Below, piece after piece: positions 1 to 64,000 of a DNA stretch of 64,000 nucleotides. The translations under genes and the position numbers were made by a program. The DNA is taken from contig OZ017756.1 in the NCBI GenBank assembly GCA_963969365.1, positions 1,984,001-2,048,000 of the forward strand, written 5' to 3'. Within the stretch, counting starts at the first letter, position 1. Every line of letters starts with the position of its first letter. The notes below the pieces were generated by a model, which was given only the letters and a program-made list of their open reading frames with translations, searched no databases and was not told where the DNA came from. The DNA comes from Asterochloris sp. CNOR1. Its lineage: Eukaryota; Chlorophyta; Trebouxiophyceae; Trebouxiales; Trebouxiaceae.

Positions 1-3000
1 GAATGCTGCCTGTTTTAGGGTGCCGTGCTGCCAGGCCAGCTGTGGTGTACCTGTGCTGATGGTGCATGCAAGACAGTGGTGCCTCTGCCATCAAGACAGC
101 AATGCAATGCAGCTAAGTGTGTGCATGCATGGAGATGAGAACAACTTTTCTTAGGATGCCTTGAGCTGGCAAGTCAGCCTGGCTGCATAGAGATTAAATC
201 ACGCTAGGAAAAATCAAGCCTGGCTGCGGCCCTCGCCCGCAAAGCAGCCATTAAGCCCTTGAGGCTGTAGAATTGTAATCAAGGGCACTGATGCGACATA
301 TGGAGACTGGAGGGACACATGCTTGGGACTCTGTCTCACCCTGAGGTTGCCAGGGGCACTTGGCTGCTGTGCAATGAGGCCGTTCATGAGGTCAAACAGC
401 TGCATCACGCGCTGGTCAATGCGCAACTCTTCGCCGCCCTTCTGCATAAAGTCGTACTCCCTGCAGTGTACGTGTGATGGCTACTTGAGAGCAGCAGCAA
501 GCAATGTCTTGACGCAGATGGGCTGCCTCTGACACCATAACTGAAGCTGTCATCCTACCTGCAGCGCATTGGGCAAGGCTCCAACCCACTCAAAAGAATG
601 CACCAAATTTTGACAACATCTGTCCCCGCTGTGTATGTGAAATTGATCAGGTAGTAAACCGCAGGCAGCGTGCCACAGCTGCCAGGATTTGAGTCCAGCC
701 GGCTGCTTGCCAGTGCAGCAGACCTCGGTGCTTGCTACACCCTCAGTTGCAATGTATGATCGCCGGAGCAGTCATCATCCACCGTCTGGTGGGCAGCCAG
801 GCAGCCTGCACTTCAACAGCTGTGCTCACTCCCACACCATATTGCTGCGGCGGGAGGTCAAAGAGGCCTGACTCTGGCCACTCCCACCGGCCTTTGTTTC
901 TTTCAAGCCAATGCCCGACTCTGGCTGACACCACCACGGACTGCCTTTCACAGGTGGAAGCCTGGCTCTGTGTGACGCCATGTTGAATTACCTCAACAAG
1001 CAGCATTCATGCCATGACTGCTGAGCACGGCACCAGTGCTGGCGTCTCCCTGCCACGCTCACCAAGTGACCTCCAGGGGAGCGCAAGCACCGCACCTGAA
1101 GTCGCTGCCGTAGATGGTCAGCTTTTTGGGTTTCTGCTTGGAGCTGAACACATGCACAGTCTTGCCGAAGCCCACGATGTGCACTGCTGGCTGCAGTGGA
1201 CGAAAGATGGACTGGATGCTGGGCATGCTGGGCAGCAGCAGGCCATTGCCTGCGCCTGCACACATGGCAGGACTGGAATTATGACCCAAGGGATCTGCAC
1301 AAGGGGCATGGTCTGATCAGTCAATGTTGCAAGAGCTGGGCGGCAGCAGGCCATCGCCTGCCCTGCACCCTGCAAACAAGACAGGGCACTCACTTTGTCA
1401 CCCAGGGTCCATAGCTAAGCATTACCACAGTAGATGTATATAGGGTCAGCTAGAGCTGGGTTCCTGAGTGCACCAGTGCAAATCTGTACTGGCAGCCAAC
1501 CACCTGAGCCGCAGTGCTACATGCCCAAGCAGCACACTTTAGTCAATGGACCAGCCATATGTTGCGGGGACACAAGCCCAAGTTGTGAATTCGGCGTGAT
1601 GAAGGGTTCAACAACTGACTGCATGGAGGGTGACATCTTTGACATGATATGGGCACCCCTACCTGATGGTGCAGTGAAGTTCTCAAACCAGTGGCTCAGG
1701 CGGGACAGGTCCCGCTTGCCCGTCTTGCTCTCTGCAAATTGCCGTATGGGCGCGCTCAGCTTGTCTGCTGCTGCCCTGTACTGACTGCAGACGGTAGAGC
1801 ACTAGGTCAGCTGGAGACGCTTCCCTTGCCACCAGACAGCGCTGGTTGCAGGTGGTACGTCAACCGATCGCCGTGGTGGATCTGGTGTTATCCTGCCCAC
1901 AGCTGGTGCAGGGCAGCAAGCAGGCGAAGGCCATCTGACAGGCCTGGCGGTCTGTTCATCTCAAAACACATACCGCGTCTCCACTCTAACCAAGAATACC
2001 AGTGCTACTGCTACCTATGCTGCCGGTTGCCACGCAGCACCTTATCTCCAGCATCACCGTTTCAGCCATCTGCACAGCCCAACATGCCCATCTCGGGGAA
2101 CAGTGCTCCCCAGCTTGGCCCGTGTCTGTCCAATCGGTGGCTCCAGCAGCGCCATCCTCAAATGTGCAGATCATCAGATGCCCACCTGGCGGTCATACCG
2201 CCCAGCTTGGCACCATCCTTCCCAAACGCCTCCAGCAGCGGCTTCTCAAACTTCTTTGCAAACTGCGAGTTAACAGTTGCACCCTGCTCTGCGGTTGCTG
2301 CAGCAGACGCTGTACGCAACGCCCTGCGGGCTGGGGTACCTCCTGAGGCTGGCTCAGCTGCCTGTGACATGTGCCGTGCAACAAGATCTGGGAACACACA
2401 GTCCCGCCACAGGTCCATTGCTGCCTCCTGCAGTGGCAGGGAAGACAGTCAGCATTGTTTGAATCAGCTGCATTGGCTTTGAGACATGCAAGACATAGGC
2501 ACGTCAGGTCTTGCCACAGGAGAGCAACATTCTGTATGCGCATGTGGCTGCAGGGCAGAAGGATGGGCCCTAGGGGGCCCAGGAGGGCAACACTGGCAAC
2601 ACGTGGCAAGGCTCTGCATGTCATGCAGGCTGAGCTCCTTCACAGCCATCTGCCAGCCCCCCTGCCCGTTTGCCCTTGCTGACAAGCTGCTGCAACTGGG
2701 CAGGCTAGACGCTGCTAGCGCTTCACAAATGCACCCCAACACTGTCCCACAGCTGGTTCCTGTACAGCATGCTGTGCCAGGCTGCCCTCACGCCCCACCT
2801 TCCTGCCCTTGCCGACCAGCTGCTGCAGCTGGGCATGCCAGGCCTCCCACCGCTGCGAGGGGTAGGTCACATCGTTCATTGCTTGCATGAACTCTGCAAG
2901 CTGCTCATTGTGCAGCAAGGGCGCCAGGGAGGCAGCCAGCTGCGTGCCCCGCTGGCTGTAGTGCTGGCTGCTCAGCCTGAAGGGGAAGAAGAGCTGCTGC

Positions 3001-6000
3001 TGGTAGTCACGGGCCAGCACCTGCAGGGCGCCGGGGCAAAGCTCCAAGCAAATCAACAGGCTGCTGCAGACTGATGTGTTGGTTGCTGCTCAGCCTTTGT
3101 CATCGCTGGGCAGGTAACAGATCAGAGACATGTGCTTGCCAACCATGCATGCCTTCTGGGTGTGCAGGCGCAGTGCGACGAGACAGCGGCTGCTGCCAGC
3201 CAAGTGCAAACGGAAGGGAGCCAGACTTTGTGTAGAGGTTTCCCTCCACGAGCAGCCAGCTTCGATCTTTGGCAAGATATGCCTGGATACAGTGTCAGGT
3301 CTGCTAACTTTGAGAGGAAACAGCAGAGCTGGCATGATGTGCAGGACCTCAGCTGCGGCACAGCTTACCATGAGGGCAGGCAGCAGAACCTCGCCACCAT
3401 CTGCATCCAGCAGGGTGAGCATCTGAGCTGCCCAGGGAAGCATGAACCGCAGCGGGACGCCCTCCCAACCTCTGGCAAAGGCTGTCCTCGCAGGCTTCGC
3501 TGCATACCCTGATCCTGTGAGCACTGTCAGGATCCTGGGGACCAGCAGGGCTGCCTCAGCACCTGCATGGCAAGGAAGACAATGGGTTGAGGTCAAGTTA
3601 CATTGCACTGCAGGATCCTCTTTCTGCAAGCAGCCCGTTGCCTTGGACAGACTGGCCACAGCAGAGCAGTGAGTTGTGTGCACTGCACATCAGCATGTTG
3701 TGTGCTGAGGGCACACGAGTTGGCAGGCAATGACACACGCCTGTGAATGTGCTTGACTCCAGTGACCCAGCTTGCCTGCGTGTCCACCCAGGTGCATGGC
3801 TCTCAGAAGGTTGGCAACCAGCAGCGCGGCCAAGCCCCCCTGCTGCTGCAGGTCTGTGTGCAGGCCTGGGCTGATCTGCTGCCTGCTGGAGGCATCAGAA
3901 GCCTCATCCTGCATATGTCAAGCTCCGCTAAGAGCATTCTGTGCTGTGCAGCCCACTCAGACATACTTTGCATGCAGCGAAGGCTTCTGGAATGAGACAG
4001 TGTCAGCAGCAGGAGCCACCTGTCCAGGGGCTCTACAGTCGCATTGTCATGGTGCAAGAAGCGACACCGTGAAGTGCACCACAGCTGGCATCATGCCGTC
4101 TCATGCGACAAAGCTGACACCAGGCAACATATGTGCCACATCTGGCGCCATGCAATGCATACCAGAACTGACCTGCATAAGGTCGCTGCACAGCCCTGCC
4201 AGCTGCTTGCAACCCTCAGCAATGGCAGCAGCTGCTGCTGAAGGCCCAGTGTCTTGATCTGTCTCCTGCTTGACAACCTGCTGCAGGCTCCTGAAGGCCT
4301 CAGTCAGGTGCCCTGATGCCTGCTGGCGGTCATGCTGCTGGCGGCTGAGGGTACGATTGGCCTGAGCCTTCAGCAGCAGCAGATGGGGCTCCCTGCTGCT
4401 GCTGAAGACGCTGTCAGCAGCAAGGGTTTCCAGCTTGCCACAAAGCTCGTCTGAGGGCTGCTCCTCTGCCTGCACATATCAGCTGGGGGAGTTGCCTTTA
4501 CCTGTGATGAGGGACAGAATCTAGCTGCTTCAAGCTGAAGCAACGGCATTGCCCCCGCAAGAAGGAATCAGCACGCTGCTTAGTCAGAAGCTGGATGAAG
4601 CAAACGACCTGCATGCTGCACTGTGTGACTTCAAGCGCCCCACTGAAGCGTATTGAAGGCGCCCAAGTTACCTGAGACAGCATTACCCTCAGTCTGGCCT
4701 GCTTATTGACTTCAGAATGCTGTCCAGCCAGAGCCTGGTGCTCATCCAGCAGCTTGGCAGAAGGGTCCAAGAAGCCTTGCTGCCTGAGGACGGCTGAACA
4801 CTCCAGCAGCAGGCTGCCAGACATTGCCTGCAGGGAGGATTATTGCAATCGCGTCTCAAATGGACATCAAAGGGAGGAGCTGGCTGTAATGTGGTGGGCC
4901 ATCGTTGGCCAGCTGTAATGGCAAACAGGAGGCAGTGCTGCTCAAGGCGGTGGTGTTGCCGTGCAGGTAAAGAACATGTCTTGCAGCTGAGTCATGCAGA
5001 CAAGCAGCACTGCTGCTCAGCAAGGCTGATGCCGCAGGCAGGCTGCTCATCACTAAAGGCAAGCAAGGCTGCTCAGGGAACAGGACTGCAGGTGCACAAG
5101 TGGCAGCGGCTCAAGTCCAGAAAGTCCATTTTACCACAAAGGCTTGTCGGTCTGCCTTGCCCCGCCATTCTGCAGCCAAAGAGTCCAGCAGCAGGCGCCG
5201 GGAGTGGAGCACTGCGAGAGTGACCTCTGCGCTTAGCTGCTGCAGCGACGGCCACCTGCCAGCCCAGGTGCTGCAAAGCTGCTGCAGCTGTGTCATGCCT
5301 GTCTGGCCCTGGGGCAGCTGCTTTAGCAGGATGAGAACTTCCTGCAAGCACGTCGTAAGTTGCGCTTGATCAACCAACAGATGCAGCTGCTTGAGCAGAC
5401 CGAGAAGCTCCTGCACATCTCGTGGCACCATTCATCAAAGCTGTATGCTGCAAGCAGCTGCCTTATTTCGCCCAGGACTCCCTGTTCCAGTACAGATGAG
5501 TGGTTACATGCAACAGAGCCGTCACGCTTCACAACTAGATTGCTGATGCTGCACATGATTGCTGAAGGTCGGTGGCACTGTTGTGAGTGAGCGCGCTGAC
5601 ATCGCACGGAGGAAGCATGAAGGCAGGGATCCAGGGGGCTTCCTTTCCAAGGCAGACCTTCAGCTGTAGTCTACCTGAATCTCGGCCAGGGGCTGCAGGG
5701 ATGCCACAGCATCGTGCCGGCTGGCGTGGCTGAGGGGGTGCAGGCCGGACCACTTCTGCGTAAAGTGCATCCAGGCAGTGCCCAGAAGCGCCTGGCACCT
5801 GCACAACAGGCAGCAGCCCCCATGCGAAGCAACATGCCACATGCAACACGAAGTGGACACAAAATGGACCACTGCGCCGCCAAGAGATGCCAGTTGCGTA
5901 TGGCTGGTTTTAACGGTCCATATACATGCTTGCCTCGACAACAACTAGGAGCACCTGGCCAGGAGGTGCATGGGGGGCCTTCAGCACGGTCAATTGCCTG

Positions 6001-9000
6001 CATGACGCGGCGATATAACGCGTTCATCCTCACCGCTCCCACTGCCTGACGTTAGCAGCCTGCAGGGCCAGCTCAACTGGAGCAGCGCTCTCCAGTACAG
6101 CCATCCTCTCCTGGTCTGCCTCAAAGTGCTTCACGAGACTTCCTGCTCGCGGACGGGCCTCTGCCTCGCTCCCAAAAAGGCAGGTCCGCAGAAACGGCCT
6201 GGCACGCAGCGAGTAGCTATAGGGGGAAGAGCAAACAGCTGCATCTGGTATCGCAGAGCTGAATCCCTCACTTCTCTCAGGTGACCACGAGCACCCCACA
6301 GACTTACGATACGTGAGTGTTGGTGCCATTCGGGTCTGACCAAAGTGCAGTATAAGACGCTACAGCTGCGGAGCTTTGGTGCCTTATGCACAGACTCACC
6401 TAATAAGGGCAGGACCGTCTGCCAAGTCAGTCTTGTTGAAGAGCCAGGAGTGGTCAAAGCTCTCCTCTTCCTGCCCCTCAGGTGTGACCTCCAGCTGGAT
6501 GTCCTGGTTCAACTCAGCCCACTCGCCCAGGCATTGTAAGCATCTGCAAGAACACTCTGATGCTCTCAGACCGTCTCATTTTGCTCCGCAAGCACCTGCT
6601 AGGACCACCTTGGTCAACTTGTTCCACCTTTCATGTGATGAAATCCACTGCAGAGGCATGAGCTTGGGAGTGTGTTCATTGCCGTCCCATGTGTTGATGC
6701 TCTTAAACCCTCTGAGAAGCACAGGCAAAGAGGCAAGCGTCTTTGGAGGGGCTGCCGTCAGAGGACTCTAAAGTCGCAAGCCATTTGTAGGGCACAGCAT
6801 CTGCCACTCACTTCTTCTGCTCAGCCGCCCAGAGGTCCAGCTCAGCACTGGTTGGCTGCTGGCCAAGGAAGAGCTCTCTTGCCCAGACCTCCCATTGCTG
6901 CCTCTCCTCCTGCAGTAATTGCTTACTGTCCCCATCAATACCACCCCACCTGCCCTCTGGGTGTGCCGATGCGCAGCCAGGAATGCAGTTATTGACAGTT
7001 AGCAACGCCATCGCACCATCAGGGGCCTGAGCGCCATGTCATGCCACTCTGTTGGCAGCTCACCAGGAAGCAACATGTATGCGGCAATCAAAAGGGCTTT
7101 CAAGGCCGCCCTTTTTATATCAGCCGCCAGGCTCTGCCCAGAGGCAGCCGTCTCACCTCCGTCTTTGCATCTTCTAGGTACCTGACCATGCGCATGGTGC
7201 CGTAGAGGTGATTAGCCTCACCCACATGGCGTTTGGTCATGGCCTCCATGGCAAGCTTGGTGCCAGGACACCTGCACATGCAGCAAAACAGCAGGTGTCA
7301 ATTGGTATATCCGCCAGTTGTTGCAGGGTTTGACAAATTCACATAGGCAGGGTTTATAGGGGCCTCCTCCCAGGTATTTGCAACCCTTATGTTGTCTGTG
7401 GAGCTATGCGCGGCGGCCTGCTCTGCAGCATTTGACAAGTTGATGTAGGCAGAGTAAAGAAGGGCCTCCTCCCAAGCATTTGCTGTGCTTTATTCCATGT
7501 GCAGCTATGCCCAGCGGCCTGCTGTGACAGCATGAGTGACGCTTGCCAGACCACATGAACAGACCTAGATTGTAGAGTTATTGTGCACAGGGGCCCGACC
7601 TGACGACATGGGCAGAGCAGATGTGGTGCAGCATGTCATCCTGCCCCAGCTGGGCATACAGCTCAGCCAGCGCGCTCCAGTCTGCGGGCTCCCCTGCAGC
7701 GTGGCTGCCGGCTGCCCTCGTGCTGGCGTCTGCGAAGCCCTTGCGTCTCTTGGCGCTGGGCTGCTGTGCAGCAGAGTCGCCAAACAGCAGCTGCTCCTCA
7801 ATCTGCTGGCAAGGATAACAAGTGCCAAGCAGGTGCATTACGCTCAGCAGGCATGCACGGTCAAGTGCCTGAGCAAACTATCACTCATCATCTGCAGGTG
7901 GGCAGTGTTGCTTAAGGCTGGAAAAACCTCTGTTGCTGCAACTGCACGACATAGCCAAGGTTGGCTCCCACCAGTCTGCTACTGCCAACCACTTTCTGCA
8001 AACCCTGAAACCATGTGCGTTCCTGCTTGCCTGCAGAGCGCCTGCCTGTAGCCTGCCAGCAGCCACTGCAGCATCTGCAGCAAGCCGCGCAGGCACTGCA
8101 AAGCCGCGGTCTGCCAGTGCAAAGCTCTGCAGGCAGGCCACAAAGCTGACATGCTTGGGGCCCCGTGAGAATGCCTCTGTCAGGGCGCCAGTCAGACAGG
8201 CCTTGGCCTGCTGCGTGTCCCTGCTGGCCGCTGCCAGCTTGAGTGAGGCCTGCCACAGAGCTGCCATCACCAGCTGCCCCGACATGATGTCCCTGGCTGC
8301 CAGCACACCTGTGGCAGCACAGGCAGCCATCAACGCGAGCTAGATGGGGCAACTTGCTGTCCCAGGGTGCAGTCAAGCCCATGTTGGGACATGAGCGGCT
8401 TTGCACCATCAGGCGTGAGGTCCCTAAGTCTCCACCATGCAACAATGCAATGCACCAGATGCAAGTGGTTGCAATGTGCAGCTGTATCCATGATCCTGGA
8501 GGCAGAGGCACAGATGCAGCTGGCGATCATGTCACAGGCAGTGATGACTCACCCAGAGGCGCCAGGAAGGAGGCAGGCGTGACCTGAGCAATATCAGGGA
8601 GCTCCCCAACTCTGTACTTGCGCAGGAGAGTGACCTTGCGCTCACGGGCTGCAGCAGAGGCTGCAGCCTGAGCCCGCCGGCGCTGCACCCGCCCCAGGAA
8701 GGCGGCGCGGCCCCTATGAAACACCTTAGAGAGGTGAACAGCTTGCCAATGGCAGCCTTCAAACGATCCCTTGTAGCGCGCGGCTGTGCACTCCAGCCCT
8801 AGAGTGGCATCGAAGGGTACCAGAGGCTGAGCACAGGCATGGGCCGTGGCACCACCTGCCTAGCACGCAGAAGCAGCACAACAGCGGGCAGCAAGCGCTC
8901 CCTGACTCAGACTGAGCTAAGACAGAAGAGCATTTACTTTGGGGGCCACCACAGGCCACTTGGCACAGCCTGGGACAGACCTGGGTACCAGCGCAGCCAG

Positions 9001-12000
9001 TCTCAGGCCGACACATTTACTGCTGCTCAATTTCCAGCTGAGGTCAGGCAGACATGTGCTCACTTCATGGGCCGCCGCAAGACTTGCGCTGTCCCCGTGT
9101 ATGTGCTCTGGGTGCTGCCGCCACCAAGGTTGCTGCTGCCTGCTGCAGACAGAGTAGCCATGTCCTCCATGGGCACATCCAAGGCCAGGGAGAAGGACTG
9201 GGACAGAGTGCCCTGCTGGGTGGCTGCCACCATGCCCACTGGCTTCTGCATGAGCAGGGGATGCAGTCAAATTCAAGCACAGCAAAGCAGAAGGACCCAG
9301 CCTTGCTGCGTGGCTGCCACCAAGTTACGTCAGCAATGTGACAGCACAAGGGAGTGGGCCATTGCCAATTGTGAGCCCTGCTGGGTGGCCGCCACCATGT
9401 TGCCTCTGCAAAGGGACACCGCAGGGGAGTGGGCCATGCTGAGGAGTGCAGCTGTTGGAAGCGCACAGCTAACAGGCCACAGCTTGCCCAGCAGATCAGC
9501 TGTGTTGCTCTCCACCGAGCTGCAGCATCAGATGCGCGCTGAGGCTGAGCTCACACCTGAGTGTACTGGGTACCACCGGCAGTGGCCGCAACAGTGGCCC
9601 CTGGCATGCCCTTGGTGGGGCTGCGGAATTGGGACTGTGACGCAAACATGGTGCCAGCAGTCAGAGTGGATCTGCCCAGCGTGTCAACTGCATAGTCTGT
9701 AAAGACACAGTCCCCCAACTCCCTGCAGCCAACATCTAATCAAATCATTACTGTTATCAAAGTAAAGTCTGGCACGCAGAGGGCACCCTTGTTTGCAGGC
9801 AGGTCTGTATGTTTGAGGCTGGGGTGATAAATACTGCTAGTCAGCCTATGGAAAGCAGTCGTGCTCACTGAGATCTATTGCACTACATGGTCCCCAGGGA
9901 GGTGCTGTGTCAGGTGTCCAGCATCTCAGAAGCAGGCTCACAGAACACGACGAGTGCTCAGCAGCAGGCAGTTGTGCACAAGCACCTAGGTCTGGAGTGC
10001 TGCACTTCCCGCAGACACACGTTGGACAACAACGCATCAGCACAGATACGACTCACTGGTCGAAGACCTTTTTGTCATAACCTGAGATAGCCTGCGGCAG
10101 TTGTAGCACTGTTGCCACTGCGCTAGCAGCCCAGGTGGCCTCCAGCTTCTGAGTCTGCACTGAAAAGAAGAGCCTACTACTTTGATGATGTGCTGAATGC
10201 ATTGAAGCAAGCAGCGTCGAGAGGGTTTAGCTTGGAGGCAGCCTGCAGAAAGAGCAGTGGTTGGCACAGCAGGCAGGTGGGTCCCGCGTAGAACTGACAC
10301 AAGGAGGGCACACAAGCCAGCCCAGCTGCTGCAGCCAGAGGGCATGTCCATACGTCCACCCAGAGCATCAGGAAAGCAATCTTGTCAGCCGAGGAGACAT
10401 GCCACACAGCCCCACCAGGGTCCCTGGTGTCTGCAGCGGCTCCTGCAGGACAGCCTGCAGCCTCTGAGGCAGCCTCTGAGGCAGCTCAGAGTGCCAAAAC
10501 TGCAGAGCCTCCCGCCGCAGCTCAGGGTCGGGGTCTGCCAGGAGGGCGAACAGGGGTGGCCGCAGCAGGCCATGCAGGGCTGGGCGCACAGGCCACGCGC
10601 TCCGCAGCAGCTCGAGGAAACGGGCGCGACACTCCCGGCTGCTGTGGGCGGTAAAGATGGGGATCATGGTCCGAATCAGGTCCCCTGCAGGTGACCAAGC
10701 ATGTGTCATGGCCTGGACGCTGCTTGGTGAATGCTGGACCATGCCTGCAGCACGTGCCCTTCAGAAGCGACTGTTTCAGCAGTGCTGTTATAACGCTGCA
10801 GAATGCAGTGTCGTGTGGCTGGATACAGCTACCGCTCAAGAGTGGTCAGCAACTTGTATCCTCCAAGCAGCAGCAGCTGCAGTGCTGGCCCCACGCAGCA
10901 CTTTGCAACAGCCGATCTGCCTGCAGCTCTTGCAACAGGTTTGCTGCCACAGCCCACCTGCTCGCTGATCAGGCTCCTGCCGCAGCAGCACTGCCAGGAG
11001 TTTCAGGGTGCTGCTCTGCACCGCCACATTGTACGAGGTCAGCAGCCCGGGCAACAGGGGCTGCAGCTCCACTGCAAGGTCTGGCAGGTGCTCCGCTCGC
11101 CCGGCCAGCAGGTCCACAGCTGTGGCTTGCAGCTGGCCTGAGTGCCTCAAGGCTGTGCGCAGGAAGACCTGCAGCTTGTCCACTATGGGCTTGTAGTACT
11201 GCGAGATGCCATCTGCTCCTGTCAGGAACCTGCAAAGCAATTGAATTGTCCCCTCTGAACTTGTGGCATTGCGGCAAAATGTCTGCTGCAGTCAGCAAAT
11301 CATTCTGCAGGCAGTTGACAGTGGCCACTGCAGGCTTGGGACTGATCGGGGAACAGCAAGGTCGCAGCTGCCATATGCGGGTAATTCTGGAAAGAGTCAA
11401 TTGCAACCTGAGCTCTTAGTCTAAGCGCTGTGCTCAAGCCAGGCTCATGAACTACCAAAAGCTATCTGCAGGGCCAGTCAGCAGGCTGTGACAATGCTTC
11501 GATGGCCGAGATGCGATAGCATGCACAGTAGCAGAGAGGAAGCGGCCTCTGACATGTTGCTTCTTGCTTTGACCCAAGCATGTCTTGGTTGCCCATGCAA
11601 TATCCTCTGCGACATCATCAAGCCATAGATGCGCATCCCACCTGTCGACTCGTGACGAACCTGCTCTGCGCAACACCACAAAGCTTGCAAGATTGTCCAC
11701 AGCCTGCAACAGAGCAACCACATCTGTTATCATCCCCTATGATATGCTGGGCAGGGGGCTGCCTGGCTGGCAGACAAGAAGCGGCAGCATATGCTAGAAG
11801 CTATGTTATCGCAGTGCAATTGCAGTTGGCATGCAGCTGCTGTCACGGTCTTTAGATTGCCTTATATCCAAGGCCTACCAGACGCTGCTGTGTCAGCATA
11901 AGGCTGGTGACAGGCAATGAGACGCCTGGAATTTATTGCTGTGTCCAACTGCAGCTGACCAGCCTATGCAGACTAGCTCTATGAGGCACCTCTTGCGATT

Positions 12001-15000
12001 GGCTGCCAGCAGACTACTTTGGCTTGGCCAGTGCCGAGTGAGACAGCAACTGACGGACAGCACATGGTGCCTGCACACTGTTATGTGCTCAGGTGACTTT
12101 GTGCTGGTCCTGGGCAGACCTAAATGACCAACTGACCTTCTGCACAATGCGGTCAGCATCCCAGTCCTGGATGGCCAGATTCTTGTCTCTGGCCAGGCGG
12201 GCCAGGATGATTCCCAGCCCCTCTGCCACCTCGCTGAGCAGCTGCTGTGTGTTGTCAGGGTGCAGATAGTTGATCAGGGTTTGGACGAGGTCAGGGAAGG
12301 CTGCATCTGGGAAGAGCACAATAGCCTGGCTGTAGAAGAGGGCTGCAGGGGCACACAACTTTGGAGAGCTGCTGTCTGGTGACAGCACAAGCGCGTTGCA
12401 CAATCAAGAGGGCTGCATGCGTAGCAGAAAGCACAGGTCGGCTCAACAATGGGTCCAGAACTCTACCTCCCATCAAGCAGCTTCATGACTACACAGGGCA
12501 CCTCTGCACAAATGAGAGGCTCAGTTTGGTGCCCAAGCACGCTACTTGTTGCAAGCCCCACCTGCACCAAGCAGCTTCAATATCATGCTGCACTTGGCTA
12601 GCACTTCTGCACTGAGCACGTGGGTGTCCCATGCAAGCCATTCAGGAAAATGCAACCCCCAAGAGCAAGCTTGATGGCCATGCCTGGCATTGAGTAGGCT
12701 GAAAGGTGCCTGGCCCTTGCTGCACACCCCTCTGCATGAAGCAGCTTGACATTCAGGCCGGGCCCACCTGCATTGAGCAGCTTCACGCCCATGCTGCGCT
12801 TGGCCAGCACCCCTCGCTTCTCCTTGGCGGTGGCCCCCTTGACAAGCGGCTCCTTTATCAGGCCAGCCACCGGCTGTAAGGGCAGGGGCACGGCGCAGCC
12901 CCAGCGGCTGATTAGCATCTTGAGCAGCGTGAAGTTGTTGCGAGCGACTGGGCCCTCTGGGTGGAATGCTGCCTTGATCTGCACCCAGCGCAGCAGGCAC
13001 TCACATTGTACTGACCTGCATGGTCACTGACCCAAGGCCGCCCTCCTCTACACAGCTCAGTTGCAATGGCCATAGGCACACGAGGGTTTCAGTCTCGTTG
13101 AGCAGTGTGGAGTTGGGGCAAGGGACTGCACCCCTAGGGTGAAAGGCTGCCTCAAGCTGCACATCATGCATTCAGGGCTCAGTCTCTTGATCTAGGCCTT
13201 GTAGGCCACCTGTTCAACATCTACGCTCATCACCACAGCCCCTGTTCACCTCAGGCCAATGTAAAGCCACTTGATGCACACAGTGTAGGCACCACGCACT
13301 CAGGTGCTCCCTGTGAAAGCACGGCAGCTGTATGAGCATGCTCAAGCGGGCAAAAGAAGCCTTGAGCAGACAAGCAAGTGCAGCCACTGCTAGTGGCAGC
13401 AGGGGTGTCTGTGTGATGTTGCTGCATTCCATTGGGGCAGCAGTAAGCGGAGGCTGCAGCAGGGGCAGGCCTGCCCCTGCTCCTGCCCAAAGCACAGAAG
13501 GCTGCGCAGAGGCTGACGAGCATGCTGCCTGCCTGCATCTCTCACTGCCAGCAGCGGCGCATTGAGCAAGGCCCACCAGGAAGGAAAGAAAGCCATTGGC
13601 CACAGGCTGCAGCTCCCGAGCAATGGAGCCCCGGCGGTCGGCAGGGAAGGTGGACGGCCACCCCAGGAACATGGTGCAGACGTCCAGCAGCAGGTAGTGC
13701 AGGCCCTCTTTGGCTGGGTCCTCCGTGTCAGCTGTTATGGCTCGGGCCACAGCAGGGAACCACTTCCCTGCGTGCTGGCCAAAGATTGAGGGGCTCGGCA
13801 CCAAGGCAGTGTCCTGCAGCAGGCATAGTCAGCTCAGCAGCCAGTGAACTACCCTGCATGCATGCTGGCCGACGACGCAGTGGCCTGGTACAAGGGCCCC
13901 TGCAGCAGGCAGGGTCAGCCTTTCGATAGCTCAGCAGCTGGGGCATCACACCAAAGTAAAGTGTCACCAGGCAGTGGCTGGGCAAGACGGTGCTGTCAGG
14001 CTCTGCTGCAGCTTGGACTAGCTGAGCTGGTGGCACTGGCAGCTCTGCAGGGTGGAGAGGTGCATATTGTACGGACAACTTTCAGGAAGGGCCAGCGTCT
14101 GCGGCAAAACTGCTGTAGCTGTGCCTATATTGATCTTAAGGACTTTGAAGATGCAGGTCGCAAGCCTGTTGATAGCACAGCCAGCTGGTGCAGCAAACCT
14201 GCTGCGCCTCCGCCTGCTGCCGCTCAACATGCCTGCGGTCCACATGCACGACTGCCTTGACCAGGAACAAGCGCACGACTCGCGGCACCGCCTCCTGGTC
14301 CGCGCCACTGCCCACACTGGCGCTGGCCACAGTCCTGTGCAGGTGCTCCATCCAGGAGGGCATGCTGCCAGGCTTCCCAGGCTGCTTGGCTGCCAGCTTC
14401 TCAATGAGCTGGACCAGGGGCAGCATGACCTGATGCTGGTCCAGCCAGTCATCCTCAACAGACAGGGAGTCGCCGGCAGCAGCAGGCAGCTCCAGGCCAG
14501 CCAAGGGGTCCTGCAGTGGCCAAGACACTTCAACCTCAAAACTGCATGCAGCAGCAGGCAGCTCCAGGCCAGTCAAGGGGTCCTGCAATACCTGCAGAGA
14601 GATGCATGCTCAATGTCTGGTGACACACTCCGGCTTGGCTGCCGCCACAATCTATGCTTGTGGATGTGACGGCAGTGAGCAGTCCAGGCCTGACCCAAGC
14701 CCGGTGGCCTGCCACTGGCCACCGAATCCTTTTAGATGGCGATGTCAGCTCTAAAAGCCACCAGGCTGCCACGAACAGTGTGTTGCTACTGACAGCAGCA
14801 TCAAGTTTCACCTGCCAGGTTGCAGCCTGGGTCATCTCCAGAGACTGCTGGTACAGGTTTGGTCTCGCGGCACGCTCCAGCGCCGGCTTCTCTGACAACA
14901 GATCATCCCCTGCAGGGAGGCATTGCATGAGGCAGCCCAGCTTGGTTAACAAGATTAGCACCTTGTACTACTCGTGCTACCTTCATGCCATGCTGTTGCA

Positions 15001-18000
15001 AATGCTGCTGATGCTGCATTGATGATGATCAAATTGCAACCGTGACATAAGGAGGCCCCCAGCATCTTCAAGGTGTTGGTGCATGCGCACATTCCCCACC
15101 GCGGCGGCGCTGATTTAGCATTGACAACAGATGTCCTGATGACCACAAAGTACAAGGCAAGGAGGCAGTCAAGGCACTTCCATACATGCAGACACACCTT
15201 CATCGCTCTGTGACGCTGGAACATCACCTCCCAGGCTCCCCTCCTGGCTGTTGGTGATGCCAAAGCTGCCCAGGGTCCCGCCGCTGCCCAAAGTATTGGT
15301 GGCAGCCAAAGTGGAGGGGGCTAGCTGGCGGTCAGCCCGCACACGCTCGATTACAGCAGCCAGGGATGTGCTGGCACGTTGCTGGGATGCACGCTGAGCT
15401 GCATCAGTCAGAACCTGAAACCTGAGCTCCCTGTCAGGGTCCAGCAGCTTCCGCCAAGGGTCTGCAGAGCAGGCAGCAGTCAGCCGTCAGCTCGACGGTC
15501 TACCATCATGCTATGCAGGCACAAGGCTGAAGTAGCTTCCGCCAGGATTCTGCCAGACAGGCAGCAATCAGCAGTCAAAATTTGAATCCACCAGTCATGC
15601 TGTGCAGACACAAAACCAAGCAGCCTCTGCCTGGGGCGGCAGGACGGGCAGTCATCAGTCATGCAATGTCACAGCTTGCGTCGTACTTCACACCAGTATG
15701 CTGAGAACCTTGAGGTCTGCAGGTTGTCCCATGCACAGCTTGAAGGCAAGCTATCACTTCCACTAGGCAGCTAAAGCAGCATTGCCAAGATCAGCCCCTG
15801 AACAGCAGTGGCTCTAAAGCCCAACTTAAGGTACACCCACCTGCAATGGTCATGTCCTGGGCTGCATCCACTTTGAGGGGGGCCTCAAGGATTTTGACAT
15901 TGTCCTGAGTGGCTATACCAAGGCTGAGGCTGCAGGCAAAGGCAGCCGCCTGCATGCGCCGCGCTAGCGGCTCATTCGTGGCGTCCTTCAGCTTTTGTGC
16001 TAGTCTGAAGTCCTTGGCTGCAGGCATCATCACCTCCTGCATGCATATATTCAGCAGCCAGCATTCAATGTGAAATGTCGACCAGGATAGCACCATGCCA
16101 CCTTGCAGCATGGATTCCTGCAGCACCGAGCTGTTCTTCTTCTGACAAGTCGATCTAGAAGCACAGGAGTCAGAGGGGCCTTTCAACTGGACATGATGTG
16201 TGCAGGCAATGCTTTCAGCCTCTCAGGTCAGTGGAAAGCAGAAGCTCTCCACACTGAGGCGCTCATGCAGCTCCGTGTATGGTAGCAGAAACTCAGGTTT
16301 GCAGCAGCTGCTTGACAGGGCAAGCCTGCCAAGTGGACAGTGATGTCTTCAGCATCAATTTGCTGCTTGCTTATGTCAGGCATGCTCTCAGCCAGCTACC
16401 TTGTTGCCACCAACATCTTTCAGGATTTCCTTGATAGCCTCCTTAGGCACGCTCTCATACATCACGTGCAGCAGGCGGTAGGCTGCAGCCTTTGCTATCA
16501 GAGCTGAGCCCTCCTCTGCTGCAACTGAGGGGCTCATGCCCTCAGGCTTGCCCTTGATGATACTGATCAAGGCGGCAGCACGCTGCTGCAGGGTGTGCAC
16601 CTGGTAGGACAGGGGGGCCAGCTGCAGCAAGGGCATCAGCAGGTACTGCAAGATGGCCCGTCTGCAGGCACATGGACAGGCAAAGTCAGCTGCTGCAGGG
16701 TGTGCAACGGGCCCTTCAGGGGCCAGTTGCAGCATGAGCACTGGAGGAGCGCAAATTTGCACTGGTAGGCATAGTAGAATTCAGTTTGTGCAGATTGTGC
16801 ATGTGCAAGAAGCTGCACAAACAGGCCAAGACTGCTGTAGGGTGTGCACCTGGTAGGACAGGGCGCTCAAGTGCAGTATGGGCAGGAGCCAATACAGCAG
16901 AGCGCCCCTGCCTATAGATACAGCAACAAGAGGGGCCAGCTGCAGGAATGACAGCAGCGCTTGTGCAGGCTACTGAGCAGTCCTGACGGCACAGGCAGAA
17001 GGCACAGCCCAACAGTGCATGAGCAGCTACCACGCAGGCTTCATGGCATACAGCATTGGCACACAGCAGCCGACTTTTGCAGGCAGAGACTGCAGGGCCA
17101 TCAGGTGTCAACAATGCCAAAATGTCACCACCTCAGCACCATCTCACATTGCTGCACCTCGCCCCCCTCTGAGCACCTGTCTTGCTGGCCCAACATCATG
17201 ACAGCACAATCTCAGCACCTCCTGCTGTTGATATGTAGTGCAAAAGTCTGTCGCTGGTCTATTGCAGTCCATGACACCTCTGACATGAAGCTGCCGTCTA
17301 CACTATTGTGCCGTCAGCATGAAGCTCAGCTCACTTGAGAGGCGCCCTGCTGAGACCTGGCTCCATGAAGATCTGGTGCCAGGCATACTTCACAAGCGCA
17401 TCTGCCTGAGCCTGAGCTTGAGGTTCTAGCTGCTGTTGGCAATGAGGTGAGGCGGGGGAGTCAACATCCATGCCGCTTGGAGTGCTGCAGCAGGGAGACA
17501 CTCTGATAAGCCATGCTCAATGCCTTGCTCACTAAAGGGTCCTGTCATGACAAAGCAACTGGGACCATGCAGTGCAGACGAAGTGAGGCCCACCTGGGAG
17601 GTGACATCATGCCCTGCGGCCCTGGCTGACGACTGCAAGCTGAAGCTGGTGCTTCCGCTGGCCTGCAGGCCGCAGCTGCTACCAGGGTCAGCCTGGTCTC
17701 CAGCGCTGTCTGGTGGCGGTGAGGCCTTGGCAGCGTAAGCTCCCTCAACACCACATCCATTGTCTGCAGGGCGTGGCTGGACAGCTTGCATTCAGCACTG
17801 CCACCTTGCAGACTGCTGGGCCGTACAGAACATCTCACAGTAGGCCTGTACTGGTCTGGGCCGGGGGCCCACCCAGTCATTGGCAGCATCAGATGTCTGT
17901 TTTGCTTGTAGTGTTGTGCACCACCACGCTGAAGTGCAGCTGCGGGCAGTTCAATGCATGAAACGTCACCCATGAGCCCAGAGGTCAGCCACTGTCTTCC

Positions 18001-21000
18001 GAAGGTCAGAATGGAGCCAAGAGTTTTGCCTTTGGGAGCAACAGCAGATGCTTGCGAGACATCATTGTCCCTCTGAGGTCAGGCTGATCCAGAGCAGAAT
18101 GGGACAAGGCTCACTTCGAGTAGAGGCGTGACATCATGCTGCTTCCTGGCTGCTGCCACAATTGCGTCCATCAGTGCCATCAGCTGTGTGGCGTAATCCA
18201 AGGCCTGCGGCACAGCAGAAGCCTCTGCTGGTAAAGTGAACTTGGCTCTGGCACTGCAATGTGAAGGTTGCTGAACATCTTTCCGCTCTGGAGCTACCAA
18301 ACACCTAAGCCGTAAGCAAGCACCACCAGGCAGGCAGACCGGAGTGATGCAGGGCAGCGCAGGCCTATCAGCAAGGCATACCATGCCTAGCTTGCCTGGG
18401 TGGTGCCCGTGGCAAACTCATGAGAGTCACTGGGAAATCTGTCCACAATAGTACGCACAGCCTGCACAACCTGCTCCCTGTCATCTGGTGGCAGGCCCAT
18501 GAACGGAGGCAGCAGCTCCAGTGCCCGTTTGCGGGGCATGACATGCCCACAATCCCTGCAGCAACGCAGATTCAGGACTCAACTTGCTGACAAGCAGTCC
18601 TCTGGGACTAATCCAACGACGTGGAGCAGCATACAGATGGCGGTTGCAAGGCGCTGCAATGCTACAGCACTCTCTTGCATGACGCCCAGGAAGGCACACA
18701 GTGCAGCACAAAGTGCTTAGAGTTGCAGAGCCCATGAGTGTCCATGTTGCATTAACTGGATGCCTGGCAGCATTGTTGAACATGGTGGGCCCAAGGGGTG
18801 AAGGCAACAGGCCTGACACAACTGCAGCACTCGACAGGACACAGAAGTCCGCAGAACCCACCTCAGCATGCTGGTGTACATGCCCAGCAGCCATGCGAAG
18901 CTGGGCTGGCTGGCTGCCAGGACGCTGGAGGGGCTCAACTCCAGCAGGAAGCCTATGATGTCCAGCAACAGCAGCTGCTGGGCTGGGGCTGCTGTGCTGG
19001 TGCCTCCAGAGTGCACCAAGGACTGCAGCAGCTCCAAGTGGGACAGCAAGGCTTCGACCACGGAGCTGCAGCCAGCATGGAGTCAACATGAGACCTGCAG
19101 AGATGTTGGCTGAAGCTGGTCAATTTAAGTGTGTTGAAGCTTCGTTTGAGGGTGTGCAGCAGCACCAAGCTCAAGTGCAAGGCTCATGCATAGAGTCACT
19201 GCCTCTTGACACCAAATGTGGCAGCCACAACATAGAAGGCAGCACATAGAAGGCAGCTAGACCTGACTGTCACCTGCAGATGCAGGCAGGTACAGCACCC
19301 ACCTGATTCTGGGGTCCGGAAGCCCTGAACTGGCTGCAGTCCTGCCCCTGATCAGGACCTCAAGCATGCCAGTGAGCAGCAGCCCAGCTGGCCTGTGCCT
19401 GGCGCGGTCTGAGCCAGCCAGCGCATCCAACAGTGGCTGTGCGCACTTCCCGATGTTGAAAATGAGCCAGGAGTGCACCACAGGCTTGAAGTGGCCTGCA
19501 GGCAGCAGAGTGTATAGGTTCAGGCTTTGGTTCCCAGACAAGACATAGCTAGCCAGCTGCAGGCTGGGTGATCAAAACAGTGAGCTAGTACCCATTGACA
19601 GGCGTCACAGTCACTGTCCAGCCACTGGAAGCCATGCTGTGTGGAGGAGTTCCGGCAGAGTCACCATAGAATGTGAGGCCATGCTGAGGGTCCAGCAGGC
19701 GCTGGAGGAAGTCCTGCTCTGGCACTCCCAAGCGCAGAGCCAAGCTGAGGCCGCTCTGCATCACCTGCCGCTGCTGCGTGCCAACGTCAGGCTGCAGGGT
19801 GGCAGCCAGGGCAACAAGCCTGCAGTGATAGCACACATTCCTACACATGTCTTCCTCACCCTTAGGTAGCACAACCGGAGGTGGCACTGCAACTTACTTA
19901 CGTAACTTGAGCAGCAGCGCCTCACCTGTGGCATGCAGTAGCCAGTTGTACGGAGACCCTGCCAGGCACATTCCAACCCACCTGGCAGGCAGCTGCTGCC
20001 TGATGCTGGCTGGCACGGGGCTCAGCTCCTCTGGCACTGTGAGCTCCAGGCACAGCATGAGCCCCTGCAGCAATGCTGCTGCGCCAGGCAGGTTGGCACC
20101 CCACTCCCAGCTGCCGTCTGCCCCAGGGCGCAGCAGCTGCTTTGAAACGTCCTTGGTCGACTTGCTGATGGGCAGAATGCTGCTCAGGTAGGCAGCCACT
20201 GCCTTCTGCACGCTCTTCAAGAGCTGAGGCTTGCTGGCTGCTGCCTGCTGCAGAAGATCCTGCAGAGGAGAATGGCTACAGTCAGCTTGGCTTCACAACG
20301 CAACCTGCTGCCAAAAGACTCTGGCACATGCCCAGCCGCACGAATTCGCTTTTCAAGGCCCTCCAGCATGTAATGCCTCAGGCGCAGGGGAAGCAAGATG
20401 CACGTGCTTGACAAAGAGGCAGGCAGCTGCCTCCTCACCTTGGCGGGCTGGCCCAGTCGGTGTGCCTTCTCTGCGTCAACCACTGGGACGCCAAGTCGGG
20501 AAGGGGCCACTAGGCATGACATCAGGAAGGAGGCGAGGCCGCTATGGTCCAGGGGCACCACTTCGATAGGTAGCACCTGCAGGCATGCAGAGGAGATGCA
20601 AAGGAAAGCAGCTGCAAGCTCGCCGAGGGCAGCTCCTTCCTGTGGGAGGGGAGGGGGGCCTCTGATAGACTTCCAAGCTGCTCACTTTACATGCATCACT
20701 TCAATCTGATACATCAGCAATGGTGCTGTTTTGATCATGCCGTTACAGACTGATGAGCCTGCTTGCAGCAATTTTGTCAATTTTGGAAGGCCAGATGCAC
20801 AGGTGGCTGAGGCTGTGATCACTTGCTCGAGTGGGGGCAGCATCAAGTGCTGATGGGGCTGCCCTGCCTCACCTGCCTCCGTCATGCTTTCAAAACCCCC
20901 ACCTCAAAGCACAATGATATCACACATCACCAGTGTCAGATATGAGCGCTCACATACTGCTGAGCTCTGTCCTGCCTCACCTGCCGCAGGAAGCCCAGCA

Positions 21001-24000
21001 CCTTGGCACTCAGGCGGCACGTAGTCTTCTCGCAGCCAAAGAAGGCGCATCTTGAGGATCCCAGGCTGCTGGACGTGCAGCTGGCAACCTGGTCCAGGAA
21101 AAGCTGCAGGCTGGCTGGCAGCAGCAGGCTGCTGCCTGCCTGACGTGGCATGTGTTGCAGATCCTTTGGAGCTACAATGGATTGTCGGCAGGCCCAGGCA
21201 GACCAGGCCACACCTACCTCTAGGGCCTGCACGTGAAGAGGCTATTGTCAGGTGGGCTGGCAGAGTCAGGGCTGCAGGCACACAGAGCAGCATATGCAGG
21301 AGCTGAAAACCCGATAGTGTGAGGAAACTAGCAGTCAGGGCTGGCAGCCAATGATGAGGAAACCCAACTTCCTCTGCCAAGCCACCTTTGACAGGTCTGC
21401 CGCTGTGAGGCAGGCCCAGCAATGCTCCCAGGTAGGACATGACTGTCATCATGCCACCTTACTTTGTGCATGTGCATGTTCACTCTTAACAACTTGTGCG
21501 GCAATACCCTTTGTCAAAGCAATGTGTGCTTGTGGAGGCACACCTGCAGCCAGCCTTGCAGCTTGAGAATGGATGCCTGCTGTGGAAGCGCGGGGACTTG
21601 CGTGAACTCCTGGATCAAGTCTGCTGCCGATCTGCCCGCGCCTGTAACCTGCTCCACCCACAGCTTGACAGGGGCAGGACCTCCTGGCATAATAAAAGCC
21701 AAACTACTTAACTCCTCAAATTGTCACTGCAGGCTGCCAAGGGGGTTCAAAGGCTGCTCATGGATGACTACTGTGGCGGCTGAAAATGGCCATACACTCA
21801 ATGATGTTCACAGGCCCTTTGTGCAATATTTTGATGCGTGTGAACCTGTGTATTCACCTGCAGCATCTTGCCTCACTGAAAGTGACAGCTCTATGCTTGC
21901 CTCAATGCGTTAATCTGCAGACATCGTGAACTGACCTGGAGTGGCCTCGTCTGCTATTTCCAAGGCCGCCACGTGCTCCAGCAGCCACATGCATACCTGC
22001 TGACAGTAGGGTTCTGGAAGGGCTGCCTGCTGCCACAGCCACCTCAAAAGGCCTGCAAGTAGAGCCTCTTAGTGCAGCGCAGTGCCTTGCAAGGTCCTCA
22101 GAAGCTGATGTCAAGAGAGCATCAGCACTTCTTGGAACATGCTTTGATCGGGAAGGAGCAAGTTTCAACATGTTTAGAGAGGGGAGCAGCACAGTGTTCC
22201 AGCTTTGAGATCTGTTGGCCTACAGTTCACAGGCAGCAGGGATCCCCACCTGACAGGGTACGGAATCTGCGCCGTGTGCTGCTGTCCTCGTGCAGCCTCA
22301 TGACCCAGGCCCGCGTCTCCCCTGGACCCCTGTGAGCCCCCTTCAGCAGTGCCTGGAGGTCAACACAGACAGACGTCCTGTTGCAGGCTTGAAGGCGGCT
22401 CTGTCTCTCAGAGAGCTCTTGCGGAGCACAGCTTGAGGGCTTGCCAAAGCATGTAATAGGTAGGACTAATCTGTGCCCAATGGCATGGCAGCACTGCTTC
22501 AGCTGGATACAACTGCAAGGCTGCCCCGCATTCGTACACTACATGCTGTGTCACAGCAAGCTGCATGAAGTGCCAGCAGCCAGGCTGGGATTGCTCATTG
22601 AGGCTGCAGACAGCCGCCATTGACTGGCCTTGATGGCACCCAAAGCTGCTGTTCTGGTGCCTGTGCCTTCCACGTCGTGCTCAGCCAGCCGCAGCGCCGT
22701 CACACAGCAGGCCAGCGCCTCCAGGTAGAACTCGTCTGCCAGCCCCTCATCCTTAGTCAAAACACCGGCGCAGCGCGCCATGGCTTCTGCTGCCCCGTAC
22801 CTACACAGCATTTGAGGCCAGGTGGGCACCCTCTGCAAGATTCAGTGGCAGGGCAGTGGCTGCTTCAGGGCAAAGCGGGGGCATATGAGTCTTGTGCCAG
22901 CGCCAGCCATGGGTCCATAAGCCATGATACCACTGTGCATCTTTGATAAATCTGGACAATGCACAAATGACAGTACAAGCGCAGTCATGAGCCAGGTCAC
23001 CTTAGTACCTGCAGCACCTGCAGCACTGTGACACTCAGCAATGCAGGCGGGCTGTAAGCCTCAGCCCAGAAGCAGTCACTGCTTGAAAGGCCCAGGGGGC
23101 TCCAGCAGGGCCCGAACATCAAGCTCAAAGAGTTGATTGCAGCAAGTAAACGGTCTGCATACTGGCCAGGTTGTCTGTGACAATCAGCAGTGACAAGAGA
23201 AGGGCCGCTGTGGGACCAGCTCCTGAGCACTCACCGCTTGAAGGGCTCGGGGTGCAACAGCCGCTCAAATAGCCGCCGCATCAGGGCTGCAGCATTCAGC
23301 TGATCTGCATGGTGGCCAGCGCCGCCCTTGCCTGCATCACAGCACCTGTTTCAGGGCACTGCAAGCACACGACCGCACTCTGCCATAGCCGTTTGGAAGC
23401 AGAACAGCATAAATGCTGGCACAGCTGTGCGCTGTGCAATGCTGCCGAGGGGAAGCATGCCTTAAAGCAACTCCTCCCCAGCCATCCAGTTGTATGGCAG
23501 CGCAAGGGTCAGGCGCCCACCTGAGCTTGTGCCCAACTTCTTGACTGGTTGGTGCTTCTGGGACCACACAAGGAAGTCGCAGGCAGCTGCGGCGCAGAGC
23601 TCCCTGAGCGCGCCATTCTCATTGTTTGTCAGCCCATCCATGATGGCACCTAGCATGGTCATAGTCTCAGCGCTCTCCCTGCAGGCGTCATGATGTTGTG
23701 ACTGTCAACACAGGCCTACACTGCTGAGATTGTTGTCCCTACTTGAACGCACATGCTAAGCATCTCTCAACCCCTTTGCATGTGTTCGTGGTTGTCAGCA
23801 TGCTCATGTAGGGCAGCGGGAGAGGCTCGACATCACTCAAAATCGTTCAACATGGTTTCTACATCCAGTCTAGCAGAGCAGCAATGTTGAAAAGGAGGTC
23901 ATGATCTCTTTTTGCACTTGTGCAGCTTGCAGACCTTAGCACGCAGCATGTGCACCTTACCTTCTGGCAGCCTTGGTCAGCCAGTGCACTAGCGACATGA

Positions 24001-27000
24001 CAAGGGGACCAAACAGCTGCTTGGAGACAAGCTCTGCAGAAGACGCCAGACGCAGCAGGGTGGGATACAGTTGCGCCAGGATGTTGTGGAACCTGCAGCA
24101 ACCACAGAGAGCAACCATTGCTGCTGAAAGAACCATTTTGGTGGAGTCAGCACAAGTCAGTACGGCCTGCAGGCCAGTCAGGCGTCATGCGACATGAAGG
24201 CGCCCCCAAGAATCGAGACAGAGGAAACTTGCGGAGCCTGCAGCAGCCACACAAAGCACTCAGGCATTGTTTGTGCAGGTGTGTCGTGTAGAAGTGGCCG
24301 CCAGATGAACTAAGGCACGTGGCCAGCACAAGTTGCACTTCCCTTTTGCAGCCACATAGGGCCACTCAGCTTGGGGTTCTTCATCGCCCCTTCAGATGAT
24401 GTCAGGGCTATGGTTGCCTGCTGACAGGGGCGTGTGAGGGCTGCATGTGCCACTGGCATGCAAGCAGAAGCTGCAGGCAGGGTAGTGTTGCTCCGGACAG
24501 GGCGCACTTGGTGGGGGCAGACTTGAAGTCCTCCTCATCCTTTCCGAGGGGCCGTTTGGCATTGATGCCTGCAGCCAGGCGCCCCACTGTGAGATGCTCT
24601 TCTCATGGACAGCGGGTAAGCAGCCCCAGTAGCTTGCTGACATTGCGCAGATGATGCACATGACACGGCGAGGTGCCCGCCGCCACAGCCCATTACCATG
24701 GCAAGTCTTTCTGATCAAACAGCTGTGACTGGGAGCAGATGGCGCAGAGGCACAGCGGCTGCCTGACCAATGCCAGCTGCCAGCAGGAGAGACAGAAAGC
24801 GAAGAGGTTGCATGCGGCCAAGATGTGCCCAGCTGCACGCTTTTTGTAAAGTGGTGGATGTAAGCAGATGATGCAGAATGCAATGCAACATTTGGCTCAC
24901 CAACGATCCACAACGTCACTGCGTGCAGAAACTCGTTTGCAGCCACTCTGGTGGCTCGGTCCGAGTGCTGTTCTGCCAGGTATGCTGCCTGCATCATGCA
25001 GGCAAGCAAAGATACAGACGCTCCTGATTACACATCGTTTGACCCTCACAGCAAGGCCATGTCTGCTTTCCACCAGAGTGCAAGACCGGCCGACTGGAGG
25101 GTCGGTGCAGCCCTTGATGTCAGGAATCAGGCTAAAGGCCACCTGAGAAGCTCACAACCCAGCCATCAAAGGCCTACCCGTCTTTTTGGATGCCACTCTT
25201 CCCAAACATAGCCTGTCAGAGCACACACTCGGAGTTACGCACCGCTGACAACACAGGATGCCATAGAGAGGAGGCACACAGCCTGGAGCTCACTCTGGCG
25301 GCACACTGACCAGCCCAAAGCTTGGCTTCAGAGTAGTTAGACTGCGATTCCACCACAAAGGCTGAAGCTCTCGAGGGATACTGGCTAGCCCAGACTGTGC
25401 TTCGAATGTCAGCAGAATAGACCTCTGCAGGCCAAGGCAGATGCTCACCCTGGGCAACACACAGTCCAGCCACAGAGTGGCCTCCTGGTCTCCAGGGAAC
25501 GGGACGCTGATGCCCAGCTTGTCCTCAGGGTCCCATCTGGCCACAATGTCAGGGGCAGCATGTGGCACAGCCTGCTGTAACCCTGCTGGGGGGGAGACCA
25601 GCACCTCCGCCGCACCGCCCATGCGCCCCAGCCAGGCCTGGATGCGCGGCTGCAGTGCGCACAGACCCTGCATGGCAAAGCTGGGCACTGTCAACATCTG
25701 TGCTCCTGCCTGTGCGGCGCCTTGCCAGGCAGCAGCCAGGTCTAGCACAGGTCTGCACCCCTTGCAACGCCCATTTGAACCTGCTAGGCGCTGGTGCCAA
25801 GCTTCTGTGCAGGGGCCCTGCATGGGGAAGCAGAACACAGCACATTGAAGCCATGCATGTGGCGCCCTGCCAGGGCAACAGCCAGGCTGTTGGCAGAGCG
25901 GCAGCTCCTGCGTTCCCCATGCCCTGGCCAGGCCTTGATGCAGGGCTGTGATGTGAGCAGGTTTTGCAGAGGCAGTCAAGAGCATCGATCAACACTGACT
26001 CAGGCAGCACATTGCCCGTCAGCACAGCACCTCTGCAGTTCATGCACTGCAGCCAGGCGCGACTGTGGAAATGTATGTATGTGTGCACCCCTGAAGGGGC
26101 ACCAGCACATCTATCAGCGCTGCTGACTGATGGTAAGAGGCTGCAATGTGTGCCGGCGTTGCAAAGACAGGTGCAGCTGTGCAGCACCAGCCCATGCCAA
26201 GAAACACCCATCAGTTTTGCCCAACTGCCTCAAGACACGTGCCGCAGCAGCAGATGTACAGCCAGGGCGCACCCTTGTGCCACACCTTCAGAAAGAAGGG
26301 TCTTGCCGCGGCTCTCTGCATGGATCAAATTTAATTAAATTGTGACATGGTGTGCATCCTTTGCACCTGTGACCTGTCTCTCTACTTATACTGCCATCCA
26401 GCCTCCAGTCGACATACACAGTCTGCTGCAGACACTAAGCATGCGGACTACCACCTCATGCTGGGCTGAGCAGCATGCACATCTGCCAAAGGACACACCT
26501 GCATCTTGTCTGTGTGCCTCTGCTGCAGGCTGATCTCCTGCTCCTGCAGCGTTCTGTTGTACTCTTCCTTGGCTGCCTTTGCAGCCTCAACAGCATCCTC
26601 ATCTGCCTGCGGCTCCCCTGCACCTGCAGTGGGCATGCGCTTTCGTAAAACACAAAGGGGAGGGTTTGTGCCTCTGATGATATGTACCTGCAGTGGAGGC
26701 TCCTCCCAGCTCTGCCTCAGCAGCATACCCCCGATCACCCCGTGGCTCCCTGAGCCTTTGTGAGCCTGCATTGATTGAGAAGGAGGCAGCAGTTGCGCCC
26801 CCTGTCAGCGGGCAGCCAAGGCAGACACACACCCGGAATCCCCTGCGCCTGCAGCAGGTGCATGAATTTGGAGCCTTGGCCACAGTGAGGCAGCACTATT
26901 GCCTCCCCTGTGTGTAATTTAAAGGCAGGCAATGGCAGCATGCGCAGCACCTCTGGCACCCCTCCGCCTGCAGCAGGCAATGGCAGTGCAGTGAAGTGTT

Positions 27001-30000
27001 AGAAGGACCTCTGGCTGCCCTGCCCATGCAGCAAAAATGCGCTTTGTGAGACACATCCAGGGAATGCAGCCAGTGCCACTGAAGATGTGCCTGCAGTAGA
27101 GCTGCTGCTATCTTTGAACCCCTCAGGATGGGGCAACCCCTTGAGTTCCCCAAGCATGCAGTGATTGTTGCAGCGTTCAACAGCAGAAGCAGGCAGCGCT
27201 CTCATGAGGTCTGCACAGCGCCGCCGCATGCAGCTGCTGCATGAGAGCCAGGCAGTGCACACCTTGATTGGAGCGATGCTGGCAAGGTGGGCTCACCTTC
27301 AGTGGTCTCCTCTGCAGTGCCGTCCCGGCCAGCACTCCAATCTGTCACCTCAGACAAGAAGGGTTCCAGCGCAGGAATGATGGCGGGCGCCAACTCCTGC
27401 AGCACTGTCTGGCACCTATGAGGACACATGCTGCAGTTTGCAAGATCATGCAGACGTATGCTGGTGCAAATGCATCGAGCACAGAGCAAGCAGTCAGCAC
27501 AGGATATGTCCTGACGCCCATCAGCATGATGACAAGGCAGTGTCATGACAAGGCAGTGTCACCTTCAGGGCATCTGGCTGCTGCTGTTCCCACTGCTCCA
27601 GAGCACTCACAGTCACCTCAGCCAGTGCTGGCAGCTGCAGGCCCAGCTGCAGGCCCAGCTGGAGGGGCTCCCTCAGACTCTGCAGCGGCACCTGAGGGTC
27701 AGCAAGCTGCTGTTTGGCACACTCCCTCAGACTCTGCAGTGGCACTTCAGGTTCAGCAAGCTGTCTCAGACTCTGCAGCGGCACTTGAGGTTCAGCAAGC
27801 TGCTGATCAGCACGCTCCCTCAGACTCTGCAGTTGCACTTGAGGTTCAGCAAGCTGACAACTCAGGGGCTTCAAGCGTGATGGCTGCACAGGGTAGGCAG
27901 CATGTGCTGGACGTCCTGCATGCTAAAGAGCCCCAGCAGCCAAGCCAGAGGCTTCCAAGACAGCAGAGACTGCACAGCACAGGGTCTGTTTGACTGGGAA
28001 CGGTGCCTGTGGGCAGTAAGCTCTGCAATCCTGTGCTGGCATGCCAGAAGCAGCAGCTCAATGTGAGCGCAGACCGCGACTGCATCAACAGTAGCATGTG
28101 GCAAGCAGCTGCAGTTCAGTACTGGTTGATGGCTTCAAGAGCATCAGAGGTAGCTTCGAAATAGGTGTATAACGCACCTTGGCACTGCCATCCTTGCATG
28201 CTTGCACCTCAGCGGAAGAAAGGGCGGGCCTGTAGGAGCGCACAGGTGCAGGCACATACCTGTGCTGGCATGACTGCTGCAGGCGCAGCTAGCAGAAGCT
28301 CCAGACATGCCTCCAGAAGGTCATCTGTGTACCGCCGGCATGCTACCTTCGCATCTTGCAGGAAGTCTGACAGCACTGTGAGCAGGGTGTGCAGGGCCTG
28401 CTCTGCGTCTGTGCCCAGGCCCTCAGCTTTGCCTGCAGGTCGAGCAACAAAATCAAATACACAACCAGTCCTCCTGCTGTTACAGCCACAACCATGTATT
28501 TGTCCCACTGACACAACTGCAGCGTAGAGGGAGCCGCATCTTGCACGCAGCACAGGGCGCAGGCTGCGGAAGTCTTCTGTCTGCTGCCATGCGCACAGCA
28601 GCTGCCAGCAGATGAGAGGCTGCAGAGTGGGTGCGGTGCCTGACCTGAAAGCTGCAGCACGCCTCCCTCTGCTGCCATGCGCACTGCAGCCGCCAGCATC
28701 CGATAACAGCCGCTGAGCATGCGTCTGCGCTCTGTGGCAGCCACCAGTCCTATGCACGTCTGAGGTGCCCACTCCCTGCAGGCTACATGAGTTCTAGAAG
28801 CAGTGGGTACATCCTGAATTCCTGTGTTGGTAAAGGGAAAGAGCCATACAACTGCCACAGCCACTGCAGCAGCAGCAGCTGCAACACAAGAGCTACATGT
28901 ATGATTGAGCGCATGCTGATTCTGGCTGCATTGTGGTGTCTTGTCATCCAGTCAATAACAGAAGGTGGGGACAGTCCCCGCTTGGCCGCTTCACCTTACC
29001 TGAACAGGTCTGCACCGCAGGCAGGCAGCAGGGCAGCAGTGAACCCTGATAGGTTGAGGAAGACTTGCATGTCTGCCATGCTGCGAGGTTGCACAATCAC
29101 TCCAGCAGCTGCAGCATCAGTCTGTGTCTCAAGATTCGGCGCCTGCAGGCAATGGTCAAAGTCTCCTCTGCATGACCCTTTGCATGGTGGAGCATTGGAT
29201 CATGGATGCTGCATATTGCAGCCCAGCCACTTGAGCTCAGGAGCGCTTATGCCAGGCTGTGTCCCACTTGCGCCAGGCAACTTCTGTATATGTCCAGTAT
29301 ACATACCACACTGCAGCTTGATAGCTGTCACAGGAGGCCTCAAGGCAGGTGCCAGCAACGACCAGGGGAGCAGCAGCAGGGCAGGATGTGCTGTGCACAA
29401 CTCGTAGCCACTCCTGTGCTGCCAGATACCTCAGTGTGTCTGGGTGTGCCTCATTGTGGGACAGGCAGCACTGCCCACCTGATTGGGATCTGCCACCTGC
29501 ACAAGCTGCAGGTCCAACTGCTCGATGGTGTCCAGCACACTCTGCAGTATGGATCCATAGACAGCCCCCTGCAGCGCCTGCATGCCGCTGCCTGCCAGCT
29601 CAGCAGCGCTGCTGGCCTCAGCATGTATGCCTTGGCTGCTGCCGGCAGCAACTCCCCGCTCAGTGTCAAGGTTGCTGCTGGTAGCACCAGGCGTTGCAGG
29701 TGTGGCAGGCCCAGCAGCTGCCGTGCTGGCTGCATCCTGTAGCAGCACCAGCCACAAGGGCAGAAATATGCGCCATGCAGGTATCTCCTCATCAGCTGTG
29801 GCTGCGGCTGCAACATCACCTGCATACAATGGTCTGATCGTGAACCATTGCTATGGCCATAATTCAGAGTCAACCGTGGGACGCGGCATGCACATGAGGT
29901 GGGGAGCTACAACATCCTGAGAGCCACAAGAGAGGGCCCCACCTTTGAGGAGAAAGACATGGCGCAAGCAGGGTACGACAGGCTGAAACCATAGGCTTGG

Positions 30001-33000
30001 CAGGCAAGTCTGCAGCACTTGAGGCAGGCGATGCAGGCCTGCAACTCTTGAGCACCCTGTTATAGCCTGTTGCTGTGCCGGCCTCACAGCGTGCGCAAAA
30101 AGCATCAGCAGGCAGCAGCAAGGCCGTCTGGCAGTTAAAGTTGAAGCTTCCCTGCCTGATCTGCTCCATAGCTTGAGAGGCAATGGTGATGCACCTGCTC
30201 CAGCCTTGGGCTCCACTGGCCTCAGTTTGTGCAGCACAGGCAGGCAGCAGCACTGCTGTCAAGCGCTTTGCACCTGATGATAAGGGCCATGTATGCACCA
30301 GGTACTGGCATGCAGGCCTGCAGCTCTTGAGGCAGGCATGATGTGGCTCACCTGCGGTGGCCTGTGTATCTGGTGGCCTCACTGTGTGTGCAAGCAGCAC
30401 GTTGACCAGGCGCGAAACCAATGTCTGCACAACAAACGGCTTGTTGGCAATGGCCTGCAGAAGCGCCCTCATGGCTGCCTGGGCACGCCTTTTGTACACA
30501 GGCCACATGCGCTGGTAGGCCCCTGCAGCACCACACAGCAGACTCAAGGTGACATCATTGGGAGGGACCTGCCATCAACAACGCCTTCATTCTGGCCACT
30601 TCAGGTGCACAACATTGTGGATTTGAGAAAAGGGGTACTGTTGGGATGCAGGATGCAGAAATGGGCTGCGTTCGTTACGGAAGCTGCCCCTGCTGAGGGT
30701 CAAATATGCTAACAGCAATGAGGAGTGCCAGTCAAATGACAGACGAGGCGGCTCTGCCAGGTCGTGTAAGGTACATGGCAGCTGGCCACGTCTGCCCTCA
30801 TGTCATGACCCTCACCTGCCAGCCTGTCGATCAGGGCCACGCACTGCTGCAGCGTGCTGTCAGACACGTCCTCCAGGTGCAGCAGCACTGCAGCTAGTGC
30901 CTCCAGCAGAGCTGCCTGCACCACATGGCCAGCTGAGTGTGACATACCTGAAGCTGTCTCACACCCCACCAGGTTCCTGCAGCAGCTGACCTGCACAATG
31001 CTCTCACCGTTATGCCTGGCAAGAATTTTGTGACCCCGGCCCCACCCTTATGGAGCACTTACAGTCCCGTGAGACTGTACTGGCAGGCACAAGCGGCAGT
31101 CATTGAGGCACCTCAGCACAACATCATGCAGCCTGCAGCTGACAAACTACACCTCACTCCCAACACACAAGATGTCTGTAATGCTGTGAGCACAGTTGGG
31201 CGTTATGCAGTGGGGCTGCCATGAGCATAAGCCATGAAGGGTGCCTGCAACAACATGCTGCAGGCTGACAGTTGAGGCCTCACATCATAAGTTGCGCGAT
31301 AGGAAGCTTCGTCGGTGCTGAGCTGTGCCTCAAGCTGGTGCCTCTGCAGGTGCCTCTCTAGGTGCTGCAGGATCTGCACTACACCCTGCGCACCAGTGAC
31401 AGCATCATGCATCAGCAGCACTACCCTGTTAGCATGTGAGTCCTTTGCCAGCAGGGGACCATTTCCTGCCCACACCGTTGCATTCCTTGCAATACATGAG
31501 GGAGCACAGCATGCAAACCAGAATGCAGTACACATCATCAGCTGCCTCAACACGGACTTAAACATCACAATGTGCTGTACACCAGGATGGCAGCACATAC
31601 GGCTACAATGAGTGGCACCACATGGCATGGCTCTGCGTGTCTTGATGCTCTGGGATGCCACCGCGAAGCTTTGGGCAGAGGGCTTGACCTAGGTCCCTGT
31701 GCGTACGGGACCCAGGGGTCCTGCACAGGCCCATGAAGCTGTGCCAGCGCCATGTGCCTTCACCTTGTTGCCCTGGTAGCGGTGAGTGGCTCCAGCCAGC
31801 TTCCCCAGCACCGTGATTGCCATGTAGGCATACGAAGGCTTGCACTCTGGGTTGTTCAGGCCCTGCATCCATTTGCTCTGTGCTGTGGTGGCTGACCATG
31901 GGGTGCATCACACCCACTGGGCGCCAGCAGACAGACAGCGGGCAGACAAACCTATCCTGCGCCAGCAGGCACCTGCTCCAAAGCAGAGAGATGCCACTCA
32001 CATGCTGGCAGGCACCATGCAACTCATGTTGGCCCGCCTAAGTGCATTGGGTGTAGAATCAGCATACAGCAGCTCATGTCAGTGTTACCCGAGCCACAAG
32101 CTGCCTGTGCCAAGGCAGACAGCGTGCAGCTTGCAGCTCAGGCCGGGCTGGCGTCAATAGAAGCTGCCAGCAGCTGATGCAGACAGCAGGGGTGGCACTC
32201 ACATTGAACAGTCCATGCAGGAGCTTAGTATGCATCTGCTGGAGGCTCAGGGGAGCATCTTCCAGCAACATCTGCTTGGCCACCTGCAAAACAGGTGAAC
32301 GCAGGACTTGTGTACGGATTACTCAAGGATAAGGCACAGATACGTCATTAGGGCCGCACACACCAATTTTGGGTGGTGAGCAGAACAGAGGACCATAGCA
32401 ACGCGAGCACTGCAAATGCTTGTTGAACGTCCACATGAGGCCTTGACAAATGCTATACCATTCAAGTGCGGGTGGCCCAGCTGCTGCAGGCTGTTGACCT
32501 GGACAGCCAGGTCGTGAAACACCTGCCAGGTGAAGGCCCGAAGAACTCTTGCCTTGCCTTGTGTGTGTTGTGCCAGCTCGGCTGGTCAAGCAGCCAGCAG
32601 AGTCTCTGGGACTGTCTCAAAGCATTGTGAAGTCTTGTGGGAGACCCTCACCAGGTGCAATGCAGAGAGCCCTGTAGCATGATCTTGCTATGGCTTGCCT
32701 GGTCAAGTACTGCCAGTAGAGCCTCCAGGGACTGATCCCTGACTTGCTTGTTGGAGTGCTCCTCCCTCAGGCTGTTCAGAGTGTTGACCACGTCCCACAC
32801 GTCCTGCACCAGCCTGTCTGCAAACAGAAATGCCTGCAGCAGCAAGCGAAGGGATCTCTGCTCTGAATCATCCTGTCTGCACACAGAGATGCCTGCAGCT
32901 GGAAATGATCAACTGCTGCTTGAGACCAGCCTGTCTGCAGACAGGGACGCCTGCAGCAGCAAGAGCTGTTATGAGCACAAGTCAGCCGCAGCACCCAGGC

Positions 33001-36000
33001 TGGCAGCAAGCATCGGGTACCCACATATGGACAGCGCTAGAGCTGGCCTTGAGGCGCCATGACTTGACTGAAGAAGGCACCACCTTGACTGCAGCACAAA
33101 GCAGTAACGTCAAGGTGCGTCCATAAGATAGACACAGCTGTGCCCACCTGGGCGCCTGAGGAAAGGCAGCCTGGCATGTCAGGGGCACTCGGCAAAAGTG
33201 CATAGCTGTGCCCACCTGACTGGACAGCAGGCGGAGACAGGCCCGCACTCCATTGTAACGCGTCAGCGTTCTGGCTGTGCGCAGCATACTCCTGATATGC
33301 TCATACACCAGATCCGCTGCATCCTGCCCAGCTGATGCCTGCATGAGCACGGGGAAAGGTCGGCAGGGGTGTGAGTACCTGTTTGCTGCATGTGACATGG
33401 AACAGCACTGACTTACTGGCTCAACTGGCTTGGCTTTGTGACAAAGTTGCCCTGAGCCGGGTGAGGGGGCAGCCTTAGCAAACTGCATGCAGATTTGCAA
33501 TACAAGGCTCCTGCAGACCTGAGCAGCAGCCTGTTATGTACAGTTGACTCACCTCGCACTGGTTCAGCGCATTTGACAGGCCGGATAGTGCACCAGCTAT
33601 GTAGTCTGCTGGCAGCTTCCTACGGCCAGCATCCCTGAGCACCGCCTTGCAGCGGTTCAGCAGCGCTGTGCAGGTCAGTGGGGCCTTGCGCGGTGGGTTT
33701 GGTAGCTGCTGTGCCGCCCCAGCCTGGAAGGTCTGCATTGCCAGTTGCCCCATGTGCACACTCATAATGGCAGACAGGAAAACCACTGGATGTGGCTGGC
33801 AGGCTGTATGCCACACAGAGGGCTCAGATTGGGCGGCAGATTGCAAGGCATGTTGTCGACAGCCACCAGCATGAATGCACCCAAGACACATGGCAGCCTA
33901 CACTCACATTACATGCAGCATGGACCAGGGCAGTGAGAACAGAGGGGCTGCTTGTTGCACTCGCACGAACAGAGGAAACACCCTGCCGGCAGCAGCCCAC
34001 TCGCCCTGGCGCGGCCAGCCTCATGGACAGCTAGAAAGAGGCCAGCCTGCCTCAGGGCCATGATGGCACACGCCTGGGAGCTGCGGGGTTGGGAGGGAGG
34101 TGCGCAGCACACCTGCCTGCCTCAGGATCATACAACAGCAGGCATGCATACCGTCTAAGGCTGGAGTGCTGGGTACAGAGATGGTGTGCATTCCAGCAGA
34201 GCAGCCCACAGCAGAGGTCTGCTCCAGCAGCAGACGCTGCTCAAACTCGTTGTCTTGCAGGGCTTCGCCACTCCATTAGGCAGCGTGCAGCTTGACATTG
34301 CCGGCCAGCACGCCATCACAGAGCTGCACAGGACAGCTGTCCATCTCAAGGGAATGCATCAATACGCAATCATGCAGCGGTTGAGCGGCCAAGCCATCTG
34401 CTTCAGAACCACCTCAGGAGTGTGCTCCAGCAGCAAGCCCAGCACTTGCAGCACATCCCCCTTCACTCCATCTGCCAGCTTGGTCTGCGTGCTGGTGTTG
34501 TCATAGGCCCTCATCAGGGACGCCCCAATCTCAGCACAGGCCTGTGCGCTGGGCAGGCCTGGCAGGTGCCACTCCAGCACCGTCTGCAGGCAGCCTGCAA
34601 TCTCACTGTCCAACTCTGCGCAGTTGCAGACCGCTGTTGATGATGCCAGTATTTCGGTTGAAAGAAGTGCAGGGCACCAGCACATAGCTGTTGTACTTTC
34701 CGCATCTGGCAAGGCACAGCCCCCATTGTACAAGCGTGCTGCAAGATCAGGGATGAAAGGTGCAGCAGCTCTGGGGTCACTGGGAATTCCAACCAGTGGC
34801 CAGCATGTTGTTGCCCCGCGCAGACTGCCCCAGGCTGCCAAAGCAGCTGCCCTGCTGCACCAGCTACTATCCACCAGGGGCGTGAGTGGCACCAGCTGCT
34901 GCATCTGATGATCATGCGGTTATCACAAGATTGCAGTACCTCCAACAGTCCCAGCGCCTTCCTCCTAGCCGCAGCCAGCTCCAGCTTCTTGAATCCTGCA
35001 GTCCCCATGTCAATGAGGACTGCGGCATGGCGGCCCCCCACTACAGGGCCTGCTGCCTGCAGAAGCTTGTCCAGCAGCTGGTATACCTGCTGCAACAGCT
35101 TGTCCGCCTCCTTCTCCGCCCCTGCAGGCATGGAAATGGGGTGTCCTGTGTCTCGACACAGCACAAGTGCCTTGTTTAGCAGCAGAGCTTGCAGTGAATG
35201 GTATCTGCAACTCTGCAGAGTGTCAACCCATCTCTCCTTTTGCACCAGTCCTGCAAGAACGGACGGCGTCAGTGTCAGTCTTGATCTCAAACAACTGTCT
35301 GATGCACATGTCCAGTGTTTGTGATTGTCTAGCATCTGCCGACGCGTCCAGGACAGCTTGTCTAGCTAGTCTTATCCGCTCCAGTACTGCAGACAAGGGT
35401 GCTTGGTGTCAGCTGTATTGTCGGCCTGGGAGCACCCTGGTTACGTCCTGCTGAATCTGTCCCATGCTGCCAGACGGAGGGGTAGTCTCGGTGCTCTCTG
35501 GTGCCTTGGCACTGAGATCGCCCTACAAATACAGGCCCCTGCCGAACCTGGTCAAGAGAATGCAGCTTGTCTGGCTCCTTCTCCTTTTGGCCTATTCCCA
35601 TGGACAGAGTGTCTTGTTGTCCAAGGTTCTTCAGAGTCCTGTGGCACTGCTGCTGCAAGGTGCATCAGCCTCCTGCTTGGCAGCAAGGGTGCCCCGGTGA
35701 CCGGGCCGATGAGTGTCCAGGCCGAGCCTGGCTGCTGCTGGCAGTCACACAGAGCAATCTGGGCATGAGCCACGCTTGAGTACAGGACACAACCAGGCAC
35801 AGGGGAACTGTCACAACCAGCAAAGCAGGAAGAAGAAGCTGCGGCAGCGCTCTGAATCTGCCAGGGCGGAGGCTGCTTATGCTCAGACTCCTCACCCTTC
35901 TGGGCCAGCCTGTCTCTATGCCAGCTTAGCAGCGCATCAAACGGCGCCAGCAGAATAGACAAGAGCAGGGCATAGTCGTGTGGCAAGACCCTGTCAATGA

Positions 36001-36193
36001 AAGCCTCCACCTGCTCCAGCATGATGCCTGCAATCAGAATGTTTAGTCATTGCAGCGGGACCAGAGTGTGTTCCAGGCTGTGACAGGCGGACTAGGACAA
36101 GCATTGCAGGCACAAAGCAGCTGTTCTCTTGCCTGCATCCTCATTGTTCCTCCTCAGCGCAGCAAGAATGCCTTTCAATTGAACCTGATCCAT
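1..36193 (-). CDS. PRKDC-like: DNA-dependent protein kinase catalytic subunit (DNA-PKcs) homolog, 3' end outside window
   Basis: A nuclear PI3K-related Ser/Thr kinase expected to act with Ku at DNA ends in non-homologous end joining. Conceptual exons follow the human protein in order: [19 protein letters not shown] with LHPEPFKR (N-HEAT, 23.3-23.7 kb), [11 protein letters not shown] (14.3 kb), [17 protein letters not shown] (9.6 kb), [10 protein letters not shown] at the FAT start (8.6 kb), and [15 protein letters not shown] of the kinase (0.4 kb). The chosen start at 36193 lies in the context GCAATGG. Exons set to the base include 36133-36193, 35896-36027, 33553-33732, 33216-33338, 32699-32833, 32459-32522, 32203-32283, 12768-12978, 9557-9696, 9064-9245, 2186-2427, 1663-1731 and 340-460. 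Others are located but not edge-defined. Introns after 36133 and 32699 use GC donors. The kinase C-lobe and FATC fall left of base 1. ATM, ATR, TOR and TRRAP are less likely, because the N-HEAT and 9.6-kb segments match DNA-PKcs specifically. Family assignment is strong; the exact exon set is provisional. Confidence 0.9.
340..1233 (-). other. DNA-PKcs kinase N-lobe exons
   Basis: Two exons encode the start of the PI3K-like catalytic domain. The upstream one ends at 1096 with a phase-2 donor (ACTTCAG then GTGCGG). It reads [17 protein letters not shown] then [12 protein letters not shown], the glycine-containing strand and the segment that holds the ATP-binding lysine in this family. Its 5' edge lies somewhere between 1194 and 1233. 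The downstream exon, 340-460, joins in frame to give [18 protein letters not shown] and then the helix with [15 protein letters not shown]. The catalytic and activation loops should follow left of base 1. Bases 1-339 show no further recognisable exon and look intronic. Confidence 0.88.
1663..8730 (-). other. DNA-PKcs FAT domain exons
   Basis: Between the SQ/TQ region and the kinase, a run of exons matches the helical FAT (PIKK-specific TPR-like) domain of DNA-PKcs in order. It starts near 8.6 kb with [14 protein letters not shown]. It passes [16 protein letters not shown] (7.6 kb), [16 protein letters not shown] (7.2 kb), [14 protein letters not shown] (6.5 kb), [13 protein letters not shown] (5.2 kb), [12 protein letters not shown] (3.8 kb) and [17 protein letters not shown] (3.0 kb). 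It ends with [19 protein letters not shown] (2186-2427) and [14 protein letters not shown] (1663-1731), just before the kinase. Exon 2186-2427 carries a small Ala-rich insertion relative to the human protein. Confidence 0.85.
7324..7540. repeat. Two-copy tandem duplication, about 105 bp, in a DNA-PKcs intron
   Basis: Copy one starts GCAGGGTTTGACAAATTCAC and copy two starts GCAGCATTTGACAAGTTGAT. Both then carry GGCCTCCTCCCA(A/G) and end near GCCCAGCGGCCTGCT or its variant. No coding exon is recognised within the pair; it lies upstream of the exon ending near 7270. Confidence 0.7.
9064..9696 (-). other. DNA-PKcs SQ/TQ-rich region (autophosphorylation-cluster equivalent)
   Basis: Two exons (9557-9696, then 9064-9245) splice in phase 0. 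The first reads [20 protein letters not shown] and continues SQFRSPTKG, ending GGTQYTQ. It lines up with the human segment just before and across the T2609 (ABCDE) cluster. The second reads [18 protein letters not shown] and later [13 protein letters not shown] dipeptides are thus concentrated here: two SQ in tandem, then TQ, TQ, TQ, SQ and TQ. PIKK enzymes phosphorylate such sites. That they are autophosphorylated in this alga is inference. Confidence 0.8.
9222..9420. repeat. Three dispersed copies of a DNA-PKcs exon start (VAATQQG)
   Basis: On the minus strand the motif GTGGCAGCCACCCAGCAGGG occurs in the true exon (9064-9245). Degenerate versions lie upstream near 9305-9325 and 9385-9410, within the preceding intron. 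Conceptually these read VAATQQG followed by T, W or S. The two upstream copies look like duplicated exon edge stranded in the intron. Confidence 0.65.
12556..13160. repeat. Exon-edge echoes on both sides of DNA-PKcs exon 12768-12978
   Basis: The exon ends [15 protein letters not shown] at its donor. A copy at 12556-12612 reads [15 protein letters not shown] with a GTGGGG donor, and a third partial copy (12734-12760) reads LNVKLLHA. The exon begins [21 protein letters not shown] copy at 13096-13160, on the acceptor side, reads [20 protein letters not shown]. The echoes thus lie outward on both sides and keep the splice-site context. Confidence 0.8.
14478..14586 (-). repeat. In-frame tandem duplication with two alternative acceptors
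   Basis: The minus-strand exon start CAG/GACCCCTTGGCTGGCCTGG occurs twice, with exon edges at 14510 and 14582, exactly 72 bases apart. The frame stays open through both ([14 protein letters not shown] then [14 protein letters not shown]). Use of either acceptor would give proteins differing by 24 residues in the DNA-PKcs M-HEAT region. Confidence 0.7.
16590..16914. repeat. Exon-edge echoes upstream of DNA-PKcs exon ending 16661
   Basis: The exon starts [20 protein letters not shown] and continues VHTLQQ. A copy at 16831-16914 reads [20 protein letters not shown] and continues QVHTLQQ, an uninterrupted frame. A more decayed copy lies at 16685-16780. Both are on the acceptor (upstream) side of the exon. 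Confidence 0.75.
25600..25950. repeat. Exon-start echoes upstream of DNA-PKcs exon ending 25667
   Basis: The true acceptor reads GCCATGCAG/GGTCTG and the exon starts [19 protein letters not shown] copy at about 25766-25832 reads [17 protein letters not shown] after a similar CCCATGCAG. A third, more degraded stretch near 25900-25945 keeps the TGCATCAAGGCCTGGCCAGG-like segment. Confidence 0.65.
27671..27862 (-). repeat. Four-unit in-frame tandem array in or beside a DNA-PKcs exon
   Basis: The unit CAGACTCTGCAG with flanks starts at 27671, 27725, 27764 and 27818, giving periods of 54, 39 and 54 bases, all multiples of three. On the minus strand each unit encodes QLA(E/D)P(Q/E)V(P/Q)LQSLR. The array directly precedes [13 protein letters not shown], which aligns with DNA-PKcs. 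Each unit also contains CTGCAG, so these may be repeated acceptors rather than translated repeats. Confidence 0.7.
28577..28708. repeat. Duplicated exon end in DNA-PKcs N-HEAT
   Basis: TCTGCTGCCATGCGCAC occurs in the exon (28668 on, minus strand [12 protein letters not shown]) and again at 28577-28625. There it is followed by CAGCAGCTGCCAGCA, resembling the exon's CTGCAGCCGCCAGCA. The second copy lies past the exon's donor side. Confidence 0.6.
30070..30400. repeat. Exon-end echo of DNA-PKcs exon near 30.36-30.5 kb
   Basis: The exon reads [19 protein letters not shown], then GTGAGC. A copy at 30070-30112 reads [17 protein letters not shown]. The segment after the donor, holding CTCAAGAGCTGCAGGCCTGC, is also repeated near 30.02 kb, so exon end, splice site and intron start were copied together. 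Confidence 0.7.
32812..32962. repeat. Three copies of a DNA-PKcs exon start with its acceptor
   Basis: The exon edge at 32833 reads CTGCTGCAG/GCATTTCTGT and encodes [12 protein letters not shown]. Two upstream copies, near 32894 and 32953, read CTGCAG/GCATCTCTGT ([10 protein letters not shown]) and CTGCAG/GCGTCCCTGT ([10 protein letters not shown]). All three keep the full acceptor. Only the first continues into the 45-codon homologous exon. Confidence 0.8.
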
Positions 36194-36399
36194 TGCTGTC
36201 ACAGTGCCGCTGGATCTCTTGCCAGCCTGTCTTTTCCTAGAAACGCACACACTGCCGGACGAACTCAGCAGGGCCGAGCAGATATGCCATCTTGTAACGA
36301 GCGCCCCATAGAGAGCAGCCACGCCGAGATTGATACAGATCTCCTGCAATGAGTGTCATGCTGCGCTCGACCTACTGGGTCACACTTGGGCACTTCATG
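36194..36399 (-). promoter_or_regulatory. 206-bp spacer between RAD54 stop and DNA-PKcs start
   Basis: This is the only room for a RAD54 3' end and a DNA-PKcs promoter. No TATA-like box or minus-strand TGTAA poly(A) motif is obvious. The minus frame upstream of the chosen ATG is open for some distance, so a longer DNA-PKcs N-terminus or transcription through from RAD54 cannot be excluded. Confidence 0.4.
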
Positions 36400-39300
36400 T
36401 CACTGAAAATCATCATCTGAGTCTGAAAGGACAGTTTTGATGGGCTTAGCAGCTTGCATTTGCAGCTTTTGCTTTTTGACCATGAGGGCCCCCGTTGCAG
36501 CGGATTGTGCTGCTCTGAGACTTGACTTTGTTGTCTCCCTGCTGCCAGGGACAACAGCTGACACGGCCCTCCTGGTGGCCGGGCTGTCTGACTGCAAGCG
36601 GCTGGCTGGGGACTGCTTGGCTCTTTTCCTGTCAATCCGTGGGACTGCTGCAGCCTGCTGGTCTTCACGTGTGGATGGTAGCTTGCCCACAGGCAGCTCC
36701 TGCAGCCTGTTGTGTGCACCGTTGGCAATGGGGACCAGGGGTGCTCTGCCTGTCCCCTGCACGTCAGCTCCACTATCCTCGTCAGCCACAAGATCCACCA
36801 CGGCAGCTGTTTGCGCCGCAACAGAGGCACTGGGCGAGTCAGCAGGGGCAGCAGCAGGCTGGGCTGCTGCCCCTGATGGCAGGCTGCGCTTTGCTGCCTG
36901 CACGAGGCCCTCTGGCTGCGGCACATGTGCTGCTGCTGATGGTGCTGCATGGGGCTCTCCACCCTGTGCTGCTGCTCTGGGCAGCGCTTGGCCACTGCTA
37001 GGCCTCTGCTTGGCTGCAGCTGGCCTCATGGGCACCAGCAAGGGCACAGCTGCTGGTGCTGTCTGCCGCTGGCCCTTCTGTGGCCATGCAGGTCCCTGCA
37101 GAAAGCAGCAGCGCTGTGTGTCAGCCTGCCCCAAGAAATACAGCAGCACAAGGTGCACCATGTCGGCCAATGCACACGGCACACTTCCGGCAATGTTGCC
37201 CTGGCAGGCAACCACCGCACCTGTCTCTCGACTGCCATCGACTTTGCTGCAGGCTGAAGCTTGACGGCAGGAGCTGCACGCTTGGTGCCAGCTGGCTTCT
37301 GATGTAGTATGGCTGCAGCCACAGGTTCTGCTGGCTTGTCATCTGCCTCCTTCACTGGCTTGCCAGTGACCTGCAGCAGTGCTCATCCTACGCCAATCAA
37401 GCACGTGCGTTGGCCTTGCAGCTACAGACCCACAGAAATCTGCTCAGCTGGCTGCAAGGAGACAGAGGCAGAGTGCTGCCTCAGCTGACAGGTACGATTG
37501 CAGCACGTCAGCTGTGCAACCTCTTGCAACGCCGAGCGCTGATACAATTGAAGGGCATGGATGGCCCCACCTGACAGCTGAAGACAAAGGTGACATGCTG
37601 CTGCCCAACAGCCTGCATCACAGGGTCTGGCACAGAGTGCACCGAGGTGTGGTGCCCCCAGTTCCTCAAGTCCTCCTCAGCAGGCTTGCCCACCTGCACA
37701 GTGCTGGAAGAGGCGTCAGGGCATGCACAGGATGCCAGCAATGTAAGCTGATACTGATGTCCCATAGCCAGGGGTCCTGGTGTGATAAACACAAGCAGCT
37801 GTAAGCATCATGTTGGCAGGGGCCACCAGGGGCTCAGGCCAAGTGCAACATCCAGGTGATGGGCAAGGAAGCAAAAGCACCAATAAGCACCAACTCTCAC
37901 CTGCTCTGAGTCCACAGGCACCTGGGGCTGGCCATGTGCCTCATCCATATCTGACTCCTGCAGGGAGCTATCCAGGTGAGACTGATGTCACCACCAAGCC
38001 GTCAATGGCAACAGCGCCGCACAAGACAACACTATTGGGACATGCTGCTGATGCTACCCACACGTTTGCAAGCTTACATCGGTTGGCAGGCCTCTGCATT
38101 GCGGCCTTGCAGGTCCCAGACATGATACAAGTCCCATCACGTCCTTTGCATCCTTGAACGACACATCAATCCACAGCTCACTATGCCTTGAGGCTTTTGC
38201 AGAACTTGCCCAGTGCGGCCCTGCACCCTTGCTTCGTCAGGATCCCAGGCAAGCAACCTCATCCTCAGCCTGGCAGCATTGAGTAAAGCAGGCAAAGTCC
38301 GCATGACAGGAGCAGTGGGAGCAAAAATGCTTGCCTCACCATGGGCTGAGGTCCTTGGCCTGGCACCACCAGCCACAGCTGAGCTAGCCAGCAACATGGT
38401 CTACAGTGCAGACTGCCATCTTGCCTTGTCAGAGTCCAGGCAGATGGCCTCGTCCTTGGCCTGGCACATGGAGTCATAAGTGTCGGACAGGGTGTCCCGG
38501 CGCAGGGTGAACAGGTCCCGCAGCTCCTCTGCCGACATTGCAGCTGTGCCAGCTGCCCCAGACTCACCACCACTGGACTTGTTCACCACGTTCTGCAAGC
38601 CCTCCTTGGACAGCTGCCGCTGGTACACCTGCAGGGGCAGACAGCCTGCGCTTGCACCCTATAGGACCCTTACTGGCCCTCCTTGGACAGCTGCCGCTGA
38701 TGCACCTGCAGGGGCACACAGCTTGAGCTTGCACCCTATAGGACACTTACTGGCCCTCCTTGAACAGCTGCCGCTGATGCACCTGCAGGTGGCATGAGCC
38801 CTTTGTGGGACAAGTAACACCGGCTCCGCCTGGGACAGCAGCTGCTTTAATCTGCAGGGCAGCCACCTGGCCCTTGTGCTAATGCAGTGGGACAGCTGAA
38901 ATGGCACTCCATGCCTTCAACTGCTACAGAGCTGCAACACAGCTTGTGGGACCCATGCCTGTGCACATTGCTGTACAGGGGTGTATTGCCTGCAGTCACC
39001 CTGCGCTCAGGTAGTGTGTGTGCGTTGCATTGCCTGGGAGCTGCGCCTTTGCATCATGCTACACATCAGGTGTGTATGCAAGAAGGCCTTCGCTGCCGGC
39101 CTGGCTGTAGCTAAGGGCTACTGTGCAGTGTCGCATTGCTGACAACATGGGGCACCACAAGGAACATGGCCAGCGCAACGGGGCATGGCCAGCAGGCTCA
39201 CAGGAGCAGTCTAAGTGCCTGCCTGTGAGGGCAACACTGACAAAAGCCGCTGAATTTCAGACTGTGTTGTGCTGGCTGGCATCACGTCACCACACACCTT

Positions 39301-42300
39301 CTCCTCAATGGTGCCTGTTGTCACAAATCTATATACAAAGACCTTCTTCTTCTGGCCATCTCGCCAGACCCTGCCGGCAGCCTGCTTGTCTGTAGCAGGG
39401 TTCCAGTCTGCAGAGGGAGGGGGAGGAGAATCTGATCTCTGAGTGCTCCATGCAAGATACAAGTCCAGAACAGATCATGCAGGGAGAGACAAGCACGAAG
39501 TTTTTCTAAAAGCAGGCTTCTGAGTGCCATACCTGGATCAAAAAGGACTAGCCTGCAGGGAGCAAACAGCACAAGTCAACAGGACGCTGCGCACAACCCT
39601 GTGGAACTGCGGCGATGGTACATCTGTGCAATCTAAGCGCTGCACAAGATCTTTGATGCAGCCTTGATGCGCTGGGCACTCACCTGTTGCCCCCTATCAG
39701 GTTGAGGCCACACCCCCCCGCCTTAGAGCTCAGCAGAAATACAAATTGGCGCTGAGCAGGGTCATTGAAAGCCTTGACCAGCTTCTGCCGCTTGCTGATG
39801 GATGTGCTGCCGTCCAGGCGGATCATGGGGTACTGCAGGGCGCACCAAGACGGAGCCTGGGCATCTTAGGGGCCCAGACATTGCAGCGACAAAACGGGTT
39901 CACCAGGGCACATGCCCAGCCCACATGTGTTTGCTGCATGGACATGCTGCACAAGATCATTTGGCTCCAAACAAACAGGGCTCTGGCCCACTGGGCCTGC
40001 GTCTGCATCAGTGGCCAAGCTGTGGTCCAGATGGCGCTGCTGCAGATGGCACTGCTGCCCCCCTTTGTACAGCTGCTGACTGCGCAGGCAGCGCTGCAGC
40101 TGTGCAAGCAAATGGTACTACAAACAAAACCTGTGAAGCAAGCACTGCAACGTCCAGCAAAGGGACCAAGCATTGCCCAGCTGCCAACAGCATCTGTCCA
40201 TGCTCAAGGTTTCAAACACAATGCATGCCCCTGACACAATGCATGCTGCACAGACAGCACTGTCTGGTACTTCGCACAAAGACAGGCTTCGTGCAAACCA
40301 GCTCACGTTGCACTGGCGGCACAGCTGCCCAAAGAGGTCGAGCGTCTGGGTGTAATTGGACACGATGACCACCCTGTCTGTGCTGGTGCGCCGCAGCTCC
40401 GCCAGCATGTCTGCCATCAGGGCAAACTTGCCGCCCAGCATCTCCCAGCCCGCCGCCAGCTGGCCCCTGCCGGCACGTCCATTGTCAAACAGGCCTGGGG
40501 GGAAGAAGGCCTGGCAGCCCTGCAGGGTGTCACAAGGTGTGCTGTGCGCGATGACAGCTGGTCCATGCCAATGCGCCTGCTGCCAGCACAGCCTGGTGCC
40601 TGGCATTCCCATAATTTGTTCTGTTGTGTGCCGTTAGTGCTTAAGAGCCAGTCAGAGGTGGCCTGTCTGGCAACCCAGATTCTACACAGCAGCAAGCATG
40701 CAATAGCAAGTGCTACCTGACCATCAAGCAGAGCCTCGCTGTCAGCTGTGCTTCAGTGAGGACCTCAACCAACATCGCAGGCCACCGCAGAAGCTGGCCA
40801 GGTCCACCCGGTGTGTCTCGGGCTCTCTGCTGCCTATTGCTGTGTCCCAGCCGCCATTGTCCCAGGTACATGTCATCAGATCTGATACAGGACCGCCAAG
40901 AAGCTGGCAGAGCTGACCTCAAAGCCCTCAGTGACGTCCTTGCTCTCCTTGGACACCCCATTCATGGCATCATAGATGAGCTTAGGGTGGTTGCAAAGCT
41001 TCTTCAGGGAGGTGATTGCCGACAGCACCCGCGCAGATTTGCCAGTCAGCAACCTCCGTGCAGCATTGGACTCCAGGAAGTGGCAGTACAGGTGGCGCTG
41101 CAGGTCAGTCATCTTGCAGCAGACAATCTGCATGACCTGAAGGGGCAGAGTGCACCGTCAGCATGAATGTCAAGTGCACAAGACAGGAGCCAAGTAAGCT
41201 GCACAGGGGAATGTCACGCTGTCAGCACAGGCCCCGCTGCAGGTCTGTCCTTTTGCAGTTGACGATCACGATGGCCTGCACCTGCAGTCTTCAGGCCTGT
41301 CTGACGGCAGCCCACCCTGTGTGGCAAGTGGTTGCTGTGGCTCCATGCCTCCCGCTGACAAACAACACAGGTGTGGTGACTGGAGCCTCTTGCAGCACGC
41401 CTACCCTGCTGCAAGCCACCACGGGTCACTTAGGGTCCTTGGCAGTACACCGGGTGAGCATGACACCTGTGGTTGCAACACTCTCTTTACAGCTATGCTG
41501 CTCAAGGCCTCTTGCCACCTTGAGGCATATATATATGGCTATTTGCAATGTGGTGCATCATGGCTTGCCTGGCCCGCCAGTGTCCCTGGGCGTCACGTGT
41601 CTGCAGGGGCCATGGCTGCCCAGCCAGCAGTGCCAAAAGTCATGTATGGTGGCAGGTGCTTCTCGTGCAAACCCTGTTGGCCCACCTTGGGCGGCAGGTG
41701 GTCGCTGAGGATGGTGTTAGTCCGCCGCAGGATAAACTCATTTACTGCAGCGCTCAGCTCCTGGCTGCGCTCCTGCCCCAGCGCCTGCTGCAGCTCTGTG
41801 GCGTCAGGCTCGCGCCCTGCCAGGATGGGGGCCTCATAGTACCGCCTGAACTGGCCGGGTGTGCCCAGCAGGCCAGGGTTGCAAAAGTTGACCATGGCAT
41901 AGAACTGCAGCACAGTAGGGCATCATCTTGGCAGACATGAGGGGGCCTCAATCTCAGGCTCTTAGGCTCTCAGCACCTGCGTACAGAGTTGACAGGAGCA
42001 GCAGGGCTGCCCAGGGGAAATCAGTCTCAATGTCCTGCTGGCAATCTGTTGCGCAGCTCACCTCATCCAGGTGGTTCTGCATGGGTGTGCCAGACAGCAG
42101 CACCCTCCGCTTGCAAGCCAGACTGTCCAGTGCCTGCAGCCACATCAAGCTGCATTGCAGTGCCAATCGGAGGTGGATCACCACAATGGAGCTGTATGTG
42201 CACGTGTAGCAATGCAAAGGTCATCAGGCATACATGACAATAGGAGACGGGGAGGAGCCGTGAATGTTGGAAAGAGGAGCAGATGCCGTGGTGCCAGGTA

Positions 42301-45143
42301 ATGCGTGGAGTATTGAGTTGAAGCAGCCTGCTAGGATGTGCTCATGTCAACACAGCCAGCTGACCTTGTTGGTCAGCGTATCCTTGTTCTTAAGTCGGTG
42401 AGCCTCATCACAGATCAGAAGGTCGCACGACCCCTCTCCCTGGAACTTATCTGCGTGCAGGCGAAAGGTCTCATAGGAGACAATCAGCACCTGCAGAGGG
42501 CAGCCAATGAGCGAGCATCTCGACAGGCACTCCTGGAAGCTGCTGGCATCCACGCAGTAGGCTTCACATACATGACCAGGCTCTGCAACGACACCACCAG
42601 CACAAGCATGGCTCCCAGAAAGCCACGCTAATGAGGGAGAGCAGCAGGCGCGTCGAACCCAATGTTTACAACCCCAGAGGATCACTTTTTGCAGGAGGTA
42701 AAGGCAGACACCCTGTACAGCACACAGAAAGGGCTGCACCTTGGCAACAAACGGGCTCAAGATGCGCTGCTAGGTGCCAAAGCAAGCTCATATTGCTTAA
42801 TCGCCCAGGCCTGCACCTTGGCAACAGACCGCGGGCTGAGGAAGCGCTGCACGCTATCAATAACGTCCTCCTTTGATGACTCGCATAGCGGCAGCGTCTC
42901 CAAGCGTCCCTGCATGGCCAGGGCAGCAGTCAGAGATGCTGGGCTGCATCAGGCACTCAATCAAGCTGCTGCACTGCATGAACAGAGTCGAGCAAGGACC
43001 ATATCTACTGAACAGCAGCTGGGCAGATCTTCAATTCTCTGCCAGGCCAGCAGCAGTCGTATTGGGGACCTGCAACAAGGCACAAGGGCCAACATGCAGC
43101 GCTGCTGAATGCTTGCATTGCCCAATGCTTCAGCTGCCCACAGATGCAAGCAGCACCAGATCTCATGGCACCCACCTTGAGCCATTTCTGGCACTCACTG
43201 TCCCAGTTGCTGACCAGGCTGGTGGGGCAGCAGATGATGACCCGCTTGGCAATGGGGTCGCCGCCGAGGCTGGCATGCCCTGACACCAGGAGTGTCCACA
43301 GCAGTGTGATGCCCTGCAGTTCAGCAATGCCCTCATGTGACCATTCCAGGCCTCAGCTCCAGGCTGCGGCACTGCCACCGAGCATAGGCAAGGCATGTAT
43401 TGGGGTTGCGGCCTCTCCGAGCTGTGATGATCAAGGTGTGAGGGCTCTGAGACTGGATGCACCATGTGTCAAAGATCAAGCTCACCTGCAGCGTTTTGCC
43501 CAGACCCATGTCATCAGCCAGGATGCACCCTGCATGAGGCAGGTGAGTCAACAGTTCATTGCTGCATGGAGGAGGCTATGTTTGGGGCAAAGCCTTCCAC
43601 AGCAACTGGGAAAGCAAGGCATGCATCCCACTGCTATGCAGCACATCTGCAGATGATGCACGGTATGCTCTGGGCCACCTGCCATTCACATTGCAGGTGC
43701 GTGTCCCATGCACACATAACGCACAGCCATGCCTCTGTAGCACATGCACACCAGACACGCGCCCCAGGCCGCCCTGATAGCAAATCAACTCATGCCTCCA
43801 AAGCATGGACAGCAATGCCCTTAGCTAAGGGGCTCCTTAATGCTGGATGCCGTGCATGAACCTGGTCGCCTCACCTTTGCCCTCATAGCTGCGCAGCCCA
43901 TTCACACACTCAAACATGAATTGCACACCCTCCCGCTGGTGGGGCCGCAGCCAGCGCGTCAGCATGTTGTCAACCAGCACTGGCCTGCCCTCCTGGCCCG
44001 GAGAGGGAGCCCACAGCGCCAGCGGCTCTATGCCAGGTGGCAGCTCCAGGTCCTGTAGAGCAATTAGGGAGCTTGGGACACTGCTGCAGGCACTTGATGG
44101 CCTGGTCCAGCAATCACTCCCTGTAAGCCCTATCAGCAGCCTTTGTGACAAGGTCTGGCTCTGATGCTGTGCTTGCCTGACCTGGCCTGCAGGTGCTGCG
44201 TAAACATTGGTGCAGCAGCCCAATCAAGGAATTGTTCTCCCAGTGGATGTAGATGTGGTCAAGCTAGCTGTAGCGAAGCTTGCCTGCTAGCGCATCTACT
44301 TGCCAAGCAACCTTCCTGAGCAAGGCACGACATCCGTCATCTACTGTGCTGGCAGCCTACCTTCTGGTCCACAGGTGTCTGCATTGCCTGGCTCTGTACA
44401 GGCTGCCGCTGCACTGCCAGAGGCGTGGTGCTGCCCCATGGCACGAATAATTTCCGTGCCATCAGCTTGCGCTTCAAGGCCTGCAGCACAGCAAAGCTCA
44501 GCTGTGTCTTGCTTGCCCTACAATGCAGGCCAGCTAAGTTGGCAGCTTTGCCCAGCTGATGCCAGGTACGCTGTACACCTTGCATATTTGCAGCCGGAGT
44601 GCAGGCTAGGCCCACCTGAGACCCTCCCACTGGTGTGTCGGTGGTGACAGGCTTAAAGGCCTTGCGCAGTCTGAGCTCAGCATCCTCCACAGAGAGCAGC
44701 TTTGGAAGCATGGCCTTGCGGGACAGCTGCAGCCTGAAGCAAACATGCACAATGTGCTAGCAAAGAGAGGATCTGCTGCAGCAAGCATAGTATTGGCATA
44801 GGCGGCATCAGCACTCACGAGCCCCCAAGCATAGCCTGAATGTTCTGCTCCCGCTTGCGCTTGGAAATGGTGTCAGGGCTGCTTTCTGCGGCCTTTGCCC
44901 TGCTCTTCTGCATGCTCTGGTTGGTGCTGGCATCCAGGGCGAGCTGGCTTGTTTCACTCCTGCTGCTGGTGCTGACTGGGCTTGCCACAGAGCCATCCTT
45001 GCCATTGCCGCTGTCTGCAAGACAATAGAAACTGTGCGCAGCTGTCATCAATGCCTCGCTTGGTGCACTAGATGACAACGAGCCTCCGGCAACCGAAGCT
45101 CACCATCATAATTATTTTCCTGATCGCTACCTGAGGAAGACAT
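36400..45143 (-). CDS. RAD54: RAD54, SNF2-family DNA translocase of homologous recombination
   Basis: A nuclear ATP-dependent dsDNA translocase that helps RAD51 in strand invasion. Twenty-one exons join in frame (1094 aa): 45104-45143, 44819-45014, 44616-44733, 44361-44480, 43875-44052, 43486-43529, 43176-43313, 42817-42909, 42365-42490, 42062-42133, 41686-41904, 40918-41136, 40307-40519, 39684-39832, 39533-39552, 39298-39407, 38425-38628, 37901-37957, 37571-37693, 37221-37370, 36400-37095. Visible motifs: [13 protein letters not shown]; Walker A DDMGLGKT; Walker B DEAHRLKN; motif [80 protein letters not shown]. The zinc-finger-like tail found in animal RAD54 is reduced (DLRNWGHH). A 280-residue low-complexity tail then ends SDSDDDFQ, with a basic KRAKQ stretch; human RAD54 is 747 aa. 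The exon at 38425 uses a GC donor. The 37901 join is the least certain. Confidence 0.94.
38602..38800. repeat. 77-bp tandem repeat duplicating a RAD54 acceptor and exon start
   Basis: Units begin at 38602, 38679 and 38756; the third is partial. The first contains the real exon edge (38628), minus strand CTGCAG/GTGTACCAGCGGCAG, encoding [10 protein letters not shown]. The other two read CTGCAG/GTGCATCAGCGGCAG ([10 protein letters not shown] or [10 protein letters not shown]). They then meet GGGCCA/GTAAGG or GTAAGT, a consensus donor. Each copy could therefore act as a 32-nt decoy exon that would shift frame. Confidence 0.85.
39533..39552 (-). other. 20-nt RAD54 micro-exon
   Basis: The conserved helicase motif [23 protein letters not shown] is cut by two introns. 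The middle piece is only 20 bases (CTAGTCCTTTTTGATCC plus edge bases), flanked by CTGCAG and GTATGG. Phases (2 in, 1 out) restore the frame exactly, so the micro-exon is required. Confidence 0.85.
42733..42850. repeat. Duplicated RAD54 exon end with donor
   Basis: The exon end at 42817 reads, on the minus strand, SPRSVAKV across the donor (GTTGCCAAG/GTGCAG). A copy at 42733-42770 reads SPFVAKV with the same GTTGCCAAG/GTGCAG. It lies 70-80 bases downstream in the intron, so it is a plausible competing 5' splice site. Confidence 0.7.
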
Positions 45144-45408
45144 GAAAGCTGCCAGCAATCAGTAACATGCAGCTCCGTGGACATTTGAACAGGATGCAAC
45201 GTGCAGCTGCATTGACACACGCTTTTTATCTGTCAAGTGCGCAGCATAGCATCGACAGGCTAGAATGCATATAGAAACTATCAGATAGGAGCGCCTGCAA
45301 GGCGAGGTCTGCGCTTAAGTGCGTGACATGCAAAGACCATTGTCGTCAGCCCTTGTGTTGATGAGGTCCGTTACCACCTGTGCTTGATCTTTCTTGAAGA
45401 ACGCCATC
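45144..45408. promoter_or_regulatory. Divergent promoter region between RAD54 and GlyRS
   Basis: The ATGs of RAD54 (minus, 45143) and the organellar GlyRS (plus, 45409) are 265 bp apart and point away from each other. The spacer is more A/T-rich than the flanks and holds a CTTTTTATC stretch near 45220. No motif can be assigned with confidence. Confidence 0.5.
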
Positions 45409-48400
45409 ATGCAAAAGGCTATGCGCCTGAGGGTGTGCTGCCCTGTAGTGCATAACTTGCTTCGAGGGCAACTGCATCCTCAGATCCGCAAGCTTCTGCC
45501 ATCACAGCCGCACAGAGGATTGTCTGTCAGGACACAGGCTGTGCAGCAGCAGGCTGAGGTGCATCAGGAGCGCCGCCATGCAGCACAGCAATCTAGCACA
45601 GGAAATGGTGCTCCTGCGCCACAAACACATCTAACGTTTCAGGAGGCCATCTCAACTCTGGAGCAGTACTGGGCAAAGCAGTCAGGCCTCAACTGTGCCA
45701 TTCTGCTGCCCCACAACACAGAGGTGAGGGGTGTGATGAAGCTGATTTCAATTGCTGGTATGCCTGCAATGATCCCGGATGCGGCGCAGAGTGCTGCTGC
45801 AATGCCTCTGCTTGGCTGTCTATGGAAGGACTCGTTTACAATGCATCTTGCCAGGTCCACACAGCTCTAACACACAAGACGTTTCTCTGCCTGCAGGTGG
45901 GGGCTGGCACAATGAACCCAAGCACATTCCTGAGGGTTTGCGGCCCAGAGCCCTGGAACGTGTGCTACCCAGAGCCCTCAGTGCGCCCCGATGACAGTCG
46001 CTACGGCCAAAATCCCAACCGGGTGCAGCGCCACACACAGTTCCAGGTCATTCTGAAGCCAGATCCTGGCAACCCCCAGGAACTGTACCTGGGCAGCCTG
46101 CAGGCCATCGGCGTCGATGTGGCTGCTCACGACATCCGTTTCGTGGAGGACAACTGGGTGAGACCATTGTTAGTGTAAATGCAAGCCTGGCCTGTGAATG
46201 CTGCTGATGCAGACAAACCTGCTGGCCTGTTGCCCTGGTCCATGATGCCATGCCTGCAAGGCACAGCTGCAGCACGCTGCTTGCTGCTGAAGAGGTCTGC
46301 TGACCCTGGGCTGCAGGACAGAATGGCCCTGTTGAGCTGTCTTGCCTTCCCGGCCTGCTAGGGGTAACACATCCAGTGGCAATGCTCGGCCTAAATTGGC
46401 TGCTGCAGGAGTCGCCAGTGCTGGGGGCATGGGGCCTGGGCTGGGAGGTGTGGTGCGACGGCCAGGAGATTACCCAATTCACGTACTTTCAGCAGGCCGG
46501 CGGCAAGTCCCTGGACTACCCAGCCATTGAAATCACATATGGGCTGGAGCGCATCCTCATGGCTCTTCAGGTTTGTTGCCAGTGCGCTGTGACCCTGCAG
46601 CTGGCTGTCAGTACCTGCAGACATGGAAAGAGCAGGAGTATGGTGTGGCTGGTTTCAGCTGTGATTGTGTTTGGTGCCTGGTGAGGGGAACAGCCCTGCT
46701 GGTGCCTCAGCCATACCTGATGAAGACTGCAGCATAGCACTTCATGCTGCAGAAAGTGAGCCACTTTAAGGACATCCAGTACACCAGCACCATGACGTAC
46801 GGGGAGTTGTTCCTGCAAAACGAGTATGAGATGAGTTGCTACAACCTGGACGAGGCAGACGTGGAGGGGCAGCGCAAGCGCTTTGACCTGTACAACCAGG
46901 CAAGTACAGGAGAGCTGTGCAGGAAAGCTATGCAGGAGAGCTGTACAAGGGATCTAAGTTGTTTGGCGATGGAGTCGGTGGCAGTGCCTGCGCTTTGAGC
47001 TGGTTGCAGTCAGACAAGCTGGCTTCCATGGGAGTTGTGGGTGCTGATGAGGCATCCAGGATGCATAGAGAGAGTTGCAACATATGTTAGCAGCGGCAAG
47101 TGCCATGAGCTGTTCACGTGGGCAGACCTTACTGCAGAGCAGGGGTGCTGTACCTTATGAGCCTGTGCAAAGCTGCAGGGCCATTCCCTCATCTGCCTGA
47201 CTGCAGGAGGCCAAGGTCCTGCTGAAGAAGCGGCTGCCTGTCCCAGCATACGACCACCTGCTGAAGCTGTCCCACACGTTCAACATTATGGACGCTCGTG
47301 GGGCAGTGGGGGTCACAGAGCGTGCTGAGTGCTTTGGCACGCTGCGTGCGCTTGCGCGCCAGATCACAGGTGGGCTTGGGTGCAAGCCCTGCCCAGCTCA
47401 GCTGTCTGCAGACGGCACTGAAGGCGTGCGCATCGCGGCATGTCCTGGGCAGCTTGTCAGGCCAAGAATAGGGGAGGTCTGCGCCATGTTAGGCCAGCAA
47501 GTGACAGTGCTGGGACCAGGAAATGGGCGCATAGGGCAGAGCTGCTACCTGAGAGCACACTCTGACCCAAGCAGGGGCAATGTCAGCCGCAAAGTGATGA
47601 ATCTTGGCTGTTATGCCACTGTGAACTGGGCAACAGTGAAGCCGGTATCTGCAGCACCACGGGCAACCTGACCTCTGATCTGGCAGAAGCACACCATGTT
47701 GTGGGCGGAGAGCCGCTGCTGACTTTTGGGGACTGAAGTTGAATCGAAAAGGCAAGCTGTAAGTGCAGGCTTGTGGATGGCACGACGGGAGGAGCTGGGG
47801 CACCCCCTGGGCACCCTCGAGCCTCTTCAGGACCCTCCGCCTCAGCAGCCCGAGGCCAGCACAGGGGACAGGAGTGGGCAGGCTGAGGACTTTGTGCTGG
47901 AGCTGGGCTGTGAGGAGCTGCCCCCAGAAGACCTTGACACCGCCATCGAGCAGCTGCAGTGAGTGTGGTGCTTGTTACGAGGGGGGACTGGGTCATGAAC
48001 AGCGGGTGAACTTCATGGCCGGACAATTTGCTTGGCATCTTGCTTTAGGGTGACTTCATTTCTGCAGGACGTCTTGAAACTTGACAGTCACCTGTGAGAG
48101 CCTAAGAGCCTGCACTTGACATGTGCCAAGAGGTACATTACGCACAGCCATTTGCATTACTGGCTGAGAAGACTTGCTGTGTTCTGACGTGGCCTGAACT
48201 GATGGTGGCCCTGCTGCAGGCAGAAGGTGCCAGAGCTGCTCAACCGCCTGCGTCTGCAGCATGCGGGCATCAGAGCGCAGGGCACGCCCCGCAGGCTGGC
48301 AGTGCTGGTTGCTTCCCTGGCCTGCCAGCAGCCAGATGCAGAGGACAGGGTGCGGGGCCCACCAGCCAAGGTGGGCAGGCCCTCTCAGTGTACTGTACTG

Positions 48401-51400
48401 CAGCTTGAGGCCAACAGTTGCTCTCCAGTTAGGGACCTCTGCCAGCGCACTGCCAACAGGTGCCGCGCTGCTGTCTCGCATCAGGGTGGCCCGAGTGTCT
48501 GCCAGTCTGTTGGCGGTGCAGAAGTGCAGTCTGACCTCATAGCAGCACAAAACAATGCTCCTGCCTTCGACACTTTGTGTCTGGATGGCATGCTGCATGT
48601 ATATGGTGTTTTGGGTGCGCTTCACTTTGCGAGGCAGCATTGCACAAGCGGAGGTGTCCTTACTGCTGACAAGCCAGGTATGCTGTTGCTGGAGCACATG
48701 GGCCTCATTCCTCAGGTCGAGCAGTATGCCGTGCCTTGAGTGCAGGTGGCGTTCAGTGCAGACGGACATCCCACAAAGGCTCTGGAGGGTTTCTGCAAGA
48801 AGAACGGCATCACTCCTGAAGATGTTTTCAGGCAGGCGGATACCAAGGGCGTGGAGTATGTCTGGGCCACAGTGCGCCAGCCCGGGCAACCTGCTGCACA
48901 AGTGGGTACTGTACAGGGCAGACTGTAGGCGGTGCTGTCAGCGCATACAGCTTGCAGAGCATGTGTCATGTGCAGAGCTAGGCCTTGGCTGGTGTCTGGG
49001 TCCACCAGCGAGCAGGGCTACCTGTACTGCACCTTCTTTTGGCTGCTGGATAACTTGTCCATGCATGAGCAGTATGGCCATTAGAATGAGCTGCCTGTGT
49101 GGTGCTCGCTGTCCACTGTGCTGGCCACAAAAGACAGCACCGTAGTCCAGCTTCCTCTGCCCTGCCCGCAAAAGAGAAGCAGGCATGGTCTGCCATGTCT
49201 GCAGGTGCTCACAGAGGAGCTGCCGGCTCTGATAGCTGGCCTGAGCTTCAAGCGCAGCATGCGGTGGAATGGCAAGGCTGCCTTCAGCCGCCCGCTGCGG
49301 TGGCTGCTGGCCCTGCATGGCAGCACTGCGCTTCCCTTTGTCTATGCGGGGCTGCGAGCTGGAGGCAGGACGCGGCTGCTGCGCACAACCACCGTGACTC
49401 ACAATGAGTGCCAGGTGTGCAGCTGTGAAGGCTCGACGCGCATTTCGTTATGTGACTTGAAGCTGTGCACTCCAGCTCAGGAAGCTTTTGGACTCCCATG
49501 TCTGGTTGTGAGTTCTGGGCCAGGGCTTTGGGCAGTGTGTCGTCATGGCACTGCAAGCACCTCACACAGCTAACTGTGACTGGCAGGCGGTTTCTGAAGT
49601 CATGGCGAGGTGCAGCAACCAATGAAGCCCTTCTAATTCTCTGATCATGGGCAGAGCAATAGCCTGCCATTGAAAGCTGGCAGGGCAAAGTGACAATCTT
49701 TGACCTGCCAATGCAGGGGTTTCCCGCCAGTGAGTACCAGGGCAGGTTGTGGCAGGGTGCTGGCATCCTCCTCGATGGCCAGCAGAGACAAGAGCAGATC
49801 TGGGAAGCTGTACTGGCAGAGGCGAGGCAGGTTTCAGGCACTGTGCCTGACAACTGGAGGCAGGATCTGGTGCCAGAGGTGGCCAATCTTGTTGAGGCGC
49901 CAGCCGTCCTCCGTGGCAATTTTGATCCCAAGTTCTTGGACCTTCCACAGTGAGCTTGCTTACCTCTCTTGCCTTCAGAAAGGCAGCTCCACCATCCATC
50001 TGCCTGCCCATGCAGCAGAGCAGCGGGCATCTGCCTGCAGGCAGATGGCTTCACTGCCAAGGGGCATCTGCTCTGTGCTACTTGTGTGAAACGAACGCTG
50101 TGTACCTGCTGCCTCTGAGCTGCAGAGCGGCACCAGCCATCCAGCAACAGCTGCTGTGTCTTGAGTCGGCACTTTTGCTGCTGCTGATTTTCCAGTCTGC
50201 ATGGGGCTGTCATTCAGTCTGCATGATCTCGAGACAATCTTGCAGTCTGCAACCGGCATTGACCCGCAGCCTTGCTGCAGGGAGGTGCTGGTCATGGTCA
50301 TGCGCAAACACCAGCGGTACTTTCCTGTCTTTGCTGAGGGTTCCAACAACCAGCTACTCCCGCACTTCATCACTGTGGCCAATTCCCCTGTGGATCCTAA
50401 TGTCATCCAGGTCAGTCTATGCTGCATCTTGTGCTTGCAGCAGTAGCCAAACACATCTCTTGCCCATTTCACCACTATCCAGGCCGGCCAGTCATGCTTG
50501 CGCAGCTAATCAAGACTGCTGCCCCATGTAGTACACCCTTGCATCAGACACGCTGAACCACTTGAACACAAACTCAGTCTGGCCATCAGGGATCCCTGGT
50601 CTGCTTGCCTGTCTTCTGCTTGGGGTGGGACATGTCATACTGACCTTACCATGCAGAGCAAGTTTTGCTTGACTGAATAATGCACATGCCTGTCTCCAGG
50701 CTGGTAATGAGGCAGTGCTGCGAGCACGCTTTGATGATGCTGCCTTCTTCTTTGGTGAGGACTTGAAGCAGCCCCTGGAGGACTTCAGGCCCCTGCTCAA
50801 GGGAACCACCTTCCAGCGAGACCTGGGCTCTCTCCTCAGCAAGAGTGTGAGCATCCCAGCCTGACCAGAACCATGCCAGCTCTGCTCAAAGTTGCCTGGC
50901 CAATGCTGTGCAAGAATGCATGGCTGCTGCTGTGGTCACTGCTGCAGGAAGTCAATACTGTACTCTTATGCACATGCACCTGCACAGCTATTGAGCAGGA
51001 TCCGGACTCTCCTGCAGCAGCAGTGTGAGCGTACAAACCAAAAGCGCCCATGCACCAGCAGCACATTGCTTTGCTCTCACCTCACCAGCTGCATGCTCTG
51101 CCTGCAGGAGTGGGCTGGACCACCCAGGCAGCTAAGCTGGATCAGTTGCTTGCCTAAGAGCCTCACCCAGCTGCTGCATCCTGTCTGCATGAAGCTTACC
51201 TCCTGCATGGCCCGCCTGCAGGAGAGGGTGGAGCAGCTGGTGCCCCAGCTGGCAGAGCTTGCTCTGCCAAAGGCTGCCAAAATGGCTCAGGCAGCAGCCC
51301 GCCTTGCAATGAATGATCTAGCCACCTCCACTGTGACAGAAATGACTGCCCTGGCAGGGGTGTTTGGCAGAATTTTGGCCCAGCGCCAGGGGCAGGTGAG

Positions 51401-54080
51401 CTGGTGGAGAACATGGTGACAGATGCAATGTCAAACACACAGCATGCACCTCTTTTGATCTCCGAAAGGAAGCAGATGCGAGTGTGGCAGCATCTACAGT
51501 TGTGCACCCCAGGCTACCTCGGCAATATGTGCAGAGCCATGACCAACTGCTGCAAGAGTTGCACGCCTTCTCTACAGGATGCAACTTTGGCCAAGGCCTT
51601 TCATGAGGGCAACCTGCCTCGCCCTCATCTTCAAACAATGCCTGCAGGATGCAGCTGTGGCAGATGCCATCTATGAGAGCACCTTGCCCCGCAGCGGCAG
51701 CTCAGCTGTTGCCACATCCCCAGCCGGCATTCTGGTCTCCCTCTCTGACAAACTGGACAGCCTAGTGGGCCTCATAGCCGCAGGTGGGGAAGCAGCACCA
51801 TTGCCTGTGCATGCAAGACTAGAGCATGGCATCTGGATCAACAGATCTCAGGACAAGCAGTGAGTGCTACAGCACAGCGTATGGACAGCACTGCGCTACT
51901 TGAGAACCACAGTGCTCTGCCTGCCACAATTTCTACCCTCTGTGCAGCTGCCTGGATCAGCCAGTGCAATGTACTCCAGCCACCCCCCTGCACAGCATAG
52001 GGCTTACCGCAATAGTAGTCTCTGCTCTTGCAGGCTGCGCTCCAACAGCCAGCACAGACCAGTATGGCGTCCGTCGCATTGCATACGGGCTGTTAGAGAC
52101 CCTGCTGGCGAGCTCAGTGTCCTTGGATCTGCCGTCAGCTGTGCAGGCCGCATCTCAGCTGCAGCCGATCCCTGTGTCTGAGCAGCAGCAGCAACAGGTT
52201 GGTGCATTTGGTTGCCTGCCAAGACAAGCTGCTGCTGGCAACCAACTGCCAAGCTTCAGCATCCTGCAGCAGCTTGGACTACTAAGCTCTGTCAGCATGT
52301 CAACCTCACTGGCTTGACAAAGCGGTGGCTTGAGAATGCGTCGCATGCTCAGCCTGCCTGGTTCTGGGTTAGACACCAGCCACACAAGGCGCAAGATGCA
52401 CCAGGTGCCCCTGCCATGCGTGCAGGTGCTGGACTTTGCCAGTCGCCGGCTGGAGCAGCTGTTGCTGGACAGGGGCTACCAGATTGAGGCTGTCCGAGCA
52501 GTGATGCAGGAGTCTTACAGGGACCCTGCCAGGGTCCAAGCAGCAGTGCAGCAGCTGCAGGTGAGCCTGGCCAATGCAGCTAGCATGCTCAACGCTTTGG
52601 CTTTGAAAGGCAGACCACACTAGTTGGCAGGCAACCTCTGCTGTGCAACTGACAGACACGCCCGCTTGCCCTGTGTGGGCTGCAATCGATCACCTCTCTG
52701 TGAGAGACGAAACCTCAGGCATCACACTGCACAGTACTCGCCTTGAATGCTCTGCTGAGCGAGCCGCATTGCTCCTCTGCAGCCTGACTGGACCAGGGCA
52801 TGTCTGACATGCTGCTCAGCCTTGAATCTTAAATATGCTGACCAGCTTCGTATGCTCCGCCCTGCAGCAAAAGCAGAGCAAAAAGGCCACTGGTGGGGCT
52901 TGTTGTGCTCAGCCTCAGACCTCATGCTAGCCTCCTTGCCTTGCACTCTGCAGGGTGAGCTAAGCGAGGGGCCCGCTGGCCTTCTTCTCAGCCTCAGACC
53001 TCATGCTATGCTGAGCAACCTCGCATGCTGCGCCGCAGGGCCGCCAGCTGCGCAGTTGGCACCTTGTTGCTGTCCTTAGCCTCTGATCGCATGCTGAGCA
53101 GCTTCTCAGAATGTCTCCTGCAGGGCAAGCTGAGCAGCTGTGCACAGTTGTGCAGGGCGGCGTGTGCACAGCTTGTGTGCTGCCAAAGTATGAGACCATG
53201 TGCCGCTTCGAGCTGAGGCATTGCCATTGCTGTGCAGGACGAGCTTAGAAAGGGGGAGTCTGGCCTGCTGCACCGTGTCATGACTGCATTCTCGCGGCCC
53301 ACACGCATCGTGCGCGGCAAGGATGTGACTTCCTCCTGGCAGGTCAGGGAGGACCTCTTTGAGCTAGAGGAGGAGTCTCAGCTGCTGGCAGCCTTCCAGA
53401 GGGTGCAGGGGCAGGTGAGGGCATGGTGGGGTTAGACACAGGCGCATGTTGGCGACAGAGGTTGCCTGTGTGCCTGTCCAGTCGAGTGTGCAGGAACAGG
53501 TGAGGGGCAGAGAAGATTTGTCTGGAATAGGAGTCTCAGCTGTAGACAGCTCACCATAGGTTTCAGGAGCAGGTGAGGACAGCGTAGTGCTTTGACTGCA
53601 GGTTCTGCACCACTGGCATGTCCAGGGGCAGGTGTTGGGCGAGCTTGACTGGGACTGCAGTGGTGCAGAGACGTGTGCAGACGCCAGTATGCCTGTGCCT
53701 CTTCTCATCAGCTGCTGCATGCCGCAAAGGGTTGCAGGGCCCTCCAGCTCATTGCTCAGCTCTTTTCAAGCTTGGGGAGTGCTTGCATTGGCATCAGCCA
53801 ACACTGAACACCATTGCAGCAGTGAGATGCCGCTGCAATGCAGCCATGTCTTGCCTGCCCAACACCGCTCATGTGTGCCATGCAGGTGCAGCAGTCTCAC
53901 GGCATTTCAGACTTCCTCAGCTGTTGTGAGGATCTTGTGGAACCTTTGAACGCCTATTTTGATAAGGTCTTTGTCATGACCGAGGACGAAGCAATGCGTC
54001 AAAGCAGGTTGGCACTTCTCCGCGATGTTGCCAGTCTTCCCTCTGGCATTCTGAGTTTAGCTGAGCTTCCTGGCTTTTGA
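45409..54080 (+). CDS. EDD1/GlyRS: Organellar glycyl-tRNA synthetase, fused alpha-beta (bacterial type)
   Basis: Charges plastid and/or mitochondrial tRNA-Gly. Eighteen exons keep frame to 1081 aa, near the plant EDD1 length: 45409-45723, 45897-46157, 46409-46570, 46753-46899, 47207-47369, 47769-47958, 48220-48370, 48746-48901, 49205-49414, 49717-49949, 50281-50410, 50700-50846, 51222-51395, 51648-51783, 52034-52197, 52426-52560, 53238-53414, 53886-54080. The N-terminus is Arg/Gln-rich with few acidic residues (MQKAMRLRV..., [10 protein letters not shown]), a likely transit peptide. The class II catalytic alpha part includes [50 protein letters not shown] and [14 protein letters not shown]. 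The beta part includes [43 protein letters not shown] and [20 protein letters not shown]. Exon 4 ends at a GC donor (CCAG/GCAAGT). Confidence 0.96.
50998..51130. repeat. Echoes of GlyRS exon 12 end and exon 13 start
   Basis: GACTCTCCTGCAGCAGCAGT with GTGAGC at about 51009-51032 resembles the exon 12 end at 50846 (TCTCTCCTCAGCAAGAGT/GTGAGC). CTGCAG/GAGTGGGCTGGACCACC at about 51104 resembles the true exon 13 start at 51222 (CTGCAG/GAGAGGGTGGAGCAGC). Both lie inside intron 12. Confidence 0.6.
52940..53150. repeat. Repeated acceptor-plus-exon-start units in GlyRS intron 16
   Basis: The true exon 17 starts GACGAGCTTAGAAAGGGGGA after TGTGCAG (53238). Copies start at about 52953 (CTGCAG/GGTGAGCTAAGCGAGGGG, frame [11 protein letters not shown] beside the real [11 protein letters not shown]) and 53128 (CTGCAG/GGCAAGCTGAGCAGC). 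A decayed copy lies near 53036. A phrase like TCAGCCTCAGACCTCATGCT recurs between units at a spacing of about 80-100 bp. Confidence 0.75.
53490..53650. repeat. Donor-side echoes of GlyRS exon 17
   Basis: Exon 17 ends GTGCAGGGGCAG/GTGAGG at 53414. Similar 5' splice contexts recur in the intron: GTGCAGGAACAG/GTGAGG (about 53492-53509), TTCAGGAGCAG/GTGAGG (about 53561-53578) and GTCCAGGGGCAG/GTGTTG (about 53619-53636). A conserved GGGGCAG or GAGCAG core precedes each. Confidence 0.65.
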
Positions 54081-54247
54081 ACCCCTTGATACAGTTCTGG
54101 CCCCCCCTTCCCTGCGCTTTTCACGGAAGCATCCTGCCAATTCATTGTAGCCCATCTCCACTCAGCGTGCACACCATATTCATGAGACATTCATCTGAAT
54201 TTCAGCAACCAGTAGGCTACAGACATGTCCATTTCCACATGTCCTTT
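54081..54247. other. Convergent spacer between GlyRS and the DUF6816-like gene
   Basis: 167 bp holding both 3' ends. No TGTAA poly(A) motif is seen on either strand, and no further coding signal. Confidence 0.5.
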
Positions 54248-56124
54248 TCAAATGGATATGGCATCACTAGGCAGGGCTTTGCTGAACTGCATCCTGTAGG
54301 TATATATTACCACCGGCTTATTCTGAGAGCGCATGAGAAGCATCTCACCATCGTATGCTGTCAGATAATCACTGCACGTGCGGGACAGCAGGGTCTCAGC
54401 TGCGAAGGGTATGCTTCTGGGGTGCTCAAGACAAGAGCAGTTGTTGGCATGAGCAGCGTTCACCTGATGACCTGTGTAGCTACAATGGCAGCACCACCGG
54501 CAGCCTGGACATCCGATCTGAACTGCAGCACAGGACAGCAGGACAGTGATGCAATGCCAAAGGGATGATGTGTGATTCTTGATGAGATAATCTGGCACAC
54601 ACCTTATACTTGGTGAAGCACTGACTGGCTTTGACCTGCAGACACCAAAGCATCTTCATCGAAGACTCAAGTCTGCTGCACCTCCAGGCACCAAGCATCA
54701 TCATGCAGCTGAGGCTGAGCACTCACCTTGGGCTCAGGCTTCCCGCCCTGCTGGAACACTTGCTGAAAGTACTCGCTGGTGTCAATCCTGTCAGCTGCAG
54801 GCTTGGCCTCTGAGCGTTTGGTCACGCGTGTGAAAACAGAGGTGCCACCTGCAGACATTGCGAGACTCCCTGCTCTTCAAAGGATGAATGGCGACACAGA
54901 ATGCTGACAGGTCGGACAGGCCCCACTCACTGGCGAAAGCCAAAACTCATGATGGCTTCTGTCCAGCTGGCAGAACACAGCTTGCATCATACGGCACAGG
55001 CAGGAGGCATTCCTACTCCTGCCCGACAGTCTACGTGTGAGGCCTATACCTCAAGCAGCTGGTATTCAGTACTCCCTGGCAGCTCACTTCCCACTTGTGG
55101 AATCCACCCAAGGTAGGTGGCAGTCAAAGACTCACCAGGCAGCCTGAGCTTGAGGGAGTTTGGATCCAGGGGGTTCCATTCTATGTCGTTTGGATTGATC
55201 TCCCTGTCCATGTAAAAGCTCATTAGCTTTTGGGTGTTGAAGGCGCGATCTATAATGATCTGCCCCCGCTCGTTCTCGACCCATTGTACCTGCCATGGAG
55301 TGCGCATATGTTGGTAGGTGTTTAAAAATTGAGCGAGCACATAAGTGTGCTGGATCACGCCGAGCAGGCTTAAGCGCCATTTCAAAGCACCCCAACGCAC
55401 TCAAGCTGTAGCATGCTGGACCTGTATCAGCCTGAAGGGAGTGCCACCTATTGATCCAGTGCACAGCATGTGATACAAAATACACCCCTGACCAAGGATT
55501 TGAGACCTGCCTGATAGTTGATGGTTTGCTGCAAGTCCTCCCGCTTGGCTCGCTCCACCACTCTCAAGTCTGGCACAAAGTCTGGGCCCAGGGGGGTGTC
55601 AACTTTCATCAGGGTGGCCTGCGCATGGCAGAGGCAGGCATTCGTGTCCTGTGCTTTGCCATGGACAAGATGTGCATCAAAGCCAGCATGGACACTGTGA
55701 GGCTGCCACAATGTGCACCTGCACATTCCAGAGCCCCAAGAATGATTCGGGGAAGAAGAGATCAGCCTGGCCGCCGCCAATGGAGGTCCATGCCTGGTCA
55801 AACGCTTTTGGAAGCTTGCTGGCCTGCAAAGAAGCATCAATCTGAGGGGCCAGTGGCAATGACAGGACTTGAGGTCCTGTCCTGAACATTGCTCACCTGT
55901 GCAGGACTACACCTGGCCAGCTGATTTGCAAGGCCAGCGGCAAAGAGATAATGGAGTAGCTGTCTCCTGCTGCATGCTGCTTGTGGTACGAATTGGTCCC
56001 ACTGAGGCCTTGGTTGACATTTGCATGTTGTGTTCTTATGTGGTCTGGACCTTTTTCTGCTGCCAGTACTGCCAGATTGTAGAAGTAGACAGTTGGCAGA
56101 GTGCCTGTGGTCAATCGCTTGCAT
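54248..56124 (-). CDS. Predicted thylakoid-lumen DUF6816-like protein
   Basis: Eight exons join in frame to about 316 aa: 55897-56124, 55719-55841, 55511-55618, 55136-55289, 54727-54848, 54603-54635, 54464-54522, 54248-54371. The N-terminus is basic and Gln/His-rich, then has a twin-arginine hydrophobic stretch, SRRQLLHYLFAAGLA, as in bipartite transit peptides that end in Tat export to the lumen. The mature part reads ADLFFPESFLGLWNVQ, MKVDTPLGPDFVPD, VVERAKREDLQQTINYQ, ENERGQIIIDRAFNTQ, SVFTRVTKRSEAKP, VISDYLTAYDGEMLL and KPVVIYTYRMQF. This is the lipocalin-like pattern I associate with DUF6816 of plants and cyanobacteria; biochemical function is unknown. Exon 2 has a second in-frame acceptor at 55823 (six residues shorter). 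Exon 3 ends at a GC donor. The family label rests on remembered conservation and should be read as probable. Confidence 0.8.
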
Positions 56125-56193
56125 TCTCTCAGAAGCAGTCGAGGGGAAAGGATTGCACTTACTTTCTTCTGAGGATGAGAAAGCCTCGGTGAT
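56125..56193. promoter_or_regulatory. 69-bp divergent spacer
   Basis: The start codons of the DUF6816-like gene (minus, 56124) and the AH_C gene (plus, 56194) are only 69 bp apart. The 5' UTRs and promoters must overlap each other or the neighbour's first exon. No core-promoter motif stands out. Confidence 0.5.
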
Positions 56194-58543
56194 ATGAATA
56201 AGGACACAGGCAAGCGGGCGGGCCAGCCTTCCGAGCCCTGGGTGGGCAGAGCAGCTTTTGTACGACAGTCAAAGTCAGGGGAAAGGCAAGCCGGCAAGGC
56301 CCAAGCAACCACTGCTGATCAGGCTGGGCAGGCATCTGGAGACGGCCCATCTAGACAGGAGGAGGCAGCTGCAGGGCAGTCATCAGAAAAAGAGGGACAT
56401 GACCGCGATGTGCAGGCAATGATTTCCACGGCCACTTCACTGGGGAAGACCCATGACAAGTTTCCACTGGCCGTGTGTGAGTTTGTTTGGCCTTGATGAT
56501 CAGGCATGCACTTTGCAGCACTGCCTGCACTGTCTCACTGCATGAATGGGTGTGCAGGCTCAGCTTTGTGCGGCCATGCTGCCTCTGCATGCGCACAGCC
56601 AGCTTCCTGCCTTGATCAAGGATGGATTTGCCGTGGCTGCACTTTGCAGATGCACTTCGCATGCATGGGCCTTTGTGCATGCCCCAGCTCTTCAAAGCGA
56701 ATGCCAGTGGGTTGCATGTGCACTGCCAGCCTCGAGGCATCCTACTTGCTCTAGGCAGAGCTGTCCACAACATGGCAGCGCATGGACTGCCCTCAACTCC
56801 CAAGCTGCATTGCGCATAAAGGCGGGCTTGACCTGCTCTGTTGCCTTTGTGCATCATGACTGCTCCAGGCAGCACTGCCCACAAAGGCACAATGTCTAGC
56901 GCTGCACCTACGCAGAGCCAGGCTCCGCCTGTCTCGGCCAGCCTCTATTGCATTGCTGCATCATGACCACCCCGTGCAGCACTGCCCACAGAGACGCGGC
57001 GCCCAGGGCAAGGCACTCTGAGCTGCTCTGTTGCTTCATGCATGCAGAGCTGCAGTGCCTGAGCTGCTGTGAAAGGTGATGCTGCCTGTGCATGCAGGTG
57101 GGCTCCACCTGCGCGGGCAGCCGCTGTGCCATCAGCTGGAGGATTTAGGCGCCAAATTCCTCAAGACCTGCAGAAGCTCGCCAGGTGAGGGGCTTTTTAG
57201 TCACGCCTTGGCTGGCCAGTCGCGCCCTGGAACTTGTGAGGGCACTTGTGGGTGCCAGACCGGGTTTCAGAGTTACGCCTTGGCTGGCCAGTCATGCCCT
57301 CAACCTTATGAGGGTGATTGTGAGTGCCAGACCTCAGCTGGACAGGCATGCCATGAGCGGGGTGAGCGATGTTTGGGTGTCGACCTTGGCCAGCATGGAG
57401 TGCTCTGAGCCAGCCATGCACCCCAGTGCAGCTCAGGGCTGACCCTTGATGTCCTGATGCCTGCAGCCTGCACATGAGAACCAATTGTCAGTGGCCCACA
57501 TCACGGGCCTGAGTTCTGCACTTGCCCTTGCTGCAGACTACAGACTGTTTGCCATCACGGACCACAACACAGGGAAGACCAAGCCAGGCATGGTGGCTGT
57601 TGTGGGTAAGCCAGTCTATGTGTGCAAGCGCACCATCTGGACCAACACCAGAGCGGCTGCTCACCTGTGATTATTGCTGCCTCCTTGATCCACAGCTTCA
57701 TCCCTTCAGGGTGCACACATTTGAGGGCGTTTTGATTTTGATTGATTCCCTTTGCATGCAGATGGCAGTGGTGCCGCAATTGAGCTGGAGCTCTGGGAGT
57801 TGCCAACAGACAAAGTGGGGTTTTTTATGCAGGCAAGCTTTGCTATGAGATTGCCAGTCTGCTCCTGCATGTTCAGTTGGTGTCAGCAGCATGCTGCAGC
57901 CTGACTAGGCCTCCTCTGCCTGCAGTTAGTCAGTGCTCCCTTGGGGATTGGCACAGGTGAGCAAGATGGGCAGGGCCTCATCAACTGCAGTTCTCCCCGG
58001 CAACGTGGCTTGGAGGAAGCAGCTGGCGGCTCCGCCTTTTACCCTTGGCAGCAGCATTTGCATGACACTGGTGCCGCAAGCCCAGCTGCGCTGGTCAGCT
58101 GCCAAGCAGGGAGCATTGTCCCGTGACTGTTGTCACATGCACCGTGGGCTGCTGCAACCAGCATTGTGACTCTCGTCCGAGTTCTCTTGCAGTCCGCCTA
58201 GACGACGGTACAACGTGCAAGGGTTTCAACTGTGAAGGATTTGTTCTTGAAGGAGGAGCAGGTTCGAAGTCAATGCTTTCCGCAACAGGTTTGCGCAAAC
58301 CTGCTGTGCCCCTGACCTTTCTCATTCCCATCATCCGCAACATGGTGTGTGGAACGGGCATACAGCAAGCTATGGCTGAAGTGCTGCCCTTGTGCTGTAG
58401 GGATTGAGGACATCACTTCCTGGGGCGGGTGGCTGGCATGGCTGGAGTATAAGAAGTCAAGGGAACAGGAGCAGCAGGAGAGGCGTGCAGCAATAGACAA
58501 TTGGGTCTCCACCACCTCTGCTGGGGGTCCTCCCTCATCATAG
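56194..58543 (+). CDS. Stand-alone allophanate hydrolase C-terminal (AH_C) domain protein
   Basis: Seven exons join in frame to 259 aa: 56194-56476, 57098-57184, 57537-57605, 57762-57832, 57926-57956, 58193-58288, 58401-58543. About 85 residues of Gln/Ala/Glu-rich, probably disordered sequence lead into the AH_C fold. Its pattern is VCGLHLRGQPLCHQLEDLGA, DYRLFAITDHNTGKTKPGM, AAIELELWELPTDKVGFFM, VSAPLGIGTVRLDDGTTCKG and IEDITSWGGWLAWLEYKK. In bacterial and yeast allophanate hydrolase this domain follows an amidase domain and completes the conversion of allophanate to ammonia and CO2 in urea use. Here no amidase domain is visible upstream; the DUF6816-like gene begins 70 bp away. A separate amidase partner or a different role is possible. 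Exon 4 ends at a GC donor (ATGCAG/GCAAGC). Confidence 0.85.
56837..57013. repeat. Two-copy degenerate repeat in AH_C intron 1
   Basis: CATCATGACTGCTCCAGGCAGCACTGCCCACA (about 56852) and CATCATGACCACCCCGTGCAGCACTGCCCACA (about 56961) head two segments roughly 105 bp apart. The rest of the 621-bp intron has only weak similarity to them. Confidence 0.6.
57203..57341. repeat. 72-bp tandem repeat in AH_C intron 2
   Basis: Two units starting ACGCCTTGGCTGGCCAGTC at 57203 and 57275, each running on through GTGAGGG or ATGAGGG and GTGCCAGACC. They directly follow the exon 2 donor (57185). I see no clear exon similarity. Confidence 0.75.
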
Positions 58544-58837
58544 GTGTTGCTGAAGTCTCATGCACCCATGAGGCCACCAGTCCTGAGTCTGCTGAATGCA
58601 CGTGTGCCCCTTGACTGCTGACCCGCCTCTGCCTCTGACCACCCAGCAACTCCTCGAGTGCAGCAGTGACCTCCTTGCTTTTAATTTGACCTGGCTTGTA
58701 ATGCTGCCTGTCAGCAATGTCACTCATGAAATTGCGCTACTGTGGTTTGGCGCTTCCTGCGATATTCGCTGGATGTGAATTAATTCAAGACAGACGCTTC
58801 TGCTATCAAAAATGGCAGCCAGTGATGAGCTCCAGTG
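58544..58837. other. Convergent spacer between AH_C gene and IFT88
   Basis: 294 bp between two stop codons facing each other. Apart from a plus-strand TGTAA (listed separately) nothing coding or repetitive is seen. Confidence 0.5.
58697..58701 (+). terminator. Possible TGTAA poly(A) signal of the AH_C gene
   Basis: TGTAA, the usual green-algal polyadenylation signal, lies about 155 bases after the AH_C stop codon on the coding strand. A five-base match alone is weak evidence. Confidence 0.4.
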
Positions 58838-61800
58838 CTACAGCGGCAGCAGCTCATCTCCCAGCTCGTCAGTGCCCCACTCATCTTCCTCCTTGCCCAC
58901 TGTCAGCTGAGCCTTTTTGGCCTGCAGGGGGCAGCTCATCAGCTGTGACAGCAAGGCACAGCAGGTGGGTGACAAGACCACTCTCAGCTCCTCAGATTCC
59001 CTGTGCCATGTGGCCTGCAGAGGCCAGGTTTCATTAGCTGCTTAATCAGCTTGTCTGCGCAGGAGGTGCCTTGAAACAGTTCAGCTCAGAACTGCACGTC
59101 AAAGAGGCAACTTATACAAGCCAAGTGGACACTCTGACTTCTAAGGAAGACCCGGTGGAGGCCCCAGTGTAGCAGGCTACATCCACAGCTGCAAGGGCTG
59201 TGCCTGCACAGCTTGTTCACGAGACCGGCATAGCGGCAGCTCAGGGACCAGCGGAACCAGCACAAACTTGATGCAGCCGCAGCAAAGGCTTACTCTGGAC
59301 GCAGGCATGCAGAACGCTGGTTCAACTGCCTCAGGAACAGTAGTGACAAGCCCGTCTGAGCTGAGCTTGGAGCGACGGGTGGGGGGAAGAGTCTGGTCCA
59401 GGGCACTGGGCTGCACCTGCAACGCACGATGCTGTCAGTCAGGCTTTTTATGCAGTGCAGATTGTGCAAAGCAGGCGGCCTGCGCAGCCCTGTCCAGTCA
59501 GGCACCCTCTGCTGCAAGTTCACATGCGTCACAGCAGCATCATTGTCATTCTGCACTGCACCCCGACATCAGGCAGATGCAAACATCTAGCCCTTGCCTG
59601 CTACAATTGTACACTTGTCACTGAGCTTCCACCCTGGTCTGTGCTACAAGCCAAGAGGGGCTGCTGCAACACCATGCCTGCCCTGTGATAAGATGACCTC
59701 AGGCAGCATGGAGTGCACGTCTGCTATACAAACAACACACACCAGCATCACCACCGCTCTATGCTGCAGGCCCAGTTGGGCAAATGCAGCATCAGGCCTG
59801 CACCGCTGCAGAGAGACATGCATCACTGCAGTGCACCCTGCTCTGTGCTGCAGGCTGGAATGGGCCACTGCAGCACCACCCCTGTGCTGCAATGCAGGTG
59901 GACATCAGGCACTGCAGCATCAAGCTGTCCCCTGCTGCAGATGCGCATGCATCATTGCAGCCTCATGCCTGCTCTGCGTGTGATGCACACCTTCTGCTCT
60001 GCCTGCTGCAGGCGCTCTGCCTTGCGCATGCGCTCAGAGTAGAGCTGCACATCCTCCTTCATGCCTGCAGTGCAGGGAACAAACAGAGGGGCATGAAGCG
60101 TTTGGGGCCCTGCACAAAGGGGCAGCCCAGCCTCCACCTTGGCAGCGGACTCACAACAGCTGCACAGCATTGTGCAGCGACACCCTCGAGTGCTGCTCTT
60201 GTTCTTTCCCACATGCAGCACAGGCTAAGGTGTTGCAGGGGTTGCCAGACCAGCAAGCTCCCCAAGCACAAGCTGCTCTCTGTCCTGCGACGCGACAGCT
60301 CAGTCTGTCAGGACTGCCTGCACTACGAATGCTGCACCAACCTGACTCTGACAGGATCTGCATGTATCTGCAGGCCACCCAAGAGGGAGGCCAGGCTTAG
60401 GCAAGCTCACCCAGGTCTGAGCAGATGTGTATGAGGTAGCGCAGGCACTCCACATTCAGAGGATGGCCTGCATGGATGCGGCGATACTCTGCCAGAGCCT
60501 GCAGGCAGGCTCCAGGACTCAGTCGCTAAGGCAGCAGATGACATATGTGTGTCAAGGCCTGCTAGCCCCCAGCCAACTCCTGCAACACTGAGGGATGCTG
60601 CTGCTGCAGGCTGTCTGCTTGAAGTCAAGAATTAGGCTGCAGCACTGGCTCACGAGCACCAAGCATCATTCACTGGCATTGCTGTGCGTTTGCTGCAGGT
60701 GTTTGAGTAGCTTGTGAGTGGCAGACAGCACCTGGCCCACAACTGACACAGGAGAACTGAAGGAGTCCCTCATGTCCTGATGATTGCAGCAGTCTCTTAT
60801 CTGCTGCTGGAGGCTGCAGATGCTGGCAGACAGGTGATTGGACGTGCTTACCTGCTGGTAATTGCCAATGCGCCTATAGCAGCTGGCCACCATGAGCTGC
60901 CATTTGACCTCATGGGGTTGCACCCTGGCAGCCAGGCTGAAGTAAGGCACCGCACCCTCGTATACCTGCAGCTCAGAGCAGGGTCTTGGCTGTGCTGCAG
61001 CCATGAAAGCGTCAGGGCACTGGCCCCTTGAAACACCACAGGGCCACATGCTTGCACTGGCTGCGTGCCTGAGTGTCACCTCCGTTTTGCGAACATTCTT
61101 GATTTACTGCAGCTTGCTAGACTTGCTGTACAGCCTTACAGCCCTGCCAATGCAGCCTTGCCAGGGCGGGCACACAGGCTGGCGGAGCATGAGCTCTGCC
61201 CTTTGCAGGTGGTTGCGCACCTCATTCTTCACATGGAAGGCCCCCAGCCAGGAGATGACTTCCATGTCCACCGGGTACACCCTGTGAGACTCCTGGTGGT
61301 AGCGCAGGGCCTCGGCCTCATCATCCAGCCTGCACCAGAGGTGACAGCCCCAAGGCTCACTCACTGGGGGGATAAGGGCAGGGTGCAAGCCAGTGACAGT
61401 CCTGTTGGCATTGCACTGCCCGTGCAGCTGACTGGCCACCTCCAGGGACACATGTCTGGGGGTGACCTTGCTGAGGGGTTCTGGGCTTGTGCCACCCACA
61501 ACCTCGCCTTGTCTGGCACACAGGACAGTGCTGAGCCGACAGGGCTCTGAGGGAGGCAGCTGAGAGGTGCAGGGCAGGTTGCGACCCATAATGGTCTTAT
61601 CTAGCCTGCAGGACAGTGCTGAGGTGACAGGGCTCAGACATAGCTGCAAAGTTTGAAGGGCAGGATGCCGCCTGGGCATGTCTCTTTCGGGCAGCAGGTG
61701 GGCCCAACTTGGGTGGCTTTGGCCTGAGCCATGGGGCCATTGCTGCAGAGAGCATGACACAGCTTGCTGGAAAACAAGAATCCTTGAGCCATCCAAAATC

Positions 61801-64000
61801 CGCTTGTATGGCTGAACATCTCGGGCATGCTAGCTGACCTGCTAATGTTGTGGCTCTGAGACGGCCAGCGTTAAGCAACCAGGAGTCCCCTTGCACAGTG
61901 CTGGGATGCTGACGCCATGCTGGCGAGGCTGCTGACAAGCGCTGAGGCCACAACTGAGCTAAGATGTCTGACAGAGCTGCACTGCTGTCTGTTGGCGCTG
62001 CTTCCTCTGGGAAGGTATTCACACTTGAGACGGCACCAGACACACTCTGGACCCGGGCTGTGCATTGAGGTTTGCCTCACTTGGCATCCAGACCAGAAGA
62101 CGCGCCAACAACCTTCTGCAGGATCTGGCCAGGACAATGTTGACGATAGATGGCCCTGCCACATCAGCACCATCTTGATCCCGCATGCAGTCTGCACCAC
62201 TGTGCCCAGCCTGGGCCCCCTTCCCCCTCACACATGCCTTGCTTGGCGTGCCGCCCTCAGCCATCACAGCACAGGCAACACTCCCCCCCCCCAGGCATGC
62301 CTCTCACTTGGCGTGCAGCGCCCCCAGCCGCGCCAGCACCCCCGGGTCCTGGGGGAGGTGGGAGTGCAGGCGTTCAAACCACTCTGTGGCTGCCTTGGGC
62401 TCCCCCAAGAGATCCAGCACAGCGCCGATCTGCAGGCAGGCAGCTACCCATGATTTGGATCTGAGCAGAGGCAATGGCTCTGCATACTGATGCCAGAGGC
62501 TGCAGCAGTGGTGCACTGCAGCGCAGCGCTGTGCTGGACAGGGGAGCAGGCACATGACCACCTATTCATTTCAGGCTGAGCTTCAGGAACTCATGCCCTG
62601 CAGGCAGCCCCTGCTCAGATATCTCCCCAGCACACTCCTTAGAGCTCCCTGCAACACAGCAGGGCTTGCCCCGCAGTGCGCCGTCCCCTTCTGCTGAGCA
62701 GGAGCTCCCAGACTTTTCTTTCCAGGATCGGCATGGTCCCCAGGAGCCAGCATTGAACAGCGCGTCCTGCCAGCTCTGGGCCGCCAGCTTCTGACAGAGC
62801 TGCCAGCTTCTAAACCCTAAACCCTAACCCACCTGCCACATGACTTCCGTGTTCTCAGGCGCCAGGGCCGCCAGCTTCTGGAAGTCGGCCAGGGCGCTGC
62901 CCAGGTCGCCCGTCTGCCTGTAGACCAGGCCCAGATTGTACAGAGCCTCCACACAGTCAGCTTCGTTCTGGAGGGCCTCGCTGAACAGGGCACGGGCGCC
63001 CTCCCAGTCCTGGGCAGCTGCGGCCACGCTGCCCTGCATGTGTGCTGTAGGTGTCTGTTGATGTGTAGTCTGTGGGGTCAGGAGTGGCAAACAGCAAGTG
63101 CACAGGCCAGTGCTGGGTAGACCACGGACGGGCCTGCAGGTGTATTTTCAGCTCAACAGTCAGCCACATTCTGGAGGGGCATGGCTGAAGAGTGTGACCT
63201 GTAACTCCTGAGCAGCTGCGGCCACGCTCTCACAAGCCAGACATACAGCCAGTGACATGCCAGTCCTGGGCGGTCACGGCGTGTTATTGCGTGCGCGAAC
63301 AATGTTTTGCCACCTGCACGAACACTGTGAAGGTAGTCCTGGGCGGGCATGGCATTACTATAACAGAGCCAACCCATTGTGTTGCTCCTGAGGAGGTACA
63401 TTCCGTCAACCAGTTGGGATTTCGTGGAGGCCTGACTGTCCATGGCTGCACAACCATGGCCTTGAGGGCTGCGGCTCCTTCAAGAGTGCAGGGGCAACCT
63501 TGCAGTCCTGGGCAGCTGTGGCCGCGCTGTCCTGCGGGGCAGCACAGCTGGATGGCAGACCCCGCCCTGTGGGTGTGTTAATGCGACCCCCACCTTGTTG
63601 ACAAGGGCCTGTGCGCTGTAGCGGTCTGTGGCCACCGCCAGCTGGGCATAGCGATCTGCAGCAGCCTGCTCCCCCTCTAGGTGGTGCAAGAAGGACAGGT
63701 TGGTGGCTGCGCGGGCCTTCAGGTGGTGCTCCTTGCGCTCAAACTCCTGCATTGTGCAGGGACAAGGTCAGGCTGGTGCCACAATTGGGATGCAACTGAG
63801 GGCAGCTGTGCAGGTCTGTGGGCAGTTCTCTTTGTGCTCAGAGGCCTGCAGCAGGCACAGGAAGTGAGTGCGCGACATCTCCTCAGAGTCCAGTGCAGCA
63901 GGCGCTCTTCCCAGAGGCAGGCATTGCACAGGTTCTCCTTCACGCAAAGTGAATGTAGAAGCACACTGTGCTGGCAGCGGGCATGGTGCAGAGGGAGCTG
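58838..64000 (-). CDS. IFT88: Intraflagellar transport protein IFT88, 5' end outside window
   Basis: A TPR subunit of the IFT-B complex needed to build cilia. Nine exons join in frame to the last 355 residues: 63594-63746, 62833-63033, 62308-62429, 61221-61329, 60852-60965, 60411-60498, 59991-60064, 59294-59416, 58838-58921. TPR repeats read ARAATNLSFLHHLEGEQAAA, NEADCVEALYNLGLVYRQTG, IGAVLDLLGEPKAATEWFER, SHRVYPVDMEVISWLGAFHV, HEVKWQLMVASCYRRIGNYQ and GHPLNVECLRYLIHICSDLG. A Lys/Gln-rich helix and the acidic end EEDEWGTDELGDELLPL are typical of IFT88. The match to the Chlamydomonas protein is close throughout the repeats. The stop is at 58838-58840. Bases 63747-64000 look intronic; the N-terminal half lies beyond the window. 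Introns hold exon echoes and a telomere-like tract. Confidence 0.93.
61500..61640. repeat. Intronic echoes near the IFT88 exon starting at 61329
   Basis: GGACAGTGCTGAG(C/G)(C/T)GACAGGGCTC occurs at about 61524 and 61611. The second is preceded by TCTAGCCTGCA, resembling the exon edge CATCCAGCCTGCA at 61323-61333. On the minus strand the copy reads CRLDKT beside the real RLDDEA. Confidence 0.55.
62810..62830. repeat. Interstitial CCCTAAA telomere-type tract at an IFT88 donor
   Basis: About three units of CCCTAAA, the complement of the plant/green-algal TTTAGGG repeat. On the minus strand it begins three bases into the intron: exon end GGCAG, then GTGGG followed by the TTAGGGTTTAGGG run. Just beyond are two short copies of GCCAGCTTCT, a segment also found in the adjacent exon. 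Confidence 0.85.
63200..63536. repeat. Four exon-start echoes in an IFT88 intron
   Basis: The true exon edge at 63033 encodes GSVAAAAQDWEG. Related stretches occur at 63200-63236 (GAGCAGCTGCGGCCACGCT), 63261-63289 (CAGTCCTGGGCGGTCACGG), 63331-63358 (AGTCCTGGGCGGGCATGG) and 63498-63536 (CAGTCCTGGGCAGCTGTGGC). The last keeps an acceptor (CCGCAG) and reads DSAATAAQDC on the minus strand. Confidence 0.75.

Follow-up and report, generated by a model that had tools for sequence, protein, structure and literature searches.

The window, meaning the whole 64,000-nucleotide stretch of DNA that was analyzed, carries six gene models whose introns hold decayed copies of the neighboring exon edges (here called echoes): DNA-PKcs, an unnamed model (23002-33753), Rad54, GlyRS, an allophanate-hydrolase-like gene, and IFT88. 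Six models of the window were compared with solved structures or Pfam; the Rad54 model was aligned to the solved structure 1z3i, and Pfam DNAPKcs_CC3 and CC5 were found elsewhere on the protein encoded by the DNA-PKcs model. Gene models were self-trained and covered 605 introns over 264 kb, comprising the window and four further regions (C1, C5, C8, and C13); they include some false small exons. Intergenic DNA accounted for only 15.7 of the 264 kb, probably because adjoining genes had been merged in the models; the published intergenic share for Asterochloris is ∼26%. The following features of the window are referred to below.

1335..1368, minus strand: acceptor echo in intron 1256-1662 of DNA-PKcs, with 28 nt of exon sequence (93%)
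5383..5415, minus strand: acceptor echo in intron 5342-5674 of DNA-PKcs, with 28 nt of exon sequence (79%)
12557..12604, minus strand: 48-nt copy (81%) of 12763-12810, modelled as belonging to a 45-nt exon; may be an echo or a true small exon
12768..12978, minus strand: DNA-PKcs exon (gene model) with an echoed start, modelled at 12978
12979..13576, minus strand: DNA-PKcs intron with an acceptor echo at 13098-13162 (HSP score 33; 65 nt long, of which 59 nt are exon sequence at 73%)
14548..14587, minus strand: modelled exon start at 14510 copied over 40 nt (97%)
27760..27856, minus strand: acceptor echo within the unnamed model 23002-33753 (tandem unit of 93 bp, 90%)
38676..38876, minus strand: 77-bp tandem units duplicating the Rad54 exon edge with its acceptor at 38628, in intron 38629-39297
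41220..41287, minus strand: acceptor echo in Rad54 intron 41098-41685, with a donor echo in the same intron at 41310-41340
42730..42770, minus strand: donor echo in intron 42491-42816 of Rad54, with 31 nt of exon sequence (87%)
51572..51622, plus strand: acceptor echo in intron 51396-51647 of GlyRS, with 45 nt of exon sequence (73%)
53522..53581, plus strand: donor echo of the GlyRS exon end 53364-53423 (60 nt, 77%), with CAGGTGAGG retained
59840..59977, minus strand: acceptor echo in IFT88 intron 59806-59990, inside a local multi-copy stretch
63475..63535, minus strand: echo of the IFT88 exon start 62977-63037 (61 nt, 79%)

Using one uniform rule across the five regions, 80 edge echoes were identified in 70 introns (26 in the window, 24 in C8, 15 in C13, 10 in C5, and 5 in C1). 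The copies at 53522-53581, 63475-63535, and 12557-12604 are clear cases from a separate repeat search and stand outside this rule. The original prediction of decayed exon-edge copies in introns is borne out in the window, where the 26 echoes are spread over the six gene models and both strands. The uniform rule did not bear out its figure of up to four copies per intron: 61 introns carried one echo, eight carried two, and one carried the maximum of three. The repeat search gave families of 4 to 5 local copies at 59.5 to 61.0 kb. An 11-residue example of protein-level likeness that it had offered is present, pairing the exon start at 12978 with the echo at 13098-13162 (both minus strand), and the "VQ" of the exon peptide is the intronic acceptor GTGCAG translated, the modelled exon beginning at IK. 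The copy at 14548-14587 may be a duplication within a longer exon, since the intervening 72 nt appear by eye to be open and in frame.

Each of 392 donor and 392 acceptor edges was compared with its own intron and with length-matched other introns at a score of 18. Own-intron matches were found for 21 donor edges (5.4%) and 24 acceptor edges (6.1%), versus 0.02% and 0.04%, respectively, in the other introns, an enrichment of ∼150-fold or more. With the splice motif masked, 12/392 donor and 12/392 acceptor edges still matched their own intron (3.1% versus 0.01%). The comparison with shuffled pairs, which the original prediction had put forward as its check, thus came out in its favor both with and without the motif, and the echoes are confirmed as real. 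Composition alone might be suspected, as CTGCAG is common (284 occurrences in the window versus ∼20 expected from base frequencies), or else a dispersed repeat or introner family; both are extremely unlikely, given that shuffled introns were almost free of matches and that the signal survived masking. Matches between different introns at an E value of 1e−3 or better were limited to 3 pairs among 384 introns. When three echo-bearing introns were searched against the 56.4-Mb genome with a method that skips very common words, no match beyond the own locus was found: DNA-PKcs intron 12979-13576 matched itself and a short inverted stretch within itself, and Rad54 intron 38629-39297 and the IFT88 echo intron matched only themselves and their own exon edge. 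In the cases tested, the single dispersed repeat family that would have undercut the original prediction is therefore not what the echoes represent, nor do these introns behave as introners, in the sense of similar introns across many genes.

The copies sit close to the sequence they derive from and share its orientation, which was checked by comparing exon edges with the introns they border. Ungapped self-matches (score 18) across the five regions were frequent at offsets of 12 to 250 bp and rare at 500 to 16,000 bp, where the scanned bins held 5 in total. Gapped matches with a score of at least 18 numbered 205 at 20 to 820 bp versus 13 and 4 in two far controls. This local excess recurred across the five regions and was weak in C1 (15 matches versus 3 and 0 in the far controls). 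Fifty-nine of the 205 pairs abutted within 10 nt and 146 were >10 nt apart, a split blurred by old age and the score threshold; the more widely spaced pairs included many short ones of high identity.

The spacing bears on how the copies were made. Capture of nearby DNA at double-strand breaks, rather than tandem duplication, would suit the 70/205 pairs >100 nt apart, and Pace et al. (2009; PMC2671141), in the available text, describe repair-mediated duplication by proximal DNA capture in vertebrates in which exons and splice sites were copied. However, reverse-complement matches between exon edges and their own intron (score 18) were 0/392 for each edge, whereas the vertebrate set, as far as that text goes, includes an exon in opposite orientation; the median edge distance was 110 bp within a search reach of 820 bp, versus an average of ∼1.2 kb in that report; and two of the clearest young cases, 38599 and 27667, abut. 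Break capture is therefore a rather unlikely source of the echoes, and it concerns the mutational step only, being otherwise compatible with the explanation favored below. Alternatively, the introns themselves could have been born by tandem duplication of an exonic proto-splice site, in which case the echoes would be what is left of both ends of a single duplicated exon segment. The CAGG common to the donor CAG|GTGAGC and the acceptor CTGCAG|G fits that model, as does a copy offset equal to intron length in four introns, but these are just 4 of 605, two of them in C8 and the window's two dependent on artifactual modelled exons of 2 and 6 nt, which makes such an origin very improbable as the main source of echoes.

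The echoes are probably the remnants of short local same-strand duplications, the edge pattern arising without targeting from a filter that preserves mRNA and from asymmetric decay. Such duplications, at offsets mostly of 20 to 300 bp, would arise at many genome sites, with slippage or end-joining as the presumed copying step. Those inside an exon would change the protein and mostly be purged, while an intronic duplication, or one spanning a single splice site, need not alter the mRNA as long as the outer splice site is retained. These mRNA-neutral duplications may become fixed by drift and so make the intron longer, after which the intron-side copy would decay and the exon original would be preserved by selection. 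Exon-derived copies should therefore be recognizable for longer than intron-derived ones, and introns would consequently appear to hold purposely copied exon edges.

Purposeful copying was weighed as an explanation in its own right, namely, a process directed to or bounded by junctions, such as RNA-templated repair or breaks at exon-intron junctions. Several patterns would suit it. Edge queries matched at 5.4 to 6.1% versus 1.8% for intron centers, and repeat-arm coverage was highest at the exon edge, reaching 0.14 over the terminal 15 nt at either end of exons, with ∼0.09 to 0.13 in the first 150 intron nt versus 0.03 to 0.06 at 45 to 105 nt into exons. Echoes ended within 12 nt of the splice site in 39/80 cases, and past the echo ends the flanks were scarcely alike (mean ranks, 0.54 and 0.55). 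Donor and acceptor edges, however, were matched equally (21 and 22), and a simulation of random local duplications, retained when the mRNA was preserved and with exons decaying slowly, roughly equaled or exceeded the edge share at the ages tried. In the 384 introns used for this comparison, 43 edge-intron, 21 exon-intron, and 39 intron-intron matches were counted, so that copies involving exons stood to intron-only copies as 64:39, a ratio of 1.64 versus 1.44 to 1.74 simulated. With minimum ages of 0, 0.05, 0.1, 0.15, 0.2, and 0.25 substitutions per site, the simulated ratio was 1.49, 1.71, 2.02, 2.86, 4.61, and 10.72. The probability of 64 or more of 103 was at least 0.36 at every simulated age, placing the observed edge share near or below neutral. 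As the simulation yielded roughly as many exon-involving copies or more, edge targeting is unneeded.

The position at which echoes stop was less easily reproduced. The 39/80 junction stops compared with simulated shares of 0.28 and 0.31 at minimum ages of 0 and 0.05 (P = 4e−5 and 7e−4), and among well-kept echoes 12/18 stopped at the junction versus 0.25 and 0.29 at the same ages. At minimum ages of 0.15 to 0.2 the simulated share rose to 0.43 to 0.51, matching the observation, but from 0.2 upward the edge share was over-predicted (4.61 or more versus 1.64). With full tolerance of edge-spanning duplications, no single age fits both quantities; reconciliation needs old duplications of which ∼36 to 57% of the edge-spanning ones were tolerated, an assumption made post hoc. 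The junction-stop excess had pointed to edge-directed copying, as simulations with even ages from zero fail to give it; older ages reproduce it, at the cost of the over-predicted edge share. A directed process is therefore kept as an unlikely but serious alternative.

Rotating the annotation gave 40.5 edge-intron pairs (SD, 5.5) versus the 74 observed. This excess, the age misfit, the spaced high-identity pairs (simple tandem duplication expects spacing only after decay), and the self-made gene models were counted against the explanation by untargeted local duplication. The even-age simulation detected 39% of 10,033 events; set beside the 103 observed in 384 introns, a rough reading suggests a rate on the order of 0.7 duplications in each intron over 0.6 substitutions per site.

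Echo-bearing introns were longer than others (median, 385 versus 247 bp), and from the shortest to the longest intron length class there were 0.52, 0.83, 0.65, 0.99, and 1.54 HSPs per kb. Of the 80 echoes, 38 retained a splice site with a score typical of genuine sites. Echoes can also pose as exons: the gene finder called the IFT88 echo at 63475-63535 as an 11-amino-acid exon (63499-63531) and added residues at the GlyRS echo at 53522-53581, and these are identified as errors because they form a gap against solved IFT88 (8bd7) and a 12-residue gap in the alignment to 7xjy, respectively. The proposal that recurrent local duplication enlarges introns and makes decoy exons accordingly stands in a qualified form, with duplication in five regions (weakly in C1), growth that is consistent with HSP density by length, and a gene finder that was fooled. 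A stronger version is unlikely. In it, local duplication would be the chief engine of intron growth in this algal lineage, copying would be partly junction bounded, and surviving decoy splice sites would be chosen so often that junctions move or exons gain alternative ends, which would tie the evolution of intron length to that of splice-site choice. With regard to junction-bounded copying, junction stops exceed the neutral model unless the duplications are old.

The exon hardly changes, so that it provides a reference against which the copy of its edge inside the intron can be dated. Edge echoes may thus serve as a simple fossil record of local duplication, making intron growth measurable within one genome, and they are a warning that in genomes of this kind echoes will be annotated as exons by gene finders. 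The null model is offered as a test for proposals that duplication is directed to splice sites.

Duplication of short stretches close to their origin is already known. Such local and tandem duplications have been reported as a main source of insertions that are short (Thomas et al., 2004; Messer and Arndt, 2007; both as cited in PMC2671141 and PMC2374710). Like them, the algal copies are local, mostly same strand, and two copy; unlike them, they occur in an intron-rich genome, are larger, and include decayed exon-edge copies. Reverse-strand templates are also reported in PMC2374710, whereas none were seen at the algal edges. The statement in the original prediction that the process had no named description does not hold, as repair-mediated duplications copying exons and splice sites are already in print for vertebrates (PMC2671141). 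Exon-edge echoes in introns were not described in any of the matches listed from the open-licence literature, judged by title and abstract opening. The algal copies resemble those of Pace et al., so far as the available text describes them, in being closely linked and in including exons and splice sites within introns, and differ in never being inverted (for the edges tested) and in their much shorter distances.

A further relation is to the origin of introns. Intron gain by tandem duplication reportedly goes back to Rogers in 1989. The mutation in that model is the same as here, and similarity of splice sites likewise makes the duplication tolerable. Intron gain by tandem genomic duplication is attributed to Hellsten et al. 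(2011) and to Gao and Lynch (2009) in PMC3443670, and PMC2891723 gives Drosophila cases. Unlike such gains, the echoes sit in preexisting introns, and new introns of that type would number at most a few of the 605.

Genes were modeled using a self-written hidden-Markov gene finder trained on the window and four 50-kb regions from other contigs (C1, C5, C8, and C13). The 56.4-Mb eukaryotic genome comprises 21 contigs, and the window represents 64 kb of one of them; for Asterochloris, a lichen alga, a genome of 56 Mb with about 9 introns per gene has been described (PMC6652019). The gene finder arrived at a donor consensus of CAG/GTGAGC and an acceptor consensus of CTGCAG/G, and produced 49 gene models with 654 exons and 605 introns (median intron, 224 bp) across the five regions. 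Models for the GlyRS beta part, IFT88, and Rad54 aligned to 7xjy (558 bits), 8bd7 (330 bits), and 1z3i (491 bits), respectively. Two false exons were identified within gaps of these alignments, namely, eleven residues from 63499-63531 in IFT88 and about twelve residues after QRVQG in GlyRS, both inside or adjoining edge echoes (decayed intronic copies of the start or end of the neighboring exon).

The window is 57% GC, with CpG and TpA at 0.34 and 0.43 of expectation, respectively. Its genes include DNA-PKcs, Rad54 (near DNA-PKcs), a GlyRS of the bacterial alpha-beta kind (the beta part was checked by alignment, and the alpha part was assigned by eye), a DUF6816 protein, an allophanate-hydrolase-like C-terminal domain, and IFT88. 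The DNA-PKcs gene may also include the models between 23002 and 36022. CTGCAG occurs 284 times, compared with about 20 expected from base composition; because only 165 exons were modeled in the window, acceptors alone are insufficient to account for this excess. Two features of the DNA-PKcs locus are as follows.

340-22781, minus strand: DNA-PKcs, 52 modeled exons, with CC3, CC5, and FAT domains identified by Pfam
13452-13487: imperfect palindrome of 36 bp inside a DNA-PKcs intron, matching its reverse complement at 89%

Ungapped self-matches across the five regions were common at offsets of 12 to 250 bp but rare at larger ones, where the bins examined between 500 and 16000 bp held 5 altogether; the signal was weak in C1. 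A gapped search (score of ≥18, offsets of 20 to 820 bp) identified 205 matches, compared with 13 in one far-offset control and 4 in the other; the 205 were distributed as 57 in the window, 15 in C1, 39 in C5, 54 in C8, and 40 in C13, with identities of 59 to 100% (median, 76%). By one uniform rule, 80 edge echoes were found, residing in 70 introns. Their distribution was uneven, with 5 in C1 (75 introns) compared with 24 in C8 (76 introns) and 26 in the window (103 introns). In a whole-genome search with three echo-bearing introns, matches were confined to the intron's own locus, and two matched their own exon edge.

The original prediction that introns carry copies of their own exon edges was borne out by the comparison it had proposed. 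Among 392 introns of ≥110 bp with flanking exons of ≥30 nt, the own intron was matched by 21 donor and 24 acceptor edges, compared with 0.02% and 0.04%, respectively, for length-matched other introns. Using the exon part alone, 13/392 and 15/392 matched; intron centers gave 7/392. No matches (0/392) were obtained with exon parts 60 to 120 nt from the edge, although exons of <120 nt gave blank queries and the true n is smaller, or with reverse-complement edge queries against the own intron (0/392).

When the annotation was rotated, 40.5 edge-intron pairs (standard deviation, 5.5) were expected, and 74 were observed. A duplication spanning a splice site could leave the mRNA intact, whereas one inside an exon could not, and an exon copy held by selection would cause exon-echo pairs to diverge more slowly than intron pairs; both predict the excess. 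A neutral model with these properties was simulated. Random duplications, whose offsets were sampled from those observed, were placed in the 309 introns, among 384, that lacked an intron-involving match, and the detection procedure used for the real sequence was then applied. In the 384 introns, the real data gave 64 exon-involving and 39 intron-only pairs, a ratio of 1.64; three parameter sets gave simulated ratios of 1.44 to 1.74. With minimum ages of 0, 0.05, 0.1, 0.15, 0.2, and 0.25 substitutions per site, the simulated ratio was 1.49, 1.71, 2.02, 2.86, 4.61, and 10.72 (10,033 events). The edge share in the data is thus close to or lower than that of the neutral model, so edge targeting is not called for; under this null model, edge bias by itself requires no special mechanism.

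Likeness stopped ≤12 nt from the junction in 39/80 echoes and in 12/18 well-kept echoes, compared with 0.20 to 0.28 in an initial simulation in which ages were spread evenly upward from zero. Copying bounded by the junction is one possible reading. Residual likeness of echo flanks was near chance on average; by eye, the flanks at 1256, 5342, and 47554 (region C13) resembled flanks broken by indels. Older ages raised simulated junction stops to 0.49 to 0.69 overall and 0.53 to 0.77 for well-kept echoes (one of the three runs had only 29 detections). Across the same six minimum ages, junction stops were 0.28, 0.31, 0.36, 0.43, 0.51, and 0.62 (observed, 0.49), and median exon-part identity dropped from 0.87 at age 0 to 0.76 at 0.25 (observed, 0.75). 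Old ages match both measures but overpredict edges 1.7- to 2.8-fold at 0.15 to 0.2. The simplest way to reconcile them, which adds an assumption, is that many of the duplications that span an edge are lost because they disturb splicing. Young duplications seem scarce in the window and comparison regions, with identities below those predicted by an even age distribution; activity may have fallen, or fresh repeats may be unstable or have been merged by assembly.

Introns with a match were longer (median, 385 versus 247 bp). The share with a match was 3% at 90 to 160 bp and 48% at ≥450 bp, and match density tended upward with length class (0.52, 0.83, 0.65, 0.99, and 1.54 per kb). A putative splice site (position tolerance, 2 nt) whose score exceeded those of the bottom 10% of real sites was kept in 19/43 donor and 19/37 acceptor echoes, compared with 3.3% and 2.4% of random intron places, respectively; part of this retention is due to how the echoes were found. 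Echo distances showed no preference for multiples of three (remainders 0, 1, and 2 in 19, 37, and 24 of 80). Four of the 605 introns were candidates for birth by duplication, two of which were artefacts that hang on modeled exons of 2 and 6 nt.

Polymerase theta is a candidate maker of local duplications. Exons of family-A DNA polymerases, either of which may be polymerase theta, were observed in two clusters, one on contig C7 (about 1228500-1230800) and the other on contig C16 (about 2208000-2210700). In flies and primates, tandem duplication is described as a main origin of short insertions (PMC2374710), repair-mediated duplications are reported to copy exons and splice sites in vertebrates (PMC2671141), and intron gain via tandem duplication has been described in several lineages (PMC3443670, PMC2891723). 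The present analysis adds an interpretation in which decayed exon edges record local duplication in an algal genome, together with a null model for edge bias.
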